Below are positions 1 through 64,000 of a stretch of 64,000 nt of DNA, one piece after another. The notes under the pieces are model-generated. The model was not told the DNA's origin. It saw nothing but the letters and a program-made list of their open reading frames with translations, and did not search any database. Position numbers and translations under genes: made by a program. The stretch comes from Corynebacterium lizhenjunii (GTDB lineage: Bacteria > Actinomycetota > Actinomycetes > Mycobacteriales > Mycobacteriaceae): the NCBI RefSeq assembly GCF_011038655.2, contig NZ_CP064954.1, positions 1,922,001 to 1,986,000 of the forward strand. The letters run 5' to 3'. Numbering within the stretch: position 1 is the stretch's first letter; every line of letters begins with the position of its first letter.

Positions 1-2
1 GC

Positions 3-575
3 CCGCGGTGGATAACCGTGGTGGCGGCGATAGCAAACGTGCCGATGTCCGCGTTTATCCTTCTGCTAATTTTCTCCTACCGCGACGCCGGAGCCTCCGC
101 CTTTGTGGTCGGTCTCATTTCGGCCGCGTTCTCCGCAGGCGTTATCGCGGGTTCCTTCTTCGCGGGCCCGCTGACCAAACGGGTCCCGCTGGGAAAGCTA
201 GGGACTATGGCACTGGCGGCGTTCACAGCCGGACTCTTTATGCTCACGCTAGTTCATGACAATACGGCGGCGACGATTGTCACGTTGTTCGCCGCCGGGC
301 TACCGTTGGCTTCCTTCAACTCCGCCATCGGTGCCTTTACCGCAGCCGTGACTCCCGAGGGGCGGATGGGCTCAGTGACCACCGCCTCCACCGTGCCGGG
401 AATTTTCCTCATGCCTGCCGGCGCAATCCTGGCTGGCTTCGGATTTGAGCACTGGGGAACCACCGCCAGTTTGGCAGTCATTTCCACCCTTGCCCTGGTG
501 TCCACAGCGCTGACGTTTGTGCGGCCCTTGCAGCGCATCCCCCTCTTGACCGCACTCAACAGTTCCGGCAGCTAA
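3..575 (+). CDS. MFS transporter, C-terminal part (5' end outside window)
   Basis: The reading frame is open to the left edge of the window, so only the last 190 or so residues are seen. They form a run of hydrophobic helices separated by short charged loops. A GPLTKRVPLGK loop resembles the cytoplasmic loop between helices of major facilitator superfamily permeases, and Gly/Ala-rich helices follow, as in the second half of 12-helix drug or sugar exporters. The substrate cannot be told from this part. The gene ends 10 bp before the stop of the convergent rpiB gene. Family call is inferred from hydrophobicity pattern and composition, not from a diagnostic motif. Confidence 0.7.
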   Translation, partial: PRWITVVAAIANVPMSAFILLLIFSYRDAGASAFVVGLISAAFSAGVIAGSFFAGPLTKRVPLGKLGTMALAAFTAGLFMLTLVHDNTAATIVTLFAAGLPLASFNSAIGAFTAAVTPEGRMGSVTTASTVPGIFLMPAGAILAGFGFEHWGTTASLAVISTLALVSTALTFVRPLQRIPLLTALNSSGS

Positions 576-585
576 GTCCCAACAG

Positions 586-1068
586 TTAAGCCTCGGTGTG
601 TCCCGGGACCTCCGGGGCAATGCCGGTGCGCTCGTAGTCAGCCAGGATGTCAATGCGACGCTGGTGGCGCTCCGCACGGGACCATTCCTGGTCCAGGAAG
701 GCGTCCACAATAGCCAGGGCCTCTTCCTCCGAGTGCATGCGCCCACCCAATCCGATGAGCTGAGCGTTATTGTGTTCGCGCGCCAGGCGGGCAGTCTCCG
801 GGGACCAGGCCAGGGCGCAGCGCGCCCCCTTGACCTTGTTGGCCGCAATCTGCTCGCCGTTACCGGATCCACCCAGCACAATGCCCAAAGAGCCCGGATC
901 ATTAACCGTGCGCTGCGCCGCTTCAATACAAAACGCCGGGTAGTCATCCTCAGCGTCATAAACGTGTGCACCACAATCAATAACGTCGTGGCCTTGCTTC
1001 TTCAGATGCTCAGCGATGAGGTTCTTCATCTCGAACCCTGCATGGTCTGCTCCAAGATATACGCGCAT
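586..1068 (-). CDS. rpiB: Ribose-5-phosphate isomerase B
   Basis: Interconverts ribose 5-phosphate and ribulose 5-phosphate in the non-oxidative pentose phosphate pathway (cytoplasm). The 160-residue protein begins MRVYLGADHAGFEMK, the usual RpiB/LacAB start. It carries GSGNGEQIAANKVKG, in which Glu sits where E. coli RpiB has its catalytic Cys; this Glu form is the known mycobacterial type. An ATG three codons upstream (1077) is also possible; the family start favours 1068. Convergent with the MFS gene. In related corynebacteria I recall rpiB lying close to the DsbA-like and pepN genes; here 2 kb of foreign-looking DNA separates them. Confidence 0.95.
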   Translation of the reverse strand: MRVYLGADHAGFEMKNLIAEHLKKQGHDVIDCGAHVYDAEDDYPAFCIEAAQRTVNDPGSLGIVLGGSGNGEQIAANKVKGARCALAWSPETARLAREHNNAQLIGLGGRMHSEEEALAIVDAFLDQEWSRAERHQRRIDILADYERTGIAPEVPGHTEA

Positions 1069-1315
1069 GTGCACCATTCTAACCCCACCCCATTGCCACT
1101 CGAGGCTTCTGCCCCAAGTGTTTCGGCTTCCGACTAAAACTCATGCTCCTGTCCTCATGTTGCGCCAGACTAGTCTCGCACTTGGGGGTTCTCCACGGAA
1201 CCTACCCCTTGACCAGACCCACGGGACACGCTACAGTGAGTTGCGGACGCACTGCGGTGCTCCACTTCCGAGGCTCGTGTACACAACACGAGCTTTCGCG
1301 TATTCAAGGGGAAAC

Positions 1316-2092
1316 ATGTATATCGGATACTTCGACGAGTTCGGACATAACGGGGCCTATATATCCCGCGCAGACCGCAGATTTAAAACCCATCCAGTCT
1401 TTGGAATCGGTGGTTTCATCATCCCTGCAGACAACATTCGGCAGCTCTCAGGTGCGTTCCGCAGAATCAAAGAGCAAGGCCTCAAAGAGGAAATAGAGGC
1501 GAAGGTTATCTCAAAAGGTGAACCAGTCGAACACTGGGAGAAGAAGGGCGCAGCACTGCTGACCACCCAGAACGTCAAAAAGTACCGCGAAGTCCGCAAC
1601 ATGATAAACCGCGTTCTGAACATACTAGAACGACTCAACGCCCAAGTAATCTTCTACGGACAAGAAAAACCACGCGGCACCAATGACGAGACAGGCGAAG
1701 ACGAACGCTCGCGATACGACCACGCAATGAATGAACTCATTAAACGCGTAAATTGGTCCCTCCCAGACGACCAACATCACCTCATGATACTCGATAAACA
1801 AGGTCCCACAGAGCGACTGGAAGTCTTCGTATCGAGCGCAAAATTCATGTTTTCACATCAAGACGCGGACAAACTGTTAGAGCCTCCACTTGAGGTGGAA
1901 AGTCATCTTTACCAGACTGTTCAATGCGCCGATTGGGTTTGCGCACTAATAGGGCGGATCTCTTCATACAAATACGATCCCGAATTCAAAGAATTTGAGT
2001 GGGCCATCAAGTACTTCGGAGATCGACTAGCCCGCGCTAGTAGCCCCTGCCGATTTCGGGTATTTGGTCGGGGTAGTCTGCATAGGTGGTAG
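1316..2092 (+). CDS. DUF3800 domain protein
   Basis: 258 residues starting YIGYFDEFGHNG, matching the acidic D-E-x-G start of DUF3800 proteins, a family of unknown function with a predicted nuclease-like fold that is often found in mobile or defence-associated DNA. The ATG at 1316 is preceded by AAGGGGA; longer in-frame extensions upstream have no ribosome site. The gene is visibly richer in A and T than its neighbours and uses codons such as ATA and AGA that are rare nearby, suggesting transfer. The last dozen residues run into G/T-rich sequence bordering IS remnants, so the natural C-terminus may have been replaced. No catalytic role can be assigned. Confidence 0.75.
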   Translation: MYIGYFDEFGHNGAYISRADRRFKTHPVFGIGGFIIPADNIRQLSGAFRRIKEQGLKEEIEAKVISKGEPVEHWEKKGAALLTTQNVKKYREVRNMINRVLNILERLNAQVIFYGQEKPRGTNDETGEDERSRYDHAMNELIKRVNWSLPDDQHHLMILDKQGPTERLEVFVSSAKFMFSHQDADKLLEPPLEVESHLYQTVQCADWVCALIGRISSYKYDPEFKEFEWAIKYFGDRLARASSPCRFRVFGRGSLHRW

Positions 2093-2193
2093 GGGTGTTT
2101 CTGGCTAGGTGGTCGGGTCATGATCTGGGTGGTGGTGTGGTCGTCAATTCTGCGGCATCGTGACACGTTTTCATGGCTAAGGAGGCCATGTTC

Positions 2194-2289
2194 ATGGCTG
2201 AATTCAAAGAGATCATGGCGATGTGGCTGGAAGGCAAAAGCTATGACGCGATTGCTTCTGCCTTGGGGTGCTCCAATCGCGAAATCCCC
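2194..2289 (+). pseudogene. IS21-family transposase (IstA) N-terminal fragment
   Basis: An ATG with a strong AAGGAGG site 9 bp upstream opens a frame reading MAEFKEIMAMWLEGKSYDAI and on to ALGCSNREI. This resembles the N-terminal helix-turn-helix of IS21-type IstA (pattern M-A-x-[YF]-[KR]-E-I-M ... G-K-S-Y ... G-C-S). After about 31 residues the frame runs directly into an IS3-like segment, so the rest of istA is gone. Its intact ribosome site means a short chimeric peptide could still be made, but a functional transposase could not. Confidence 0.6.
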
Positions 2290-2309
2290 TATCGAGCTGG
2301 GTCGACAGG

Positions 2310-2715
2310 CACGGCACTGGCAAAAGGCCTCTACGGAGCCAAACGAATTCCAGCTGAACTTTCCGAGCGCGACGACAGTTGGCCGAGCCAACCACAAGCG
2401 TGTGGCGCGAGTGATGAAGAAATGAGGCCTGCACGGCTTCAGCAAGAAGCGCCGTGCGAAAACCACGGTGTCCGCTTCTTCCCGCCGGATATTCCCAGAC
2501 CTGGTCAAAAGGAGTTTCCGTGCCGATGAGACCAACCATTTGCACGTTGGCGATATCACTTACCTGCCTATCCAAGGAGGAACAAATCTGTATCTCGCGA
2601 CCGTCATCGACTCTTATTCCCGCAGGTCCGTCGGGTTTTCTATTGCTGACCACATGCACACTGACTCCCGTGGTCAAGACGACCTAACCAAAATCTTTGT
2701 TGAAAGAGACGGCCG
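2310..2715 (+). pseudogene. IS3-family transposase (OrfB, rve integrase core) fragment, frameshifted
   Basis: Three reading frames must be joined to restore homology. The pieces are GLYGAKRIPAELSERDDS in the first frame, NHKRVARVMKK, a stop, then GLHGFSKKRRAKTTV in the second, and FPDLVKRSF ... GDITYLPIQGGTNLYLATVI ... YSRRSVGFSIADHM in the third. These are the hallmark OrfB segments up to the first half of the DDE core (Asp of GDITYLP and of VIDSYSRR). The third catalytic residue is missing. Several frameshifts plus truncation make it inactive. Confidence 0.8.
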
Positions 2716-2734
2716 ACTCCCGCCCATCAATTGA

Positions 2735-2890
2735 TCGCAATCGAGTGCAGGCTACTGGCTCAAGGCCCTACCCAACCGAGTCGGAGCAGACTCACTCGTC
2801 AGCAGGATCAGCAGCGAGCGCCATATAGAAATTGGGGACTTTGACATGCGCAAGCATCTTGCAACCATCCGCGACAACACGAACACCTAA
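2735..2890 (+). pseudogene. Unidentified C-terminal ORF fragment
   Basis: An open frame without a start codon context reads WLKALPNRVGADSLVSRIS, then SERHIEIGDFDMRKHLATI, and stops at 2890. It begins right after the stop of the IS3 remnant. It could be the end of another transposase or of an interrupted host gene; I do not recognise the family. Confidence 0.3.
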
Positions 2891-3215
2891 CCCCAAACAC
2901 CAGCCCGGCCATGCAACGCCGGGGCTGGCAGCCCTACCAACAACCCGGAACACCACCCCGACCAACTTCCCGGAACACCCCTACCAAATACGCGCACTTG
3001 GCAGCCCCCACAGTAAAATCCGTGCAGCAAGCAAGGGCAGAGATCTTTACGCGAATCACCTAGGTAGCTCTCGAGTCTGCTATTCCACAGATGAAGTCCC
3101 CTTAAGCAATACTGATTTTGAAGCATTGAAGGCAAAGTTCAATGCTTCACGAACTTATCGATCTAGCTGCGAATAGTGATTTTCGAAACCGAGTCACTAG
3201 CACTTATCCCGATAG
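2891..3215. other. Intergenic region with no recognised gene
   Basis: Starts C-rich and becomes AT-richer near 3060-3200. Open frames here lack ribosome sites and family resemblance. It probably contains decayed mobile DNA and the 3' flank of the DsbA-like gene. Confidence 0.5.
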
Positions 3216-3854
3216 TTAGCCAGTTTGTACCTGCGGGGCTTCCGTGCGGGTGCGCTTGATTTCGAAGAAGTAGGGGTACTGGGCCAGGCGGAAGGCGGCA
3301 TCGAAAATCTCGCCTGCTTCCTCGCCGGTAGGAATGCGGGTAATAACGGGGCCGAAGAAGGCGGTGTCCCCCAGCTGGACCACGGGGGTGCCAACCTCAT
3401 CGCCCACAGCATCCATGGCCTGGCCGTGGAAGGCACGCAGCTGGGCATCAACGTCTTCGGTATTGGCCACTGCGGCGAACTCGGCAGGCAGATCAGCTTG
3501 GGCCAGGGCTTGGGCAATGAGGGCATCGTAGGCACCAAAGCCCTTTTTGCCGCCTTCGCCTGCACCGTGAATCAGCTCCCCCATGGCGGTGTAGTAGGCG
3601 TCCACCTTCTCCGGGGCGTCGGTGGCCACCTTGGCGGCCACGCGTGCCGGGCCCCAGGCGGCCTTCATCATCTCCATGTAGCCGGGGTCCAGGTCGCGGC
3701 CATCGTTGAGCACCGACAGCGACATCGGAATGAACTCCACACGAATGCTACGGACCTTTTCTACTTCCTTGATCCAGCGGGAGGTAGCCCAGGCGAACGG
3801 GCAGGTGCAATCAAACCAGAACTTCACGGTGTTATCTGCGGTGGGCGTGGACAT
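3216..3854 (-). CDS. DsbA-family (mycothiol-dependent nitroreductase-like) protein
   Basis: 212 residues with a thioredoxin-like/DsbA fold: an N-terminal KFWFDCTCPFAWATSRWI segment resembling the active-site region of mycobacterial Rv2466c-type proteins, an all-helical insert, and a late GTPVVQLGDTAFFGP strand holding the cis-Pro loop (TP). The family usually shows CPxC; here the motif is C18-P-F-A21, so the second (resolving) cysteine is replaced by alanine, although an extra Cys16 lies two residues before. The ATG at 3854 follows AAAGGAG by 7 bp; the ATG at 3887 would put that ribosome site inside the coding region. Probably a cytoplasmic mycothiol-linked reductase or transferase. Divergent from pepN. 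Confidence 0.8.
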   Translation of the reverse strand: MSTPTADNTVKFWFDCTCPFAWATSRWIKEVEKVRSIRVEFIPMSLSVLNDGRDLDPGYMEMMKAAWGPARVAAKVATDAPEKVDAYYTAMGELIHGAGEGGKKGFGAYDALIAQALAQADLPAEFAAVANTEDVDAQLRAFHGQAMDAVGDEVGTPVVQLGDTAFFGPVITRIPTGEEAGEIFDAAFRLAQYPYFFEIKRTRTEAPQVQTG

Positions 3855-4028
3855 AGGCTCTTTCTCCTTTGGACTCGCGGTTTGCATCCAACGGCGCGGA
3901 AGTTGCCGCGCGCATGTCTACCCAGACTAATCTGAAACGCGGCTAGTTTTCAGCACAGTTGCCGACTACCGGTTCTGCGGCGCAGGCAGCACGTCTGCGC
4001 CGGATTCGACTCACAAGGAGTTTGACCT

Positions 4029-6533
4029 TTGACCTCAATTAATCTCACCCGCGCAGAGGCGGCCGCCCGCTCTGGCATGCTGCGTGTGCACCACTACGAC
4101 GTCACCCTGGATCTGCGGGGAGAAGAAGAGTTTGTCTCCCGCACCGTGGTGGACTTCGAAGTAACCACACCCGGCAGTACCTTTATCGATTTGCGCGCCA
4201 CCCGGCTTAATTCGGTGCGCTTCAATGGCGCGCCGCTGCCGGTGGATTCCTATAACCCGGAATACGGCATTGCGCTCTCCGGCCTGCACGTTGGCCGCCA
4301 CCAGCTAGAGGTCGAGGCAGACATTGAGTACTCACGCACCGGTGAGGGCCTGCACCGCTTCACAGATCCCGCCGACGGCGAGGCCTATCTGTACACGCAA
4401 TTTGAGACCGCAGACGCCAAGCGCGTCTTCGCCTGCTTTGATCAGCCAGACCTCAAGGCCACCTACCAGCTGAGCTTTATCACCCCGCAGCACTGGACCG
4501 TGATCACCAACGCGGACACTACTCGCCAGGACAACACCTGGACCTCCCACGTGGACTACCCGCTGTCGACCTACCTGGTGGCGCTGTGCGCCGGGCCGTA
4601 TGTGGGCGTCCATGACACCTGGACGGGCCAGCTCCAAGCCCACCCAGAAGGCAAGCCCGCCCAAGAGCTGGAAGTCCCGCTAGGAATCTACTGCCGCAAG
4701 TCCATGCTGCACGCCCTGGATGCCCAGCGCCTATTTACCGAGACCAAACAGGGCTTTGACTGGTACCACCGCAACTTTGGCTTTGCCTACCCCTTTGGCA
4801 AGTATGACCAGATTTTTGTTCCAGAGTTCAACGCGGGCGCAATGGAAAACGCCGGCTGTGTGACGCTGCGCGACGAGTACGTCTTTACCTCCGAGGCCAC
4901 CCCGTACATGTACGAGCGCCGCGCAGATACAGTCCTCCACGAGCTGGCGCATATGTGGTTCGGAGACTTGGTCACCATGCAGTGGTGGGATGATCTGTGG
5001 CTCAATGAGTCCTTTGCCACCTGGTCGGCGGCAATTTCGCAAGCAGAAGAGACCGAGTATGACACCGCGTGGGTGACTTTTGCCAATGTGGAAAAAGCCT
5101 GGGCTTATGAGCAGGATCAGCTGCCTACCACGCACCCGATTTCCACGGATGCCTCCGATATAGAGACGGTGGAGCAGAATTTTGACGGCATCACCTACGC
5201 AAAGGGCGCCTCTACGTTGAAGCAGCTGCAGGCTTATGTGGGCCGCGAGGAGTTCCTGGCGGGGGTTCGCCGCCACTTCACCACCCATGCCTGGGGCAAC
5301 GCCACCTTCGATGATCTGCTAGGCCATTTGGAGCAGGCATCTGGCCGCGACTTGAGCTTCTGGGCGCAGCAATGGCTCAAAACCTCTGGGGTCAACACCC
5401 TGCGCCCGGTCTTTGAGGTCCACGATGGCGCCTACACGGCCTTCCGCGTGGAACAAGACGGCGAGGTACTGCGCACCCACCGCTTGGCCGTGGGCCTGTA
5501 CAACCTGGTGGATGGCCAGGTCCAGCGCGTACACCGGGTGGAGCTGGATGTCGATGGTGCGGCCACGGAGGTTGCCCAGCTCATCGGCACCCCGGCAGCG
5601 GATTTTGTGCTGGTTAATGATGATGACCTGACGTATGCACTAATTGAGTTCGACGCGGACTCGCTGGCATTTGCGCTGGGCAACATTGATAAGTTTGCAG
5701 ATCCGATGGCACGCACGCTGTGTTGGTCCGCGGCGTGGGAGATGACGCGGGCTGGCCAGATGCGCGCCCGCGACTTCGTGGCGCTGGTGGCGCGCGGTGC
5801 GGGCGCTGAAACCGAGACAGCAGTGCTGGAGCGCATTATTTCCCAGGCTATCGCGGCGCAGGATTCTTACGCCGATCCCCAGTGGGCTGCCCAGGACACA
5901 CAGCTTGCCGATGCCCTCTTGGCCGGCACCCAGGACCCCTCACCGCAGCGTGCCCTGATCTATGCCCAGGCGCTCACTCGCTTGCAGGCCACCGGCGCGA
6001 CGCGGGAGTTCCTGGAGTCCGTGTTGGAGACTTCCGATAACGCTGCGCTGCGGTGGAAGGCACTGGCCGCGTTGTGCGCTGCAGAGGCTGTGGACAACCC
6101 GGAGCAAGCCATTGCTGCCGAGCTGAAGCGTGATAATACCGCCACCGGCTACCAGGGTTCACTGCGCGCGCTGGCCGCCATTCCTACTGCGGAGAATAAG
6201 CGGGCCGTGTGGGAGGAGATTGTTGCGGGCAGCCTGGGCAACCGCGAGCTTGAGTCCAAGCTGGCGGGGCTTACTGCCCGTGGCAGCGAGGATCTGGTGC
6301 CTACTGCAGAGTTCTTCGAGGTCGCAGAAGGAATGTGGAAGTTGCAGTCTTCAGAGATCGCCCAGATGGCGGTGGGCGGGCTCTTCCCCTACCGCGACAT
6401 TAGCGAAGAGGGCATCGCCCGCGCCGATGAGTTCTTGGGCCGCGAACTGGCTGGAGGTCTGCGACGCATTATCCTCGAACAGCGTGACCGCGTGGCCCGC
6501 GCGCTGCGCAACCGGAAGGTTGATGCGGCCTAA
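4029..6533 (+). CDS. pepN: Aminopeptidase N (M1 metallopeptidase)
   Basis: Removes N-terminal amino acids from peptides in the cytoplasm. At 834 residues it is full length. It has GAMEN near residue 270, the zinc site HELAHMWFGD near residue 304 with the third ligand in WLNESFA, and a C-terminal helical ERAP1-like domain. The TTG start at 4029 is preceded by AAGGAG with good spacing. Convergent with the downstream GntR gene. A copy of the dispersed motif GCATCGGCAAGC (reverse orientation) lies inside it at 5903. Confidence 0.95.
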   Translation: MTSINLTRAEAAARSGMLRVHHYDVTLDLRGEEEFVSRTVVDFEVTTPGSTFIDLRATRLNSVRFNGAPLPVDSYNPEYGIALSGLHVGRHQLEVEADIEYSRTGEGLHRFTDPADGEAYLYTQFETADAKRVFACFDQPDLKATYQLSFITPQHWTVITNADTTRQDNTWTSHVDYPLSTYLVALCAGPYVGVHDTWTGQLQAHPEGKPAQELEVPLGIYCRKSMLHALDAQRLFTETKQGFDWYHRNFGFAYPFGKYDQIFVPEFNAGAMENAGCVTLRDEYVFTSEATPYMYERRADTVLHELAHMWFGDLVTMQWWDDLWLNESFATWSAAISQAEETEYDTAWVTFANVEKAWAYEQDQLPTTHPISTDASDIETVEQNFDGITYAKGASTLKQLQAYVGREEFLAGVRRHFTTHAWGNATFDDLLGHLEQASGRDLSFWAQQWLKTSGVNTLRPVFEVHDGAYTAFRVEQDGEVLRTHRLAVGLYNLVDGQVQRVHRVELDVDGAATEVAQLIGTPAADFVLVNDDDLTYALIEFDADSLAFALGNIDKFADPMARTLCWSAAWEMTRAGQMRARDFVALVARGAGAETETAVLERIISQAIAAQDSYADPQWAAQDTQLADALLAGTQDPSPQRALIYAQALTRLQATGATREFLESVLETSDNAALRWKALAALCAAEAVDNPEQAIAAELKRDNTATGYQGSLRALAAIPTAENKRAVWEEIVAGSLGNRELESKLAGLTARGSEDLVPTAEFFEVAEGMWKLQSSEIAQMAVGGLFPYRDISEEGIARADEFLGRELAGGLRRIILEQRDRVARALRNRKVDAA

Positions 6534-6557
6534 TCGCCGCCTGCCAGCCGGTGCGCC

Positions 6558-7289
6558 CTAGTCAATGGTCGGCGGGAGGGCCACCGGCTCGCCGACTACG
6601 GCGGTAAGGGTCACGGCATCGGGCCGCAGGGTCTCCAGGGAGTATTCCGTGACGCGGCCACTCGTATCCCACACCGTGCGCTGCAAGCGCAGCAGCGGGG
6701 TCAGCCTTCCCACCAGTAGGTGGGTCTGCTCCGCGTCCGTGGGCAACTGGGGGCTAATAACCTCCCGCTTGTAGACGCCGTTGCTGCTCATCACGCTGTT
6801 CAGCGTCCACGAGTCCAGATCCGGGAAGATGTCCACCGGCATGTAGTGGGTGGACACACTAATGGGGGTCTGATCATTGAGGCGGATGCGCTGCAGCTCC
6901 CAGATTTGCTCGCCTTCTTCTAGCTCCATAGACGCCGCAATGTGGCGCGGGGCGGCGCGCTTTTCCAAGGAAAGTACGCGGGCCTGGATGGGCGCACCCT
7001 TGGCCGCGAGCTGGGCGTAGATGCCCTCCAAGTCGGTGAGCTCAACCACCGGCGGGATGGCGCGAACGAAAGTGCCGCCGGTGCGTCCCCGACGGCGGTC
7101 AATGAGGCCTTCGAGTTGCAAGATTTCCAGGGCATGACGAACCGTCATGCGAGCTACGCCATACTCGTCGACCAATTCACGTTCGGTGGGAAATCGGTCC
7201 CCGGGGCGCAGCTCCTTGCTCTCTATCTTGGATCGCAAGTTATCCGAGATAACCAAGTAGGTGGGCTTACGGCGAAAGTTTCCAGTCAC
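6558..7289 (-). CDS. GntR-family transcriptional regulator with UTRA domain (HutC type)
   Basis: About 243 residues. The N-terminal winged helix (LRPGDRFPTERELVDEYGVA, then MTVRHALEILQLEGLIDRR) is typical GntR, and the C-terminal half with FPDLDSW and a late LLRLQRTVWD resembles the UTRA effector-binding domain used for sugar-phosphate or amino-acid ligands. The start is uncertain: TTG at 7298 or GTG at 7289. A TATTAT hexamer lies 8 bp upstream of the GTG, so a leaderless or nearly leaderless transcript is possible. Target genes are not evident; the SDR gene upstream on the same strand is one candidate. Confidence 0.85.
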   Translation of the reverse strand: MTGNFRRKPTYLVISDNLRSKIESKELRPGDRFPTERELVDEYGVARMTVRHALEILQLEGLIDRRRGRTGGTFVRAIPPVVELTDLEGIYAQLAAKGAPIQARVLSLEKRAAPRHIAASMELEEGEQIWELQRIRLNDQTPISVSTHYMPVDIFPDLDSWTLNSVMSSNGVYKREVISPQLPTDAEQTHLLVGRLTPLLRLQRTVWDTSGRVTEYSLETLRPDAVTLTAVVGEPVALPPTID

Positions 7290-7418
7290 GAGGTACAATA
7301 ATAGCGAATAACTAATAGAAATTCTTCCTAGATTCGCCTTAGCGTCCCTTAAGGTTGCCCCAAACGGTGAGTGCGGCTAAGCAAACATTTTAGCCGCCAA
7401 CCCCACCCTAGCGCCGCC

Positions 7419-8159
7419 CTAAGAACGCAAGTGCAGCTCCACCCGCGGGCGCACCTGCACCTCGGTTAGCTGGACGGTGGGACCGGCATCAACCACCGCG
7501 CGCACCGCTCGAGCCACCTCAATTGGGGCGATGACGTGCGCAGAATCGTAGTCTTGCAAACCAGCAAGCATCGGAGTATCCGTGGGCCCGGGGGCTACCG
7601 TGGCCACCCGAATTCCTAACTCCGCCAGCCGCAGCCCGTCCGCCACCGCATACAGAGCATGCTTGGTCGCGGCATAGACCGTATTGTCAGCATAAGAGTG
7701 CCGCCCGGCCCCGGAATTGATAAAGATCACAGTCCCCTCCGCCTTGCGTAAGCCCGGCAATAGGGCCTGAGTGAGCATTGCGGGGGCATGTACATTGAGA
7801 TCCATCTGCTCGCGCCACTGGCCAACACTGGCCTGCGCCACAGACAACTTCTCCGCACGCGCGGCAGCATGAACGAGCACATCCACCCGCTCCAAGCTGG
7901 CCAGTTGACGCCAGCCCGCAGGTAGATCCTCACCTGCGGCGAGAGCGTCCAGGGCCTCCACCAAGTCCAGGTGGACGCCCACCACATTGGGCAGCTGGGC
8001 CACGTCCCGCCGGCCCACGGCGTAAACCAGGTGATCGCGGGCTAGGTCTGCGATAATATGGCGCCCCATCCCGCCCGTGGCGCCGGTGACAACGGCGACC
8101 TTGGCGGTCGAGTAAGACGTAGGGGCACTGGAAACCTGTGGTGCAGTCGAATCAGTCAT
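7419..8159 (-). CDS. Short-chain dehydrogenase/reductase
   Basis: 246 residues with a Rossmann fold for NAD(P): VVTGATGGMGRHI near the start (TGxxxGxG), then the active-site pair INSGAGRHSY (Ser) and YAATKHA (Tyr, Lys), and the PGPTDTPM segment after it. Classical SDR of unknown substrate. Start is ATG 8159, 11 bp after the stop of the AhpD-like gene, so the two are probably cotranscribed; a GTG two codons earlier is also possible. Confidence 0.9.
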   Translation of the reverse strand: MTDSTAPQVSSAPTSYSTAKVAVVTGATGGMGRHIIADLARDHLVYAVGRRDVAQLPNVVGVHLDLVEALDALAAGEDLPAGWRQLASLERVDVLVHAAARAEKLSVAQASVGQWREQMDLNVHAPAMLTQALLPGLRKAEGTVIFINSGAGRHSYADNTVYAATKHALYAVADGLRLAELGIRVATVAPGPTDTPMLAGLQDYDSAHVIAPIEVARAVRAVVDAGPTVQLTEVQVRPRVELHLRS

Positions 8160-8170
8160 GGGCACCCAGA

Positions 8171-9409
8171 CTACCGGGATTCACGGAAACGCTTGGGGAC
8201 ATCTGGCGCGCCGAGGGTGAGCATCAGCCGATTAGCCCAGTTGAAGAAGGCGGCAGAGTTGATCAGATCAATTATGTCCAAGTCCTCGCACCCCACCGCG
8301 CGCAGCTTGGCCACGCAGCCGGAATTGAAGGCAAAGGGGGACTTGGTCAGCTCCCGGGAGGCGTCACGCAGCACGCCCCACAGCGGCGAACCCAGATCGG
8401 CATCCACTCCCTGATCTAACAGGCGATCGATTGCCGCAGCATCCCCGCCTTCTTCCTTTGAGCGTGCCTGGTGCACCGAGGCGCAGAACTCACAGCCGTT
8501 GAGCCTGGAGACTACCGTAGCGGCTAGTTCGCGCTCCGCCCGGCCCAAGCCACCGTCGGTGTTATAGAAGATGTCCAGGTCAGTGCGGGTGCGTGCCGCC
8601 AGGGCGTTAGGGTCGCGTGCCAGGAGGCGGAAATACTCGGAGCCAATACGCTCCGGGCGAATAAGCGCCGCCGTGTGCGCCGGGGTAAATTCCTCCTTGG
8701 GCAGCGGCGCCACCCAGGGACGCCACCCCAAGGAGTGGTTGACAAAGCCCTGTGGTGCCACGACGTCTGGCTCCAAGGTGCGTGGGCCGGGTTGCCACTG
8801 CGGCTGCGGCTCGTCCGGCGCGGGAGCCTGCTGGTGGGCGGACTGCGGGTCCTGGCCGCCCAGCACAGCCAGGCCGTGGATGACCCGCAGCTGGAAGGAG
8901 AGGAAGGAAATCAGCTGGGCCAGGCTGACCAGGTCATCATCGCTCCAGCCGGCTTGTTGCAGGTGGCCAATGGCTGCCGGGGTGGCGTCTTTGGGGTGGA
9001 AGGCCAGTAGGTGGGCGAAGTCGAAGGCGGCGGCCAGGCGGGGCCCCAGGGCAGATTCATCAGCCAGGTCCGCGAAGGTGGTGTACCCACCGCCGATGTG
9101 CGGGCCGTGGGCCTGCCCGCGCGCAATGGCGGTATCGACAGCCTCCACCAGGCTGGGCTCGGCTTCATCGGCGAGCAAGTCCGCGTAGAAGGTGCGGGCA
9201 TTGACCGCCTGGTAAATGCCAGCCACAAAGGCTGCGACTGCGTAGCGCTGCGCGTAGGTGAAATCACCCGGCTGCTCCGGTTCTAGCAGCGCGCGGAAGG
9301 ACTCCTGCGCGTTGTCCACCGCGTCCGGGCGGCGCCGCCGGAGGGCGGCGACCTGCGCAGATGCTCCGGAGAGTTGGTCGATGATGTCCGGTTGTTCAGT
9401 GTGCGCCAT
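8171..9409 (-). CDS. Two-domain alkylhydroperoxidase/CMD-family protein
   Basis: 412 residues made of two AhpD-like (carboxymuconolactone decarboxylase) halves. The C-terminal half has the full redox motif CEFCASVH (CxxCxxxH); the N-terminal half has a similar helical layout but no cysteine pair, so only one half is expected to be active. It resembles the Avi_7169/Avi_7170-type fusions that often accompany peptide/nickel-class ABC importers, and such an importer lies just upstream here. Likely a peroxide-reducing or thiol-disulfide enzyme connected with the imported compound; the true substrate is unknown. AAAGG precedes the ATG. Confidence 0.8.
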   Translation of the reverse strand: MAHTEQPDIIDQLSGASAQVAALRRRRPDAVDNAQESFRALLEPEQPGDFTYAQRYAVAAFVAGIYQAVNARTFYADLLADEAEPSLVEAVDTAIARGQAHGPHIGGGYTTFADLADESALGPRLAAAFDFAHLLAFHPKDATPAAIGHLQQAGWSDDDLVSLAQLISFLSFQLRVIHGLAVLGGQDPQSAHQQAPAPDEPQPQWQPGPRTLEPDVVAPQGFVNHSLGWRPWVAPLPKEEFTPAHTAALIRPERIGSEYFRLLARDPNALAARTRTDLDIFYNTDGGLGRAERELAATVVSRLNGCEFCASVHQARSKEEGGDAAAIDRLLDQGVDADLGSPLWGVLRDASRELTKSPFAFNSGCVAKLRAVGCEDLDIIDLINSAAFFNWANRLMLTLGAPDVPKRFRESR

Positions 9410-9487
9410 GGTTGCGCCGTGCCTTTCTGTTAGTCGGTTCTGCTGGTCAGTTCTGCTAGTCAGTACTGGTGGACGCTGTGCGACATT

Positions 9488-9496
9488 GGGGGGGGG
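9488..9496. repeat. Nine-G homopolymer between CMD gene and ABC transporter
   Basis: Nine consecutive G residues in the 109-bp gap between the ABC ATPase stop and the CMD-family start, flanked by repeated TTCTGCT/GTCAGT segments (9432-9472). Such tracts can vary in length by slippage; here it is non-coding. Confidence 0.7.
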
Positions 9497-9518
9497 CTAT
9501 AACACCCCACACTAAGCC

Positions 9519-11156
9519 CTACAGCCCCATGTTGAGGTCTCCCGCACGATAGCGCGAGCCTGGAATAGCCTCGATGAGCTTGCGAGTTACCGCAGCCTGC
9601 GGTTGGGCAAAGACCTCGCCGGTGCGACCGGTCTCTACCTGCTTGCCATGGCTAAACACAGAGACCGTATCGGAAATGTGATTAACCACTGCCAGATCGT
9701 GGGAGATGAATATGTAGGTCAGGTCAAGTTCCTGCTGCAGCTGCTCCAGCAGGTCAAGGATCTGCGCTTGAACCGTCACGTCCAAGGCAGAGACGGCCTC
9801 ATCCAAGATAACCAGCTCGGGTTCGACAATCATGGCGCGTGCAATAGCCACGCGCTGGCGCTGGCCCCCGGAAAGCTCCTTCGGGCGGCGGTCAAAGAAA
9901 TCCGGGTTCAACGCCACGAGCCGCATAAACTCCCGCGCCCGCTCGGTGGCTTTAGCCTTAGATGCCCCCGTCAGGTTACGCAGGGGCGCGGCGATCGTCT
10001 GCCCAATCGACTGGCGGGGATCCAAAGAACCAAAGGGGTTCTGGTAGACCAGCTGGATACGCTTGCGGGCCTCGCGCTGCTCTGCACCGCGCAGGGCAGT
10101 AACCTCTACCCCACCCACGCGGATGCTTCCCGATGTCGGCTGATTGAACATGGCTATGGCCCTACCGGTGGTGGTCTTTCCGGAGCCAGACTCCCCCACC
10201 AGCGCGTGCGTGGTGCCCTTACCCACCATAAAGGAGACATCGTCTACCGCAGTAAAGTCCCCAAAGCGCTGGGTCAGGCCACTGACTTCCACCAGCGGCT
10301 GCCCCGTGCGCGCCGTACGCTGCTTCGCGGAAGCACCAACGGTGGGGACGGTGGCGAGGTTGAGGGAGGGGGCATCGGCAAGCAAACGGCGCGTATAAGC
10401 GTGGGCAGGCTCGGTGAGCACCGTGGCCGCCCACCCCTCCTCGCGGACGTGGCCGGACTCCATGACCACAATGCGGTCCGCGCGGTCACCAGCCACCGCC
10501 AGATCATGGGTAATGAACAAGATGCCCGTGCCGGTCTCCGCGCGCAACTCATCCAACAAGTCCAAGATGACCTTTTGCACGGTGACATCCAGCGCGGAGG
10601 TGGGCTCATCTGCGATGATGAGCTCCGGGCGCAAGGCCACCGCCGCAGCGATAAGCACGCGCTGCTTCATACCGCCGGAGAGCTCATGCGGGTACTGGGC
10701 ATAACGGCGCTGCGGATCATCAATGCCTACGCGCTCCAGCAACTCCAACGCGCGCTGGCGGCGGGACTGCGCGGTGCCCTCGCCGTGAATGGCCAGGCCC
10801 TCCTCCACGGAAGCCCCGATGGTTTTTAAGGGGTTGAGCGAGTTATTGGGATCCTGCGGAATCAGCCCAATGCGCTTGCCGCGCAGGCTACGCCATTGCT
10901 TCGGGCGCAGACCCGCAAGCTCGGTGCCGCAGAAGTGAATGCTTCCGGCATCAACATGGGCGTTGGACGGCAACAGGCCAATAGCCGCCATGGCGGAGGT
11001 AGTCTTGCCGGAACCGGACTCTCCCACAATCGCAGTCATCTGCCCCGGGTACACGTCCAGGTTCACCCCCTGGACCGCCGGGGTAGTCCCAGCCTTGGTG
11101 CGGTAGCTGACATTGAGATCGCGGATGGACAGCAGGGGCTGCTGTGAAGTAGTCAT
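9519..11156 (-). CDS. Peptide/nickel-class ABC transporter, fused double ATPase
   Basis: 545 residues containing two complete ABC ATPase domains in one chain (DppD-DppF fusion). Each has a Walker A (GESGSGKTTS and GESGSGKTTT), a signature (LSGGMKQR and LSGGQRQR) and a Walker B-Glu (ADEPTSALD and LDEAVSALD). It would power the two membrane subunits encoded just upstream on the same strand, 4 bp away. Together with the binding protein it makes a complete oligopeptide-type importer. The McbR-type site in front of the cluster suggests a sulfur-containing substrate. Confidence 0.93.
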   Translation of the reverse strand: MTTSQQPLLSIRDLNVSYRTKAGTTPAVQGVNLDVYPGQMTAIVGESGSGKTTSAMAAIGLLPSNAHVDAGSIHFCGTELAGLRPKQWRSLRGKRIGLIPQDPNNSLNPLKTIGASVEEGLAIHGEGTAQSRRQRALELLERVGIDDPQRRYAQYPHELSGGMKQRVLIAAAVALRPELIIADEPTSALDVTVQKVILDLLDELRAETGTGILFITHDLAVAGDRADRIVVMESGHVREEGWAATVLTEPAHAYTRRLLADAPSLNLATVPTVGASAKQRTARTGQPLVEVSGLTQRFGDFTAVDDVSFMVGKGTTHALVGESGSGKTTTGRAIAMFNQPTSGSIRVGGVEVTALRGAEQREARKRIQLVYQNPFGSLDPRQSIGQTIAAPLRNLTGASKAKATERAREFMRLVALNPDFFDRRPKELSGGQRQRVAIARAMIVEPELVILDEAVSALDVTVQAQILDLLEQLQQELDLTYIFISHDLAVVNHISDTVSVFSHGKQVETGRTGEVFAQPQAAVTRKLIEAIPGSRYRAGDLNMGL

Positions 11157-11160
11157 ATTT

Positions 11161-11973
11161 CTAGTCCTCCACGGAGAAGTTCTGGGACAAGCGGTTGGCG
11201 GACATCACCACGGCCACGATGGCCAGGCCGGGCAAGATGATGAGCCACCAGGCGGTGGCCATGAAGTCGCGGCCCTCAGCGATGATAAGGCCCCACTCCG
11301 GGGTGGGTGGCGGCGCACCATATCCCAGGAAGCCCAAGATGGATAGCTGCAAAATCGCCGTACCGAACTGCAGGGTGGCCAGAGCAATAACCGGGGTGAG
11401 TGAGTTGGGCAGAATGTGTCCAAAGAGCACCTGGGACCGGGTGGCGCCGGCCCCATAGGCGGCCTCGACAAAATCAGCCTGCACCACCGACATCACCTGG
11501 GAGCGGGCCAGGCGGGCGAAGGTAGCCACAGAGGTCGCACCCACGGCCACTGCAGCCTGGATGGAGCCAAAGCCCAGCACAATGATGATGGACAGTGAGA
11601 GCAAAATGCCCGGGATAGACAAGGCCACATCAACAATGCGCATGAGCACCGCGTCTACCCACCCGCGGGTAGCGCCGGCCACCAGGCCAATGAGGGTGCC
11701 CAGCACCAGGCCGACTGCCACGGCGATGAGTGCGCCGAGCAGCGATTGGCGGGCGCCATAGACAATGCGGGCATACAAATCGCGGCCCACGGCGTCGGTG
11801 CCCAGCAGGTGGCCCTCCCCTGGCGGCAACAACGCGACGTCGGTTCCGGCGTAGGGGTCCGCCGGGGTAAACAGTCCTGGGAACAGTGCCGCCGTAAACG
11901 CCACGGCCAGGATGATGAGTGAGATGACAGAACCCGGGGCCAACCACGGGTTGCGCTTGTGCGTGGTGTTCAT
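11161..11973 (-). CDS. ABC transporter permease (DppC type)
   Basis: 270 residues with an N-terminal transmembrane helix, a periplasm-facing segment with GTDAVGRDLYARIVYGAR typical of DppC/OppC, then five more helices. The EAA loop that contacts the ATPase reads EAAYGAGATRSQVLFGHILP. Its ATG overlaps the stop of the DppB-type gene, showing translational coupling. Second permease of the importer. Confidence 0.92.
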   Translation of the reverse strand: MNTTHKRNPWLAPGSVISLIILAVAFTAALFPGLFTPADPYAGTDVALLPPGEGHLLGTDAVGRDLYARIVYGARQSLLGALIAVAVGLVLGTLIGLVAGATRGWVDAVLMRIVDVALSIPGILLSLSIIIVLGFGSIQAAVAVGATSVATFARLARSQVMSVVQADFVEAAYGAGATRSQVLFGHILPNSLTPVIALATLQFGTAILQLSILGFLGYGAPPPTPEWGLIIAEGRDFMATAWWLIILPGLAIVAVVMSANRLSQNFSVED

Positions 11974-13016
11974 CAGCGCACCACTCCTTCCTGATCGGTT
12001 GCGGCCTGGGGTGTCGCGCTGTGGGCAGCTACAGCGGCGGGGGCATCGGCAGACGTGACAGACGTGACAGAGCTAGCGCCCGCGCGCGGGGTGCGCAGAC
12101 GCACGTCAACCACGGGGTAGATGAGGTCAACCACCAAGTTGATCACCACATAGGCAGTCGCGGCAATGAGGACAACGGCCAGCAGCACTGGGGTATCCCG
12201 GTTGGCCACGGCCTGGGCGGTCATCTGCCCCAAACCGGTGCGACCAAAAACAGTCTCCGTGACCACAGCGCCGCCCACGAGCTCACCAAAGAGCAGGCCC
12301 ACCATGGTCAAGGCAGGCAACAGCGAATTGCGCAGGATATTGCGCCAGAAGATCCAGCTTTCCGATGCCCCTCGCGCGCGCACCGCCTGCACAAACGGCC
12401 TGCCTTGGGTTTCCTCAATGGAGCGAATGAGCACCTGGATTAGCGGCGCCGCCATGGGCACCGCCAGAGTCAGCGTGGGCAGCACCAAACCGCGCCAGCC
12501 ATCGGCGTTAATCACCGGCGCCCAACCCAGCTGGAAAGAAAACAGCTGGATAAGCAGGATGCCGATCCAAAAGCCGGGCAGGGAGACCATGAAGGAGGGC
12601 AAACCACGGAAGAAGGTGGACAGCGCGCCCAAGCCCGGCAAGGTGGCCAGGAAGGCCACCACTAGCGCCACCACGGCGGCTAGCCCAATGGCGCTGGCTG
12701 CTAGGGCGAGCGTGTGCGGGAAGGCATCAGCAATAAGCGTGGCCACGGGGGCGCCGGTCTGGGTGGAGTTACCAAACTGGCCGGTCAAGAACCCCAGCAA
12801 AGAGGTAAAGTACTGCACCAGCAGCGGCTTGTCTACGCCCATTTCCTCCCGGATGGCGTCAATTTCAGCCTGGGATAAGCCCAGGGCGGGGTCGCCGAAG
12901 CGGGACTGGACGGCATCGGAAGGCAAGGCAGACAGCAGGAAGAAGGCAACGGTGTAGGTGATAAACAACACCAGCACCGCCTGGCCAATGCGGGCCAGAA
13001 TTTGATTGCGAGTCAT
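11973..13016 (-). CDS. ABC transporter permease (DppB type)
   Basis: 347 residues starting MTRNQILARIGQAVLVLF; the EAA loop reads VRARGASESWIFWRNILRN. An ATG 12 codons further upstream is inside the preceding gene; the start at 13016 forms a TAATG overlap with the binding-protein stop and has GGAGGAG upstream. The C-terminal 40 residues form a low-complexity Ala/Ser/Thr tail that contains the motif variant GCATCGGCAGAC at DNA level. First permease of the importer. Confidence 0.92.
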   Translation of the reverse strand: MTRNQILARIGQAVLVLFITYTVAFFLLSALPSDAVQSRFGDPALGLSQAEIDAIREEMGVDKPLLVQYFTSLLGFLTGQFGNSTQTGAPVATLIADAFPHTLALAASAIGLAAVVALVVAFLATLPGLGALSTFFRGLPSFMVSLPGFWIGILLIQLFSFQLGWAPVINADGWRGLVLPTLTLAVPMAAPLIQVLIRSIEETQGRPFVQAVRARGASESWIFWRNILRNSLLPALTMVGLLFGELVGGAVVTETVFGRTGLGQMTAQAVANRDTPVLLAVVLIAATAYVVINLVVDLIYPVVDVRLRTPRAGASSVTSVTSADAPAAVAAHSATPQAATDQEGVVR

Positions 13017-14656
13017 TAGTTCTCCTCCTCCAGCGTGACCTGGTAGAACCACGGGCGGGCCACGGATTCCGGGCTAAAGCCCTTCACCCGGCTGCTGACG
13101 GCATAGACCACCGGCTCTTCAAACAACGGCAAGGTGTAGGCCTGTTGGGTGACGTAATCCTGCACGACCTCCACGGCTGCCCGGCGGCCGGGTTCATCGG
13201 GGGTGGAGGTGACGGCATCAAGAAGCTCCTGCAAATGGGCGTCAATGGGGTTGCCATCTGCATCTTGATTAAGGAAGCTGTCGCGGCTAGCAATGCCATA
13301 GTGCGAGGTAATCACGTCATAGTCCGCGCGCCCCACCATGGTGTGATAAATCTGCACCTTGTTGATGTCCTTGGCGTCCGCGTTCTGTGTGGCCTGGTCC
13401 CCGGCATTAATCTGCAGTTCAATGCCCAGCCTGCGCAGCTGGTCTTGGACCATAGTCATCACTTCCTTCGAGCGCGGCTGGGGCAGCGCCGTGTTAGAGC
13501 GCAGCACCAAACGCTGGCCATCCTTCACCCGGATACCATCGGCGCCCGGGGTCCAGCCTGCTGCATCAAGCAAGCGCTTGGACTCTTCCGGGTCATAGGT
13601 ATAGGCCGCGGACTGGTCCTTATACCCCAGGCCGGTCTTGGCCACCGAGGACGTGGCCAGCGGGTAGGACTCAGAGAAGAGCACGCGCAGGATCTCCTCG
13701 CGGTTAATGCCATGAATCAGAGCTTCGCGCACCCGCTTATCCTGCAAAATAGGGTGGTTGAAGCGGAAGGTCAGCTGGTTATTCATGGAGTTCGTGCCGC
13801 GGGAGATGATGTCAATGCCCTTGTCCTTAAGCAGCGGCTCCTGAGGGGCGGAAATCTGGCGCGCGATGTCTGCTTGGCCGGAGACGATCGCGCCGGTGCG
13901 CACGGACTCCTCCGCCGCGAGCACATAGTGGATGCCATCAATCTGGGCGCGGCCCTGGTGGGCCACGGCTGGGGGCGCCCAGTCGTAGTCCTCGCGGGCC
14001 TTGAGTACTAGGTCCGTGCCAATCTCTTCGCTGTCGACCACAAAGGGCCCGGAGCCAATGATGTTGACGGCGTTGCCGGGGCCAAAGCCCTCGTTGTCCA
14101 GCGCTAGGGTGGCGTCTGAGAGCAGGCCAGCATTATAGGAGGAAGTCGCCTGCAAAAAGCCCGGGGAGGGCTTGGAGAAGTAGAACTTCACCTTGTTTGG
14201 CGCCAGGACCTCGCCGCGCTCATAGTTGGCAATCTGCTCGGAGGTGGTCAGGGTGCGCGACTTATCCCCCAGGGCGTAGAGGTCGAAGTTGTCTACCACG
14301 TTCTGGGCGGTGAGCTTGGAGCCGTCGGAGTAGGTCACATCCGTGCGGATGGTGAAGGTGTACTCGGTGGCGTCCGCGTTAACCTTGGGCATCTCCGTGG
14401 CGATCCAGGGCGAGAGCTCCAGAGTCTCCGGATCCTGGTAGAGCAGGCGATCGGTGAGCTGATTGACCACCCCACCGTTGGGGTAGAACCCGGCTGCTGG
14501 CGGGTAGAGCGTGCGGAAGAATTGCGGCTCCAGGTAGGTCAGAATCTGCTGGTCGTCTGACTCCGACGCGGGCGTGCAGCCGGTGAGTAGCCCCGCGGTC
14601 AGGCCAGCAGCGAGCAGCCCCGCGGCGAGGCGGAGAGATTTCCGTAATGGTTTCAC
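13016..14656 (-). CDS. ABC transporter substrate-binding lipoprotein (family 5)
   Basis: 546 residues. The signal peptide ends in the lipobox LLTGC (Cys27), so the protein is a lipoprotein on the outer face of the membrane. The body shows family 5 (DppA/OppA) features: YTFTIRTDVTYSDGSKLTA near residue 110 and VREALIHGINREEIL in the second lobe. First gene of a five-gene unit with the two permeases, the ATPase and probably the CMD gene. A McbR-type operator lies about 100 bp upstream. Ligand unknown. Confidence 0.92.
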   Translation of the reverse strand: MKPLRKSLRLAAGLLAAGLTAGLLTGCTPASESDDQQILTYLEPQFFRTLYPPAAGFYPNGGVVNQLTDRLLYQDPETLELSPWIATEMPKVNADATEYTFTIRTDVTYSDGSKLTAQNVVDNFDLYALGDKSRTLTTSEQIANYERGEVLAPNKVKFYFSKPSPGFLQATSSYNAGLLSDATLALDNEGFGPGNAVNIIGSGPFVVDSEEIGTDLVLKAREDYDWAPPAVAHQGRAQIDGIHYVLAAEESVRTGAIVSGQADIARQISAPQEPLLKDKGIDIISRGTNSMNNQLTFRFNHPILQDKRVREALIHGINREEILRVLFSESYPLATSSVAKTGLGYKDQSAAYTYDPEESKRLLDAAGWTPGADGIRVKDGQRLVLRSNTALPQPRSKEVMTMVQDQLRRLGIELQINAGDQATQNADAKDINKVQIYHTMVGRADYDVITSHYGIASRDSFLNQDADGNPIDAHLQELLDAVTSTPDEPGRRAAVEVVQDYVTQQAYTLPLFEEPVVYAVSSRVKGFSPESVARPWFYQVTLEEEN

Positions 14657-14756
14657 TGTGGTGTCTTTCCCTGATGTCTTTCCCTTGCGTGTGCGAAGAG
14701 TGTTGATTTTTAAGGTGTGAATTTAACACAGTCTAGACTTAGTTGTATTATTCGAG

Positions 14757-14772
14757 TAGACCGCACAGTCTA
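14757..14772. promoter_or_regulatory. Perfect McbR-type operator TAGAC-N6-GTCTA
   Basis: The sequence TAGACCGCACAGTCTA matches the published corynebacterial McbR (TetR-family sulfur repressor) motif TAGAC-N6-GTCTA exactly. It sits in the 188-bp gap between the divergent binding-protein gene and the FAD/NAD(P)-binding gene. A second ACAGTCTA, inside GTCTAGAC, lies at 14728-14738. This would place both directions under control by S-adenosylhomocysteine, the McbR effector. Confidence 0.75.
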
Positions 14773-14844
14773 ATTAATTTCGTATTCCGCGAGCTGATAG
14801 GCCCGCACTACGCCCGCACCACGCCCGCACGAAGGATGAATAAA

Positions 14845-16791
14845 ATGACCACTGCCTCCATCGCCATCATCGGCATGGGCCCGCGCGGCATCTCCCTCAT
14901 CGAGCGCCTGGCCGCCCACCTGCGCGCCATTCCGGCCGATGCCCCCGCTATTAACCTGCACCTCATCGACGACGCCCAGCATGGCGCCGGGCGCATCTGG
15001 GAGACCACCCAGACCCACACCCTGTGCATGAACACTCTGGCCGGGGCCGTCACCCTGTTTACCGAGCCCGGATCCACCATGAGCGCGCCCGTGCTGGAAG
15101 GCCCCACCCAGTTCGAGTGGATCCAGTTGCTGCGTGGTGAGCGCGCGGGCATTGCCCCAGCCAAGGTGGCGCTGTTCGATTCCCACCCGGTAGCCCCAGA
15201 GATCACCCAGAACTTCGCCGCAGAAATTGCTGCCACCGTCCCGGAGTCCAACCCCTCCCGCGCGCTCTACGGCGCCTACCTGGAGTGGGCTTTTGCGGTG
15301 TCCGTGGCGCAGCTGCCTGCCAGCGTGCGCGTGACCTCCCACCACTGCCGCGCCGTGGCCATCCACCCCGGTAAGGACTCCGATTGCATTGAGCTTGCCG
15401 ATTCCTCCTCGGTCACCGCCCACGCCACCGTCCTTGCCGCAGGGTGGCAGGTCCCGGGCCTCACGGACTCCGAGCAGGTCCTGGCGCAGGCAGTGGAGCA
15501 GTCCGCAACGGCGCAAACCCCGCTGCACTGGGTGCGCCCGGACAATCCTGTAGAACAACCACTCTGCGCAGTCCCGGCCGGACAGAAGGTACTGGTGCGC
15601 GGTTTGGGCATGGGCTTCTTCGACGTCATGGCCCTGCTAAGTAGTGACCGCGGTGGGAGCTTCCACCCGGACCCGCAAGCGCGCTCTGGGTTGCGCTACG
15701 AGCCATCCGGGCGCGAGCCACACTTAGTGGTGGCCTCCGGGCGCGGCTACCCCTACATCCCTAAGTCGGAGTACCACGCATTGCCACCGGCGGCGAACCT
15801 CTCACGTCTGCGCGCGGCCATAGCCGCGCTGCCTGCTGGCGGAGAGGTGGACTTTAGCGCCGACCTTGCCCCTGCGTTGGTGCGGGATGCCTATGCGCAG
15901 TACTACCGCACCCAGGCACGGGTTGCTGGGGAGATGCTGCGCGTGGATCTGGAGGAGATTGAACGGCGTATTGACGCCGCACAGCTGCACCATTCCTCCT
16001 TTGCTGGCCTGGGTGAGCAGCTGCGGGATGCACTCGATGGAGTAAGCGCCGAGCCCTTGGATTTGGGCGCGTGGATGGATCCGCTGGCCACTTTTGCCGG
16101 GGGCAGCGCTGCGCAGCTCACGGAGTTTATTGCCCAAGGCTTGGCCCGTGACATTGACGCTGCGGTAGCGGCGGCGGACTCTGCACTCAAGGCCGCGTTG
16201 TGGGAGATCTCGGCGGCCCGCAAGCCGGTCTCTATTGCCGGGTCCGAAGGGCGGATGACCTGGGAGTCGCGTAACGGCGCCTACCGGGAGTTTATGGCCT
16301 TCGGCCAGATGGTGGGCTCCGGGCCCCCACTGTTTCGCACCCGCCAGTTGCTGGCCTTGGTTGACGCCGGGCTGGTCAGCTTCCTAGGGGCACACCCGCA
16401 GCTGCGGGCACACCCGGAAGACGGCGAGTTTGCTATGCACAGCGCGGTCGGAGAAGTGCGCAGCCCGTGGCTGATCGATGCCTGGATGCACTCGCCGGAT
16501 GTGCGTCAGCCCGCTGATCCTCTCGCGGTTTCTCTGGCCCAGCGCGTGCGCCCGTTCGTGGACCACGGCCACCCCACCGGCTCCCCGGAAACCACCTGGG
16601 AGCGCCTGGTCGTCCACCCGGATGGCAGCGTGGATACGCGGCTGCACATTGTGGGTATTCCCACCTACGCGCAGTGGCCGGATACCACCATCTCCCCCAT
16701 GCCGGGCACGGATCCGCTCATGCTACAAGAGACGGACCGCACGGCGGCATCGCTGTTGCGCTGCGCGGGCATCCCGACAGCTGCGGATTAG
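14845..16791 (+). CDS. FAD/NAD(P)-binding protein (COG4529-like)
   Basis: About 648 residues. The N-terminus reads SIAIIGMGPRGISLIERL (nucleotide-binding GxGxxG-type loop) and a second strand-loop is VLVRGLGMGFFDVMALL near residue 255. The middle region is helical, and the C-terminal part holds RQLLALVDAGLVSFLG. It resembles FAD-NAD(P)-binding proteins (PF13454) of unknown reaction, some of which are N-hydroxylating monooxygenase-like. GAAGGA lies 9 bp before the ATG at 14845; an ATG at 14836 and longer upstream extensions are less likely. Divergent from the ABC importer and sharing its McbR-type site, so it may modify the imported sulfur compound. Confidence 0.8.
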   Translation: MTTASIAIIGMGPRGISLIERLAAHLRAIPADAPAINLHLIDDAQHGAGRIWETTQTHTLCMNTLAGAVTLFTEPGSTMSAPVLEGPTQFEWIQLLRGERAGIAPAKVALFDSHPVAPEITQNFAAEIAATVPESNPSRALYGAYLEWAFAVSVAQLPASVRVTSHHCRAVAIHPGKDSDCIELADSSSVTAHATVLAAGWQVPGLTDSEQVLAQAVEQSATAQTPLHWVRPDNPVEQPLCAVPAGQKVLVRGLGMGFFDVMALLSSDRGGSFHPDPQARSGLRYEPSGREPHLVVASGRGYPYIPKSEYHALPPAANLSRLRAAIAALPAGGEVDFSADLAPALVRDAYAQYYRTQARVAGEMLRVDLEEIERRIDAAQLHHSSFAGLGEQLRDALDGVSAEPLDLGAWMDPLATFAGGSAAQLTEFIAQGLARDIDAAVAAADSALKAALWEISAARKPVSIAGSEGRMTWESRNGAYREFMAFGQMVGSGPPLFRTRQLLALVDAGLVSFLGAHPQLRAHPEDGEFAMHSAVGEVRSPWLIDAWMHSPDVRQPADPLAVSLAQRVRPFVDHGHPTGSPETTWERLVVHPDGSVDTRLHIVGIPTYAQWPDTTISPMPGTDPLMLQETDRTAASLLRCAGIPTAAD

Positions 16792-16926
16792 CACTTGGGG
16801 CCAACTCCATCGCTTACGCGCGAGCTTGCTCCCCGGGGCAGCAGGGCCCGGCGTTTGGGCTGGCAGGCCGGGTTGCGGGGGTAGCATTCCCCACCGGCGG
16901 GTGACGCGGGCTACACTAAACCCCAT

Positions 16927-16939
16927 ATTGTTCAACAAT
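16927..16939. promoter_or_regulatory. Palindromic operator upstream of pxpA (FCD-GntR type)
   Basis: ATTGTTCAACAAT is a perfect 13-bp palindrome. Its core fits the FadR/FCD-subfamily consensus TnGTnnnACnA. It lies just downstream of a TACACT hexamer (16912-16917), the position expected for a repressor blocking transcription start. The same core occurs upstream of the NRAMP-like gene at 23814-23824. The likely ligand-responsive protein is the FCD regulator encoded at the end of this operon. Confidence 0.7.
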
Positions 16940-16977
16940 CACGCCCGCTGTGGGCGTGAGCAACTCATGGGAAGGAC

Positions 16978-17748
16978 GTGTCAGCCTTGGCCAGCCTGCA
17001 CATAGACCTCAACGCCGACCTGGGAGAAACCACCGCCGGCAATCCGGTTGCCGATGACGCCGCCATGCTGGAGATGGTGTCTTCCGCCAACGTGGCCTGC
17101 GGCTTCCACGCCGGCGAGCCCCACTCCATCGCCGCCACCCTGCGCGACTGCGCCGCCCACGGCGTCACCGTGGGCGCGCACCCTGCCTACAATGACAAGG
17201 CCGCATTTGGCCGTCGCTTCATCGACTACTCCCCCGCCGAGCTGGCCGATGAAGTCACCTATCAGATCGGCGCCCTCGACGCCCTGGCACGGGCCAACGG
17301 CACTGCAGTACGCTACGTCAAACCCCACGGGGCGCTCTACAACGCCATCGTCCACCACCGGGACCAGGCCCAAGCCGTCATCGACGGTGTCAAAGCCTTC
17401 GGTGACCTGCCCCTTTTGCTGCTCCCTGGCGGTGTGGCCGTGGACATGGCTGAAAAGGCCGGGCTGACCGTCATCCGCGAGGCCTTCGCGGACCGTAACT
17501 ACAACGCCGACGGCACCCTGGTCTCACGCACCCAAGACCACGCGGTGCTCCACGACCCCGCCGACGTAGTGGCCCGGGTCCTCCAAGTTGCCGAGTCCGG
17601 CTCCATTACCGCCTATGACGGCACCCGCTTGAGCGTGGACGCGCAGTCCGTGTGCACCCACGGGGACTCCGCGGGTGCGGTAGAGATGCTACGCGGCGTG
17701 GTAGCGCAGCTGGCCCAGCGCGGCATCGACGTCCGGAGTTTTGCCTAA
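16978..17748 (+). CDS. pxpA: 5-oxoprolinase subunit A (LamB/YcsF family)
   Basis: With PxpB and PxpC this cleaves 5-oxoproline (pyroglutamate) to glutamate using ATP. About 256 residues with the family blocks IDLNADLGE at the N-terminus, SSANVACGFHAGEPHSI around residue 40, and VKPHGALYN near residue 115 (metal/substrate pocket). A GTG (16978) is a possible start, but GGGAAGGA fits a TTG at 16987 better by spacing. Its stop overlaps the ATG of the pxpBC fusion (TAATG). First gene of the operon and directly behind the palindromic operator. Confidence 0.92.
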   Translation: MSALASLHIDLNADLGETTAGNPVADDAAMLEMVSSANVACGFHAGEPHSIAATLRDCAAHGVTVGAHPAYNDKAAFGRRFIDYSPAELADEVTYQIGALDALARANGTAVRYVKPHGALYNAIVHHRDQAQAVIDGVKAFGDLPLLLLPGGVAVDMAEKAGLTVIREAFADRNYNADGTLVSRTQDHAVLHDPADVVARVLQVAESGSITAYDGTRLSVDAQSVCTHGDSAGAVEMLRGVVAQLAQRGIDVRSFA

Positions 17749-19310
17749 TGCAAATTCATCCCGTGGGCACCCGCGCCCTGCTCATTGACCTGCCCGGCCT
17801 GACCGCAGTCATGGATTGGCACGCAGCACTCAGCGCCCAACCGCTCAAGGACCAAGTGGACTGCATTGCCGCAGCCACCACCCTGCTGCTAACCTTCGAG
17901 ACCCCCAATAGCGCCCGCGCCGCCGCAGAGGCACTACCGGAGTTTCGCCCCCAGGCCCAGCGCGCAGCAGAGCCGCGCACCGTAGACATCGACGTCCTCT
18001 ATGACGGCGAAGACCTTGAGGAAGCCGCCGCCCACGCCGGCATGTCCACCGAGGCCCTGATCGACTGGCACACCTCCACCGAGTGGTCCGCGGCCTTTGG
18101 CGGTTTTGCCCCCGGCTTTAGCTATTGCACCCCCGCCAACCCAGAGCGCGCGCTAAGCATCCCCCGCCGCGATACCCCCCGCAAGGCCGTCCCGGCTGGC
18201 GCGGTGGCCATCGCGGGCGAATTCTCTGCGGTCTACCCGCGCGTCTCCCCCGGCGGCTGGCAGCTACTCGGGCGCACCACCACCCCCATGTGGCAATCCC
18301 ACGCCCAACCCCCAGCCCTGGTCCAACCAGGCGACCGGGTGCGTTACCGCGCCGTGAACTCCCTGCCGGAGTTCATTGCGGATGACACCACCGCTAAGCG
18401 CGCCCCGGCACGCCTGCCGCGCATGGAAGTCCTCGACGCCGGACTGTTGACCGTATACCAAGACTTGGGGCGCCCGGGACGCGGGGACCTGGGGGTCACG
18501 CCTTCAGGTGCGGGCGATAGGGCATCGGCAGCCACTGCCAACATTGCCGTGGGCAATCCGCGCGGGGCCACGGTGCTCGAAAACATTGGTGGACTCTGCC
18601 TCAAGGCGCTAACGGACACCGTGATTGCGGTTACCGGGGCGCAGGCCCGCGTGCGGCTGGGAGATATGCCCGTGCACCTGGCCCGGCCAGTGCTGGTTAC
18701 CGCCGGGCACACGATCACCATTGAACCGCCCACCGTGGGCATGCGTTCTTACTTGGCTATCCGCGGTGGAATTGTGGCTGATAGCGAGCTGGGTTCTTCC
18801 GCCACGGACGTACTCTCCGGGCTGGGGCCGGCTCCGGTGCAGGCCGGGGACATCATTGGGGTGCTGCCGCGCTCAGCGGCCATGACGGATGCGCAGCTGA
18901 CCAACCCCCTGCGGGTGACTGTCCAGGGTGGTACCACCGTGGGCCGGCTGCGCTGCGTACTGGGGCCGCGGGATGACTGGTTTAGCCAGCAGTCCCTAGC
19001 CGCGTTCACCTCCACGGAGTGGACGGTAAGCCCAGACAGTAACCGGGTGGGCGTGCGCCTGCTGGGCCCCGACGGGCAGATGACCATCGAGCGCACCCGC
19101 ACCGGGGAGTTGCCCAGTGAGGGCATGGTGGCGGGCAGCATCCAGATTCCCCCGTCTGGCCAGCCGGTGATCTTCCTGCGGGACCACGCAGTGACCGGCG
19201 GCTACCCCGTTATTGCCACCGTTTTGGAAGAAGACATAGACATCGCCGCTCAGCTCCCCCCGGGAGCCCGCGTGCACTTCGATTTAGTGGGAGAAAACCG
19301 TGAAGATTAA
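17748..19310 (+). CDS. pxpBC: 5-oxoprolinase subunits B and C fused (KipI-KipA)
   Basis: 520 residues. The N-terminal 200 or so are the PxpB/KipI part (FGGFAPGFSYC, then RVSPGGWQLLGRT). The C-terminal 300 are the PxpC/KipA part (VYQDLGRPGRGDLGVTPSG, then GDRASAATANIAVGN). Fused forms are common in actinobacteria and relate to allophanate hydrolase (urea amidolyase) domains, which explains frequent misnaming. Together with PxpA it forms the ATP-dependent 5-oxoprolinase. The next gene starts inside its 3' end. Confidence 0.92.
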   Translation: MQIHPVGTRALLIDLPGLTAVMDWHAALSAQPLKDQVDCIAAATTLLLTFETPNSARAAAEALPEFRPQAQRAAEPRTVDIDVLYDGEDLEEAAAHAGMSTEALIDWHTSTEWSAAFGGFAPGFSYCTPANPERALSIPRRDTPRKAVPAGAVAIAGEFSAVYPRVSPGGWQLLGRTTTPMWQSHAQPPALVQPGDRVRYRAVNSLPEFIADDTTAKRAPARLPRMEVLDAGLLTVYQDLGRPGRGDLGVTPSGAGDRASAATANIAVGNPRGATVLENIGGLCLKALTDTVIAVTGAQARVRLGDMPVHLARPVLVTAGHTITIEPPTVGMRSYLAIRGGIVADSELGSSATDVLSGLGPAPVQAGDIIGVLPRSAAMTDAQLTNPLRVTVQGGTTVGRLRCVLGPRDDWFSQQSLAAFTSTEWTVSPDSNRVGVRLLGPDGQMTIERTRTGELPSEGMVAGSIQIPPSGQPVIFLRDHAVTGGYPVIATVLEEDIDIAAQLPPGARVHFDLVGENRED

Positions 19311-21039
19311 GACCGTCCTGATTGCTAACCGCGGCGAAATCGCCGTGCGCGTTGCCCGCGTTGCCCGCGACTTGGGCATCAAGTCCGTGGCCATTTACTC
19401 CGAGGCCGACGCCGGGGCCCTGCACACCCAGGTCGCCGATGAGGCCTATGCCCTCCCCGGCAACACCGCGGCAGATACGTACATGAATGTCCCCGCGCTA
19501 CTAGACATCGCGGTGCGCGCGGGTGCAGACGCCATCCACCCCGGCTATGGCTTTTTGTCTGAGAACTCCGAGTTTGCCCGCACGGTGCGCGAAGCCGGGT
19601 TGCTATGGATCGGCCCAGACCCGGATGCCATTGACTTGCTGGGGGATAAGATTGCCGCCCGCCGGGTGGCAGAAGAAGTTGGTGCACCACTGGCTCCGGG
19701 TACTTCTGATCCCATTGATGACTGGCAGGAGGCGCGCGCTTTTGCTGAAGAGCACGGGCTGCCCATTGCCATCAAGGCTGCCTATGGCGGTGGCGGGCGC
19801 GGGCTGAAGGTGGTTGATTCCATAGAGGACATCGAGGGCGCCTTCAACTCCGCCGGCCGCGAGGCCATGGAGGCTTTTGGCCGCGCGGAGTGCTACGTGG
19901 AGAAGTTCCTCACCCAGCCCCGCCACGTGGAGGCCCAAGTGCTTGCCGATGCCCACGGCAACGTCCGCGTGCTGGGCACCCGGGATTGCTCTACGCAGCG
20001 TCGCTTCCAGAAGCTCATTGAGGAAGCCCCCGCCCCCGGGCTGACCGATGCCCAGCGCGAGGGCATCATCGAAGGTGCTCGCGCCATTTGCTCCAAGGTT
20101 GGCTACACCGGCGCTGGCACGGTGGAATACATCGTCTCCGCCGATGGCACCATCTCCTTCCTGGAGGTCAACACCCGCGTGCAGGTGGAACACCCGGTTA
20201 CGGAGGCAGTGACTGGCGTGGACATTATCGCCGAGCAGTTCCGCATTGCCGCCGGGGAGCCCCTGTCCTTTAGCGAGGACCCGCAGTCGCACGGCCATGC
20301 CTTTGAGTTCCGTATCAATGCCGAGGACATCCTCAATGGTTTCGCCCCCTGCCCTGGCACCATTACCCACTTCGAGCCGCCGACGGGCCCGGGCATTCGT
20401 GTCGATGCCGCCGTGCGCTCCGGCTCAATTGTCCCGCCCTACTATGACTCGCTCATTGCCAAGCTGATCGTCTGGGGCCCGGACCGCGATACGGCCTTGG
20501 CCCGCGCGCGGGCGGCGCTGCGCGAATTCACCGTGGCGGGCGTGCGCACTGTGGTGCCCTTCCACCGTGACATGGTAGACGAGCCGGCCCTGCACTCCCT
20601 GGCCGAAGGCAGCGGCGTGTACACCGACTGGGTGGATAACAACTACCGGCCTTCTGCCGCGCTGCAGGTAGATAAGGTGGAGGCCATCTACACCCAGCGC
20701 CGCAATGTGGCGGTGGAAATTGACGGCAAGCTGGTGTCCGTAGGCTTGCCGGTGGAGCTCTTCCAGGCCTCCGCTAACCCGGCAGCGGGCTCTGCTGCCC
20801 CGGCCGCCGGTGGCGCGCAAGCTGGCGACGAGGGTGCTGTTACCGCCCCCTTCGAGGCCAACCTGGTGGCTTGGGAAGTCGCTGATGGCGACACAGTAGA
20901 AGCTGGCGATGCCATTGCCACCGTGGAAGCCATGAAGATGGAATCTACCATTAAGGCCCCGAAGTCCGGCACCATTTCCTTAGCAGCCAAGGAGGGCGAT
21001 CGCCTGACCCCGACCACGGTGATGGCAACCATCAACTAG
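19300..21039 (+). CDS. Biotin carboxylase fused to biotin carrier domain, oxoproline-linked
   Basis: 579 residues: an N-terminal biotin carboxylase ([20 protein letters not shown], Gly-rich ATP loop [25 protein letters not shown]) and a C-terminal biotinyl domain with EAMKMES (biotinylated Lys). It carboxylates biotin with ATP and bicarbonate. GTG start at 19300, overlapping pxpBC by 11 bp, so it is translationally coupled to the oxoprolinase. It is about as long as AccBC encoded at 47085 and clearly a paralogue. No carboxyltransferase is encoded alongside, so the acceptor is unknown. Confidence 0.88.
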   Translation: MKIKTVLIANRGEIAVRVARVARDLGIKSVAIYSEADAGALHTQVADEAYALPGNTAADTYMNVPALLDIAVRAGADAIHPGYGFLSENSEFARTVREAGLLWIGPDPDAIDLLGDKIAARRVAEEVGAPLAPGTSDPIDDWQEARAFAEEHGLPIAIKAAYGGGGRGLKVVDSIEDIEGAFNSAGREAMEAFGRAECYVEKFLTQPRHVEAQVLADAHGNVRVLGTRDCSTQRRFQKLIEEAPAPGLTDAQREGIIEGARAICSKVGYTGAGTVEYIVSADGTISFLEVNTRVQVEHPVTEAVTGVDIIAEQFRIAAGEPLSFSEDPQSHGHAFEFRINAEDILNGFAPCPGTITHFEPPTGPGIRVDAAVRSGSIVPPYYDSLIAKLIVWGPDRDTALARARAALREFTVAGVRTVVPFHRDMVDEPALHSLAEGSGVYTDWVDNNYRPSAALQVDKVEAIYTQRRNVAVEIDGKLVSVGLPVELFQASANPAAGSAAPAAGGAQAGDEGAVTAPFEANLVAWEVADGDTVEAGDAIATVEAMKMESTIKAPKSGTISLAAKEGDRLTPTTVMATIN

Positions 21040-21060
21040 CCGTCGGTTAAGGTGTACTGC

Positions 21061-21681
21061 GTGCTAGCAGACACCGTTGCTTCCGCCATCCGGGAAGCCA
21101 TATCCGACGGCGAATTCCAGCCCGGCCAGCAGCTCAGCGAGGTCCGGGCTGCGCAGCGTTTTTCCTGCTCCCGCAATACCCTGCGGGAGTCCTTTGCCAT
21201 GCTTAGCGCCCAGCAGCTGATCCACCGCGAGCCCTACCGCGGGGTCTTTATTGCCACTCCCGATGCCGCCTATGTCCGCGACCTCTACCTGGCCCGCGCC
21301 GCGCTAGAGCCCGCCGGGGTGGCGTGGGGGACGTTTGCTAACCCCCAGGCGCTAGTGGAACTGGCCCAATCCGCGCGCGCCTTTGCTGCTGCCGGGCAAC
21401 CGCAGCAGGTCTCAAATATCAATCAGCGCTTCCATCGCGCGTTGGTGGCCGCGGCCGGTTCTGCGTCCCTGGACCGCGAAATGTCCCACCTGTTAGCGCG
21501 CATGCGGCTGACCTTTTTGTTGCTCATCCCCCGCTACCCCGACATCCACACCGATCACATTGAGTCCAACGTGCGCTTGGCACAGCTGATTGCGCAGGAC
21601 AAGCGTGCCGATGCCGCCGATTACTGCCGCGCCTGCCTCCTGCAGACCTTGGAAAAAATCACCGGCCTGCTAGAAGGCTAA
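21061..21681 (+). CDS. GntR-family regulator, FCD subfamily
   Basis: 206 residues. The N-terminal winged helix (LADTVASAIREAISDGEFQP, then SEVRAAQRFSCSRNTLRESF) is followed by an all-helical FCD effector domain with a potential metal site (NINQRFHRALV ... HIESNVRLAQLI). The GTG at 21061 follows TAAGG by 8 bp; a GTG at 21052 is less well placed. Last gene of the pxp operon and the obvious candidate to bind TTGTTCAACAA in front of both arms, analogous to KipR at the end of the B. subtilis ycs-kip cluster (KipR itself belongs to another family). Confidence 0.88.
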   Translation: MLADTVASAIREAISDGEFQPGQQLSEVRAAQRFSCSRNTLRESFAMLSAQQLIHREPYRGVFIATPDAAYVRDLYLARAALEPAGVAWGTFANPQALVELAQSARAFAAAGQPQQVSNINQRFHRALVAAAGSASLDREMSHLLARMRLTFLLLIPRYPDIHTDHIESNVRLAQLIAQDKRADAADYCRACLLQTLEKITGLLEG

Positions 21682-21734
21682 GCGCACTACCCTGAGTCCA
21701 ATCTTGGTCAGCCCAGAGCCGGGCTCAGCAGCCC

Positions 21735-22517
21735 CTAGGGCACCTGGTAGTCCACATCCCGGGCATCGGTGACTAGCATCTTGCCCGGCTGGTGCGTAAT
21801 GGCCAGCTCCGGACACGAGTCCATAACCACCGCCTGTGGGGTAACCCCGCAGGCCCAAAACACCGGAATGTGTCCGGCAGGAATGTCCACGGCCTCCCCA
21901 AAATCCGGCTGGGACACATCCCCAATACCAATCTCCTCCGGATTGCCCACGTGAACCGGGGCACCGTGAACTTGGGGGTAACGGGAGGTCACCCGCACGG
22001 CATCCGCCACCTGAGCGGCGGGAATGGGGCGCATGGAGACCACCATCGGCCCGCCAAAGATTCCTGCGCGTTCAGTGGCAATGTTGGTGCGGTACATGGG
22101 CACATTGCGCCCTTGCTCGATATGGGCCAACGCGATGCCGTTATCTGCCAAGGCGGTCTCAAAAGTAAAGGAACACCCGATCAGGAACCCCACCAGGTCC
22201 TCGCGCCAGTGGGCCAGGGCATCGGCAGGCTCTGCTACCAACTGGCCTTCAGCAAAGACGCGGTAGCCGGGGACATCGGTACGGATGTCGCCCCCTGGCA
22301 GCAGCGGGGAGGAATACTGCCCGGCCTCCAGCACACCCACAATCGGGCACGGCTTGGGGTTGCGCTGGGCAAAAAGCAGAAAATCGAAGGCGTGGCGCTG
22401 CGGCACCGCCAACAAATTAGCCTGCATGAAGCCGCGGGCCAGACCCGCCGTAGAGCGCACCGGGTGCTCGCGCACATAGGCGCGCACCTGCGCCGGGGTA
22501 GAGGAAGCACCAAGCAT
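21735..22517 (-). CDS. DUF1445 family putative hydro-lyase (YcsI-like)
   Basis: 260 residues with the family segments MQANLLAVPQRHAFDFLLF, FLIGCSFTFETAL near the middle, and a C-terminal FWACGVTPQAVVMDSCPEL. These are DUF1445 (PF07286) signatures; members are annotated putative hydro-lyases and one relative is a D-glutamate cyclase, which makes 5-oxo-D-proline. That chemistry would suit this locus, since the neighbours handle 5-oxoproline. Lies 9 bp after the NRAMP-like gene in the same operon; convergent with the pxp arm. Confidence 0.88.
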   Translation of the reverse strand: MLGASSTPAQVRAYVREHPVRSTAGLARGFMQANLLAVPQRHAFDFLLFAQRNPKPCPIVGVLEAGQYSSPLLPGGDIRTDVPGYRVFAEGQLVAEPADALAHWREDLVGFLIGCSFTFETALADNGIALAHIEQGRNVPMYRTNIATERAGIFGGPMVVSMRPIPAAQVADAVRVTSRYPQVHGAPVHVGNPEEIGIGDVSQPDFGEAVDIPAGHIPVFWACGVTPQAVVMDSCPELAITHQPGKMLVTDARDVDYQVP

Positions 22518-22526
22518 GAGTGATTC

Positions 22527-23756
22527 CTATGCCCACAAGGCAGTGATGCCAGAGAAGGCACGCACACCAATGAAGATGGTCAACAGCCAGGCCACAGCGC
22601 CCAGAATCAGCAGCCACTTGGGGTACTTGTAGCCGCCCAGGAGGTCCTGGCGGCGCCACGCCACCCACATCACCACAGCAAAGCCCAGCGGCAGGATAAG
22701 ACCGTTGAATGCGCCGGCGAAAATCAGGAGCTTCTGCGGGGCGGTGCGCAGGATAACAAAGGCCACGGTGCACACCACGATGAAGACGATGGTGGCCAGG
22801 TTACGAGTGCGCTGCGGGGTGTCCTGGGAGGTGACGAAGGAAATCGAGGTATAGGAAGCACCAATCACCGAAGACAAACCAGCAGCAAAGAGCACCATAC
22901 CGAAGGCACGCAGGCCAATTTCCCCAGCAGCGTGGTAGAAGGCGTCCGCGGCGGTATTGTCCTTCGACAGCACTACACCGCCGGCCACCACACCTAGGAT
23001 GGCCAGGAAGAGCAGCACGCGCATAATGCCGGTAATCAGAATGCCCCACACGGAAGTTTGGGTAATGGACTTGACGTGCTCCGGGCCGGTGAGGCCATTA
23101 TCAATCAGACGGTGTGCACCGGCGAAGGTGATGTAGCCGCCCACCGTGCCGCCGATCAACGTGGTAATGACGAAGAAGTCCACTTCCTCCGGCAGCACGG
23201 CGTTCTTCAGGGCCTGGCCCACCGGCGGCTGGGAAACAATAGCCACGTAGAGCATGAGCAAAATCATGATCGCGCCCAGCGCCGCCACCAGGCGGTCAAG
23301 AGCAATGCCGGCCTTGCGGGAGACGAAGATAAAGATAGCGATAGCCGAGGCGATAACGCCGCCCCAGCGTGCATCCAGGCCCAGCATGGCATTAATGCCC
23401 AGGCCCGCGCCTGCAATGTTGCCGATGTTAAAGACCAGGCCGCCGATAAACACAAAGACGGCGATGACCCAACCCAGGCCCGGCAACACGGTGTTGCCCA
23501 GGGTATTGGCCCGCATGCCGGACACGGCCAGCACGCGCCACACGTTGAGCTGAATAGCGATGTCCACGATGATGGACAAGAAGATGGCGAAGGCAAAAGC
23601 CGCGCCCATCTGGACGGTAAAGACGGAGGTCTGGGTCAAAAAGCCCGGACCGATGGCGGAGGTTGCCATGAGGAACATGGCGCCGACCATGGCGCCGATG
23701 CCCTTGGGTGGATTCTGCGCGGACGGATTTTGGACCGTCGTTGTTTCTGCACTCAC
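22527..23756 (-). CDS. NRAMP-like transporter (YcsG type)
   Basis: About 409 residues with 11 hydrophobic helices. The first helix region contains FLMATSAIGPGFLTQTSVFT; true metal-transporting NRAMPs have the metal-binding DPGN at this position, so this member probably does not carry manganese or iron. It resembles the YcsG group linked to YcsF/YcsI/Kip genes. Inference: uptake of 5-oxoproline or a related acid. GTG at 23756 has GAAAGG upstream; longer in-frame extensions would cover the operator. First gene of the second oxoproline arm. Confidence 0.82.
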   Translation of the reverse strand: MSAETTTVQNPSAQNPPKGIGAMVGAMFLMATSAIGPGFLTQTSVFTVQMGAAFAFAIFLSIIVDIAIQLNVWRVLAVSGMRANTLGNTVLPGLGWVIAVFVFIGGLVFNIGNIAGAGLGINAMLGLDARWGGVIASAIAIFIFVSRKAGIALDRLVAALGAIMILLMLYVAIVSQPPVGQALKNAVLPEEVDFFVITTLIGGTVGGYITFAGAHRLIDNGLTGPEHVKSITQTSVWGILITGIMRVLLFLAILGVVAGGVVLSKDNTAADAFYHAAGEIGLRAFGMVLFAAGLSSVIGASYTSISFVTSQDTPQRTRNLATIVFIVVCTVAFVILRTAPQKLLIFAGAFNGLILPLGFAVVMWVAWRRQDLLGGYKYPKWLLILGAVAWLLTIFIGVRAFSGITALWA

Positions 23757-23812
23757 GGTAATTAGCCTTTCGTGATGTAAGTCGCACGGTTGCGATGCAC
23801 AGATTCTAAAAG

Positions 23813-23825
23813 GTTGTTCAACAAT
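23813..23825. promoter_or_regulatory. Palindromic operator upstream of the NRAMP-like gene
   Basis: GTTGTTCAACAAT contains the perfect palindrome TTGTTCAACAA (23814-23824), identical to the core in front of pxpA at 16928-16938; the shared block TTGTTCAACAATC is 13 bp. It sits 57 bp upstream of the GTG start, with a TAGAAT hexamer between. This ties the convergent arms into one regulon. Confidence 0.7.
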
Positions 23826-23884
23826 CTGGAAAATGAGCGTGCCCACGGGGGCACTCGCTACACCCGGTGCACTAGGTTAGAGGC

Positions 23885-24949
23885 ATGTCCAAACCCACCC
23901 CCGTCGACCTCACCACGCTCATTGGCAAGGCCTCCCGGACCTACTCAACACGCAAGGTGACCACGGATATGGTGAACTCCCGCACCCACGTGGCCATCGC
24001 CTTGTGGGACATCCCCTACAAATCTGCCCCGCACGGCAAACTCCACGGCTGGGTCATCTCCGTCGACGTCGCCGCCCACGCCAAACGCCCCGCCCGCCGC
24101 TTCGTGCGCACCGGCAAAACCATGGACGCTGACCCCAACCCGCGAGTCCTAGCAGAAGTCCACAAGGCCCTGCGCCACACCCCGCAGCGGCGCTGGATAG
24201 TGGTCGGACGCCGCCAAACTGGCCTGGCGGGACTTCTGCGCAAAGAAGGCTTCGCCGTCACCGGCTCCTTCGCCGAAGAAAACCGCGCCGGGGACCGCGC
24301 CCGCAACCTGCGCAAGCAACACGAAGCCCAGGCCCTTAAACGCTCCCGTAAAGCCGGCGAGGCCCCCGAAAAAGCCACCGCTGCCGTCGAAGCCCCACCC
24401 ACCCACTGGCTGCCCAACCGCTCCAGCATGCGCCGCCGCGGCCAGGAGGTGCGCATTGCCACCGATGCCTCCTCAGACACCCTCACCAAAGGCTGCATGT
24501 GCTTCGTGGCCTCCAACGGCGACTACCAGCTACGCACCCGCATGACCACCGCCGGCACCGATGAACTCGAACTCGAGACCATCACCATGGCCCTAAAATA
24601 CGCCCATCGCAATCGCTTCCCACGCGTGATCATCGAGTCCGACTCCGTCGCCGCCCTCGAAGCCGTGGACCACATCCTTGGCGGCGGCCAGGACCACAAG
24701 CGCTGGCGCGGGGTCTCCCCCACCGCCCGCTCCCGCTTCCGCACCGCGTGGAAGGACTACCACACCTTTGGCAAGGCCACCATCGGCCGCGTGCTGGGAC
24801 ACGCAGGCGACCCCCTCAATCAGGCGGCGGACCGCATAGCCTACCTAGGCTTGCGAGCCTCCAACCTACCCCAGGCGCAATCCCAGCCAACGGCCTGGCG
24901 CGAGATTGATAAAATCATCGCCCAACTGCCCGGCAGGCTCAGCCGCTAG
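23885..24949 (+). CDS. RNase H-like domain protein
   Basis: 354 residues. The first 180 have no family I recognise (basic, Arg/Ala-rich around residue 140-170). The C-terminal 160 form an RNase HI-like domain: DASSD near residue 192 (first Asp), ELETITMALKYA (Glu), IIESDS (second Asp), and GHAGDPLNQAADRIAY (His and last Asp). All catalytic acids appear present, so it could cut RNA in RNA-DNA hybrids. Alone on its strand between two oppositely oriented operons. Confidence 0.8.
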   Translation: MSKPTPVDLTTLIGKASRTYSTRKVTTDMVNSRTHVAIALWDIPYKSAPHGKLHGWVISVDVAAHAKRPARRFVRTGKTMDADPNPRVLAEVHKALRHTPQRRWIVVGRRQTGLAGLLRKEGFAVTGSFAEENRAGDRARNLRKQHEAQALKRSRKAGEAPEKATAAVEAPPTHWLPNRSSMRRRGQEVRIATDASSDTLTKGCMCFVASNGDYQLRTRMTTAGTDELELETITMALKYAHRNRFPRVIIESDSVAALEAVDHILGGGQDHKRWRGVSPTARSRFRTAWKDYHTFGKATIGRVLGHAGDPLNQAADRIAYLGLRASNLPQAQSQPTAWREIDKIIAQLPGRLSR

Positions 24950-24981
24950 CCTGACGGCCCAAGCGGCTAGTCCAGGGCCCG

Positions 24982-26070
24982 CTAGCTCACCTCCGGGGCG
25001 CAGCCAACCTCAAAGGTCTCATTGCGCGCCGGGTCCGCGAAGGCCACGTCCACCGCAGAATACAGCCGGGCATTGTAGCCACAGGTGCGCAAATCCCGCA
25101 CAGTGACCGTCACCGGAAACTCCTCCATGGTGCCCTGCGCGCAGAAGGGATCGCAGTCATTGATAAACGCCTTACCCGTCGCCGTGGCCGTCTCCGCACC
25201 CCACCTGGACCACTTCAGGTCCGTGACCAGGTAATTATTGTCCGCACACGCCAGGGAAATATCCTCTGGCCCCTCTAGCCCGGTCACTGCCACGCAACCC
25301 AAAATGGCCGTAGCCTCCACCGTGGTGGTCACGCCCGGGCCCACCAGCCCGTGGGCGTGAATCAGCTGGCCCGTACTAGGCAACACCGTGAAGCTGAGCT
25401 GATCCTCATCGCGAATCACCGTCACCGCCTCATCCGGGGCGCCCGTGCGGTCCGCGTGCGCTAGCTCATTGCCGCCAGCACCAGCCAGATTCTCGTAGAC
25501 CAAACGCTGCTGCTGGGAGCTCAGCCCCGGGTGCAGCAACAAGTGCAGGGACCCCACGCCCAGCGAACCGTACGTGCCGGTGGCCAGGCGTGCCAGGGCA
25601 TCGGCAGTAGTCGCCGCAGCCAGGGACTCCAGGGCGATAGCGGGGCCATCGGCAAGCGCAGCCAACTGCGGGCTCAACGTGCCAGTGCTGGCAGTATCCT
25701 GACGCAGTTGCCCACCAGCGACCTCATATTCCGTGGTCACCGTGGCCGTGCCGTCGGTATCCACCCGCTTGAGATACTCCTGGTTGGTCACGCCCGTATC
25801 CGTCGCATTAGGCTGGTTTGCCGATGCCTCCCCTGCCGCCTGCAGCACATCCACCGCCGTGGCCACGGGGGCCTGGTGGCCTATCACCGGCACCACCACC
25901 GCCACCGCAAGCACCGCAGCCGCCGCGGCAGCCAACCAACGCCCAGGCTTGCGCTCAGTACCCGTGATGCGTTCCAAACTACGCTGCGCCCGCGCCGATT
26001 CTTCCGCCGTCAACTCCAGCTCAGGAACCGGATTCGCAGCGGCCACACGGGCCATGATGTCATCAGTCAT
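24982..26070 (-). CDS. Membrane-anchored protein coupled to ECF sigma factor (CU044_5270-like)
   Basis: 362 residues: a short acidic cytoplasmic N-terminus, one transmembrane helix (WLAAAAAAVLAVAVVVPVIG near residue 45) and a long extracytoplasmic domain with several Cys in its last 100 residues (CVAVT, CAD, CDPFC, CGYN, GCAPE). Its ATG overlaps the stop of the sigma gene (ATGA), the standard layout for a sigma/anti-sigma pair. No zinc-binding HxxxCxxC anti-sigma motif is seen, so its role as an anti-sigma factor is inferred from position and topology. Confidence 0.7.
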   Translation of the reverse strand: MTDDIMARVAAANPVPELELTAEESARAQRSLERITGTERKPGRWLAAAAAAVLAVAVVVPVIGHQAPVATAVDVLQAAGEASANQPNATDTGVTNQEYLKRVDTDGTATVTTEYEVAGGQLRQDTASTGTLSPQLAALADGPAIALESLAAATTADALARLATGTYGSLGVGSLHLLLHPGLSSQQQRLVYENLAGAGGNELAHADRTGAPDEAVTVIRDEDQLSFTVLPSTGQLIHAHGLVGPGVTTTVEATAILGCVAVTGLEGPEDISLACADNNYLVTDLKWSRWGAETATATGKAFINDCDPFCAQGTMEEFPVTVTVRDLRTCGYNARLYSAVDVAFADPARNETFEVGCAPEVS

Positions 26071-26573
26071 GATTGCTCCAGAAGTTCAGTCAGTGCCGCG
26101 CGCGCCCTGTGCAAGCGCACACGCGCATTCGCGGGGGTAATGTCAAGGACCTCCGCCACCTCAGTGGGGCTCAAGCCCTCCCACGCGCTCAGTAACAAAA
26201 TCTCGCGCTCAGCCGGGCGCAAAGCCACCAGGGCGCGGTTGACATCCAGGCTTAAGTCCACATGCTCGGCAAAGGAGGCGGAAGGGGCGGGGGCATCGGC
26301 AAGCTCTGCCGGGTCTGCACTGTCAGCCTGGCGCTGCCTGCAGCGGTAGGACTCCAGCAACACATTGCGGGCAATGCCATACAGCCACGGCAGCGGCGCA
26401 CCCTGCAGGTTGTCGAAGCCGGTCCACGCCCGTTCGAAGACCTCGGCGCACAGCTCCTCGCTTACATCGCCAGGGCTGCGGCGGCGAAAGTACGCCAACA
26501 CCGCCGGGTAGTGCGCGCGGAAGATAGCCGCGAACTCTTTCCGGCGGGCGTTGGGCAGAAAGGATAAGGACAC
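26067..26573 (-). CDS. ECF-type RNA polymerase sigma factor
   Basis: 168 residues with sigma-70 region 2 (IFRAHYPAVLAYFRRRS ... FERAWTGFDNL ... WLYGIARNVL) and region 4 (ALRPAEREILLLSAWEGLSP, then TEVAEVLDITPANARVRLHR). No regions 1 or 3, as expected for the extracytoplasmic-function group. GTG start. Downstream gene overlaps by 4 bp and encodes its presumed membrane regulator. The linker between regions 2 and 4 contains the dispersed DNA motif (26293-26304), read here as LADAP. Confidence 0.93.
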   Translation of the reverse strand: MSLSFLPNARRKEFAAIFRAHYPAVLAYFRRRSPGDVSEELCAEVFERAWTGFDNLQGAPLPWLYGIARNVLLESYRCRQRQADSADPAELADAPAPSASFAEHVDLSLDVNRALVALRPAEREILLLSAWEGLSPTEVAEVLDITPANARVRLHRARAALTELLEQS

Positions 26574-26597
26574 GTTTCTACTGTAATTCCCGGTGGG

Positions 26598-27014
26598 CTA
26601 CTTCTCGCCCTCAGCTTCAGCGTTGGTGCCGTTGCCGTCATCAGCGAAACGCTGCGTCAGGGACTGGCCATCACCGCAGGTCACCGTGAAGGTATGGTAG
26701 CCATCGTCCGGGCCGGGGCCAATGCTCTCCGGGGCGTTAATGTAGCCAATCAGCGAACCCGCGTCTGCCGCTGGGGACATGACGGTCTGCTCACCGAAGG
26801 AGGTGCTCAGGTCCGCGCGGTCGCTGCCGTCCGGGCAATTGGCGGTAAACATCATCTCCGCGCCCGGCTTGAACAAGTCGTGGTTTTCTGCGGTGAGCTT
26901 GTCCAGGTGAGCGCCGGTGGCAATCGCCACCCCGCCGCCGATAGCGATGGCGGTGACAGCCACCGAAGCTGCGATGATGCCTGCGCGGGTGGACTTCGAC
27001 TGTGATGCCTTCAT
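26598..27014 (-). CDS. Small secreted or membrane-anchored protein
   Basis: 138 residues. An N-terminal hydrophobic stretch (AGIIAASVAVTAIAIGGGVA) after a positively charged start makes a signal anchor; the rest is polar with two cysteines (NCPDGSD, TCGDGQ) that could form one disulfide. AAGGAG lies upstream of the ATG at 27014. Immediately upstream of, and on the same strand as, the ECF sigma gene, so possibly part of its response. Not a family I recognise. Confidence 0.65.
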   Translation of the reverse strand: MKASQSKSTRAGIIAASVAVTAIAIGGGVAIATGAHLDKLTAENHDLFKPGAEMMFTANCPDGSDRADLSTSFGEQTVMSPAADAGSLIGYINAPESIGPGPDDGYHTFTVTCGDGQSLTQRFADDGNGTNAEAEGEK

Positions 27015-27546
27015 GATGGCAACTCCTTCACGGTTGAGGTTGATGTCACTTAGTTTGTGACGGCAGCGGGGCAATCGTTACACAGCTGCCTCAGATTTTT
27101 TCACACTCTGGGCAATTGCGCCTCTGACCTGAGGCATTCTGTCTGCTTAGCTTGCCGATGCCTCCCTCCCCTCACCCGCCGCCCACCGCCGGACCAGACC
27201 GAGCCAGTGGCTCCCATCTTTCTCGCGTCCCGTACTCCGCCCGCTTGCCACGCAACGCAGTTCGTGTCCCTCCCGCGTGCGCGCGACACAATCACTAATC
27301 CTGCACCGCCGCACTACTGACCCGTCCTCGCGTGCGCGCGCCGCTGTCTTATTGCCGGGCCGGGCTGCGTCAGCACCCCGTTTGCTCGTGCGGGGTTAGA
27401 TTATGTCACGTTTGTGGCATTCTCCCTGTGGAATTCTTCGACAATTGTCTAATAGAGTGCACATTTTCGCAGAGTTATCCACAGATTTCGGGTTTTTCCA
27501 AAATTCCCCTTGCGCAGGGTTGCGCAATCGCCTTAGCGTCAAAACC
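27015..27546. other. 532-bp intergenic region
   Basis: Separates the divergent secreted-protein gene and the HNH gene. It holds one copy of the dispersed motif (27150-27161, reverse orientation), alternating CG-rich runs (27260-27350), a TTGTCTAAT segment that could be promoter-like (27435-27443), and a single TTATCCACA matching the DnaA box consensus (27475-27483). No gene was found; open frames lack ribosome sites. Confidence 0.6.
27150..27161 (-). repeat. Dispersed motif GCATCGGCAAGC, non-coding copy
   Basis: Reverse-orientation copy between genes. Other exact copies start at 5903, 10372, 19941, 26293, 31835, 35261, 43954, 44250 and 45220. It reads GGCATCGGCAAGC on the minus strand, preceded by a G-rich run, as at 10372, 26293 and 35261. 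Confidence 0.7.
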
Positions 27547-28656
27547 ATGAACGAGATCAACATCGCCGCCCTGCTAGGCAGCGTCATCGACGCACTGCCA
27601 CAGCTAGAGCATGCCACCACCACAGACCTGGTGGGCTTAGGCGTTGCACCAGATACCGCAGAGTTCCTGGTACGCCTCCACCGGCTGTACTGCGGGCCCG
27701 GCCAGCCTAGCCGCAGGCAAAGGAGCGCTATTAAAGGCGCACAGCGCCACGGACATGGGCTGATAGCCATGCAAGAAATAGAACGCGAAGTCACCAAAAC
27801 CAAAACCACCCAACAATGGAGAATGCGCCAACACCTTTGCGCCACACCCGCAGGCCAATTCACCACTGTGGCGCGTAAACTACGCCGGGAATGGAACCCG
27901 AAGGATGACACCCCGGTAGAAAAAGTCTCTATACGCCGCTACGCCAACGGCACAGCCACCATGTCGATTACCGCACGCGATGTCGACCTTACCGATGTCT
28001 ACGATGCCATCGACCAGGATGCCCCGGCAGAAAGCTTCCTTAACCTAGTACGTGGTGAAGGTGGTGCCGGGCGGTTGAACTACATCCCCATGATTACCCT
28101 GCAGCTCGATACCTTCGCCAAACTGCTCGCCGTCTCCGACTGCAACCACACCGGTACCGGTGAACAACCTACCGGTACCAACGCAGCCAACCCCGCCGGT
28201 GCAGACCCTGCAGGAGCCGATTCGGACATTATTGTTCGGGCGAACAATGGGGCGCGGATGACCGGTAAAGAACTAGCTGAGCGCATCTTGGTCAAGCACG
28301 GGTTCGTCGCAATCCTAAGCCGGGTGCATGGTCCGGTGGATGTCTACCGCATGGAACGCTTTGCCACCGACAAACAGCGCCTCCTCTTAGCCGCGGAAAG
28401 CCCAGAATGCGCATGGTTGGACTGTCAAGTGCCGTTTGATAAGTGCCAAATCCACCACATCACGTCGTGGGCTGATGGTGGGGAAACCAACATCAGGAAT
28501 CTGACGGTGTTATGCCCGCACCATAATGGTGCCAATGAAGACCACCCGCCTGGAGGAATACCCGTTCGGCGGGGCCGGATGACAAGGCTCGGCGGGCAGG
28601 TTGTCTGGCAGTCACCTGGTGGTGGTGTCCCGGTGCCGACTAGCCCCACCAACTAA
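27547..28656 (+). CDS. HNH endonuclease, DUF222/13E12 repeat family
   Basis: 369 residues. The N-terminal two-thirds are the helical DUF222-like region; the C-terminus has the HNH zinc-type module: CAWLDCQVPFDKCQIHHITS, then WADGGETNIRNLTVLCPHHN (Cys pairs, His-His, Asn, His). Such genes are multi-copy in corynebacteria and mycobacteria, and their biological role is not established. ATG at 27547 has no clear ribosome site; in-frame extension to 27403 is open but looks non-coding. Confidence 0.88.
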   Translation: MNEINIAALLGSVIDALPQLEHATTTDLVGLGVAPDTAEFLVRLHRLYCGPGQPSRRQRSAIKGAQRHGHGLIAMQEIEREVTKTKTTQQWRMRQHLCATPAGQFTTVARKLRREWNPKDDTPVEKVSIRRYANGTATMSITARDVDLTDVYDAIDQDAPAESFLNLVRGEGGAGRLNYIPMITLQLDTFAKLLAVSDCNHTGTGEQPTGTNAANPAGADPAGADSDIIVRANNGARMTGKELAERILVKHGFVAILSRVHGPVDVYRMERFATDKQRLLLAAESPECAWLDCQVPFDKCQIHHITSWADGGETNIRNLTVLCPHHNGANEDHPPGGIPVRRGRMTRLGGQVVWQSPGGGVPVPTSPTN

Positions 28657-29002
28657 CCCCCACGCCCGCAGCGCAGGCAGCGCAGCAAGCGCGACGCGGC
28701 AGGCTGCGCCGCACAACGAGTAGCGCAGCACGCAGCGCAGTGCTCAAGTCCGACGCAGCGCAGCACCCCAGCCCCACGGCGGCCGAAAACAGGCAGCCGG
28801 AGGGGCTAGACGTGCGGGCAGGGTGACCAGGCGGCGCAAACGCAGCGGCCGCCGGTCCCCGTCAGTCGCATTGCGCAGAGCAGCGCCACCCAGCAATCCT
28901 GCAGCGCGGCACCCGGAGGTGCGGGGTAGGGCTGTGGGGAGAGGGGGCATCGGCAGACTAGGAAGCTGCCGCACGGTAGCGGCCGGGGGCTAACACTGCA
29001 CG
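28657..29002. other. Intergenic region with GCAGCGCA-type low-complexity repeats
   Basis: From about 28668 to 28768 the words GCAGCGCA, GCAGCGCAG and AGCGCAGCA recur irregularly. Further on lies a variant of the dispersed motif, GGGGGCATCGGCAGAC (28943-28958). No gene found; open frames here have no family support. Confidence 0.6.
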
Positions 29003-29464
29003 CTACCCCAGCCAGGCTGCTTTGAGCCGGCGCCAAAGGATCCGCACGGCAGAATGCGGGGTAGCCAGGACCTCCCGCAGGTAATTGCGCGGGCGCAGGC
29101 GCAGCGGCGTCGGCGCGGGGATAACGCGGACCGGGATCCCTAAGTGCCACGCCCACAGGCGGGTGCGCAGAGCGTGGAAATTGCTGGTGACTATCTGCAG
29201 CCGGGTTACCTCGGGCAGCAAAGCACGCACGTTTTCGAGGTTTTCATTGGTCGACGTCGCGTGCGGGTCCTCTGCCACCACCACACCACCGCGGGCTTCC
29301 AAAAAGGCGCGCATGACCCCAGATTCCCCCGCGCCGGTGACAACAAAGGGCTGCCCGGGGCGCGCAAGCGCCAAAGCAGTGAGCAAACGCTGCTCCAGTA
29401 GCGCGCCCGGTTGGTCGCCACTTACTCGTGAGCCCAGCACCACGATGGGGTCCACAGCTGCCAC
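29003..29464 (-). CDS. YdcF/DUF218-family protein
   Basis: 153 residues starting AAVDPIVVLGSRVSGDQPG, followed by VVTGAGESGVMRAFL, EDPHATSTNENLENV and IVTSNFHALRTRL. These are the conserved blocks of the DUF218 (ElyC/SanA/YdcF) family, implicated in cell-envelope processes in other bacteria. It lacks the membrane helices of ElyC/SanA. GTG start 6 bp after the purE stop, so probably cotranscribed with purE. Confidence 0.85.
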   Translation of the reverse strand: MAAVDPIVVLGSRVSGDQPGALLEQRLLTALALARPGQPFVVTGAGESGVMRAFLEARGGVVVAEDPHATSTNENLENVRALLPEVTRLQIVTSNFHALRTRLWAWHLGIPVRVIPAPTPLRLRPRNYLREVLATPHSAVRILWRRLKAAWLG

Positions 29465-29470
29465 GCCCTG

Positions 29471-29971
29471 CTAGTCCCCCAGCAGCTTGGCGCGTAGATT
29501 TGCATCTTTGCGCTCGACTTCGGCGGCCAGGTTGGTTTGGTAGTCAACCATCTTGGCCAGCAAGGCCTCATCGCCTGCCGCGAGTGTGCGCACCGCCAGC
29601 AACCCAGCATTCTTCGCCCCACCGATAGACACCGTGGCCACCGGAACGCCGGCCGGCATCTGCACAATGGACAGCAGCGAGTCCATCCCGTCAAGGTCCT
29701 TCAGTGCCCGGGGAATGCCGATGACCGGCAGCGGAGTGGCCGCCGCGACCATCCCCGGCAGGTGAGCCGCCCCGCCCGCGCACGCGATAATGACCTTCAG
29801 CCCGCGGGTGTGGGCTTCTTTGGCATAGGCCAGCATTTTCTCCGGAGTGCGGTGGGCAGAGACCACGCCCACCTCGAAGGGCACTCCGAAATCCGCCAGG
29901 ACTTCTGCGGCGGGTTGGACGGTGGGCCAATCAGAATCAGAGCCCATAATCAGGCCAACAACGGGGTTCAT
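29471..29971 (-). CDS. purE: 5-(Carboxyamino)imidazole ribonucleotide mutase
   Basis: Class I PurE, which converts N5-CAIR to CAIR in purine synthesis after PurK. 166 residues with [16 protein letters not shown] at the N-terminus, [12 protein letters not shown] (catalytic His) and [12 protein letters not shown] (substrate loop). AAGGAG lies before the ATG. Downstream of purK on the same strand, with a 175-bp gap carrying 18-bp tandem repeats. Confidence 0.97.
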
Positions 29972-30018
29972 AGTTTCTCCTTCGAGTTTAAAGTGCTGCA
30001 GGATCTATAAGGCAGTCA

Positions 30019-30090
30019 GGTTAGACAGCGCAGCTTGGTTAGACAGCGCAGCTAGGTTGGCGGGCGCAGCCAGGTAAGCGGCGCTGTCAG
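30019..30090. repeat. 18-bp tandem repeat between purK and purE
   Basis: Units at 30019, 30037, 30055 and (degenerate) 30073; the first two are GGTTAGACAGCGCAGCTT and GGTTAGACAGCGCAGCTA, the third diverges and the fourth is only partly alike. The array lies in the purK-purE gap and is probably length-variable among strains. Confidence 0.8.
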
Positions 30091-30146
30091 ACCACAGGAC
30101 GCGACCAGGTTGAAGCGTGCAGCGGGTTAGCCGAGCAAGCCGCGGC

Positions 30147-31310
30147 CTACCAGCTTCCGGTGACCAGGAACTTCGCGGCTGCGCGGGCATCGCGGCGGGT
30201 GGCCTCGACGTCGGTGCCGGACAGATTCACGTGGCCAATCTTGCGCCCGGGACGGTGGTCCTTGCCGTAGAGGTGAATCTTGACCTCCGGAAAACGGGCG
30301 GCGACTTCGGCCACGCGCTGCGCCATGGGCAGCTCCGGATCCTGCGCGGCGCCCAGGATATTGGCCATAACCGTCACCGGGGCGGTGGGCCGCGGGTCCC
30401 CCAGGGGCAGATCCACGACCGCGCGCAGGTGCTGTTCAAACTGGGAGGTGCAGGATCCGTCTTGGGTCCAGTGGCCGGTATTGTGCGGACGCATGGCTAG
30501 CTCGTTAACGGCAATGTCTTCGCGGCCATCGGCCCCGGCAAAGGCGAACAGCTCCACGGCCAGCACGCCAGTCACGCCCAGTTGCGTGGCGATGTCGCGC
30601 CCCAACTGCTCTGCACGCGCCGCCAGGTCTGCATCCAGATCCGGCGCAGGCGCGATGGCTTCCGCGCACACGCCGTTTTCTTGCACCGACATGGTTATTG
30701 GCCACACGCGCACCTCCCCCGAGGGGCGCCGGGCCACCAGGATAGACAGCTCGCGCGTCAAGTCCACTTTGCGCTCGGCCATCAACGCGGTGCCGGCGTC
30801 CAGCAGCTCGCGGGTCAGGTCCTCGCACTCCGCCAGGTCTGCGGGAAACCACACGCCCTTGCCGTCGTATCCACCCCGGCAGGCCTTGAGGCACACCGCG
30901 CCGTCGACCTCGGCGTGGAAGGCACGCACGTCTGCTACTGACTCAATGGCCGCAAAAGCCGGCACCGGTGCGCCCAGCTCACGCAAGCGACGGCGCTGCA
31001 CCAGCTTGTCCTGGGCGTTAATCAGTGCTTCGGGGCGGGGTTGGACGCTATGGCCGGCATCGACAAGCTCCTGAAGCGCCGGGCCGGGCACGTGCTCATG
31101 GTCAAAGGTGACCGCATCCGCGCCCTCCGCGGCGGCCAGGCAGTCAGCAGCCTGCCGGTAGTCCCCCACCGTCACCGCAGGAATTACCTGGGCTGCAGAA
31201 GAGTCCTTCGCCCCGGCAAGCAGCCGCAGCTGGATGCCTAATTCCGCCGCCGCTGGCGCCATCATGCGTGCTAGTTGGCCGTCTCCAATAACGCAGATCG
31301 TCTTTATCAC
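30147..31310 (-). CDS. purK: 5-(Carboxyamino)imidazole ribonucleotide synthase
   Basis: ATP-grasp enzyme that carboxylates AIR to N5-CAIR for purine synthesis. About 387 residues: CVIGDGQLARMMAPAAAELG at the start, the central ATP-grasp (CLKACRGGYDGKGVWF) and a C-terminal NELAMRPHNTGHWT with metal-binding residues. GTG at 31310 gives the family-typical VIKTICVIGDGQLARM; TTG/ATG extensions upstream are less likely. Works directly with PurE. Confidence 0.95.
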   Translation of the reverse strand: MIKTICVIGDGQLARMMAPAAAELGIQLRLLAGAKDSSAAQVIPAVTVGDYRQAADCLAAAEGADAVTFDHEHVPGPALQELVDAGHSVQPRPEALINAQDKLVQRRRLRELGAPVPAFAAIESVADVRAFHAEVDGAVCLKACRGGYDGKGVWFPADLAECEDLTRELLDAGTALMAERKVDLTRELSILVARRPSGEVRVWPITMSVQENGVCAEAIAPAPDLDADLAARAEQLGRDIATQLGVTGVLAVELFAFAGADGREDIAVNELAMRPHNTGHWTQDGSCTSQFEQHLRAVVDLPLGDPRPTAPVTVMANILGAAQDPELPMAQRVAEVAARFPEVKIHLYGKDHRPGRKIGHVNLSGTDVEATRRDARAAAKFLVTGSW

Positions 31311-31349
31311 AGCACCAATAGTGCCATATCGGCTCAACCTGCTGAACTA

Positions 31350-31799
31350 CTAGTGCCACACCGGCTGGCGCAGCTGTTCAATAGTGCGCTCGATCTTCTT
31401 CGCCTTGGGCACTTCCGGGTAGTACAGGGGCCGCTCATAGCCGCGAATGGCCAGGGAAATACCGCCGCGCCGGCGCCGCACGCCCGCAATATCGTGCAGC
31501 GGGATGGAATCCACTTGCTTGCCGTTGCGGGCAATCACCCGGGTGTTGGTCACCATAAACCGCCGCCGCCGGGCGCGAAACACCGGCAGCACTCCGCGCC
31601 ACAGTCCCAGGCCCGCCCATAGCACCACTACCGCGTTGCGTACCTGGACCTCGCCCCATTGTGCGTCCAGCCACCCAATGGCCATCCAGCACAGCCCGGT
31701 TATCAGCATCAGCTCCAGCGCCGGGAACACCAGGCTCCGAAACGGCGCAGTGACGTTGACTACGGGATGCTCGCCGGGGCGCATGGTCAGCAGATTCAT
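31350..31799 (-). CDS. PH-domain membrane protein
   Basis: 149 residues with two transmembrane helices (FPALELMLITGLCWMAIGWL; AVVVLWAGLGLWRGVLPVF) followed by a bacterial PH (bPH2-type) domain: RFMVTNTRVIARNGKQ, DSIPLHDIAGVRRRRGGI, and LYYPEVPKAKKIERTIEQL. Function unknown. Such a membrane protein commonly lies between birA and purK in corynebacteria. ATG start; 108 bp from the birA stop. Confidence 0.8.
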   Translation of the reverse strand: MNLLTMRPGEHPVVNVTAPFRSLVFPALELMLITGLCWMAIGWLDAQWGEVQVRNAVVVLWAGLGLWRGVLPVFRARRRRFMVTNTRVIARNGKQVDSIPLHDIAGVRRRRGGISLAIRGYERPLYYPEVPKAKKIERTIEQLRQPVWH

Positions 31800-31834
31800 A
31801 GCGCCCCATCCTAGCCCACGCCTGTTTACGCCGA

Positions 31835-31846
31835 GCTTGCCGATGC
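31835..31846 (-). repeat. Dispersed motif GCATCGGCAAGC, non-coding copy
   Basis: Reverse-orientation exact copy in the gap between the PH-domain gene start and the birA stop. Preceded on its own strand by a GGAAGGGGGT run, similar to the G-run in front of other copies. Confidence 0.7.
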
Positions 31847-31907
31847 ACCCCCTTCCTCACTCATCGCTTCCCTCACCGGGGATTGCGGTGCTGGTGTTGG
31901 GGCGAGG

Positions 31908-32771
31908 TTAAGACTTGGCTGGGCGTAGGTGGATGACATCACCGGCGGAGTAATAGTCGCCGTCGACGTTGATGCGCCCATCATCTGCCACCCCGCGCAC
32001 CGTGCCGGTGACCACGCCAGTGGGGGCCTCCAGGCGGACGTCTTGGCCGATGGAGGAGCATACCGCACGGTAATCCTCCAGCAGGGCAGGGTCGTCGTCG
32101 TGCCACTGGCGGATGCGGCGGTGCAGGTTGCTCAGAACGGAGATGGCTAGGTCGGTGCGGTCGGTGGGGAGGGCGGCATCGGCCAAGCAGGTGGCGGTGT
32201 CCAGCGGCGCGGCGGTGACATTGATGCCCACGCCGAGCACCACGCGGGCTGCGGGCGCGAGGTCCTGGTCGCCGGCCTTGAACTCGGCAGATTTGAACTC
32301 GCTGGACTTGAACTCGTTGGACTTGAATTCGTTGGACTTGAACTCGCCGGACTTAAACTCACTGGACTTGAACTCGGCGGATTTGAATGGCGCGGCCTTG
32401 AAGGAGCCGACGGGGCCAGCCTCGGCGAGGATGCCGCAGAGCTTCTTGCCATCCAGCAGGACATCATTGGGCCACTTGAGCACGGATCCGGGAACAGAAT
32501 CCGTCACCGCCAGGCCCGCAGCCAGCGGAAGGGTGCCGACCGTCGCAAGAGATTCCGGGAGCAGCGCAACCGAGAACGTCAATTGGGTGCCTGCGGGGGC
32601 GGTCCAGGCACGGCCCAAGCGCCCCTTGCCCGCAGTTTGGGAATTAGTCAGCAGCACAGTGCCGTGGGAGATTTCGCCTTGCATGAGGGCGGTGTTGGTG
32701 GACTCGACTTCTTCGACGTAGCGGATCTCCGCCCAGTCAGTGGCGGCGCGAATGCGGCTGATGTCTAACAT
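31908..32771 (-). CDS. birA: Biotin-protein ligase with internal pentapeptide repeats
   Basis: Attaches biotin to the carrier domains of carboxylases (here AccBC, Pyc and the oxoproline-linked carboxylase). Monofunctional form without a DNA-binding domain. Motifs: ESTNTALMQ, TAGKGRLGRAWTAPAGTQL (biotinyl-AMP loop), KWPNDVLLDGKKLCGILAE, then GVGINVTAAPLD and a C-terminal SH3-like domain. Between CGILAEAG and VVLGVGIN lies an insertion of about 40 residues composed of FKSxE pentapeptides. Start may be ATG 32771 or 32783; neither has a strong ribosome site. Confidence 0.93.
   Translation of the reverse strand: MLDISRIRAATDWAEIRYVEEVESTNTALMQGEISHGTVLLTNSQTAGKGRLGRAWTAPAGTQLTFSVALLPESLATVGTLPLAAGLAVTDSVPGSVLKWPNDVLLDGKKLCGILAEAGPVGSFKAAPFKSAEFKSSEFKSGEFKSNEFKSNEFKSSEFKSAEFKAGDQDLAPAARVVLGVGINVTAAPLDTATCLADAALPTDRTDLAISVLSNLHRRIRQWHDDDPALLEDYRAVCSSIGQDVRLEAPTGVVTGTVRGVADDGRINVDGDYYSAGDVIHLRPAKS
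32281..32400. repeat. 15-bp tandem repeat inside birA
   Basis: Eight 15-bp units (AACTCGNNNGACTTG on the plus strand) from 32281 to 32400; the last is degenerate. Read from the minus strand each unit encodes five residues of the type FKS[ASGN]E. Third- and ninth-position variation keeps the reading frame and charge pattern. The units align without gaps. Confidence 0.92.
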
Positions 32772-32901
32772 GACTGCCAGCATAGTTCGGGGGTAGCTTT
32801 TCACCCCCTTTTCACAGGTATTTTGCTGCATTTATCCCCGCTGAGTCTGCTAGTGCCCTAAAGTTCAAGGGGAAACACCCGGTTTTCCGAAAGGCGAAAC
32901 G

Positions 32902-34140
32902 ATGAAGAAGTCTCTTCTAGTCACCTCCACTGCCCTTGCGCTAGCCCTCAGCGGCTGCTCCTCTTCCGATGACGCCGCCGCACCGTCTTCTGATCAGGGA
33001 GCAGAAGGCCGCGGCCCCATCACCTTCGCGATGGGCAAGAATGATACCGACAAGATTATCCCCATCATTGAGGCCTGGAATGCCGAGCACCCGGATGAAA
33101 AGGTCACTCTCTCCGAGCTTGCTGGCGAGGCCGATGCCCAGCGCGAAACCCTGGTGCAGTCCCTCCAGGCCGGCAACGCTGACTATGACGTCATGGCACT
33201 CGACGTGGTCTGGACCGCAGACTTCGCGGCGAACCAGTGGCTGGCCCCGCTGACCGATGACCTGGCCGTAGACACCTCCGATCTGCTCCAGGCCACCGTG
33301 GATTCCGCCACCTACAACGGCACCCTCTATGCGCTGCCCCAAAACACCAACGGGCAGCTACTGTTCCGCAACGCGGAACTGGCCCCCACCGCAGTGTCCA
33401 AGTTCGATGACTTCACCAGCGCCTGCGAGGCCTTGAAGAAGGACACTGCCTGCCTGACCACCCAGCTCAAGCAGTACGAAGGCCTGACTGTGAACACCGC
33501 CGGCTTCATGGAAGGCTGGGGCGGTTCCGTGCTGGGCGCGGACGGCACCCCCACCGTGGACTCCGCCGCGTCCCAGGCTGGCCTGCAGGCCATGGTGGAT
33601 GCCTACAAGGATGGCATCATCTCCAAGGACTCCCTGGCCACCACGGAAGAGGAAACCAACCAGGTCTTTACCGAAGGCAAGTCTGCCTTTGCCATCAATT
33701 GGCCGTACATGTACACCAATGCTGTCGATGCCGGCATCAAGGTCGAGGTCTCCCCGCTGGTGGGCAAGGATGGCGTCGGTGTGTCCACCCTGGGTGGCTA
33801 CAACAACGGCATCAACATCAACTCGGAGCACAAGCAGACCGCGCTGGACTTTATCAAGTTCGTCATCAACGAAGACAACCAGAAGTCCTTCGCGCAGGCT
33901 TCCTTCCCGCCGGTGCTGGCCTCCATCTACGATGACGCCGCCCTGATCGAGGAATTCCCCTACCTGCCGGCACTGAAGGAGTCCCTGGAAAACGCAGCCC
34001 CGCGCCCGGTGTCTCCGTTCTACTCCGCGATCTCCAAGGCCATCCAGGACAACGCCTACGCTGCTCTGGGCGGCGGCAAGTCTGTCGCTGACGCCACCAA
34101 GGATATGAAGGCCGCCATCGAGGCTGCCTCCCGCGGCTAA
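32902..34140 (+). CDS. ABC sugar-binding lipoprotein (trehalose LpqY/TusE-like)
   Basis: 412 residues. The signal peptide ends in LALSGC (Cys19), so a membrane-attached lipoprotein. Family 1 solute-binding protein layout: TFAMGKNDTDKIIPIIEAWN, DYDVMALDVVWTADFAANQW, and GGYNNGININSEHKQTALDF near residue 300. It resembles mycobacterial LpqY and C. glutamicum TusE, trehalose binders. GAAAGG precedes the ATG. Separated from the permeases by a strong terminator hairpin, so only a fraction of transcripts would read through, giving excess binding protein. Confidence 0.88.
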   Translation: MKKSLLVTSTALALALSGCSSSDDAAAPSSDQGAEGRGPITFAMGKNDTDKIIPIIEAWNAEHPDEKVTLSELAGEADAQRETLVQSLQAGNADYDVMALDVVWTADFAANQWLAPLTDDLAVDTSDLLQATVDSATYNGTLYALPQNTNGQLLFRNAELAPTAVSKFDDFTSACEALKKDTACLTTQLKQYEGLTVNTAGFMEGWGGSVLGADGTPTVDSAASQAGLQAMVDAYKDGIISKDSLATTEEETNQVFTEGKSAFAINWPYMYTNAVDAGIKVEVSPLVGKDGVGVSTLGGYNNGININSEHKQTALDFIKFVINEDNQKSFAQASFPPVLASIYDDAALIEEFPYLPALKESLENAAPRPVSPFYSAISKAIQDNAYAALGGGKSVADATKDMKAAIEAASRG

Positions 34141-34228
34141 GAGGACCTCACCTTCACGCAAGGACCCCTGGCACAAAGGCGCCACCGGGCGAAGGAACCC
34201 ACCCGCGTGAAGGACCTTCGCCTATGCA

Positions 34229-34264
34229 GGCTCGCTACCGTACTTCGGTAGCGAGCCTTTTATA
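34229..34264 (+). terminator. Rho-independent terminator (partial) inside the sugar importer operon
   Basis: A perfect 12-bp stem, GGCTCGCTACCG / CGGTAGCGAGCC, with a 5-base loop (TACTT) followed by TTTTAT. It lies between the binding-protein stop and the first permease, a usual place for attenuation in ABC importer operons. Confidence 0.9.
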
Positions 34265-34296
34265 CTTATCCACTGTGCAGAAAGGCAGGTCCACCC

Positions 34297-35292
34297 GTGC
34301 GTAAATCAACGGCCCCCGCCCTGGCTTTAGTGGCCCCGGCGCTAACGGTCCTCGCGGTAGTCATCGGCTATCCCATCATTCGCGCCGTCATGCTGTCCTT
34401 CCAGGGCAATCGCCACCTGGACCCGGCAACCGGCGTGTTCGTCGAAGGCAAATTCGCCGGCCTGGATAACTACCTGTATTGGATTACTAACCGGTGCATG
34501 GCGGCATCGGGAGAGGTAAGCGCCTGCCCACCCGGGGTCATTGCCACGGACTTTTGGCCAGCAGTGCGCATCACCTTGTTCTTCACCGTGGTGACGGTGG
34601 CCCTTGAAACCATCCTGGGCATCATCATGGCGCTGATCATGAATGGTAACTACCGCGGCCGCGGCCTGGTGCGCGCCGCCGTGCTCATCCCCTGGGCCAT
34701 CCCCACTGCGGTAACAGCCAAGCTGTGGCAATTCATGTTCGCCCCGCAGGGCATAGTCAACTCCCTGCTGGGCACCCACATTTCCTGGACCACGGACCCC
34801 ACTTTTGCCCGGCTGGCCGTCATCATCGCCGATGTGTGGAAGACCGCCCCCTTTATGGCCCTGCTCATCCTCGCGGGACTGCAAATGATCCCCAAGGAAG
34901 TCTACGAAGCCGCCCGCGTCGACGGCGCCACCCGCTGGCAAACCTTCACCCGCATTACCCTGCCGCTAGTGCGCCCGGCACTGATGGTGGCTGTGCTCTT
35001 CCGCACCCTCGATGCCCTGCGCATGTATGACCTGCCGGTGATCATGATTTCCGGCTCCTCCAACTCCCCCACCGCCACCATCTCCCAATTGGTGGTGGAG
35101 GACATGCGCCAAGGCAACTTCAATTCTGCCTCTGCCTTGTCCACCCTCATTTTCCTCCTCATCTTCGCAGTGGCCTTCATCCTGGTGCGCTTCCTAGGTG
35201 CCGACATCACCGGAACCGCGGAAGCAAAGCGGGCCCGGAGGGAAGCGGGGGCATCGGCAAGCAAGGCACAACCTGCTGGACAGAGGAGCTAA
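34297..35292 (+). CDS. ABC sugar permease (MalF/SugA/TusF-like)
   Basis: 331 residues, six transmembrane helices, EAA loop YEAARVDGATRWQTFTRITL near residue 205. Resembles SugA-type trehalose permeases. GTG start with AAAGGCAGG upstream. The C-terminal tail is short, charged and Ala-rich and contains the dispersed DNA motif (35261-35272), read here as GASASK. Stop is followed 2 bp later by the next ATG, showing coupling. Confidence 0.9.
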   Translation: MRKSTAPALALVAPALTVLAVVIGYPIIRAVMLSFQGNRHLDPATGVFVEGKFAGLDNYLYWITNRCMAASGEVSACPPGVIATDFWPAVRITLFFTVVTVALETILGIIMALIMNGNYRGRGLVRAAVLIPWAIPTAVTAKLWQFMFAPQGIVNSLLGTHISWTTDPTFARLAVIIADVWKTAPFMALLILAGLQMIPKEVYEAARVDGATRWQTFTRITLPLVRPALMVAVLFRTLDALRMYDLPVIMISGSSNSPTATISQLVVEDMRQGNFNSASALSTLIFLLIFAVAFILVRFLGADITGTAEAKRARREAGASASKAQPAGQRS

Positions 35293-35294
35293 GC

Positions 35295-36116
35295 ATGAAG
35301 CGATTCGGACACCTGCTGGGCGTCATTTTCATAATGTTTTGGGGGCTGGCGCCGTTTTATTGGATGGTGGTCACCGCGCTGCGCGATAAAGCGCACACGT
35401 TTGACACCACGCCCTGGCCCACGCACGTGACGCTGGATAATTTCCGCGACGCCCTCTCTACCACCAAGGGCAACGATTTCCTGGGCGCGATGGTCAACTC
35501 GCTGCTGATTTCTGCGGCGACCACCGCCATTGCTGTAGCCGTCGGCGTGTTTACCGCTTATGCCCTCGCGCGCATGGATTTCCGCGGCAAAGGCGTGGTC
35601 ACCGGCATTATCCTGGCGGCCTCAATGTTCCCCGGCATTGCGCTGGTAACCCCGCTGTTTCAGATGTTTGGGGACCTGGGGTGGATTGGCACCTACCGGG
35701 CGATGATTATTCCGAATATCTCCTTCGCCCTGCCGCTGACGGTCTATACGCTGCTGAGCTTCTTCCGCCAACTGCCCTGGGAGCTCGAAGAAGCCGCGCT
35801 GGTCGACGGCGCCACCAAGGGGCAGGCCTTCCGCAAAATTCTGCTTCCCCTGGCCGCGCCGGCACTGTTTACCACGGCGATTATCGCGTTTATCACCACC
35901 TGGAACGAGTTCATGCTGGCCCGGCAGCTATCCACCACTGCCACGGAGCCAGTCACGGTGGCCATTGCGCGCTTTAGCGGGCCGTCGGCCTTTGAATATC
36001 CCTACGCGGCCACCATGGCAGCGGGCGCGTTGGTTACCATCCCGCTGATCATCATGGTGCTGATTTTCCAGCAGCGGATTGTGGCCGGGCTAACCGCCGG
36101 CGGCGTGAAGGGGTAG
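35295..36116 (+). CDS. ABC sugar permease (MalG/SugB/TusG-like)
   Basis: 273 residues, six transmembrane helices, EAA loop EEAALVDGATKGQAFRKILL near residue 165. Partner of the preceding permease. GAGGAG in front of the ATG. No ATPase follows; the importer must use an ATPase encoded elsewhere, such as a shared MsiK-type protein. Confidence 0.92.
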   Translation: MKRFGHLLGVIFIMFWGLAPFYWMVVTALRDKAHTFDTTPWPTHVTLDNFRDALSTTKGNDFLGAMVNSLLISAATTAIAVAVGVFTAYALARMDFRGKGVVTGIILAASMFPGIALVTPLFQMFGDLGWIGTYRAMIIPNISFALPLTVYTLLSFFRQLPWELEEAALVDGATKGQAFRKILLPLAAPALFTTAIIAFITTWNEFMLARQLSTTATEPVTVAIARFSGPSAFEYPYAATMAAGALVTIPLIIMVLIFQQRIVAGLTAGGVKG

Positions 36117-36122
36117 CGGGCC

Positions 36123-36308
36123 ATGCGCCGCGCGCTGTTGTGGGACACCGCGCTGGGGTTTGTAGGCTTCTTCGCCTTTTTAGCCCTGCTCCAGGCCGTG
36201 CTCAATCTCTTTAGCCCCTCCCCTGCCCTGTGGCCTGGCCTACTGGCCGGGGCGCTATGCGCCGCTGAATTTGGCCTGTGGCTGGCCAAAAGAAAGGACC
36301 TTTCGTGA
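36123..36308 (+). CDS. Small two-helix membrane protein
   Basis: 61 residues with two hydrophobic segments (ALGFVGFFAFLALLQAVLNL; LWPGLLAGALCAAEFGLWLA) and a basic C-terminus. Starts 6 bp after the permease stop with a GGGG-type ribosome site, and its stop overlaps the GTG of the next gene, so it is part of the operon. A small membrane protein is likewise found among the C. glutamicum trehalose-uptake genes. Function unknown. Confidence 0.65.
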   Translation: MRRALLWDTALGFVGFFAFLALLQAVLNLFSPSPALWPGLLAGALCAAEFGLWLAKRKDLS

Positions 36309-37828
36309 GCACATCGACGCCCAAGCGGTCGCAGACTCCCAAGTGGTACGCCACCGCGGTGTTTTATCAGGCCCTGGTGCACGCTTTTCAGGACTCCAAC
36401 GCCGACGGTATTGGGGATCTGCGCGGGCTGATCTCCCGGCTAGACTACCTGGCGTGGCTGGGCATCGACTGTCTATGGCTGCCGCCGTTTTATCTCTCCC
36501 CCATGCGCGATGATGGCTACGATATTGCGGACTACTACGCCGTGGATCCGCGCTATGGAACCATGGCGGACATGGAGGAGCTCATCGCCGCCGCCCATGC
36601 GCGCGGGATTCGGGTGGTCACTGACCTGGCGCTGAACCACACTTCCGACCAGCACGCGTGGTTTCAGGCCTCGCGCCGCGACCCGTCGGGCCCCTATGGG
36701 GATTACTACGTATGGGGCGATGATCCGCAGCGCTATCCAGAGATTCGGGTCATTTTCAATGACACGGAGGAGTCCAATTGGGCCTGGGATCCGGTGCGCC
36801 AGCAGTACTACTTCCACCGCTTCTATTCCCACCAGCCGGATTTGAACTATGACTGCCCGTCGGTGCACCGAGAGGTCTTCAAGATCATCCGTTTTTGGAT
36901 GCGCAAGGGTATAGACGGTTTCCGTTTGGATGCCATCCCGTACCTTTATGAGCGCGATGGCGTGGGCGGAGAGTCCCTCCCGGAGACCCTGCACTTCATC
37001 GAGCAGGTGCGTGCCCTGGTGGATGCTGAGTTTCCCGATGCCCTGATTATCGCCGAGGCCAATCAACCTCCCGCGCAGACTATGGAGTTCTTTGGCGCGG
37101 GCAACCGGGTGCACATGGTGTTCAACTTCCCAGTCATGCCAGCTTTGTTTGCGGCGCTGGCTACCGGCAGCGCGGCCGGGGTTTACGACGTGTTGGATAA
37201 GCTGCCGGAGCTTCCCGCGGGCTGCCAGTGGGGGACGTTTCTGCGCAACCACGACGAGCTCACGCTAGAGATGGTCCCGCCCGAGGTACGCGAGGTAATG
37301 TACGCGGCGTACATGCCAGACCCGCGGGCCAAGGCCAACGACGGCATTGCCCGGCGCTTAGCCCCGCTGGTGGGTGGGGACTGTCGGAAGCTGGAGCTAA
37401 TGTTCTCCCTGCTCTTTAGCCTTCCCGGCGCGCCGTTTATCTACTACGGGGATGAGATTGGCATGGGAGAGGACATCACGCTACCCGACCGCCATGCGGT
37501 GCGCACCCCGATGCAGTGGGAGGAAGGCCCCGGCGCGGGGTTTAGTACTGCTGCCCCGCAGTGGCCGATTGTGGGTGGGACGTCGGTGGCCGCACAGCGC
37601 GCCGAGGAAGACTCGCTGCTGCACTTTGTGCGCGGACTGATTGCGCAGCGCAAGGCCCACCCCGAGCTAGCGCTTGCACCGTATGAGCCGGTGGAAACTG
37701 GAGTGGATGCCGTCTTTGCGTTCCAGCGCGGCAGCTTGTTGTGCGTACACAACTTTGGTGCGGAAGCGGTAGATTTGGGCCCAGTAGAGTTGGGCCCGTT
37801 TGGTTGGGCATGGATTCCTGTGGAGTAA
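36305..37828 (+). CDS. GH13 trehalose synthase-like enzyme (TreS type)
   Basis: 507 residues. Resembles maltose/trehalose-interconverting TreS: WYATAVFYQALVHAFQDSNA, then DYYVWGDDPQRYPEIRVIFN and SNWAWDPVRQQYYFHRFYSH. Catalytic residues of GH13 are visible: GFRLDAIP (nucleophile), IIAEANQ (acid/base) and RNHDELTLE. Shorter than typical TreS (near 600) because the C-terminal part is reduced, so it could also be an alpha-glucosidase. GTG at 36305 with AAAGGA upstream. Context with a trehalose-type importer supports trehalose or maltose breakdown. Confidence 0.82.
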   Translation: MSTSTPKRSQTPKWYATAVFYQALVHAFQDSNADGIGDLRGLISRLDYLAWLGIDCLWLPPFYLSPMRDDGYDIADYYAVDPRYGTMADMEELIAAAHARGIRVVTDLALNHTSDQHAWFQASRRDPSGPYGDYYVWGDDPQRYPEIRVIFNDTEESNWAWDPVRQQYYFHRFYSHQPDLNYDCPSVHREVFKIIRFWMRKGIDGFRLDAIPYLYERDGVGGESLPETLHFIEQVRALVDAEFPDALIIAEANQPPAQTMEFFGAGNRVHMVFNFPVMPALFAALATGSAAGVYDVLDKLPELPAGCQWGTFLRNHDELTLEMVPPEVREVMYAAYMPDPRAKANDGIARRLAPLVGGDCRKLELMFSLLFSLPGAPFIYYGDEIGMGEDITLPDRHAVRTPMQWEEGPGAGFSTAAPQWPIVGGTSVAAQRAEEDSLLHFVRGLIAQRKAHPELALAPYEPVETGVDAVFAFQRGSLLCVHNFGAEAVDLGPVELGPFGWAWIPVE

Positions 37829-39367
<1,539 letters not shown>

Positions 39368-39372
39368 CGACG

Positions 39373-39395
39373 CGCCGGGGTTCCCCGGCGTTTTA
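39373..39395 (+). terminator. Terminator after the GH1 gene
   Basis: 8-bp stem CGCCGGGG/CCCCGGCG with a 2-base loop, followed by TTTTA. Ends the sugar operon. A second perfect hairpin, GGCTGGCGC / GCGCCAGCC, lies at 39414-39443 just before the accD1 promoter. Confidence 0.8.
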
Positions 39396-39447
39396 CGCCC
39401 CTGACCTGGGCGTGGCTGGCGCGGAGAAAATAAAGCGCCAGCCAGAT

Positions 39448-39475
39448 GGAAATTTTCCCTTTGCACCCCTATGAT
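39448..39475 (+). promoter_or_regulatory. Promoter of accD1 with palindromic element
   Basis: TATGAT at 39470-39475 is a good -10 hexamer. The ATG of accD1 starts 8 bp later, so the transcript is likely leaderless or has a leader of one or two bases, and no ribosome site precedes the ATG. GGAAATTTTCC (39448-39458), a perfect palindrome, covers the expected -35 region and may be a repressor site, for example for a lipid-synthesis regulator such as FasR; that assignment is a guess. Confidence 0.55.
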
Positions 39476-39483
39476 TGCAGAAC

Positions 39484-41076
39484 ATGACCATTTCCTCATC
39501 TTTGCCGGAGACCACCGCGGATAAAATCGCGGAGCTCAAGCGGCGCCGTGCCGAGGCCTACGCCCCCCTGGGGCCGCAGGCACACGAGAAAGTCCACGCC
39601 AAGGGCCGCCTAACCGCCCGCGAGCGCTTGGATTATCTGCTAGACGAAGGCTCCTTTGTGGAGACAGACATGCTGGCTATCCACCGCACCACCGACTTTG
39701 GGATGGACGCCAAGCACCCCGTAACCGATGGCATTGTCACCGGCTGGGGCACTATCGACGGCCGCGAGGTCTGCATCTTTAGCCAGGATGGCACCGTCTT
39801 CGGCGGTGCTTTGGGCGAGGTCTACGGCGAGAAGATGGTCAAGATCCAAGAACTCGCCGTCACCACCGGTCGCCCCCTCATCGGCCTCTACGAAGGCGCC
39901 GGCGCGCGCATCCAAGACGGCGCGGTCTCCCTGGACTGGATTGCCGCCACCTTCTACCAGAACATCAAGGCCTCCGGCGTGGTCCCGCAGATTTCCGTCA
40001 TCATGGGCGCATGTGCTGGCGGTAACGCGTACTCCCCCGCCCTGACGGACTTTGTGGTCATGGTGGAAGAAAAGTCCAAGATGTTCGTCACCGGCCCAGA
40101 CGTGATTAAGACCGTTACCGGTGAGGCCATCACCCAGGAAGAACTCGGTGGCGCCAGTGTCCACATGAAGTCTGCGGGCAACACCCACTACACCGCGCAC
40201 TCCGATGAGGACGCCCTGGACTGGGTCCACGATCTGCTCAGCTACCTGCCCGCAAACAACCGCGAGCACGCCCCCTTTGAGGAGCACGAGCCTGCCACTG
40301 AGCTTTCCGATGCCGACTTGGCCCTAGATTCGCTCATTCCCGACTCTCCCACCCAGCCCTACGACGTCCGCGAGGTTATTGAGGCCCTGGCAGACGATGG
40401 AGAGTACCTGGAAATCCAGGCCGATTATGCCGATAACGTGGTCATTGCCTACGGGCGTATTGAGGGCCAAACGGTGGGCTTTGTGGCCAACCAGCCCATG
40501 GTCTTTGCAGGCTGCTTGGACATCAACTCCTCCGAAAAGGCCGCGCGCTTTATCCGCACCTGCGATAGCTTCAATATCCCGATTGTGTTGCTTGTCGATG
40601 TCCCCGGCTTCCTACCCGGCGCTGACCAGGAGCACAACGGTATTTTGCGCCGCGGTGCCAAGTTGCTCTACGCCTACGGCGAGGCCACCGTTCCCAAGAT
40701 TACAGTTACCATGCGCAAGGCTTATGGCGGCGCGTACTGCGTGATGGGGTCCAAAGGCTTGGGCGCTGACGTCAATCTGGCGTGGCCTACTGCCCAGATT
40801 GCAGTCATGGGTGCCGCTGGCGCGGTGGGCTTTATCTACCGCAAGGAGCTCAAGGCCGCAGAGGCCGCCGGTGAGGACGTCCAAGCCCTGGCCAAGGCTT
40901 TCGAGCGCGAATATGAGGACCACATGCTCAACCCCTACAAGGCCGCCGAGCGTGGGCTTATTGATGCCGTCATTCTTCCCTCGGAGACCCGCACTGCCAT
41001 CGCTCAGAATCTGCGTCTCTACGCCGATAAGACTGTGGCGCGCCCGGGCCGCAAGCACGGCAACATCCCGCTCTAA
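39484..41076 (+). CDS. accD1: Acyl-CoA carboxylase beta (carboxyltransferase) subunit, active type
   Basis: 530 residues. Transfers CO2 from carboxybiotin on AccBC to acetyl- or propionyl-CoA. Two crotonase-type halves; the N-terminal half holds [16 protein letters not shown] (first oxyanion motif, near residue 176) and the C-terminal half [19 protein letters not shown] (second). [20 protein letters not shown] is also intact. Matches DtsR/AccD-type proteins of corynebacteria. ATG 39484; a TTG three codons before is less likely. Followed 87 bp later by its own accE. Confidence 0.93.
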
Positions 41077-41163
41077 AGTCCTCCGCCCGTCCCGCACACC
41101 CCACCTCTAACCCAGTTAGCCCACATTCCCAGACACGGAACAGCACCTACTTAAGGAGTAACC

Positions 41164-41328
41164 ATGAACCAGCCACTGTTTTCCATCACCAACGGCAACC
41201 CCGCCGAAGAAGACGTCGCGGCGCTCAGCGCCGTCTTGCTGCAGCTGCGCACCGCCACCGAGCGTGAGACCACCTCCAAGGAACGCCGCGCCGAGCGCGC
41301 GCCCCTGCGCCACGTGCAGTTCTATTAA
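41164..41328 (+). CDS. accE: Acyl-CoA carboxylase epsilon subunit
   Basis: 54 residues, beginning MNQPLFSITNGNPAEEDVAA and ending LRHVQFY. The pattern x-I-x-x-G-N-P-x-x-E-[ED]-[IVL]-A-A-L is the signature of actinobacterial AccE, small proteins that strengthen the alpha-beta carboxylase complex. AAGGAG lies 7 bp before the ATG. Too short for many gene finders. A terminator follows. It is a paralogue of the second accE at 43351. Confidence 0.85.
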   Translation: MNQPLFSITNGNPAEEDVAALSAVLLQLRTATERETTSKERRAERAPLRHVQFY

Positions 41329-41350
41329 GGCTGCACCCCACCCCGAATCC

Positions 41351-41385
41351 AGCCCGGACCACACCACGCGGTCCGGGCTTTGCTT
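41351..41385 (+). terminator. Terminator after accD1-accE
   Basis: 10-bp stem AGCCCGGACC/GGTCCGGGCT with a 9-base loop, followed by TTGCTT. Ends the accD1 transcript. Confidence 0.8.
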
Positions 41386-41594
41386 ATGGCAGACATTGCG
41401 CCACGTGGACACGGCGCAGCTCCACAGCCCCAGGACATCTGAAAGGGCACTTGCCGAGGCTCAACATTGACATAATCCAAACCATCGGGTAGACTCACTG
41501 AGCAATACTTCATTTTCCCTAACCGCATACAACCGGCCCATCCCCACGGAGCAATGGCACGCTTCCGCCTACCAAAAATTGGAGGTAACCCATC

Positions 41595-41813
41595 ATGACA
41601 CCCCGCAATATCTGCCATATATGCCTATACATTGGCATCGCGTGTTCTCTGATTTCCACCATACTTCTCAGTACCGCAGCCGCCGATCGACTATCCAGTT
41701 CACTTGTTTGGCTGCCTAGTTCGCTTTTTATAGTAGCCGGACTGCTTTTCATCGGCGCCTTGGTTGCCGCCATTACGCACAACCGAACAGCTAAAACTGA
41801 GCCAAAGAACTAA
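41595..41813 (+). CDS. Small membrane protein
   Basis: 72 residues with two hydrophobic helices (ICLYIGIACSLISTILLST; LVWLPSSLFIVAGLLFIGAL) and a short basic tail. TTGGAGGT lies just upstream of the ATG and a clear terminator follows the stop, so this is a monocistronic gene. It is AT-richer than its neighbours. No family recognised. Confidence 0.65.
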   Translation: MTPRNICHICLYIGIACSLISTILLSTAAADRLSSSLVWLPSSLFIVAGLLFIGALVAAITHNRTAKTEPKN

Positions 41814-41833
41814 GCCCAAAGCAAAGACGAAGT

Positions 41834-41876
41834 CCTGGCCACCCCTTCCCTAAGATGGGGAGGCCAGGGCTTTTTC
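41834..41876 (+). terminator. Terminator after the small membrane protein gene
   Basis: CCTGGCC / GGCCAGG stem with an inner ACCCC/TGGGG extension (one extra A) followed by a five-T tract. Prevents transcription from running into accD2. Confidence 0.85.
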
Positions 41877-41997
41877 ACGCCGGGAGCCGATTCGTACACC
41901 TGGAGCACCTTCGCTAGTCGGCACGATTGGGAGGGGATTCTAGCCGCCGTGCAAGACGTTCGCAGAGCGGCACCGCCAGATAGTAAGGTATAAGGCT

Positions 41998-43338
41998 ATG
42001 ACTGATCTGAAGACCACTGCGGGCAAGATCGAGGATCTGCACTCGAAGCTCGCGCAGGCCCGCGCCCCGCAGGGGACGCAGACCGCGGCGCGGCAACGAG
42101 TACTGAGCTTGTTGGATGCGGACTCGTTTGTGGAAACGGATGCGCTGGCGCGTCACCGTTCGAAGGACTTCGGGCGCGAGCATGACCGCCCGTACACAGA
42201 CGGCGTGATCACTGGTTACGGCACCGTGGATGGCCGCAAAGTCTGCGTATATTCACTGGATGCCACCATTTTTGATGGCACTCTGGGTGAGGTCACAGGC
42301 GAGAAGATAGTCAAGGTCTATGACTTGGCCATCAAGACGGGTGTGCCGCTGGTGGGCATCGTCGAAGCTGGTGCGCCGCGCGCGCAGGAGGGCATTGTTT
42401 CCCTGGCGTTCCTTGGCCGCATCATGCAGCGCGCCACGCAGGCGTCGGGTTTGGTGCCCCAGATTACGGTGTCTTTTGGCACGGTGGAGTTCCTGCCGCA
42501 GGCCTTGGGCGACCTAACCATTGTGGCCCAGGCCGATGGTGCGCCCCACGCCGCTGAGTCTGCCGATGCCCAGTCTGCCGATACCCCCGGCACCCTCACC
42601 GCCGCAGACCCCATCGCGTGCGCGAAGCAGGTGCTGGGTTTGCTGCCGTCGAATAACCGCGCCGAAGCCCCACGTGCTGCGGCCCCGATTATGGCCGGTG
42701 CCATTGCCGATAACATCCGCGAGGAAGACGGCGTGCTCAACAGCCTGGTAGACGGCGGCGAATGCGACGTGGAACAGATCATCACCACGGTGGCGGAGTC
42801 GACGCTGCGCTTGAGCCCCGGCACCGCGCTGGGCCGGATCGAGGGCCGCTCCGTGGGGCTCATTAGTGTTCAAGAGAAACTAGACCCGGCCACTGCCCGG
42901 TTTATCCGCCTGTGCGATGCCTTCAATATCCCGCTGGTGACCTTTGTGGACGCCCCGGAGCTACCCCACTCCCCCGCACAGCTGGCGCAGGTAGCCCACG
43001 CCTATGCGGCGGCTACCGTGGGCAAGCTGACCGTGGTGGTGCGTCGTGCGCTCGGCAGCGGCTACGTGGTGGCGGGCTCAAAAGATTTGGGCGCAGACCT
43101 GGCCTATGCCTGGCCTACTGCCGAAATCGCGGTGGCGGATGCAACGGCGTTGGCGCAGACACTGGGCGTGGACGACGCCTCGGAGTTCCTCACCCCCTAC
43201 CAGGCGGCAGAGCGCGGCTTGGTCGATGCCGTCATTGAGCCTGCCACCACCCGCGGCTACCTCATTGAGGGCCTGCGTCTGCTGGAGCGCAAGTACGTCC
43301 CCACCCCGCCGAAGAAGCTCAGCAACATCATCCTGTAG
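41998..43338 (+). CDS. accD2: Acyl-CoA carboxylase beta-like subunit, degenerate
   Basis: 446 residues, about 85 shorter than AccD1 and aligned with it over most of its length (TDGVITGYGTVDGRKVCVYS; LGADLAYAWPTAEIAV; EFLTPYQAAERGLVDAVI). The first oxyanion motif is replaced: where AccD1 has [12 protein letters not shown], this protein has SFGTVEFLPQAL, and the following [16 protein letters not shown] block is absent, replaced by an Ala/Asp-rich linker. In the second motif GGAY is changed to GSGY. It may be a structural, non-catalytic partner in a mixed AccD complex. Followed directly by a second accE. Confidence 0.85.
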   Translation: MTDLKTTAGKIEDLHSKLAQARAPQGTQTAARQRVLSLLDADSFVETDALARHRSKDFGREHDRPYTDGVITGYGTVDGRKVCVYSLDATIFDGTLGEVTGEKIVKVYDLAIKTGVPLVGIVEAGAPRAQEGIVSLAFLGRIMQRATQASGLVPQITVSFGTVEFLPQALGDLTIVAQADGAPHAAESADAQSADTPGTLTAADPIACAKQVLGLLPSNNRAEAPRAAAPIMAGAIADNIREEDGVLNSLVDGGECDVEQIITTVAESTLRLSPGTALGRIEGRSVGLISVQEKLDPATARFIRLCDAFNIPLVTFVDAPELPHSPAQLAQVAHAYAAATVGKLTVVVRRALGSGYVVAGSKDLGADLAYAWPTAEIAVADATALAQTLGVDDASEFLTPYQAAERGLVDAVIEPATTRGYLIEGLRLLERKYVPTPPKKLSNIIL

Positions 43339-43350
43339 GAGGGATAAGCC

Positions 43351-43548
43351 ATTATTTCACAGGATGACATCACGATTTTGAGCGGCAATCCCACCCCGGA
43401 GGAAATTGCTGCGCTCACCGCGTTGCTCAACGAATTGGATGCGCGGGCTCGTGAGGACGCCGCGCAGGTTCATGTCCCCCGCGATCGCTGGGGCACTGAA
43501 GACGACCAGTACAACCCCTCGGCGCACTTGAACGTGCGCTACTACTAA
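43351..43548 (+). CDS. accE: Acyl-CoA carboxylase epsilon subunit with apparent ATT start
   Basis: 65 residues, starting IISQDDITILSGNPTPEEIA and ending LNVRYY, clearly paralogous to the accE at 41164. In this frame there is a stop at 43345 and no ATG, GTG or TTG before the conserved ITIL strand; the first codons are ATT ATT at 43351 and 43354. A strong AGGAGGG (43337-43343) overlaps the accD2 stop and lies 8 bp from the first ATT, ideal spacing. A TTG at 43378 would delete the conserved strand. Either a rare AUU start or a local mutation. maf begins 12 bp after its stop. Confidence 0.75.
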   Translation: MISQDDITILSGNPTPEEIAALTALLNELDARAREDAAQVHVPRDRWGTEDDQYNPSAHLNVRYY

Positions 43549-43560
43549 GACAGGTCTCGC

Positions 43561-44154
43561 ATGCGCCTTGTGCTTGCCTCAGCCTCACCGTCTCGCGCGG
43601 GCATTCTGCGCGCCGCGGGCGTGGAACCGGTGCTGCATCCGGCGGATGTGGACGAAAGGGGTATCGAAAAGCTCCTGGCCGGACAGCCTGCGGCAGAGGT
43701 GGTGGCTGCGCTCGCGGAGGCGAAAGCCCAGGCCGTGGCCGGGAACTACCCGCAGGATGTAGTGATTGGCGCAGATTCCATGCTGCTGCTTGGCGGTAAG
43801 CTGCAGGGCAAACCACACACCCCGGAGCGCACCATCGAGCGTTGGTGTGAGCAAGCCGGCAAAGAAGCGGTGCTGCTGACCGGGCATTGCATTATAGGGC
43901 CTCATGGGCAGCGGTGGGAAGAGACCTCGGCAACCACGGTGCGCTTTGCGGCGGCATCGGCAAGCGACATTGCTGTCTACGCCGCCACGGGCGAACCGCT
44001 GGAGTGCGCGGGCGCGTTTACCCTGGAAGCCCTGGGCGGGTGGTTTATTGACTCCATCGAGGGAGACCCCTCCTCCGTCATCGGGCTGTCCCTGCCTGTG
44101 GTGCGCCGGGCGCTGTATTCCTTCGGCTTGGACGTCAGCAGCTTCTGGGCCTAG
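43561..44154 (+). CDS. maf: Maf-family nucleotide pyrophosphatase
   Basis: 197 residues: MRLVLASASPSRAGILRAAG (SxSPxR phosphate loop), VIGADSMLLL, GKPHTPERTI, then IEGDPSSVIGLSLP near the end. Hydrolyses non-canonical or modified nucleoside triphosphates (house-cleaning). In the accD2-accE-maf run, likely one transcript. Contains the dispersed motif at 43954-43965, read here as AASASD. A maf gene at this place next to accD genes is typical of corynebacteria. Confidence 0.92.
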   Translation: MRLVLASASPSRAGILRAAGVEPVLHPADVDERGIEKLLAGQPAAEVVAALAEAKAQAVAGNYPQDVVIGADSMLLLGGKLQGKPHTPERTIERWCEQAGKEAVLLTGHCIIGPHGQRWEETSATTVRFAAASASDIAVYAATGEPLECAGAFTLEALGGWFIDSIEGDPSSVIGLSLPVVRRALYSFGLDVSSFWA

Positions 44155-44172
44155 CAGGTAAACTCTGGCGGC

Positions 44173-44595
44173 ATGGAAATGAAAGACATGCTTGCCCCCG
44201 CCCCCATTTTGCTGCCTGAGGACCCTGCGGGTGCTGCCAGCAGCGATGAGCTTGCCGATGCCGTGGCCGCCCCCAGCTCTCCTGCCGCCTGGGCCCGCCT
44301 GGCCGAAGCCGAATTAGCGCGGGTGCGTGCCGATGAGGCCCTGCCCACCGCCTATATCACCGCCTATGCCTACGCACGCACCGGCTATCACCGCAGTTTA
44401 GACCGGCTGCGCGCCAACGGCTGGAAGGGGTGGGGCCCGGTGCCCTTTAGCCACCCCGCCAACCAGGGAGTGCTGCGTTCCTGGGCGGCGCTGGCACATG
44501 CCGCGCAGGCCATTGGAGAGCAGGAGGAATACGACCGCCTGCGCCAGATGCTCTCTGACGCAGACCCCGAATCCGTGGCCGCACTTCTGGACTAG
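44173..44595 (+). CDS. DUF3151 family protein
   Basis: 140 residues. MLAPAPILLPEDP at the N-terminus and the helical YARTGYHRSLDRLRANGWKG with PVPFSHPANQGVLRSWAALA are characteristic of the actinobacterial DUF3151 family (function unknown). Probably cotranscribed with maf, 18 bp upstream. The N-terminal linker holds the dispersed motif (44250-44261) as DELADA. Convergent with the Cj0069-type gene; the gap contains short GCCGAG/CAGCTGAGC repeats. Confidence 0.85.
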   Translation: MEMKDMLAPAPILLPEDPAGAASSDELADAVAAPSSPAAWARLAEAELARVRADEALPTAYITAYAYARTGYHRSLDRLRANGWKGWGPVPFSHPANQGVLRSWAALAHAAQAIGEQEEYDRLRQMLSDADPESVAALLD

Positions 44596-44657
44596 CGCCC
44601 TAAGCCGGGCTGAGCCGAGGGAGCCGAGCCCAGCTGAGCTGGTTGACTGGGCCGAAC

Positions 44658-45713
44658 TTAGCGGGCCTCGACGCGGCGGATGGCCTCTGCCGCGACCTTC
44701 TCCTGGATGCCCATGTCCAGCTCGGAGGTAAAGCCCACGCACGAGCAGTTAATCTCGCCCAGGACGTAGGTGTCCTCACCGTTGTCGCCGTCTGCCAGCA
44801 TGAAGTCAGCGGTCCAGATCAGCGGCACGTTGTCGGTATCGCCCAACTTTTCGGCGATCACCGGACGAGCAGCTGCGAACATCTCCAGCAGCTCCGGCCA
44901 GGCTTCCGGCTTGTCATAGGTGTACTTCGCACCGGAGAACAAGGTGGCGGAGAAGTTATCCCCGCCCGCAGCAGGCTTCTTGTGGACGATAAACACCGGC
45001 TCGTCGCCCACGAGCAGGATGCGGATTTCGCCCTCGACGATGCGCGGCATGAAGCGCATATCCACCAGCATGCCGTTATCACCGATGATGTACTGGTCGC
45101 AGAAGTCCATGAACTCACCCAGGGTGTAATCATGGGTCTGGTTATCCACGGCCTCGGTGCACTTCAGCGCGGTATCAAGGGGCAGGGCGGTGCCGGGGGT
45201 TACGGAGCTTGCCAGGGCGGCATCGGCAAGCCGTACGCGCCAAATGCCCTCGCCCGTGGAGCCACGGTTTTGCTTCAGCACGCGCTCACCATAAGACAAG
45301 GTGGTGGGGAAGGTGTTGTGGAAGTCCTCGACCTCATAGTAGGCGGCGGTGTCTTCCGGAACCAGGTCCGTGTCATTGAGCTTGACCAGGGCGTCCTTGG
45401 CGCCATAGGCCATCATGTCAGCCGGAGTGGACATGCCCACCAGACCAGAATCGGCCAGCTTGGTCAACAGTTCAAAGTAGCCCTTCTCCCCGCCCGGAAT
45501 GTTGCCGGGGTTAACACGGGAGATGTAGGCGTCGAAGTTCTCCGAGACCTTGGTGAAGATGTCTGCGGCGTTATCCGGATGGTAGTAGATGACCTCGGAA
45601 TGCCAGCCAGCATCCTTGATGGCGTTGACAATCGGCATGGTGTCCTTACGGTGGCCGTCAGCCCCCTTGTCGGAACCGCCCTCAACTTCGAAGACAACAA
45701 TTGCTTTGTGCAT
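44658..45713 (-). CDS. Cj0069-family protein (ATP-grasp-like)
   Basis: 351 residues beginning MHKAIVVFEVEGGSDKGADG, with KLNDTDLVPED, LKQNRGSTGEGIWRVRLAD (a glycine-rich loop like the ATP-grasp flap), MRFMPRIVEGEIRILLVGDE, and a C-terminal EINCSCVGFTSELDMG. I recognise this as the Cj0069 family, predicted ATP-grasp ligases of unknown substrate. GAAAGG before the ATG at 45713; upstream extensions look non-coding. Divergent from the rhodanese gene. Confidence 0.8.
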   Translation of the reverse strand: MHKAIVVFEVEGGSDKGADGHRKDTMPIVNAIKDAGWHSEVIYYHPDNAADIFTKVSENFDAYISRVNPGNIPGGEKGYFELLTKLADSGLVGMSTPADMMAYGAKDALVKLNDTDLVPEDTAAYYEVEDFHNTFPTTLSYGERVLKQNRGSTGEGIWRVRLADAALASSVTPGTALPLDTALKCTEAVDNQTHDYTLGEFMDFCDQYIIGDNGMLVDMRFMPRIVEGEIRILLVGDEPVFIVHKKPAAGGDNFSATLFSGAKYTYDKPEAWPELLEMFAAARPVIAEKLGDTDNVPLIWTADFMLADGDNGEDTYVLGEINCSCVGFTSELDMGIQEKVAAEAIRRVEAR

Positions 45714-45994
45714 AAGCTCGAAAGCCTTTCTATGTGACGTAGTGGTCATGTGTTGGTTATATGGACTGTGTGCCACTTAAAAAATAGCTGAAAACCCGTG
45801 CCCGCGGGGGGTGAGTTAGACGCCATTAGCTGCGCGCATGCCCCCTGCCTGCACACTTGTTATAACCAGGGTCGGATGGTGTATCGAATGCCACATAATC
45901 CCACCCCTAAACGGGGAGCGCGGTAAGGTGAAAGGCACGCAAATTTTAGCCAAAAGTACTACTGATATTTTCTAGAAAGGCCCCTGACAAGCCG

Positions 45995-46855
45995 ATGATT
46001 ATTGCTGACCCACACCCCAGCTTCCAAGAGTATGCCCACCCGCAACGCATAGTCTCCGCGCCCTGGCTTTCTGCCCGCCTGGGCGTTAATGGACTGCGCG
46101 TGATTGAGGTCGATGAAGACGCCCTACTCTACGATATTGGCCACATCCCCACCGCCACCCGAATCAACTTCCACACGGAGCTGCTAGACCAACGCACGCG
46201 TGATGTGGTGGGCCCGGAGGATTTTGCGCAGCTCATGCGCTCCAAGGGCATTAATCGGGACGATACCGTGGTGCTCTATGGCGATAAAAACAACTGGTGG
46301 GCCGCCTACGCGCTGTGGGTTTTTGAACTCTACGGCCACCCGGATGTACGCCTGTTAGACGGTGGGCGCGACGCCTGGATGTCCGAAGAGCGTGATACGT
46401 CCTATTCCGTGCCGGAGTACCCGCACAGCGACTATCCCCTGTGCCCGCGAGAAGAGTCCGGTCTGCGTGTCTTTGTCGACGGCCTTGATGGCCACACCCT
46501 GGTAGATACCCGCTCCCCGGAGGAATACCGGGGCGAGCCCACCTCCACGTCTGCCGCCGGCGATTCTGACTACGGCACCACCATCCGCCACGGGCATATT
46601 CCGGGCGCGGTCAATATCCCTTGGTCGGTCGCCGTCTTCCCCAATAGCACTTTCCGCGCGCGGGCGGACCTGGACGCCGCGTACACGCAGCTAGACCCCA
46701 CCGCGCCCACCGTTTTGTACTCCCACCTGGGGGCGCAAGCGGCCCACACATGGTTTGTGCTGAAATTCCTGCTCGGCTTTGAGCGGGTGGCCAATTATGA
46801 CGGCTCCTGGGCGGAGTGGGGCAACATGGTCCGCATGCCCATCGAGAGAGGCTAG
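45995..46855 (+). CDS. sseA: Rhodanese-type sulfurtransferase homologue without catalytic Cys
   Basis: 286 residues in two rhodanese domains: YDIGHIPTATRINFHTELLD, DTVVLYGDKNNWWAAYALWV (inactive N-terminal domain), then LVDTRSPEEYRGEPTSTSA, HIPGAVNIPWS and VLYSHLGAQAAHTWFVLKFL. Homologues such as SseA have YCRIGERSSHTWF at the last site; here the catalytic Cys is Ser243 (codon TCC at 46721) and the basic CRIGERS loop is changed. The protein therefore cannot form the usual persulfide. Its position in front of accBC is typical of corynebacteria and suggests a structural or regulatory role. Confidence 0.88.
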   Translation: MIIADPHPSFQEYAHPQRIVSAPWLSARLGVNGLRVIEVDEDALLYDIGHIPTATRINFHTELLDQRTRDVVGPEDFAQLMRSKGINRDDTVVLYGDKNNWWAAYALWVFELYGHPDVRLLDGGRDAWMSEERDTSYSVPEYPHSDYPLCPREESGLRVFVDGLDGHTLVDTRSPEEYRGEPTSTSAAGDSDYGTTIRHGHIPGAVNIPWSVAVFPNSTFRARADLDAAYTQLDPTAPTVLYSHLGAQAAHTWFVLKFLLGFERVANYDGSWAEWGNMVRMPIERG

Positions 46856-46900
46856 TAAGAGGCTAGTGCGCGACTAGCAGGAGGCTAGTGCGCGGCTAGC
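46846..46900. repeat. Tandem repeat at the 3' end of the rhodanese gene
   Basis: GAGGCTAGTGCGCG[AG]CTAGC occurs at 46859-46878 and 46881-46900, and its first half overlaps the stop region of the gene (GAGAGGCTAGTAA). The copies seem to derive from duplication of the gene tail. Confidence 0.8.
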
Positions 46901-46962
46901 CCGAGGTTTACGCCCTGCTGGTACGTGGCTTGCGAGCAGCTCTCCCTCCGGCGCCCGCGCGT

Positions 46963-46996
46963 CGCCCCCATCTTCGCAGGTGGGGGCGTTTCTGTT
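46963..46996 (+). terminator. Terminator between rhodanese gene and accBC
   Basis: Perfect 8-bp stem CGCCCCCA/TGGGGGCG with a 10-base loop followed by TTTCTGTT. Confidence 0.85.
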
Positions 46997-47084
46997 AGAC
47001 TCTTTGCTAACCTGACGGATTCCTCACGTTTTTCTGTGCGACAATAGTCGGAGCAAACCCATACAAGGAAGGTTTCAACTGACC

Positions 47085-48857
47085 GTGACTGTAGACATCA
47101 AGAAGATCACCAAGGTGCTCATCGCCAACCGCGGCGAGATTGCCGTTCGCGTTATTCGCGCAGCCCGCGACGCCGGCATTGCCTCCGTTGCCGTCTATGC
47201 GGAGCCCGATGCCGACGCCCCCTTCGTCTCCCTGGCGGACGAGGCCTTTGCCTTGGGCGGCCAGACCTCCGCGGAGTCTTACTTGGACACCGCCAAAATC
47301 CTGGATGCCGCCGCGAAGTCCGGCGCCAACGCCATCCACCCCGGTTACGGTTTCTTGTCTGAGAACGCTGATTTCGCTCAGGCTGTCATCGACGCTGGCC
47401 TGATCTGGATTGGCCCCTCCCCGGAGGCTATTGCCCAACTGGGTGACAAGGTCACCGCCCGCCACATTGCAGAGCGTGCCGATGCCCCCATGGCCCCAGG
47501 CACCAAGGACCCGGTTGCCGATGCCGCTGAAGTGGAGGTGTTTGCCGATACCCACGGTTTGCCCATCGCCATCAAGGCCGCCTTTGGCGGCGGTGGCCGT
47601 GGCATGAAGGTCGCTTACGAGCGCTCGGAGGTGGCGGAGCTCTTTGAGTCCGCTACCCGTGAGGCAATCGCGGCCTTTGGTCGTGGCGAGTGCTTTGTGG
47701 AGCGCTACCTGGACAAGGCCCGCCACGTGGAGGCGCAGGTACTGGCGGACCAGCACGGCAACGTGGTGGTCATGGGCACGCGTGACTGCTCTCTGCAGCG
47801 TCGCTTCCAGAAGCTGGTGGAAGAAGCCCCGGCGCCATTTTTGACCGAGGAGCAGCGGGAGACCATTCACTCTTCCGCAAAGCGAATTTGCCAGGAGGCT
47901 GGCTACCACGGCGCAGGTACCGTGGAATACCTGGTGGGCTCCGATGGGCTGATTTCCTTCCTGGAGGTCAATACCCGCCTGCAGGTGGAACACCCCGTTA
48001 CAGAGGAAACCACCGGGGTGGACCTGGTACGCCAACAGTTCCTGATTGCTGAGGGCCACCCGCTGTCCATTACCGAAGACCCAACCCCGCGTGGTCACGC
48101 CATCGAATTCCGCATCAACGGTGAGGACGCCGCCGCTGGGTTTATCCCTGCCCCGGGCACCATTGTCACCTATGCGGAACCGGCGGGCCCGGGCGTGCGC
48201 GTGGACTCCGGCGTGCGCGAAGGCACCGTTATTGGCGGGCAGTTTGACTCCATGCTGGCCAAGCTCATCGTGTGGGGCGAAGACCGCGACCAGGCGCTGG
48301 CGCGTGCCCGCCGCGCCTTGGCCGAGTACAAGGTCACGGGCCTGCCCACGGTTATCCCCTTCCACCAGGCGATGGTGGAAGACCCGGCCTTTACCGGCAC
48401 CGGGGAATCCTTCGCGGTCTATACCAAGTGGATTGAGGAGGCCTGGGCCAACGGCTTGCCGCCCTACGTGGACCCGGACGAAGCCGAAGCTGAGGCCGCT
48501 GACCCGGCACAGAAGTTTGTGGTGGAAATCGGTGGGCGTCGCGTGGAGGTTGCGCTGCCCTCCAACCTGCTCATGGGTGGAGTTAACGCCGTACGCAAGC
48601 GTGCCAAGAAGCGCCGTGGCGGCGGGACTAAGGCGGCGGTGTCTGGCGATGCCATCGTGGCCCCCATGCAGGGCACCGTCATCAAGGTCAATGTCTCCGA
48701 GGACCAGGAAGTCGCCGAGGGCGACGTAGTGGTAATCCTGGAGGCCATGAAGATGGAGAACCCTGTTAAGGCCCACAAGTCCGGCAAAGTCACCGGATTA
48801 AAGGTCGAGGCCGGGGCCCAGATCAACAAGGGCGAGCCCATCTTGGAGATCAAGTAG
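47085..48857 (+). CDS. accBC: Acyl-CoA carboxylase alpha subunit (biotin carboxylase-BCCP fusion)
   Basis: 590 residues. Biotin carboxylase domain ([46 protein letters not shown]) followed by a linker and a biotinyl domain with EAMKMENP near the C-terminus. Biotinylated by BirA, it provides carboxybiotin for all AccD subunits in malonyl-CoA and mycolic precursor synthesis. GTG start with AAGGAAGG upstream. Monocistronic between two hairpins, convergent with pyc. Equivalent to mycobacterial AccA3. Confidence 0.96.
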
Positions 48858-48871
48858 CCCGAGACAAAACT

Positions 48872-48906
48872 GACCCGTTCCCGCTGCGATGCGCCGGGAA
48901 CGGGTC
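48872..48906. terminator. Bidirectional hairpin between convergent accBC and pyc
   Basis: Perfect 11-bp stem GACCCGTTCCC/GGGAACGGGTC with a 13-base loop, preceded by ACAAAACT on the plus strand, so the minus-strand copy is followed by AGTTTTGT. A second hairpin lies at 48931-48968 (GGTGCCCTCCGGGC / GCCCGGAAGGCACC, one mismatch) just behind the pyc stop. Confidence 0.75.
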
Positions 48907-48983
48907 ATGTGCGTCTAGAGAGCGGCCTGGGGTGCCCTCCGGGCTACCGAAAGCGCCCGGAAGGCACCTAAACGCCGACGGAG

Positions 48984-51900
48984 TTACTTGATGACGACGA
49001 TCAAGTCCCCGCCTTCGACCTTGGTGGCCTGGCCGATGGCCACGCGCTCCACCACGCCGTCCTTGGTGGCAGAGATGGAGGCTTCCATCTTCATCGCCTC
49101 GATAACGGCCACCTGGTCGCCTGCCTTGACCGCAGCGCCCGGTTCCACGGTGGCATTAACCACGCCGGCAAACGGGGCGGCCACGTGGCCCTCATTAGAC
49201 GGGTCGGCCTTCTCCACGGTGGCAACGGTGGACTCAACGTTGGTGTCGCGGACCTTCATCGGGCGAATCTGGCCATTGACGTTGAGCACCACGTTGCGCA
49301 TGCCCTTTTCATCCGGCTCACCCAATGCGTCCAGGCGCAGGGTAATCGGCTTGAGTTGGGCGCGGTCATTAGAGCCCTCTGGGAAGTAGTGGACAATGTA
49401 CTCATTGCCCTCTTCCAGGCCGTAAAGGAAGACAGTGTCCGTGAGTGCCTCGGTGTTGCCGAACTGACGACGGAACTCGTTGAACTCCTCGAACTGCTTC
49501 GGGAACAGCAGGCGGTTCAAGGCGTCGCGGCGCTCCTCCGAGTTCTCGGAAGTCAAGTGCGCCTGCTCTTCGGCGGGGACTTCCTTAACAGTGACATCAC
49601 CCGGGGCGCGGCCTTCCAGCACGCGATCACGCAGCGGCGGCCACCCACCCGGAGGCGTACCCAGCTCGCCACGCAGGAAGGCGATGACGGAATCCGGGAT
49701 GTCGTACTTGGTGGGGTTGGCCTCGAAGTCGGCGGGGTCTACCCCTGCGCCCACCAGGTGCAGGGCCAAATCACCGACCACCTTCGACGAGGGCGTGACC
49801 TTGGTAGGCCGGCCCAGCATCTCATTGACGGCTGCGTAGTTGTCCTCGATAACCTCGAAGCGGTCCGCCAGGCCCAAAGCACTGGCCTGTGCGCGCAGGT
49901 TGGACAGCTGCCCGCCCGGAATCTCGTGCTTGTACACGCGGCCCGTGGGGCCTGGGATGCCGTTTTCAAACGGACGGTAGAGCTGACGCACGGCCTCCCA
50001 GTAGGGCTCCAGATCGGAGACTGCCTGCAGGTCAATTCCGGTATCCCGCGAGGAATTAGAGAACGCGGAAATGATCGCCGACAGGGAAGGCTGGGAGGTG
50101 GTGCCTGCCAGTGGGGCGGAGGCGCCATCGACAATGTCTGCCCCGGACAGTGCGGCGGCATAGTAGGTAGCCAGCTGGCCACCTGCGGTGTCGTGGGTGT
50201 GGACGTGAACCGGCAGGTCAAATTCCTTGCGCAGGGCCATCACCAGCTTGGAGGCAGACTCCGGGCGCAGCAGGCCGGCCATATCCTTGATAGCCAGGAT
50301 GTGCGCGCCGGTGCCCACGATCTCCTCAGCGAGCTTGAGGTAGTAGTCCAGCGTGTAGAGCTTCTCCCCCGGCGAGCACATGTCGCCGGAATACGCCATG
50401 GCCACCTCAGCCACGGTGTTACCGGTCTCAAGGACGGCATCGATAGCGGGACGCATTTGGCTGACATCATTAAGGGCATCGAAGATGCGGAAGATGTCCA
50501 CGCCCGACTTCGCAGCCTCCTGGACAAAGGCATGGCACACCGAGTCCGGGTAAGGCGTGTAACCCACGGTGTTACGCCCACGCAGCAACATCTGGATGTT
50601 CTGGTTCGGCATCGCCTCACGCAGCAGGTCCAGGCGTACCCACGGATCCTCCTTGAGGAAGCGCATGGCGACATCGTAGGTAGCCCCACCCCACGCCTCC
50701 ACGGAGAACAACTGCGGGGTCAGGCGGGCCACGGCCTCGGCAGCAGAGACCAAAGCCGTACCGCGCACGCGGGTGGCCAGCAAGGACTGGTGGGCATCAC
50801 GGAAGGTGGTGTCCGTGACCGCAAGTGCGGACTGGTTGCGGATCTTCTCCGCCCAAGCCTTCGGGCCCAGCTCGCGCAGGTCATCACGGGAACCGCGCGG
50901 AACCTCGGAATTGCGGTCGAACTCGGGCAGCTTATCAAACGGGCGCAGCGTGGTCGGGCGGGTGCCGTTGGGCTTATTCACCGTGACATCAGCGATGTAC
51001 TGGATGATCCGGCCGGACTCATCCACCGCTGGCGGGGCCTTGAGCAGGTCCGGGTGGTCGGCGATAAAACCGGTGTCCACGCGGGTAGAGGTGAAGTCCG
51101 GCTCTCGCAGCAGCGCGCGCAGGAAGCCAATGTTGGTGGCCACGCCGGAGACGGTGAACTCATTGAGCGCGCGCTGGGCACGGGCCACTGCTTGCTCAAA
51201 GTTCACGCCACGGCAGGTCATCTTCACCAACAGCGAGTCAAAGTTCGGGGAGATCTCCGCACCCACAGAGGTCGCACCGTCCAAACGCACGCCAGCGCCA
51301 CCCGGCGAACGGTAAGCGGTCAGCGTGCCGGTATCCGGGCGGAAGCCGTTGTTCGGGTCTTCGGTAGTGATGCGGCACTGCAAGGCAGCACCCGTGATGG
51401 TGATGTCCTCCTGACGCAATCCCAGCTGCTCCAGGGTGGCACCGGCTGCGATGTCAATCTGGGATTTCACAATATCCACGCCGGTGATTTCCTCAGTGAC
51501 GGTGTGTTCCACCTGCACGCGGGGGTTCATCTCAATAAAGACGTGGTTGCCGCGCTCATCCACCAGGAACTCCACAGTGCCCGCGCCGGAGTAGTTGATG
51601 TGCTGGCAGAACTTCACCGCATCTGCACAGATCTGGTCGCGTAGCTGCGGATCCAGGCTAGGCGCCGGGGCGATCTCCACGACCTTCTGGTGGCGGCGCT
51701 GCACGGAGCAGTCACGCTCAAAGAGGTGAATGACGTTGCCCTGGCCATCGCCGAGAATCTGCACCTCGATGTGCTGCGGCTTGATCACCGCAGTCTCCAG
51801 GTAGACGTGGGCGTCGCCGAAGGCGGCCTCGGCCTCACGGGAGGCCTCCGCACACTTAGCCTTCAACTCTGCTTCATTTTCGATAAAACGCATGCCGCGC

Positions 51901-52415
51901 CCGCCACCACCGGCAACGGCTTTGACAAAGACCGGGAATTGGAAGTCCTTGGCGTACTCCGCCAGCTGCTCCGGATCCGTGGACGGCTCAGAGTCCTGCA
52001 GCGTGGGCAGGCCGGCCTCCCGGGCGGCGGTGACTGCCGCAGCCTTGTCACCGGTCAGATCCAGGGTCTCTGGGGAGGGACCAATGAAGGTGATGCCGTT
52101 GTCCGCACAGGCACGGGCAAGGTCTGCGCGCTCGGAGAGGAACCCGTAGCCCGGGTAGATGGCGTCAGCCCCGGACTTTTTGGCGGCGCGAATGACCTCA
52201 TCAATATCCAAGTACGCCTTCACAGGGGCACCCTCGGTGCCGATACGCACGGCTTCATCCGCAAATGCGCGGTGGAAGGAGTTGCGGTCTTCGCGGGGAT
52301 AGATGGCCACGGTCTTGGCGCCGGTTTCGAAGGCGGCGCGGAAAGCACGCACCGCGATCTCCCCGCGGTTGGCGACAAGCACCTTGTTGAATGACGGAAG
52401 CGCTGTAGCAGACAC
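48984..52415 (-). CDS. pyc: Pyruvate carboxylase
   Basis: 1143 residues: biotin carboxylase (1-460; [45 protein letters not shown]), carboxyltransferase (540-850; TDTTFRDAHQSLLATRVRG, metal ligands in HVHTHDTAGGQ) and the C-terminal biotinyl domain (EAMKMEASI). Converts pyruvate to oxaloacetate to refill the TCA cycle; in corynebacteria it supports amino-acid synthesis. Preceded by four 13-bp repeats in its leader. ATG start 52415 with GAAAGGAAA upstream. Confidence 0.97.
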   Translation of the reverse strand: MSATALPSFNKVLVANRGEIAVRAFRAAFETGAKTVAIYPREDRNSFHRAFADEAVRIGTEGAPVKAYLDIDEVIRAAKKSGADAIYPGYGFLSERADLARACADNGITFIGPSPETLDLTGDKAAAVTAAREAGLPTLQDSEPSTDPEQLAEYAKDFQFPVFVKAVAGGGGRGMRFIENEAELKAKCAEASREAEAAFGDAHVYLETAVIKPQHIEVQILGDGQGNVIHLFERDCSVQRRHQKVVEIAPAPSLDPQLRDQICADAVKFCQHINYSGAGTVEFLVDERGNHVFIEMNPRVQVEHTVTEEITGVDIVKSQIDIAAGATLEQLGLRQEDITITGAALQCRITTEDPNNGFRPDTGTLTAYRSPGGAGVRLDGATSVGAEISPNFDSLLVKMTCRGVNFEQAVARAQRALNEFTVSGVATNIGFLRALLREPDFTSTRVDTGFIADHPDLLKAPPAVDESGRIIQYIADVTVNKPNGTRPTTLRPFDKLPEFDRNSEVPRGSRDDLRELGPKAWAEKIRNQSALAVTDTTFRDAHQSLLATRVRGTALVSAAEAVARLTPQLFSVEAWGGATYDVAMRFLKEDPWVRLDLLREAMPNQNIQMLLRGRNTVGYTPYPDSVCHAFVQEAAKSGVDIFRIFDALNDVSQMRPAIDAVLETGNTVAEVAMAYSGDMCSPGEKLYTLDYYLKLAEEIVGTGAHILAIKDMAGLLRPESASKLVMALRKEFDLPVHVHTHDTAGGQLATYYAAALSGADIVDGASAPLAGTTSQPSLSAIISAFSNSSRDTGIDLQAVSDLEPYWEAVRQLYRPFENGIPGPTGRVYKHEIPGGQLSNLRAQASALGLADRFEVIEDNYAAVNEMLGRPTKVTPSSKVVGDLALHLVGAGVDPADFEANPTKYDIPDSVIAFLRGELGTPPGGWPPLRDRVLEGRAPGDVTVKEVPAEEQAHLTSENSEERRDALNRLLFPKQFEEFNEFRRQFGNTEALTDTVFLYGLEEGNEYIVHYFPEGSNDRAQLKPITLRLDALGEPDEKGMRNVVLNVNGQIRPMKVRDTNVESTVATVEKADPSNEGHVAAPFAGVVNATVEPGAAVKAGDQVAVIEAMKMEASISATKDGVVERVAIGQATKVEGGDLIVVIK

Positions 52416-52444
52416 TGCTGTTGTTTCCTTTCGGACGAAGTAGC

Positions 52445-52496
52445 TTAGGCGAAGGACTTAGGCGAGTGACCTAGCCGAAGGACCTAGCCGAATATG
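52445..52496. repeat. Four 13-bp tandem repeats upstream of pyc
   Basis: Units at 52445, 52458, 52471 and 52484: TTAGGCGAAGGAC, TTAGGCGAGTGAC, CTAGCCGAAGGAC, CTAGCCGAATATG. They begin 30 bp before the pyc start (minus strand), so probably in the pyc leader or promoter. Confidence 0.8.
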
Positions 52497-52559
52497 GGAT
52501 GTCCACATCTCAGAGTAATGCGGACCGAGTCTCTATGCGAACACATAGAAAACGCCCCC

Positions 52560-52593
52560 AAGCCGGTGCCCAACGTCAGCTAGGCACCGGCTT
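52560..52593 (-). terminator. Terminator of the prpDBC operon
   Basis: Perfect 11-bp stem AAGCCGGTGCC/GGCACCGGCTT with a 12-base loop, followed on the minus strand by GGGGGCGTTTTCT. It lies about 120 bp behind the prpC stop and before the pyc promoter region. Confidence 0.75.
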
Positions 52594-52712
52594 GTGGTGG
52601 CTGTGGTGTGTACCATCGCTCCCTCGGCGACAACGACGTCAGCGTCGAGGACGGCTTCAGCGTCCGCGCCGGCGTGGGCCGGGTGAGGGAGCAGATGGCT
52701 TAACCCCATGGC

Positions 52713-53864
52713 TTAGAACTGCTTGGGCGGTACGGAACGCTGCGGCACACCGTTGTACGCAGACAGCGGGCGGATTAGCGAGTTGGACTCGTTTTGCTCC
52801 ACAATGTGCGCGGTCCAGCCGGTGATACGAGCCATCACGAAGATCGGGGTGAAGAACTCGATGTCGAAGCCAAGGATGTGGTAAGCCGGGCCAGCTGGGA
52901 AGTCCAGGTTCGGCTGGATCTTGATGGAGGTGTTTTCGTACATGGTCTTCGCCATGACTTCGTACATCTCCACCCACTGCTCCTGGCCGTGGTCCTTAGC
53001 CAACTCGCGGAACGCAGCTTCCATGGTGGGAACGCGGGAGTCGCCGTTCTTGTAGACGCGGTGACCAAAGCCCATGACCAATTCCTTGTTCTTGAGCTTG
53101 TTCAGGGTCCACTCTTCTGCCTTGGCAGGGTCTCCAACTTCGATGAAGTTGTGCATCACAGCCTCGTTGGCGCCACCGTGGAGCGGGCCCTTCAGCGCAC
53201 CGATAGCACCGACGACTGCGGAGTAGGTGTCCGACATGGTGGAGGTGATCACGCGAGCTGCGAAGGTGGAGGCGTTGAAGGAGTGCTCCGCGTAGAGAAT
53301 CAGGGACTTATCAAAAGCCTCGATGTCGGAGCGGGAGTTGGCCGGGGAGCCTTCCTCGTCGCCGAAGACCATCCACAGGAAGTTCTCCGCGAAACCCTTC
53401 TTGCGGGAGGGCTCGATGTAGCCCTCGCCGCGGCGGCGGCGGATGTCCAAGGCCACCACGGTGGGCAGCTTGGCCATCAGTTCCAGTGCGGTGCGGCGGA
53501 TGTGCTCGGAGTCCTTGGTGTAGGCGTCCGGGTCCTGGGAGCCAATGAAGGACACAGCGGTGCGCAGCACGTCCATCGGGTGGCAGGACTTGGGCATGGA
53601 GGTGATGAGGTCGATGAGGTGACGGTCCAGATGGCGCAGAGCCTTCTCGCGGGCGGAGAAGCGGATGAGCTCCTCCTGGCTGGGCAGTTCGCCGTTCCAC
53701 AGCAGGTAGGCCACTTCCTCGAAGGAGCAGTAGCGGGCCAGTTCCTGGACGGGGTAGCCGCGGTAGGTCAGGGAGTTGGTCTCCGGGACCACCTTGGACA
53801 CAGCGGTCTCATCGACCACGACGCCATACAGGCCCTTGCGGATTTCTGGGGTGTTCTCAGACAT
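52713..53864 (-). CDS. prpC: 2-Methylcitrate synthase
   Basis: 383 residues. Condenses propionyl-CoA with oxaloacetate to 2-methylcitrate. Citrate synthase-fold motifs: NSLTYRGYPVQELARYCSFE, HSFNASTFAARVITST, GPLHGGANEAVM (catalytic His), VMGFGHRVYKNGDSR (His) and the late Asp in LDFPAGPAYHILG. The ATG at 53864 follows AGAGGAGAA; longer in-frame extension upstream covers the prpB end and is not real. Last gene of prpDBC; 139-bp gap with hairpins separates it from prpB. Confidence 0.95.
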   Translation of the reverse strand: MSENTPEIRKGLYGVVVDETAVSKVVPETNSLTYRGYPVQELARYCSFEEVAYLLWNGELPSQEELIRFSAREKALRHLDRHLIDLITSMPKSCHPMDVLRTAVSFIGSQDPDAYTKDSEHIRRTALELMAKLPTVVALDIRRRRGEGYIEPSRKKGFAENFLWMVFGDEEGSPANSRSDIEAFDKSLILYAEHSFNASTFAARVITSTMSDTYSAVVGAIGALKGPLHGGANEAVMHNFIEVGDPAKAEEWTLNKLKNKELVMGFGHRVYKNGDSRVPTMEAAFRELAKDHGQEQWVEMYEVMAKTMYENTSIKIQPNLDFPAGPAYHILGFDIEFFTPIFVMARITGWTAHIVEQNESNSLIRPLSAYNGVPQRSVPPKQF

Positions 53865-53910
53865 GTTGTTTCTCCTCTTATCTTGGAAAAGTAGATGTGC
53901 TTTTACTTGG

Positions 53911-53994
53911 GGGCCGGTTGTCCGGCCCGAGGGTTGTGCTGGGGTGCGCAGCGCACGACTGCGCACGTTGAGCGTGCACGGTGCGCCGTGCACG
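53911..53994. repeat. Hairpin-rich gap between prpB and prpC
   Basis: Three nearby inverted repeats: GGGCCGG/CCGGCCC around TTGT (53911-53928); GTGCGC-A-GCGCAC (53944-53956); and CGTGCACGG/CCGTGCACG around TGCG (53973-53994). They would fold in the mRNA between the two genes and may shield the prpDB part or alter prpC expression. Confidence 0.8.
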
Positions 53995-54003
53995 GCCCCA
54001 GAC

Positions 54004-54936
54004 CTAGTCGAAGGTGGGCTTGTAGGCTTCCTTCGAGTAGGTGAAGACAGCCTGGTCGAAGGCGTTGTACTCGTTGTAGCGAACCAGCTCGTACAAACGA
54101 GAACGGTGCTGCATGCGCTCGAGCCACTCCGGCGACTGCAGGCCTTCAGCGGCCATATCGCGGAGGAATTCCTCGGTCGCGCCCATGGCCACCCGGAAGG
54201 TGGACACTGGCCAGATGACTGCGTTGTAGCCCAGGTCCTCAATCTGGCGGGCAGACAGCAGCTCGGTCTTGCCAAACTCCGTCATGTTCGCCAACAGCGG
54301 GGTATCCACGGCCTTGCGGAACTTCTCAAAGTCTTCCACGGAGTACAGGGCCTCGGTGAAGATGAGGTCCGCGCCAGCGTCGGCATAAGCCTTGGCCCGC
54401 TCGATGGCCTCATCAATGCCGTGGATGCCAGCGGCGTCGGTGCGGGCGCAGATGATGAAGTTCTCATCACGGCGCTCATTGACGGCGGCCGAAATACGGC
54501 GCACCATCAAATCGGTGGGAACCACTTCCTTGCCGTCAAGGTGGCCGCAACGCTTGGGGTTAACCTGGTCCTCCAGGTGGCAGCCAGCCAGGCCGGCATC
54601 CTCAAGGGCGGCAACGGTGCGCGCTGCAGACATGGGCTCACCGAAGCCAGTGTCGGCATCGACAAGCACAGGCAGATCCGTAGCCCGGGCAATCTGGCCA
54701 GCGCGGGTAGCTACTTCGGTCAAGGTGGTCAGGCCGATGTCCGGCAGGCCCAGGTCATTAGCCAGCACGGCACCGGAGATGTAGACACCACCAAAGGCGC
54801 CGATGTCCTGGATAAGCCGCGCGGTCAGCGGATTGAAGGCGCCAGGAAGGGTGGTCAGTCCCTCACCTTCCAAAGCAGCGCGGAACTGCTGCCGCTTTTG
54901 CGCATTAGTCAGCGTGGAGCCAAAGAGGCCAGCCAT
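54004..54936 (-). CDS. prpB: 2-Methylisocitrate lyase
   Basis: 310 residues. Splits 2-methylisocitrate to pyruvate and succinate. Carries the family signature KRCGHLDGK (catalytic Cys), VDADTGFGEP (metal-binding), and ICARTDAAGIHGIDEAIERA. Starts with its ATG one base after the prpD stop, so tightly coupled. Confidence 0.96.
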   Translation of the reverse strand: MAGLFGSTLTNAQKRQQFRAALEGEGLTTLPGAFNPLTARLIQDIGAFGGVYISGAVLANDLGLPDIGLTTLTEVATRAGQIARATDLPVLVDADTGFGEPMSAARTVAALEDAGLAGCHLEDQVNPKRCGHLDGKEVVPTDLMVRRISAAVNERRDENFIICARTDAAGIHGIDEAIERAKAYADAGADLIFTEALYSVEDFEKFRKAVDTPLLANMTEFGKTELLSARQIEDLGYNAVIWPVSTFRVAMGATEEFLRDMAAEGLQSPEWLERMQHRSRLYELVRYNEYNAFDQAVFTYSKEAYKPTFD

Positions 54937-56460
54937 TTAGAACACACCCTTCGGGGTAGCGGGGATGGAAGCCAGGTGCTCCTCGGTGACGCGGACGTTG
55001 AGCTCGCTCAAGTCAGTGAGGTTCTCCAGGTTCTGCACAGCGTTAAGGAAGCGCTCCTGCTCCTCCTCGGAGACAATGCCCTTAGCCAGAATGCGGAACT
55101 TGTTGATGTACTGCTCACGGGCGAACGGGCGAGCACCCAGCGGGTGAGCGTCAGCCACGGCCATCTCATCTTCGATGACGGTGCCATCGGTGAAGGTGAT
55201 CACGGCCTTGGCGCCGAAGGCCTTCTCGTTCGGGTCCTCCGAGTGGTAGCGGCGGGTCCACTCCGGATCTTCGACAGTGGAAATCTTGTGCCACAGTTCC
55301 ACGGTCTCCGGGCGGTTAGCGCGCTCCGGGGCGTAGGAGTCCACGTGGTGCCAGCCGCCGTCTTCCAGGGCGACGGCGAAGATGTACATGATGGAGTGGT
55401 CCAGCGTCTCGCGGGAGGCGTTGGGGTCCATCTTCTGCGGGTCGTTGGCGCCGGTGCCAATCACGTAGTGGGTGTGGTGGGAGGTATGCAGGACGATGGA
55501 CTCGATGTCCTTGGTCTCGCGGCCCGCTTCTTCCAGGGTGGCCTTCATGCGGCGTGCAAGGTCGATGGGCGCCTGGGACTGGTACTCCGCGGAGTGCTCC
55601 TTGGTGTAGGTGTCCAAGATGGCGCGCTTGGGCTCGCCGTCAGCGGGCAGCGGCACGGTGTAGGTGCGCTCTGGGGAGTGCAGCATCCAGGCGATGAAGC
55701 CGTCCTCGCCTTCCCAGATGGGGGCTGGGGCGCCCTCGCCGCGCATGGCGCGGTCCACGGCCTCAATGGCCATCTTGCCGGCAAAGGAAGGAGCGTAAGC
55801 CTTCCAGGAGGAAATCAGGCCCTTGCGGGACTGGCGGGTGGCGGTGGTGGTGTGCAGCGCCTGGCCAATTGCCTGGTAGATGGTGTCTACGTCCAGCTCC
55901 AGCATGGTGCCAATGCCTGCCGCCACGGACGGGCCCAGGTGGGCCACGTGGTCGATCTTGTGCTCATGCAGGCAGATGCCCTTGACCAGGTTGACCTGGA
56001 TTTCGTAGCCGGTGGCAATGCCGCGGATGAGCGCCTTGCCGTCGAGGCCCTTGTGTTGTGCCACTGCGAGGATGGGCGGAATGTTATCGCCCGGGTGGGA
56101 GTACTCTGCGGCCAGGAAGGTGTCGTGGTAGTCCAGCTCACGCACGGCGGTGCCGTTGGCCAGGGCGGCCCACTCTGCGGAGTAGGTGCCGTCCACGCCG
56201 AAAATGTTGGCGCCGTTGCCCTCGGACTCTGCGGCGTGCGGGTGTGCCTGGGCAATGACGCGGGCGGAGGTCACCGGGCGACGGCCGACGGAGGCTACTG
56301 CCACGGAGGCGTTGTCGATAATGCGGTTGATGATCATCTCGGTGGTCTCGGCAGGAACCTCCACCGGGTCTGCAGCTACCTTGGCAATCTTGTAGGCCAG
56401 GTGCTCCTCGATGGGAAAGTCCTCTGCGGACTTGCGAGTGCGTACTTCGTGTTCAATCAC
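54937..56460 (-). CDS. prpD: 2-Methylcitrate dehydratase
   Basis: 507 residues of the MmgE/PrpD fold. Segments [40 protein letters not shown] and [20 protein letters not shown] are typical. Dehydrates 2-methylcitrate in propionate breakdown. GTG at 56460 gives [15 protein letters not shown] and has AGAAGGGAA upstream; an ATG eight codons earlier is possible. First gene of prpDBC, divergent from prpR. Confidence 0.95.
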
Positions 56461-56477
56461 GTGTGGTGCTTCCCTTC

Positions 56478-56511
56478 TATGCAAACTCGTCTATGCATAC
56501 TCGATATGCAA
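56478..56511. promoter_or_regulatory. Three spaced TATGCA half-sites upstream of prpD
   Basis: TATGCAAAC, TATGCATAC and TATGCAAGC start at 56479, 56492 and 56505, each 13 bp apart. They resemble the TTTGCAAA-like sites of RamB/PrpR-type regulators and lie just in front of prpD. Confidence 0.5.
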
Positions 56512-56604
56512 GCGATAGCAATCACAGTACTTCTTTACCCGTGCGCAAGGCCACAAGCATACTGTGTGTATTTCTGTGGAATAGAAGTGCTAAATCTGCA
56601 ATAC

Positions 56605-56619
56605 CTGCAAAACTTGCAG
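56605..56619. promoter_or_regulatory. Palindrome CTGCAA-AAC-TTGCAG in the prpD-prpR gap
   Basis: A perfect 6+3+6 inverted repeat 31 bp upstream of the prpR start. Its TTGCA core resembles the sites of short-chain fatty acyl regulators (PrpR, RamB), so it is a candidate autoregulatory site. Confidence 0.55.
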
Positions 56620-56649
56620 TTAAACGCCATTTCTGGGAAGCTCAGGGCT

Positions 56650-57963
56650 ATGAGTAAGCACTACGCGGGGGCACGAATTCACGCGCTGCGAAAGCAGCGA
56701 GGCCTCACCCAGGTGGAGATGGCCAAGCGTTTGGGGCTGTCCACCAGCTACCTCAATCAGCTGGAAAACGACCAGCGCCCGCTCACCGTGACGGTGCTGA
56801 TGCAACTGAGCCAGCGCTTCAACATCGATGCCTCCTACTTCTCTGGCGACCGCGACCTGCGCACCATCTCCGAGCTGCGGACTTTGCTTCCCGATGCCCC
56901 CGAGGAAACCCTGGCAGACCTAGCTTCCAGGTTTCCAGAGCTCATGCCCCGACTGGTGGCCGCTGCCCACCGCTCCCCTGAGCTTGCCGATGACCCCTTC
57001 GCCGCCGTCCGCGACTTCTTCTACGATGCCCACAACTACATCCACGAATTGGACGTATTAGCGGAGGAACTAGCCGGACGCTTAGGCGATGGCGTGCTGC
57101 GCCGCGGCCGGTTAGCCGCCCGCTTAGAAGACGAGCTGGGGGTGACTACCCGCTTTGGCCGCTCCGGCCCACGGCGCAGTTTTGATAGTTCCACCCGGGA
57201 GCTGTCCCTGCGCCGCGGCTTGAGCGAATCCCAACTGGTCTTCGAGATGTCCCTGCAGTACTGCCTACTGGCCTACCACGATGTATGCCGCAACTTGGTC
57301 TCCGAGCTGCCCGCCGGGGACGCGCAGCACATTGGCATTTTGGGCCTGGCGCAATACTTCGCGGCTGCTACCACCATGCCCTATACCCACATGCTGGAGG
57401 TTGCGGAAGCCACCCGCTACGACATTGACGTCATCGGATCAACCTTCGGTACCGGCTTTGAGACCACCGCTCAGCGTCTGGCCACCCTCCAGCGCCCCGG
57501 AAACCAGGGCGTGCCCTTTTCTTTCATCCGCACCGACCGCGCGGGCAACATTTCCAAACGCCAGTCCTCGACGTCGTTCCACTTCGCCCGCACTGGCGGT
57601 TCCTGCCCCCTGTGGGTGGTCCACCGTGCTTTTGAGACGCCGAATCGCATCACTCGCCAGGTGGCCTCCATGCCCGATGGGCACGCGCATTTGTGGATTG
57701 CCCGCTTTGTCCAGGGCCAGGCCAAGAGTTGGGGCGTGCCCCACCGCGAGTTTGTGGTTGGCTTGGGTTGCGACCTGGAGCAGGCGGACCGCCTGGTCTA
57801 TGCCGATGCCCTTAACCTCGATGCCGATGCCGCCAGCCCTATCGGCCCCGGTTGCACTGCCTGTCCGCGGGAGCGCTGCCCCCAGCGTTCTTTGCCGCAG
57901 GCGGGGCGCCCGGTGCGCCTAGACCTCAACCGCTCCCCAGAAACGACCTACGGCACCCAGTAG
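56650..57963 (+). CDS. prpR: PrpR/ScfR-type transcriptional regulator of propionate metabolism
   Basis: 437 residues. N-terminal XRE helix-turn-helix (RIHALRKQRGLTQVEMAKRL, then LGLSTSYLNQLENDQRPLT), a middle IrrE-like domain (DUF955) and a C-terminal DUF2083-type region. A cysteine cluster GCTACPRERCPQR near the end resembles the C-x2-C-x4-C that helps ligate an Fe-S cluster in M. tuberculosis PrpR. Divergent from prpDBC, which it likely activates in response to propionyl- or methylcitrate-type signals. ATG 56650 without a strong ribosome site. Confidence 0.92.
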   Translation: MSKHYAGARIHALRKQRGLTQVEMAKRLGLSTSYLNQLENDQRPLTVTVLMQLSQRFNIDASYFSGDRDLRTISELRTLLPDAPEETLADLASRFPELMPRLVAAAHRSPELADDPFAAVRDFFYDAHNYIHELDVLAEELAGRLGDGVLRRGRLAARLEDELGVTTRFGRSGPRRSFDSSTRELSLRRGLSESQLVFEMSLQYCLLAYHDVCRNLVSELPAGDAQHIGILGLAQYFAAATTMPYTHMLEVAEATRYDIDVIGSTFGTGFETTAQRLATLQRPGNQGVPFSFIRTDRAGNISKRQSSTSFHFARTGGSCPLWVVHRAFETPNRITRQVASMPDGHAHLWIARFVQGQAKSWGVPHREFVVGLGCDLEQADRLVYADALNLDADAASPIGPGCTACPRERCPQRSLPQAGRPVRLDLNRSPETTYGTQ

Positions 57964-57979
57964 CGGCTGGTTACGCCCG

Positions 57980-59428
57980 CTACTCCAAGTCGTCGTGAGC
58001 GACCAGGCGGCGCGCGGCCTCCGTGATGGTGCCGGAGAGCGACGGGTACACCGCAAAAGAGTCCGCCAGCTGGTCCACAGTGAGCTGGTTGGTCACCGCC
58101 ACCGCGATGGGCAAAATCAGCTCAGAGGCAGTCGGCGCCACGATGACGCCGCCGATAACCCGCCCGGTGGTGCCGCGGCAAAACAGCTTGACAAAGCCGT
58201 GCTGCAGCGAACGCATTTTCGCGCGCGGGTTGGTATTCAGCGGCATGGTAATAGTCCGCGCGGTCACGTCACCGTTTTCGATTTCTGCTTGGGTGTAGCC
58301 CACGGCGGCGATCTCCGGGCGAGTAAAGACGGCGGTGGCCACGGTCTTAAGCCGCAGCGGAGAAACGCCCTCGCCCAGAGAGTGGTACATGGCGATTCGG
58401 CCCTGCATGGCCGCCACAGAAGCCAACGGGAACAAGTCCGAGCAATCGCCGGCCGCATAAATGCCAGCCACGTTGGTACGCGAGACGCGATCGACCTTAA
58501 TGTGTCCAGAATCCGTGGTCTTTACCCCCACGTGCTCCAGGCCCAGGTCCTTGGTATTCGGGATGGAACCGATGGACATGATCACATGCGAGCCGTGGAT
58601 CTCACGGCCATCTTGGGTCTTGACCACCACGTTGCCGTCCTGCGTGCGCGAGACAGATTCCACGCGGCAGTTCTTCTCCAATTCCACACCGCGCTCAGCC
58701 AGGACGGTCTCGAGCACATCGGCGGCATCGGCATCATCATGCGGCAAGATACGGTCCCGGGAAGCCACCATGGTCACCTTGACGCCCATCTCTGCAAACG
58801 CGGACACAAACTCCGCGCCCGTGACACCCGAACCCACCACGATCAGGTGCTCCGGTTCTTCCTTGAGGCTGTAGACCTGCTGCCAAGTCAAGATCCGCTC
58901 CCCATCCGGGCGCGCACCCGGCAAGATCCGCGGGGTCGCACCGGTGGCCACCAGCACCAGGTCGGCCTCCAGGGTCTCTTCCTCCCCAGCCGCAGTGGTC
59001 ACCTGCACCTTGTGCGCGGTGCCCTTGACGCCGTCTTGGTCCTGCGCGAAGCGGGCACGGCCATCAATGACGCGCACGCCGAGCTTCTCCAGCCCCTCGC
59101 GAATATCGGTGGACTGGTTAGCCGCCAGCGCTTGCACGCGCTCATTGAGCGCCTGCAGGTTAAGCGTTAGGGAACTGAGCTGATCATTGAGCCCCATGGC
59201 ATCGGCACGGCGGAAATCGGTGCGGATGTTGGCACCAGCGATGAAGGACTTGGAGGGCACACAGTCCAACAGCACGGAGGAACCACCCGGGCCCTGGTCT
59301 TCTACCAAGGTGATCTCCGCGCCATACTTGGCACCGGCGGTGGCTGCTTCGTAGCCAGCCGGTCCACCACCAATGATGACAATGCGGGGGGCGTGTTCTA
59401 CAGAGGGGTCCAGCTGTTCCTTCGTCAC
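57980..59428 (-). CDS. lpdA: NAD(P)H-quinone dehydrogenase, flavoprotein disulfide reductase family
   Basis: 482 residues. FAD-binding IVIIGGGPAGYEAATAGAKYG, then GGSSVLLDCVPSKSFIAG, where only one Cys of the usual CxxxxC redox pair remains (the other position is Ser/Val). This is the pattern of M. tuberculosis LpdA (Rv3303c), a quinone reductase rather than lipoamide dehydrogenase. NAD-binding VVGSGVTGAEFVSAFAEMG and the ATP-like GIYAAGDC follow; a typical C-terminal dimer domain closes the protein. GTG at 59428 with AAGGAG 9 bp upstream is the best start. Convergent with prpR. Confidence 0.9.
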   Translation of the reverse strand: MTKEQLDPSVEHAPRIVIIGGGPAGYEAATAGAKYGAEITLVEDQGPGGSSVLLDCVPSKSFIAGANIRTDFRRADAMGLNDQLSSLTLNLQALNERVQALAANQSTDIREGLEKLGVRVIDGRARFAQDQDGVKGTAHKVQVTTAAGEEETLEADLVLVATGATPRILPGARPDGERILTWQQVYSLKEEPEHLIVVGSGVTGAEFVSAFAEMGVKVTMVASRDRILPHDDADAADVLETVLAERGVELEKNCRVESVSRTQDGNVVVKTQDGREIHGSHVIMSIGSIPNTKDLGLEHVGVKTTDSGHIKVDRVSRTNVAGIYAAGDCSDLFPLASVAAMQGRIAMYHSLGEGVSPLRLKTVATAVFTRPEIAAVGYTQAEIENGDVTARTITMPLNTNPRAKMRSLQHGFVKLFCRGTTGRVIGGVIVAPTASELILPIAVAVTNQLTVDQLADSFAVYPSLSGTITEAARRLVAHDDLE

Positions 59429-59570
59429 TTGCGTGTGCTCCTTAATCAGCAATACAACGGCATCGATTCACCGAAGTCGGCAGTGCGCAGCAGTACCGCG
59501 AGCGTCCCCTCCAGGAGAGCTCGCGGGCCGACTCAATAATGGTTTCCCGAATAGTCTAATCGCTTCGAGC

Positions 59571-60791
59571 TTAATCCTCCACGTGAGCGCACTGGGCTAC
59601 CACAGAACCAAAGAGCTTGATGCCCACACCAATCGCACGCTCATCCACCACCAAGTCCCCCATGTGGATGTCATACTGCTCGCCCTCCCCGGACCACGCA
59701 CCCAGCCGGGCCATGGACCCCGGCACGTGCTCGAGGTACCACGAAAAGTCCTCCCCTCCGGAAGACTGCGGTGCCTGCACCACGGATTGCGGGTCAATGG
59801 CAGTAGCGGCAGCAGACAACAGTGCGGTGGCCACGTCATCGTTAAGCACCGGCGGCACCCCACGGTGGTACTTAAGCCGGTACTCCACCCCCGTGGGGGC
59901 CAGAATGTGCTCCACCAACTCGCTGCACAACTGCTGCATGTTGCGCCACACGCCGATGTCCGCAGTACGCACGGTGCCAGACAACGTTCCGGTCTCCGGC
60001 ATGGCGTTGGGGGCAAATCCGGAATTGATATGCCCAAAGACTGCCACGGTGCCCGTGCGCGGGTCCACCCGGCGCGAGAGCAAACCCGGCAGGTCCGTGG
60101 CCACCTTGGCCAGGGCATAGATGACATCGGCAGACAAGTGCGGCCGGGAGGTATGCCCGCCGGGACCGCTGACCTCGAGCTCGAGCACATCCGTGGCAGA
60201 AGTAATTGCCCCGGTGCGCACCCCAATGCGCCCCACCCGCAGCTTCGGCTCCACGTGCACAGCGTAGATGGAGTGCACGCCCTCCAACGCGCCCCAGGAA
60301 ATCACGTCGGTGGCCCCGCCCACCCACACTTCTTCTGCGGGCTGGAAAATAAGCCGCACGCCCACGCTCAGCCCGTGCTGTTGGTCGTAGGCAGCCAGTG
60401 CGCAGGCCAGGCCCAGCACAATGGTGGTGTGCACGTCATGCCCGCAGGCGTGGGAAACCCCGGGGACCTCGGAGGAATACTCCAAGCCGGTGACTTCCTG
60501 AATGGGCAAAGCATCGATGTCCGCACGGAAAGCCACCCGGCCCTGTTCCGTGTCCGGGCCAAGGTCTACCAGCAGCCCGGTTTCTGGAAACAGCCGCGGC
60601 TCCAGGCCATGCTCGCGCAGAATCTGCGCCACAAACTCCGTGGTGTGCACCTCCTTATTGGAGGTTTCCGGGTGGCGGTGAATGTGCCGCCGCCAGCCTA
60701 TGACCTCGCTGCGGTGGGCATCGCACCACTCGTTCACGAAGGCAGACACCAGGGGATCCACAGCCGGATTACCGGTGGTGGGCTGGTTCAT
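59571..60791 (-). CDS. M20-family amidohydrolase/peptidase
   Basis: 406 residues with the M20D metal site VSHACGHDVHTTIVLG (Cys, His, Asp region) and QPAEEVWVGGA with the catalytic Glu pair, then a dimerisation domain, and a late EDFSWYLEHVPG. Resembles hippurate/indole-acetyl-amino-acid hydrolases, so it probably removes an N-acyl group from an amino acid. ATG 60791. Standing alone on the minus strand between lpdA and the XRE gene. Confidence 0.9.
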   Translation of the reverse strand: MNQPTTGNPAVDPLVSAFVNEWCDAHRSEVIGWRRHIHRHPETSNKEVHTTEFVAQILREHGLEPRLFPETGLLVDLGPDTEQGRVAFRADIDALPIQEVTGLEYSSEVPGVSHACGHDVHTTIVLGLACALAAYDQQHGLSVGVRLIFQPAEEVWVGGATDVISWGALEGVHSIYAVHVEPKLRVGRIGVRTGAITSATDVLELEVSGPGGHTSRPHLSADVIYALAKVATDLPGLLSRRVDPRTGTVAVFGHINSGFAPNAMPETGTLSGTVRTADIGVWRNMQQLCSELVEHILAPTGVEYRLKYHRGVPPVLNDDVATALLSAAATAIDPQSVVQAPQSSGGEDFSWYLEHVPGSMARLGAWSGEGEQYDIHMGDLVVDERAIGVGIKLFGSVVAQCAHVED

Positions 60792-60901
60792 GCGCGTCCT
60801 CCTCCGCAAGGTCATGTACCCCGTTTGCCTGCGTACCCGGGGCCAAGAAGTCTTTGTCCGAGTCTAGACTAGACCAAGCGGTTCAGAAAATCACTACTGA
60901 A

Positions 60902-61348
60902 CTAGACCTGTCGTTGCACCGGCCGCTTCCACTCGCGGCGTTGCTGCCACTGCGAGGCAAGCCTTTGGTCGCGCCGCCGCTGTTCCACATAGCTGGCTGG
61001 GAACGGCGCCACGTGCTCGGGGTGGAGCACCGCGGCTTCTTCCCGCCCACCCTCCTGAGCCATCCCCGCGCACAGTGGAGTGACCAATTCCCCCACCCCC
61101 GGTAACAACACTGCCGGGGGCACCTCCAACGCCTGTGCCAGTTTGTACACGGTGGATAGTGTGGGATCCACAAATCTGTCAGTGCGCTCGAGATTGGAGA
61201 TTTGGCTGCGCGACACCCCGGATAGCTCCGCTAAAATTTGCTGGCTAATTTGCCTGCGCACGCGCACCTGGCGCAAAATCCCCGCAAAACTTTCCCCGTA
61301 GGTTATCCACGCCAATAGACTTGCCTGGCTGGGTACGCTATACGTCAT
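60902..61348 (-). CDS. XRE-family helix-turn-helix regulator
   Basis: 148 residues with one HTH_3 domain at residues 20-80 (RQISQQILAELSGVSRSQIS, then NLERTDRFVDPTLSTVYKLA) and a Gln/Arg-rich C-terminal tail of unknown role. ATG with GGGGGTTGAG upstream. The promoter region shows CAACC-CCCTA-GGTTG (61353-61367), possibly an autoregulatory site, and a large inverted repeat a little further up. Target genes unknown. Confidence 0.82.
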   Translation of the reverse strand: MTYSVPSQASLLAWITYGESFAGILRQVRVRRQISQQILAELSGVSRSQISNLERTDRFVDPTLSTVYKLAQALEVPPAVLLPGVGELVTPLCAGMAQEGGREEAAVLHPEHVAPFPASYVEQRRRDQRLASQWQQRREWKRPVQRQV

Positions 61349-61383
61349 TTCTCAACCCCCTAGGTTGTTCCCCTCGTAATGTT

Positions 61384-61425
61384 GTGAGCTACCGCGGACC
61401 CCCATGACTGCCGCGGTAACCTCAC
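61384..61425. repeat. Large inverted repeat between upp and the XRE regulator
   Basis: GTGAG-C-TACCGCGG pairs with CCGCGGTA-AC-CTCAC across a 13-base loop. No T-tract follows on the upp strand, so it is either an atypical terminator for upp or an operator for the XRE gene. Confidence 0.6.
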
Positions 61426-61472
61426 ATCATAGCCACACTGCGCCCGGCGCACTACCCCCTTTTTGCCCCCTC

Positions 61473-62108
61473 CTAGACGTCGATGTTGCGCGGGCCGTAG
61501 AGCCTATCGCCGGCATCACCCAAGCCCGGCACAATGTAGGCCTCGGGGTTAAGGCTCGGGTCAATCACGGCAGTGACCAGGCGTACCGGCAGCCCCGACT
61601 GGGCCAGAGCGTCGACTCCCGGTTGCGCGGAGACCATACAGATGGCCGTGATGTCCGTGGCACCGCGGTCCGCCAGCAGTTTGAGGGAGTGCAGCAGGGA
61701 GCCGCCAGTGGCCAGCATTGGGTCCACCACAAATACGGTACGCCCGGTCAGATCCTCCGGCAGCGCCTCCAGGTAGGGCACCGGCTGGTGGGTTTCTTCG
61801 TTGCGGGCCATGCCAATAAAGCCCACTTGGGCGTCCGGGATCATCGCCAGCGCCGGGTCAATCATGCCCAGACCAGCGCGAATGATGGGCACGATAATCG
61901 GCGGGTCTTGCAGGCGCGTGCCCTGCGCCGTGGCCACCGGGGTCACGCAATCGAAGTGCTCAACGGGCAGGTCGCGGGCGGCTTCGTACACCAGCATTGC
62001 GCCCAGGTCTTTGAGGGCGGCGCGGAATGCGGCGTTGTCACTGCGGGCATCACGCATGATGGTCAAACGCGAGGCGGCGAGGGGGTGGTCTACTACGTGG
62101 ATCTCCAT
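61473..62108 (-). CDS. upp: Uracil phosphoribosyltransferase
   Basis: 211 residues. Converts uracil and PRPP to UMP (pyrimidine salvage). [20 protein letters not shown] start, then the PRPP loop [20 protein letters not shown] and the C-terminal [11 protein letters not shown] (uracil binding). ATG 62108 is the family start; a further upstream ATG is inside the divergent promoter gap. Divergent from the small protein gene at 62195. Confidence 0.96.
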
Positions 62109-62194
62109 GCCCACCACTGTAGCGCCGTGGCGCACGGGAAAAGAAGTAAAAATTTGCTGGGAACCTTTTGCCCGCTGGAGCAGTCCAATGAGCT

Positions 62195-62479
62195 ATGAGA
62201 ACTTTTGAGATTGACACCGACTACACCCGCGCCTTGGCCCGCGATTTGGATGCCCAAGCCCAGCCACAGCCCCACCACCTGCCGGTTCTGCCGGGCGGGC
62301 CCCTGGGGGATTTCTGCTCGGCGCTTGCTGCGGCTTTCCATAACCTCACCGCCCGCGATAACCAACTGCGGGCAGATTTTGCCTATCTTGCCGATACCGC
62401 TGTGGCTACCAGCAATGCCGCCGAATCTGCCGATGCCACCTCTGCTACCGCCTGTGCCTCCCTGTTAGGGGGTTCCTAG
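62195..62479 (+). CDS. Small Ala-rich helical protein, partner of NlpC/P60
   Basis: 94 residues, MRTFEIDTDYTRALARDLDA, then a long alanine-rich C-terminal helix with the repeated words LADT and ADAT. It could form a helical hairpin like type VII substrates, but there is no WxG motif or secretion signal. Its stop is one base before the NlpC/P60 ATG, so the two are coupled. Not a family I recognise. Confidence 0.6.
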   Translation: MRTFEIDTDYTRALARDLDAQAQPQPHHLPVLPGGPLGDFCSALAAAFHNLTARDNQLRADFAYLADTAVATSNAAESADATSATACASLLGGS

Positions 62480-62480
62480 G

Positions 62481-63374
62481 ATGCTGGTTATCATGCAGGC
62501 AATCGCCCAGATTTCACGGTTAAGTCCTCAGGAGCTTCCTGCCATTGCCTTGCCACAGGGTCCTTCTTTGGGTTCGGTGGATGAGTTGGCGCGCATCACC
62601 GGCGGCAGCCCAGCAGCGCTCCACCGCGCCCACCGCAGCTTGGAGGCCGATAAACACACCGTGCACCAGGTCCGCGATCGCGCAGCGACCTTGGCCCGGC
62701 AGTGCCTGGTGGACTTGCTGGGCATCGGCAGTGAGCTGCTCCGCCAAGCCATTCCCCTAGCCTTGGGGCTTGTGGTGCCCAACCCGGCCGTGCAGGCCGC
62801 GTCCCGGGCGGGGCTAGAGGCGTTGGCGGCGCGGGGCATCGCCCAAGCAATGGCTCGCCTCAGCCACTTGATGGGCGAGCTAGCGGCGGTGGCGCGGCCT
62901 CTGCTAGACATCGCGCAGACCGCAGTACAGTCGGCATGTAGTGACTCCGGGCGCGCAGCGGCACACTCCCTTGGCCAAGGGGTTCCGGGGTCTTGCGCGG
63001 TGGGTTCTTCGTCCGGTCCAGCTGCCGGTTCATCGGCTGGCCAAGCCGCAGCCCAAGCGGCATTGAGCCAGGTTGGCACCCCGTACACGTGGGGCGGAAC
63101 TGGATCCGGGGGCTTCGACTGCTCTGGGCTTACCCAGTGGGCCTACCGCCAAGCCGGAATCGAGCTGCCGCGCCTGGCCCAGGAACAGACCGTGGGGGTG
63201 CAAGTACCAGCTGATCAACTCCAGCCAGGGGATCTGGTGGTCTGGGACGGGCACGTGGCCATGTATTCCGGCAACGGGCAGATGGTAGAGGCGGGCGATC
63301 CGGTGCAGACCAATCCACTGCGCACCACAAACATGGGCATGGCCTTTAAGGGGTTTTGGCGCCCCACCGGCTAA
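62481..63374 (+). CDS. NlpC/P60-family peptidoglycan hydrolase
   Basis: 297 residues. A helical N-terminal half (EELPAIALPQ-type, followed by DELARITGGSPAALHRAHRS) is linked by a Ser/Gly/Ala stretch to a C-terminal NlpC/P60 domain: YTWGGTGSGGFDCSGLTQWA (catalytic Cys), GDLVVWDGHVAMYSGNGQ (His), then VEAGDPVQTNP. Cleaves D-Glu-mDap type bonds in peptidoglycan. There is no Sec signal peptide at the N-terminus, so export must use another route or the helical part must act as a guide. An ATG at 62493 is an alternative start. Confidence 0.85.
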   Translation: MLVIMQAIAQISRLSPQELPAIALPQGPSLGSVDELARITGGSPAALHRAHRSLEADKHTVHQVRDRAATLARQCLVDLLGIGSELLRQAIPLALGLVVPNPAVQAASRAGLEALAARGIAQAMARLSHLMGELAAVARPLLDIAQTAVQSACSDSGRAAAHSLGQGVPGSCAVGSSSGPAAGSSAGQAAAQAALSQVGTPYTWGGTGSGGFDCSGLTQWAYRQAGIELPRLAQEQTVGVQVPADQLQPGDLVVWDGHVAMYSGNGQMVEAGDPVQTNPLRTTNMGMAFKGFWRPTG

Positions 63375-63406
63375 TCAGGCGGGGCTATTAGGTAGAGTTG
63401 ATGGCC

Positions 63407-64000
63407 ATGAATACGCGCGCGATCGTACCGGTTAAACTCAGCCTCACGGAGGGCGATTTCTATACCCTATGGGCCACGCCCTGGCGCCAAAACGGCACGC
63501 AGTGGCAGGCTTTTTTGGGCGATGATGAATCCGTCCTCCTCTTCCACACCGAGGCCCAACTCCTGGCCTTCTTGGAATCCGGCACGCGCCACGATTTAAG
63601 CGATCATCCTTCGTGGGAGGAGTTCAACTCCCGGCCCGCCCACCGCGTGCAGCCTGCGGAGCGCGACGTCTACGACCTCGTGGGCGTGCCCGCAGTGTTG
63701 GCACAGCGCCCCGGCCATGAGGCCGTGTCCACCGTGGCCCGCAACTTTGAAGTTGCTGAAGCCTTGGCGGCCGTAACCGGCGCGGAGCGCACCACCATTT
63801 TCTTTGCCACTCACTCCATCTTGCGCTCCACCGCCCGGGGCTATGAGCACTACTCCGGGGAGGAAGGCCTGCGCGAGTGGTCCGGTGTGGGCCACGTGGT
63901 GCTGAGCAACTGGGCCACCGTGATTGAAGAACTTGATAGCCACGTGCGCGTGGTGGACCCGGCCGAGTTTGATTCCGCCGTGGTGGAGGACGCGGAATCA
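63407..64000 (+). CDS. Conserved hypothetical protein, 3' end outside window
   Basis: ATG at 63407 (or 63401) opens a frame that continues to the window edge; 198 residues are seen, starting MNTRAIVPVKLSLTEGDFYT and continuing LWATPWRQNGTQWQAFLGDD. The frame encodes no recognised domain. It lies 32 bp after the NlpC/P60 gene and uses the same codon preferences, so it is likely cotranscribed. Related proteins seem to follow the NlpC/P60 gene near upp in corynebacteria. Confidence 0.7.
   Translation, partial: MNTRAIVPVKLSLTEGDFYTLWATPWRQNGTQWQAFLGDDESVLLFHTEAQLLAFLESGTRHDLSDHPSWEEFNSRPAHRVQPAERDVYDLVGVPAVLAQRPGHEAVSTVARNFEVAEALAAVTGAERTTIFFATHSILRSTARGYEHYSGEEGLREWSGVGHVVLSNWATVIEELDSHVRVVDPAEFDSAVVEDAES

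Follow-up and report, generated by a model that had tools for sequence, protein, structure and literature searches.

To our knowledge, tags for the uptake of self DNA have so far been known in two families of Proteobacteria only. The DUS of the Neisseriaceae are read by the minor pilin ComP, and the USS of the Pasteurellaceae combine a core with a flank of AT-tracts; both are enriched between genes and show an excess of inverted pairs, often at gene ends. Chi sites, 5-8 nt in length, are over-represented, non-palindromic, G-rich and mostly coding, and in E. coli their orientation is biased to the leading strand. As given in the available parts of the sources, there are eight DUS dialects, each conserved inside a species (PMC3630211), the USS receptor is predicted to be ComN/PpdA (PMC12616744) and the architecture imparting sequences of actinobacteria are polar G-rich octamers (PMC3164646).

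A dispersed 12-mer was present in ten exact copies, five per strand, in the window (the whole 64-kb stretch of Corynebacterium DNA that was analysed). The original prediction had given all ten, nine at their correct positions; the copy placed at 35261 lies at 35251. An expectation of well under one copy was also upheld, as dinucleotide shuffling gave 0.02 copies in the window and none of 100 shuffles produced ten, and 75 copies were observed in 464 kb of the window's genome against 0.39 under a fourth-order Markov model. The 2.61 Mb chromosome carries 402 exact copies (193 forward and 209 reverse; 0 for the reversed-pattern control), whereas of 60 further members of the genus that were sampled, 59 have 0-12 copies. 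The chromosome beyond the window was studied by sampled stretches and pattern searches.

Nine of the ten copies extend to the 13-nt core GGCATCGGCAAGC, as predicted. The run of G described before several copies was indeed present, and is a general part of the signal, which the prediction had not recognized: a tract of 30 nt, rich in G and poor in C and T, lies 5' of the core, giving a bipartite signal of 43 nt at a density of ∼1 per 1.6 kb of chromosome. The same tract precedes intergenic, sense and antisense copies, and in both dialects described below G minus C was +7.1 to +7.5 of 30 bases upstream and +0.5 to +1.7 downstream. With a weight matrix and a cut-off of >14 bits per site, 48 copies were detected in the window against the 10 exact 12-mers, 296 in 464 kb of the window's genome against 6 in the reversed sequence, and 261 in 400 kb of a related genome (G006) against 3. 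The original observation was therefore real and larger than first described, and the great genome-wide excess of a short non-palindromic motif is a property shared with DUS and USS.

The full core with its tract occupies 5903..5945 (minus strand; core 5903-5915), antisense in pepN (aminopeptidase N, 4029-6533, plus); 10341..10383 (plus; core 10371-10383), antisense in the gene 9519-11156 (minus); and 19941..19983 (minus; core 19941-19953), antisense in a biotin-carboxylase-like gene (19300-21039, plus). Further copies lie at 26262..26304 (plus; core 26292-26304) in the gene 26067-26573 (minus), at 44250..44292 (minus; core 44250-44262) in the gene 44173-44595 (plus) and at 45189..45231 (plus; core 45219-45231) in the gene 44658-45713 (minus). 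Two are in sense orientation, at 35220..35262 (plus; core 35250-35262) near the 3' end of the gene 34330-35292 (plus) and at 43923..43965 (plus; core 43953-43965) in the gene 43561-44154 (plus). By simple gene calls the two remaining copies are outside genes, as predicted: 27150..27192 (minus; core 27150-27162) and 31835..31877 (minus), where the core (31835-31847) has T in place of its first G. The tract is G-rich at both, as it is at 10341, 26262, 35220, 44250 and 45189.

Genes accommodate the motif, the density being 0.68 per kb in coding and 0.47 in intergenic DNA. Amino-acid identity was 0.546 at the core and 0.558 in the flanks, which speaks against protein sequence as the driver. The claim that many copies sit in linkers or gene tails was wrong; positions within genes were spread across all deciles and only 3 of 252 coding copies were ≤30 nt from a stop. 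The predicted lack of strand bias, which argues against a polar signal, was found, with leading and lagging counts of 145 and 139, balanced on both replichores, and 122 and 135 in the second sample (stretches L019 and L048, of unclear replichore, were excluded). Such balance is typical of DUS and USS. Neighbours <150 bp apart numbered 39 against 28.4 expected in the window's genome and 18 against 24.9 in G006; inverted close pairs (12 and 10 respectively) were not in excess, an excess being a common but non-defining trait of DUS and USS.

The motif resembles DUS in its short non-palindromic core, in its hundreds to thousands of copies in both orientations, within and between genes, and in its one-letter dialects between species. 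It differs in its unrelated sequence, the additional 30-nt tract, the lack of enrichment between genes and of excess inverted pairs, and the actinobacterial host, which has a Tad/Flp-type locus and a receptor that is only putative. USS are alike in having a core with a one-sided, compositionally biased flank and specificities that diverge within the family, and their density is similar; their sequence is unrelated, and in Corynebacterium the flank is G-rich and upstream and the receptor again only putative.

The distribution of the motif in the genus, which is not visible from the window alone, was surveyed in one genome per species. An A dialect, CATCGRCAAGC, is carried by 14 of 242 Corynebacterium species, and its one-letter variant, the G dialect CGTCGRYAAGC, by 170 (106-1052 copies each), with the same G-rich tract where sampled; 58 species have little of either. 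One genome, G272, has both (307 A-pattern and 121 G-pattern). As in DUS and USS, the dialect is uniform in a genome, uniformity being seen inside each genome surveyed, and differs between species. Between G006 and G005, which are ∼80% identical, the letter was swapped in place at 10 of 10 otherwise intact conserved sites, against a background of 118/582 (20%), and swaps at homologous positions were seen in named species too. Homologous alignments were ungapped in the motif region in 156 of 209 cases and the sites shown differ mainly by substitutions; like DUS and USS, the copies arise by substitution in place and not by insertion. The concerted switch of a letter in place implies, from sequence comparison, that a sequence-specific reader must have changed its taste between species.

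Other dialects were sought in ten motif-poor species over 40 kb each, with two of the ten at 240 kb. In G033, GGCGTCGRA was in weak excess and preceded by G-rich sequence (GGCGTCGAA in 25 bins against 6.2), which may be what is left of the signal or a less strict dialect; G348 showed little sign of another dialect. Among 199 genomes from other genera of the order, most had one-third to twice the count of the reversed-pattern control and some two to three times, the highest ratio outside the genus being that of G098 (128 against 41). Named loci from outside Corynebacterium (1.08 Mb) gave 13 matches against 23 in the control.

A single prophage stretch of 20 kb, noticed as an outlier among 21 stretches and the only one on which this test rests, contained 1 copy against 13.3 expected; on this stretch the motif is rare in foreign DNA, as are DUS and USS. 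The competence genes that the original prediction proposed to look for are conserved, as in DUS and USS hosts, the machinery being assessed here at the level of genes. A ComEC domain was found in 241 of 242 genomes, ComEA in 68 of 68 chosen genomes (66 over the cut-off) and the Tad ATPase in 69 of 69 (68 over the cut-off), and the window's genome has a complete Tad-type locus. With these three genes nearly universal, their presence or absence gave no contrast with that of the motif. Motif-poor species keep matches to ComEA (39/39 tested) and the Tad ATPase (39/39), so the presence of the motif does not follow that of the machinery. Given this retained machinery, the 58 species without the signal count against an uptake role.

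None of nine components of the Tad locus was restricted to motif-bearing species, and the remaining components were also nearly universal across 40 loci; a helicase and a cold-shock neighbour of the locus were not seen in the stretches analysed for G283 and G426, nor was the latter in that of G407. ComEC is split into two matches in the motif-bearing G001, G265 and G417, perhaps a broken gene, and in the window's genome it is short (419 aa; 58.6 bits against a cut-off of 190 for the full-length ComEC/Rec2 model). Among motif-poor species, the TadB match of G343 was very weak and its ComEC was interrupted by an in-frame TGA, and G196 had a TGA in ComEA; others look intact. Screening ten Tad/Com proteins, G055 excluded, for residues that separate the dialects yielded eight columns in which phylogeny dominates. 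These separations may be due to chance and phylogeny, and TadE column 59 is no more than a lead; among the components compared, no receptor candidate was conspicuous.

Uptake, recombination and chromosome organization had all been proposed, a choice that our data support, and uptake appears to fit best of the three. The motif probably serves DNA uptake in natural transformation, as a signal that evolved convergently with the DUS of Neisseria and the USS of Haemophilus. A cell-surface receptor specific for the 43-nt signal would bind DNA that carries it and pass this DNA to ComEA/ComEC; the receptor would most likely be a minor pilin of the Tad/Flp pilus or a partner protein of that pilus. Since recombination would return tagged fragments to the genome more frequently, point substitutions in place would multiply the tags (molecular drive). 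For the same reason tags would remain scarce in phage DNA and would track the receptor when its preference shifts, producing one-letter dialects. From the extent, density and balanced orientation of the signal, its accommodation in genes, its switching in place, its scarcity in one prophage and the conserved ComEA, ComEC and Tad genes, we infer an uptake receptor as the reader and uptake drive as the origin of the copies. According to the available part of PMC6370729, Micrococcus luteus, also an actinobacterium, uses Flp pili for transformation and possesses comEA and comEC.

With slightly less assurance, we favour the wider proposal that Corynebacterium has a third, independent system of self-DNA recognition, in which a 30-nt G-rich tract and an 11-13-nt core are read by a receptor linked to the Tad/Flp pilus, whose preference flipped by one letter between sister species, each flip rewriting hundreds of chromosomal sites and setting up a genetic barrier between species of a common habitat. 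If true, Corynebacterium would supply the first example of an uptake signal beyond the Proteobacteria. The genus is large and includes commensals and pathogens of humans and animals; a third independent case there would mean that uptake signals evolve more widely, and it would predict hidden natural transformation in Corynebacterium. The single-letter dialects of sister species offer a natural experiment for finding the receptor and testing the drive model. Literature searches, by titles and abstracts, returned no report of an uptake experiment in Corynebacterium, and a text search for the exact motif gave none on the topic by title among the matches listed. In the available part of PMC5217627, only CRISPR-derived motif pairs are given for Corynebacterium.

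The main rival, which we regard as unlikely, is a Chi-like signal. The helicase-nuclease that resects DNA ends in actinobacteria, AdnAB, or one of its partners would read the motif on resected DNA and switch from degradation to RecA loading, with the G-rich tract as the loading place. RecB-type nuclease domains (PDDEXK_1) were found in 41 of 41 genomes, with 3-6 matches each, among them two adjacent ones in large open frames (1093 and 1087 aa in the window's genome) that we took for AdnA and AdnB because of their size and adjacency. These AdnAB-like proteins are present with or without the motif (20 motif-bearing and 21 motif-poor genomes), and RecC (PF04257), to whose family the Chi reader of RecBCD belongs, was detected in none of the 41. 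The G at every third base 5' of the core could suit triplet-binding RecA; however, the period is strongest in antisense copies and is therefore at least partly codon-driven. The motif shares with the Chi of RecBCD/AddAB its over-representation, non-palindromic form, G-richness and mostly coding location, but core and tract far exceed the known length of Chi and the leading-strand bias was not seen in the samples. Nor is Chi typically lost in many species or given to switching dialect between close ones. A Chi-like role would bear on how AdnAB is regulated; the mechanism of Chi-like recognition in AdnAB systems is described as unclear in the available part of a 2026 paper (PMC13309787).

Improbable, and more so than a Chi-like role, is a signal for chromosome organization or replication, such as a nucleoid-protein binding site, an FtsK guide or a DnaA-titration site. 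The motif is spread across the whole chromosome and, like architecture imparting sequences and KOPS, is G-rich and dispersed; these are polar along the replichores, whereas the motif is non-polar and had no clear gradient from origin to terminus in the samples, and 58 of 242 species manage without it. For C. ulcerans the available part of PMC3164646 gives TTATC(C/A)A(C/A)A as the DnaA box, which the G-dialect variant matches in 7 of 9 bases when read backwards (GCTTATCGACG); the A-dialect form is unlike a DnaA box.

A mobile repeat inserting its own copies is disfavoured and very improbable: copy number is high and gaps at motif sites are slightly in excess (53/209 against 41.0 in controls), but most alignments are gapless, the sequence logo has no inverted ends and no conservation past the tract, and REP/MITE-like insertion relative to empty homologous sites was not seen. 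A by-product of codon usage and recurrent LADA peptides, to which 186 of 252 coding copies antisense in a single frame (sample of the window's genome) and 36 of 47 LADA tetrapeptides encoded by exactly CTTGCCGATGCC might point, was refuted and has next to no probability, as 60 synonymous shuffles of coding DNA, preserving proteins and each gene's codons, gave a mean of 1.62 copies (maximum 5) against 51 observed, and the 296 copies included 43 intergenic ones, with the same tract, and 65 in sense orientation and in other frames, so that the enrichment extends beyond LADA positions; protein constraint was thus excluded as the cause, as predicted.

The near-variants originally described also exist, with CATCGACAAGC a few bases from the predicted 31053 and 54658 (13-nt cores 31056..31068 and 54655..54667, both GGCATCGACAAGC, plus strand, 18.0 and 20.0 bits). 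Other near-variant cores on the plus strand are at 12042..12054 (GGCATCGGCAGAC, 22.1 bits), 22218..22230 (22.3), 25645..25657 (GCCATCGGCAAGC, 22.0) and 28946..28958 (GGCATCGGCAGAC with the full G-rich tract, intergenic, 26.7), and on the minus strand at 15393..15405 (21.3), 21603..21615 (21.5), 40302..40314 (22.0), 42558..42570 (20.4), 42573..42585 (21.4), 47474..47486 (22.7), 56886..56898 (22.6), 56982..56994 (GTCATCGGCAAGC, 24.6), 62386..62398 (20.5) and 62425..62437 (19.8). Degenerate cores lie on the minus strand at 12357..12369 (19.7 bits), 14931..14943 (18.2), 17046..17058 (16.4), 20397..20409 (14.3), 21255..21267 (14.1), 25816..25828 (19.2), 37030..37042 (19.1), 40590..40602 (18.5), 47513..47525 (18.0), 47540..47552 (17.7), 48641..48653 (15.3), 57798..57810 (14.1) and 57819..57831 (15.3), and on the plus strand at 9131..9143 (15.3), 12912..12924 (20.0), 18521..18533 (17.7), 32175..32187 (17.3), 43660..43672 (15.1), 50124..50136 (16.3), 58724..58736 (18.3), 60123..60135 (16.9) and 3297..3309 (18.7), the last with a near-match at the homologous place in relatives. 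The site at 5903..5945 is common to other Corynebacterium species, there in the G dialect, and that at 10341..10383 is common to relatives in either dialect.

All ten exact copies of the 12-mer that had been read from the window were confirmed, where 0.02 would be expected, and the positions given for them were right except for 35261, which should read 35251. The single C. lizhenjunii chromosome (2,607,882 bases), of which the window spans 1922001-1986000, carries 193 forward and 209 reverse copies, and the reversed 12-mer pattern, used as a control over the whole chromosome, gave none. Among 60 other genomes of the genus the 12-mer was found 209 times in one, G006, and 0–12 times in each of the other 59; in 201 genomes of the family, these two included, the remaining 199 yielded 0–13 copies. 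The anatomy of the signal was studied in two samples, 464 kb of the C. lizhenjunii chromosome, which take in the window, and 400 kb from G006. The original prediction had proposed a Markov-model expectation as a check, and the 12-mer lay far above it, with 75 copies in the C. lizhenjunii sample versus 0.39 from a fourth-order model. A scan with a 22-column matrix and a cut-off of 14 bits detected 296 sites in this sample and 261 in that of G006, versus 6 and 3, respectively, in the reversed sequence used as control. At ∼1 site per 1.6 kb, this extrapolates to some 1,600 sites per chromosome; the spacing between sites was approximately random.

The core of the sequence logo is GGCATCGGCAAGC, and the next base was T in 57% of the exact copies in C. 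lizhenjunii. Upstream of the core lies a G-rich tract, poor in C and T, with a sharp boundary ∼30 nt from the core. In the 43 intergenic copies of C. lizhenjunii, G made up 45, 48 and 55% of the three 10-nt blocks leading up to the core, 32–34% beyond the tract and 31–37% downstream. The tract was much alike in sense (65) and antisense (187) copies, as it was in G006. A 3-nt periodicity of G was found within it, strongest in antisense coding copies; this rhythm is consistent with a preference of the gene for C in the third position of its codons, and a triplet-reading protein is not needed as an explanation. Variants with one mismatch were likewise over-represented in both samples; in C. lizhenjunii none came near the consensus in number (no more than 12 versus 73 for the 13-mer), and in G006 one of them, GGCATCGACAAGC, was common (18 versus 30). 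Two other repeated words were observed in G006, namely CTTCGCGCTCAC, with 11 copies in a 20-kb stretch (L037), and a word around AGTCTATCAGGGGTAA, with about ten copies in 400 kb.

The motif is not explained by protein sequence or codon choice. When synonymous codons were shuffled gene by gene, in 60 rounds, 1.93 (maximum 7) of 21 coding 12-mers remained in G006 and 1.62 (maximum 5) of 51 in the C. lizhenjunii sample, so that codon usage, named at the outset as a possible refutation, did not account for the motif. LADA tetrapeptides in the C. lizhenjunii sample were spelled exactly by the motif in 36 of 47 cases, and amino-acid identity to relatives was 0.546 in the core and 0.558 in the flanks (209 pairs, 91 sites). 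One antisense frame, presumably the one best tolerated by proteins, held 186 of the 252 coding copies. The suggestion that many copies sit in linkers or gene tails was contradicted, since density per kb was higher in coding than in intergenic DNA (0.68 and 0.47 in C. lizhenjunii, 0.72 and 0.33 in G006) and no preference for gene ends was found.

Across Corynebacterium the motif occurs in two dialects that differ by one letter. CATCGRCAAGC (A dialect) was present in 232–508 copies in 14 of 242 species and CGTCGRYAAGC (G dialect) in 106–1052 copies (median 482.5) in 170 others, the reversed control for the latter being mostly below 20 per genome. The remaining 58 species had fewer than 100 copies of CGTCGRYAAGC, 56 of them fewer than 40, and three of the 58 (G279, G362 and G385) had 56–71 copies of the A pattern. 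A scan of loci from named species that assumed no motif beforehand yielded 10-mers of CGTCGGCAAGC, CGTCGACAAGC and CGTCGATAAGC. These loci are 8–23 kb each and hold few copies per locus; the A form was found in C. macginleyi and Corynebacterium sp. KPL1814, MSK130 and J010B-136, and mainly the G form in C. minutissimum, C. aurimucosum, C. tuberculostearicum, C. pseudodiphtheriticum, C. silvaticum, C. senegalense and others, while the loci of C. dentalis and C. suicordis had no copies and that of C. amycolatum one. Alignments adding up to 17 kb showed G006 to be 93.8% identical to MSK130. The two dialects share the G-rich tract; for 105 G-dialect sites taken together, G minus C per 30 nt was +7.5 on the upstream side and +1.7 on the downstream side, and the corresponding values in C. 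lizhenjunii were +7.3 and +0.7. Beyond the genus, counts were mostly close to the control and some were two to three times the control. CRTCGRYAAGC reached 2–3 times its reversed control in some genomes of the order, among them G098, an excess which may be codon-related. G033, scored as motif-poor, showed a weak excess of GGCGTCGRA with G-rich DNA upstream (stretches L139, L140 and L157–L166), which may be a distant dialect.

The dialects were compared at conserved sites in G006 and the G-dialect genome G005, over about 88.7 kb aligned at 79.7% identity and containing 22 A-dialect sites of G006. One site was gapped, 11 were lost as a motif in G005 and 10 were otherwise intact, and at all 10 of these the A of G006 was G in G005. 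At the 21 ungapped sites the dialect position in G005 was G in 17, A in three and C in one; as background, 118 of the 582 CATCG words that do not belong to a motif site had G. Viewed from G005, 13 of 13 otherwise intact sites among 19 had switched (background outside the motif, 69 of 270), these sites being partly those of the forward view, with duplicates possible. The places homologous to the window copies at 5903 (in pepN) and 10371 were occupied in several G-dialect species with one letter changed; the pepN copy was displaced by 12 nt in the G006-like species. Scored as at least 12 of 13 matches at an ungapped homologous position, conservation was found at 37 of 97 positions in named G-dialect species (13 further pairs gapped; control, 1 of 381), 5 of 29 in named A-dialect species, 7 of 53 in G006 and none of 37 in motif-poor species, the pairs being drawn from few loci and not independent. 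The in-place switch of dialect thus argues for a sequence-specific reader with a changed preference, and we see no way to explain it without one.

A midpoint-rooted tree was made from two Tad-locus proteins of 40 selected genomes, of which 19 bear the motif and 21 are motif-poor. Ten motif-poor species formed one deep clade and eleven further ones lay on the opposite side from it. Among the latter, G345, G014, G348 and G400 were nested among motif-bearing species, which suggests loss of the motif; in the other motif-poor species outside the deep clade, absence may be the original state. All seven A-dialect species fell in one clade, which also contained the motif-poor G345 and G014 and the G-dialect G005, sister of G006.

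Reading of the motif in the manner of Chi, by AdnAB, is the main rival to a role in uptake. AdnAB-like proteins were present in all 41 genomes searched, motif-bearing or not, and RecC family proteins in none of the 41, the E. coli positive control being detected. A polar guide, already argued against in the original prediction, is excluded, since orientation was balanced on both replichores in C. lizhenjunii (145 leading, 139 lagging) and G006 (122 and 135), counts which omit one stretch per genome of unclear replichore. A prophage encoding portal, terminase, major head and tail proteins was located in C. lizhenjunii stretch L020 (C1:1430001-1450000; GC 58.2% versus 61.4% for the whole sample). 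This single 20-kb stretch had one site versus 13.3 expected (P about 2e-5, uncorrected for its being the lowest of 21 stretches), and such scarcity is the expected outcome if the tags mark self DNA. The motif most probably works like the uptake tags DUS and USS of Neisseria and Haemophilus, with a putative role in uptake; the genomic features of these tags that were tested are all shared, some on thin data, except inverted pairs, of which the Corynebacterium motif shows no excess. A 2025 paper gives Neisseriaceae and Pasteurellaceae as the only families known to have such motifs (PMC12616744). No report of an uptake-type signal in Corynebacterium was found among the titles and abstracts retrieved from an open-licence library that excludes subscription papers and preprints.

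The ComEC domain was detected in 241 of 242 genomes, and all 68 genomes searched for ComEA and all 69 searched for the Tad ATPase gave a match. The Tad-type locus of C. lizhenjunii encodes an Ssd/CpaE homologue, TadA, two T2SSF-domain proteins (TadB and TadC by gene order), TadE, an Rv3654c-type TadE-like protein and a pilin-like DUF4244 protein with a Flp_Fap match under the cut-off; a DECH helicase adjoins. A comEA-comEC-holA cluster is also present, in which ComEC is short and holA was assigned by eye. Micrococcus luteus requires pili of such a type for transformation (PMC6370729). This machinery and the features of the motif point to an uptake receptor as the reader, which we favour, but motif-poor species possess the machinery just as regularly. 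No receptor candidate stood out when Tad-locus components were compared for confinement to motif-bearing species and Tad/Com proteins for residues separating the dialects. At TadE alignment column 59, six of the seven A-dialect species had Gln and one Thr, residues found in none of 11 G-dialect species (G005 has His); the motif-poor G400 also has Gln. This is a lead for the receptor rather than evidence. In the motif-poor G343 (stretches L199 and L233) the TadB match was very weak and ComEC contained an in-frame TGA, possibly reflecting loss of competence followed by loss of the tags. The ComEC domain appeared as two matches in the motif-bearing G001, G265 and G417, perhaps through a frameshift or interruption. 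Between rpsT and holA-comEC-comEA in C. lizhenjunii (L217:1595-3638) lie the genes of a D12-class adenine DNA methyltransferase and of a DUF6996/6997/7226 protein that may be its restriction partner. The window also contains three biotin-dependent carboxylase genes within 33 kb (19300-21039, 47085-48857 and 48984-52382), one a pyruvate carboxylase.
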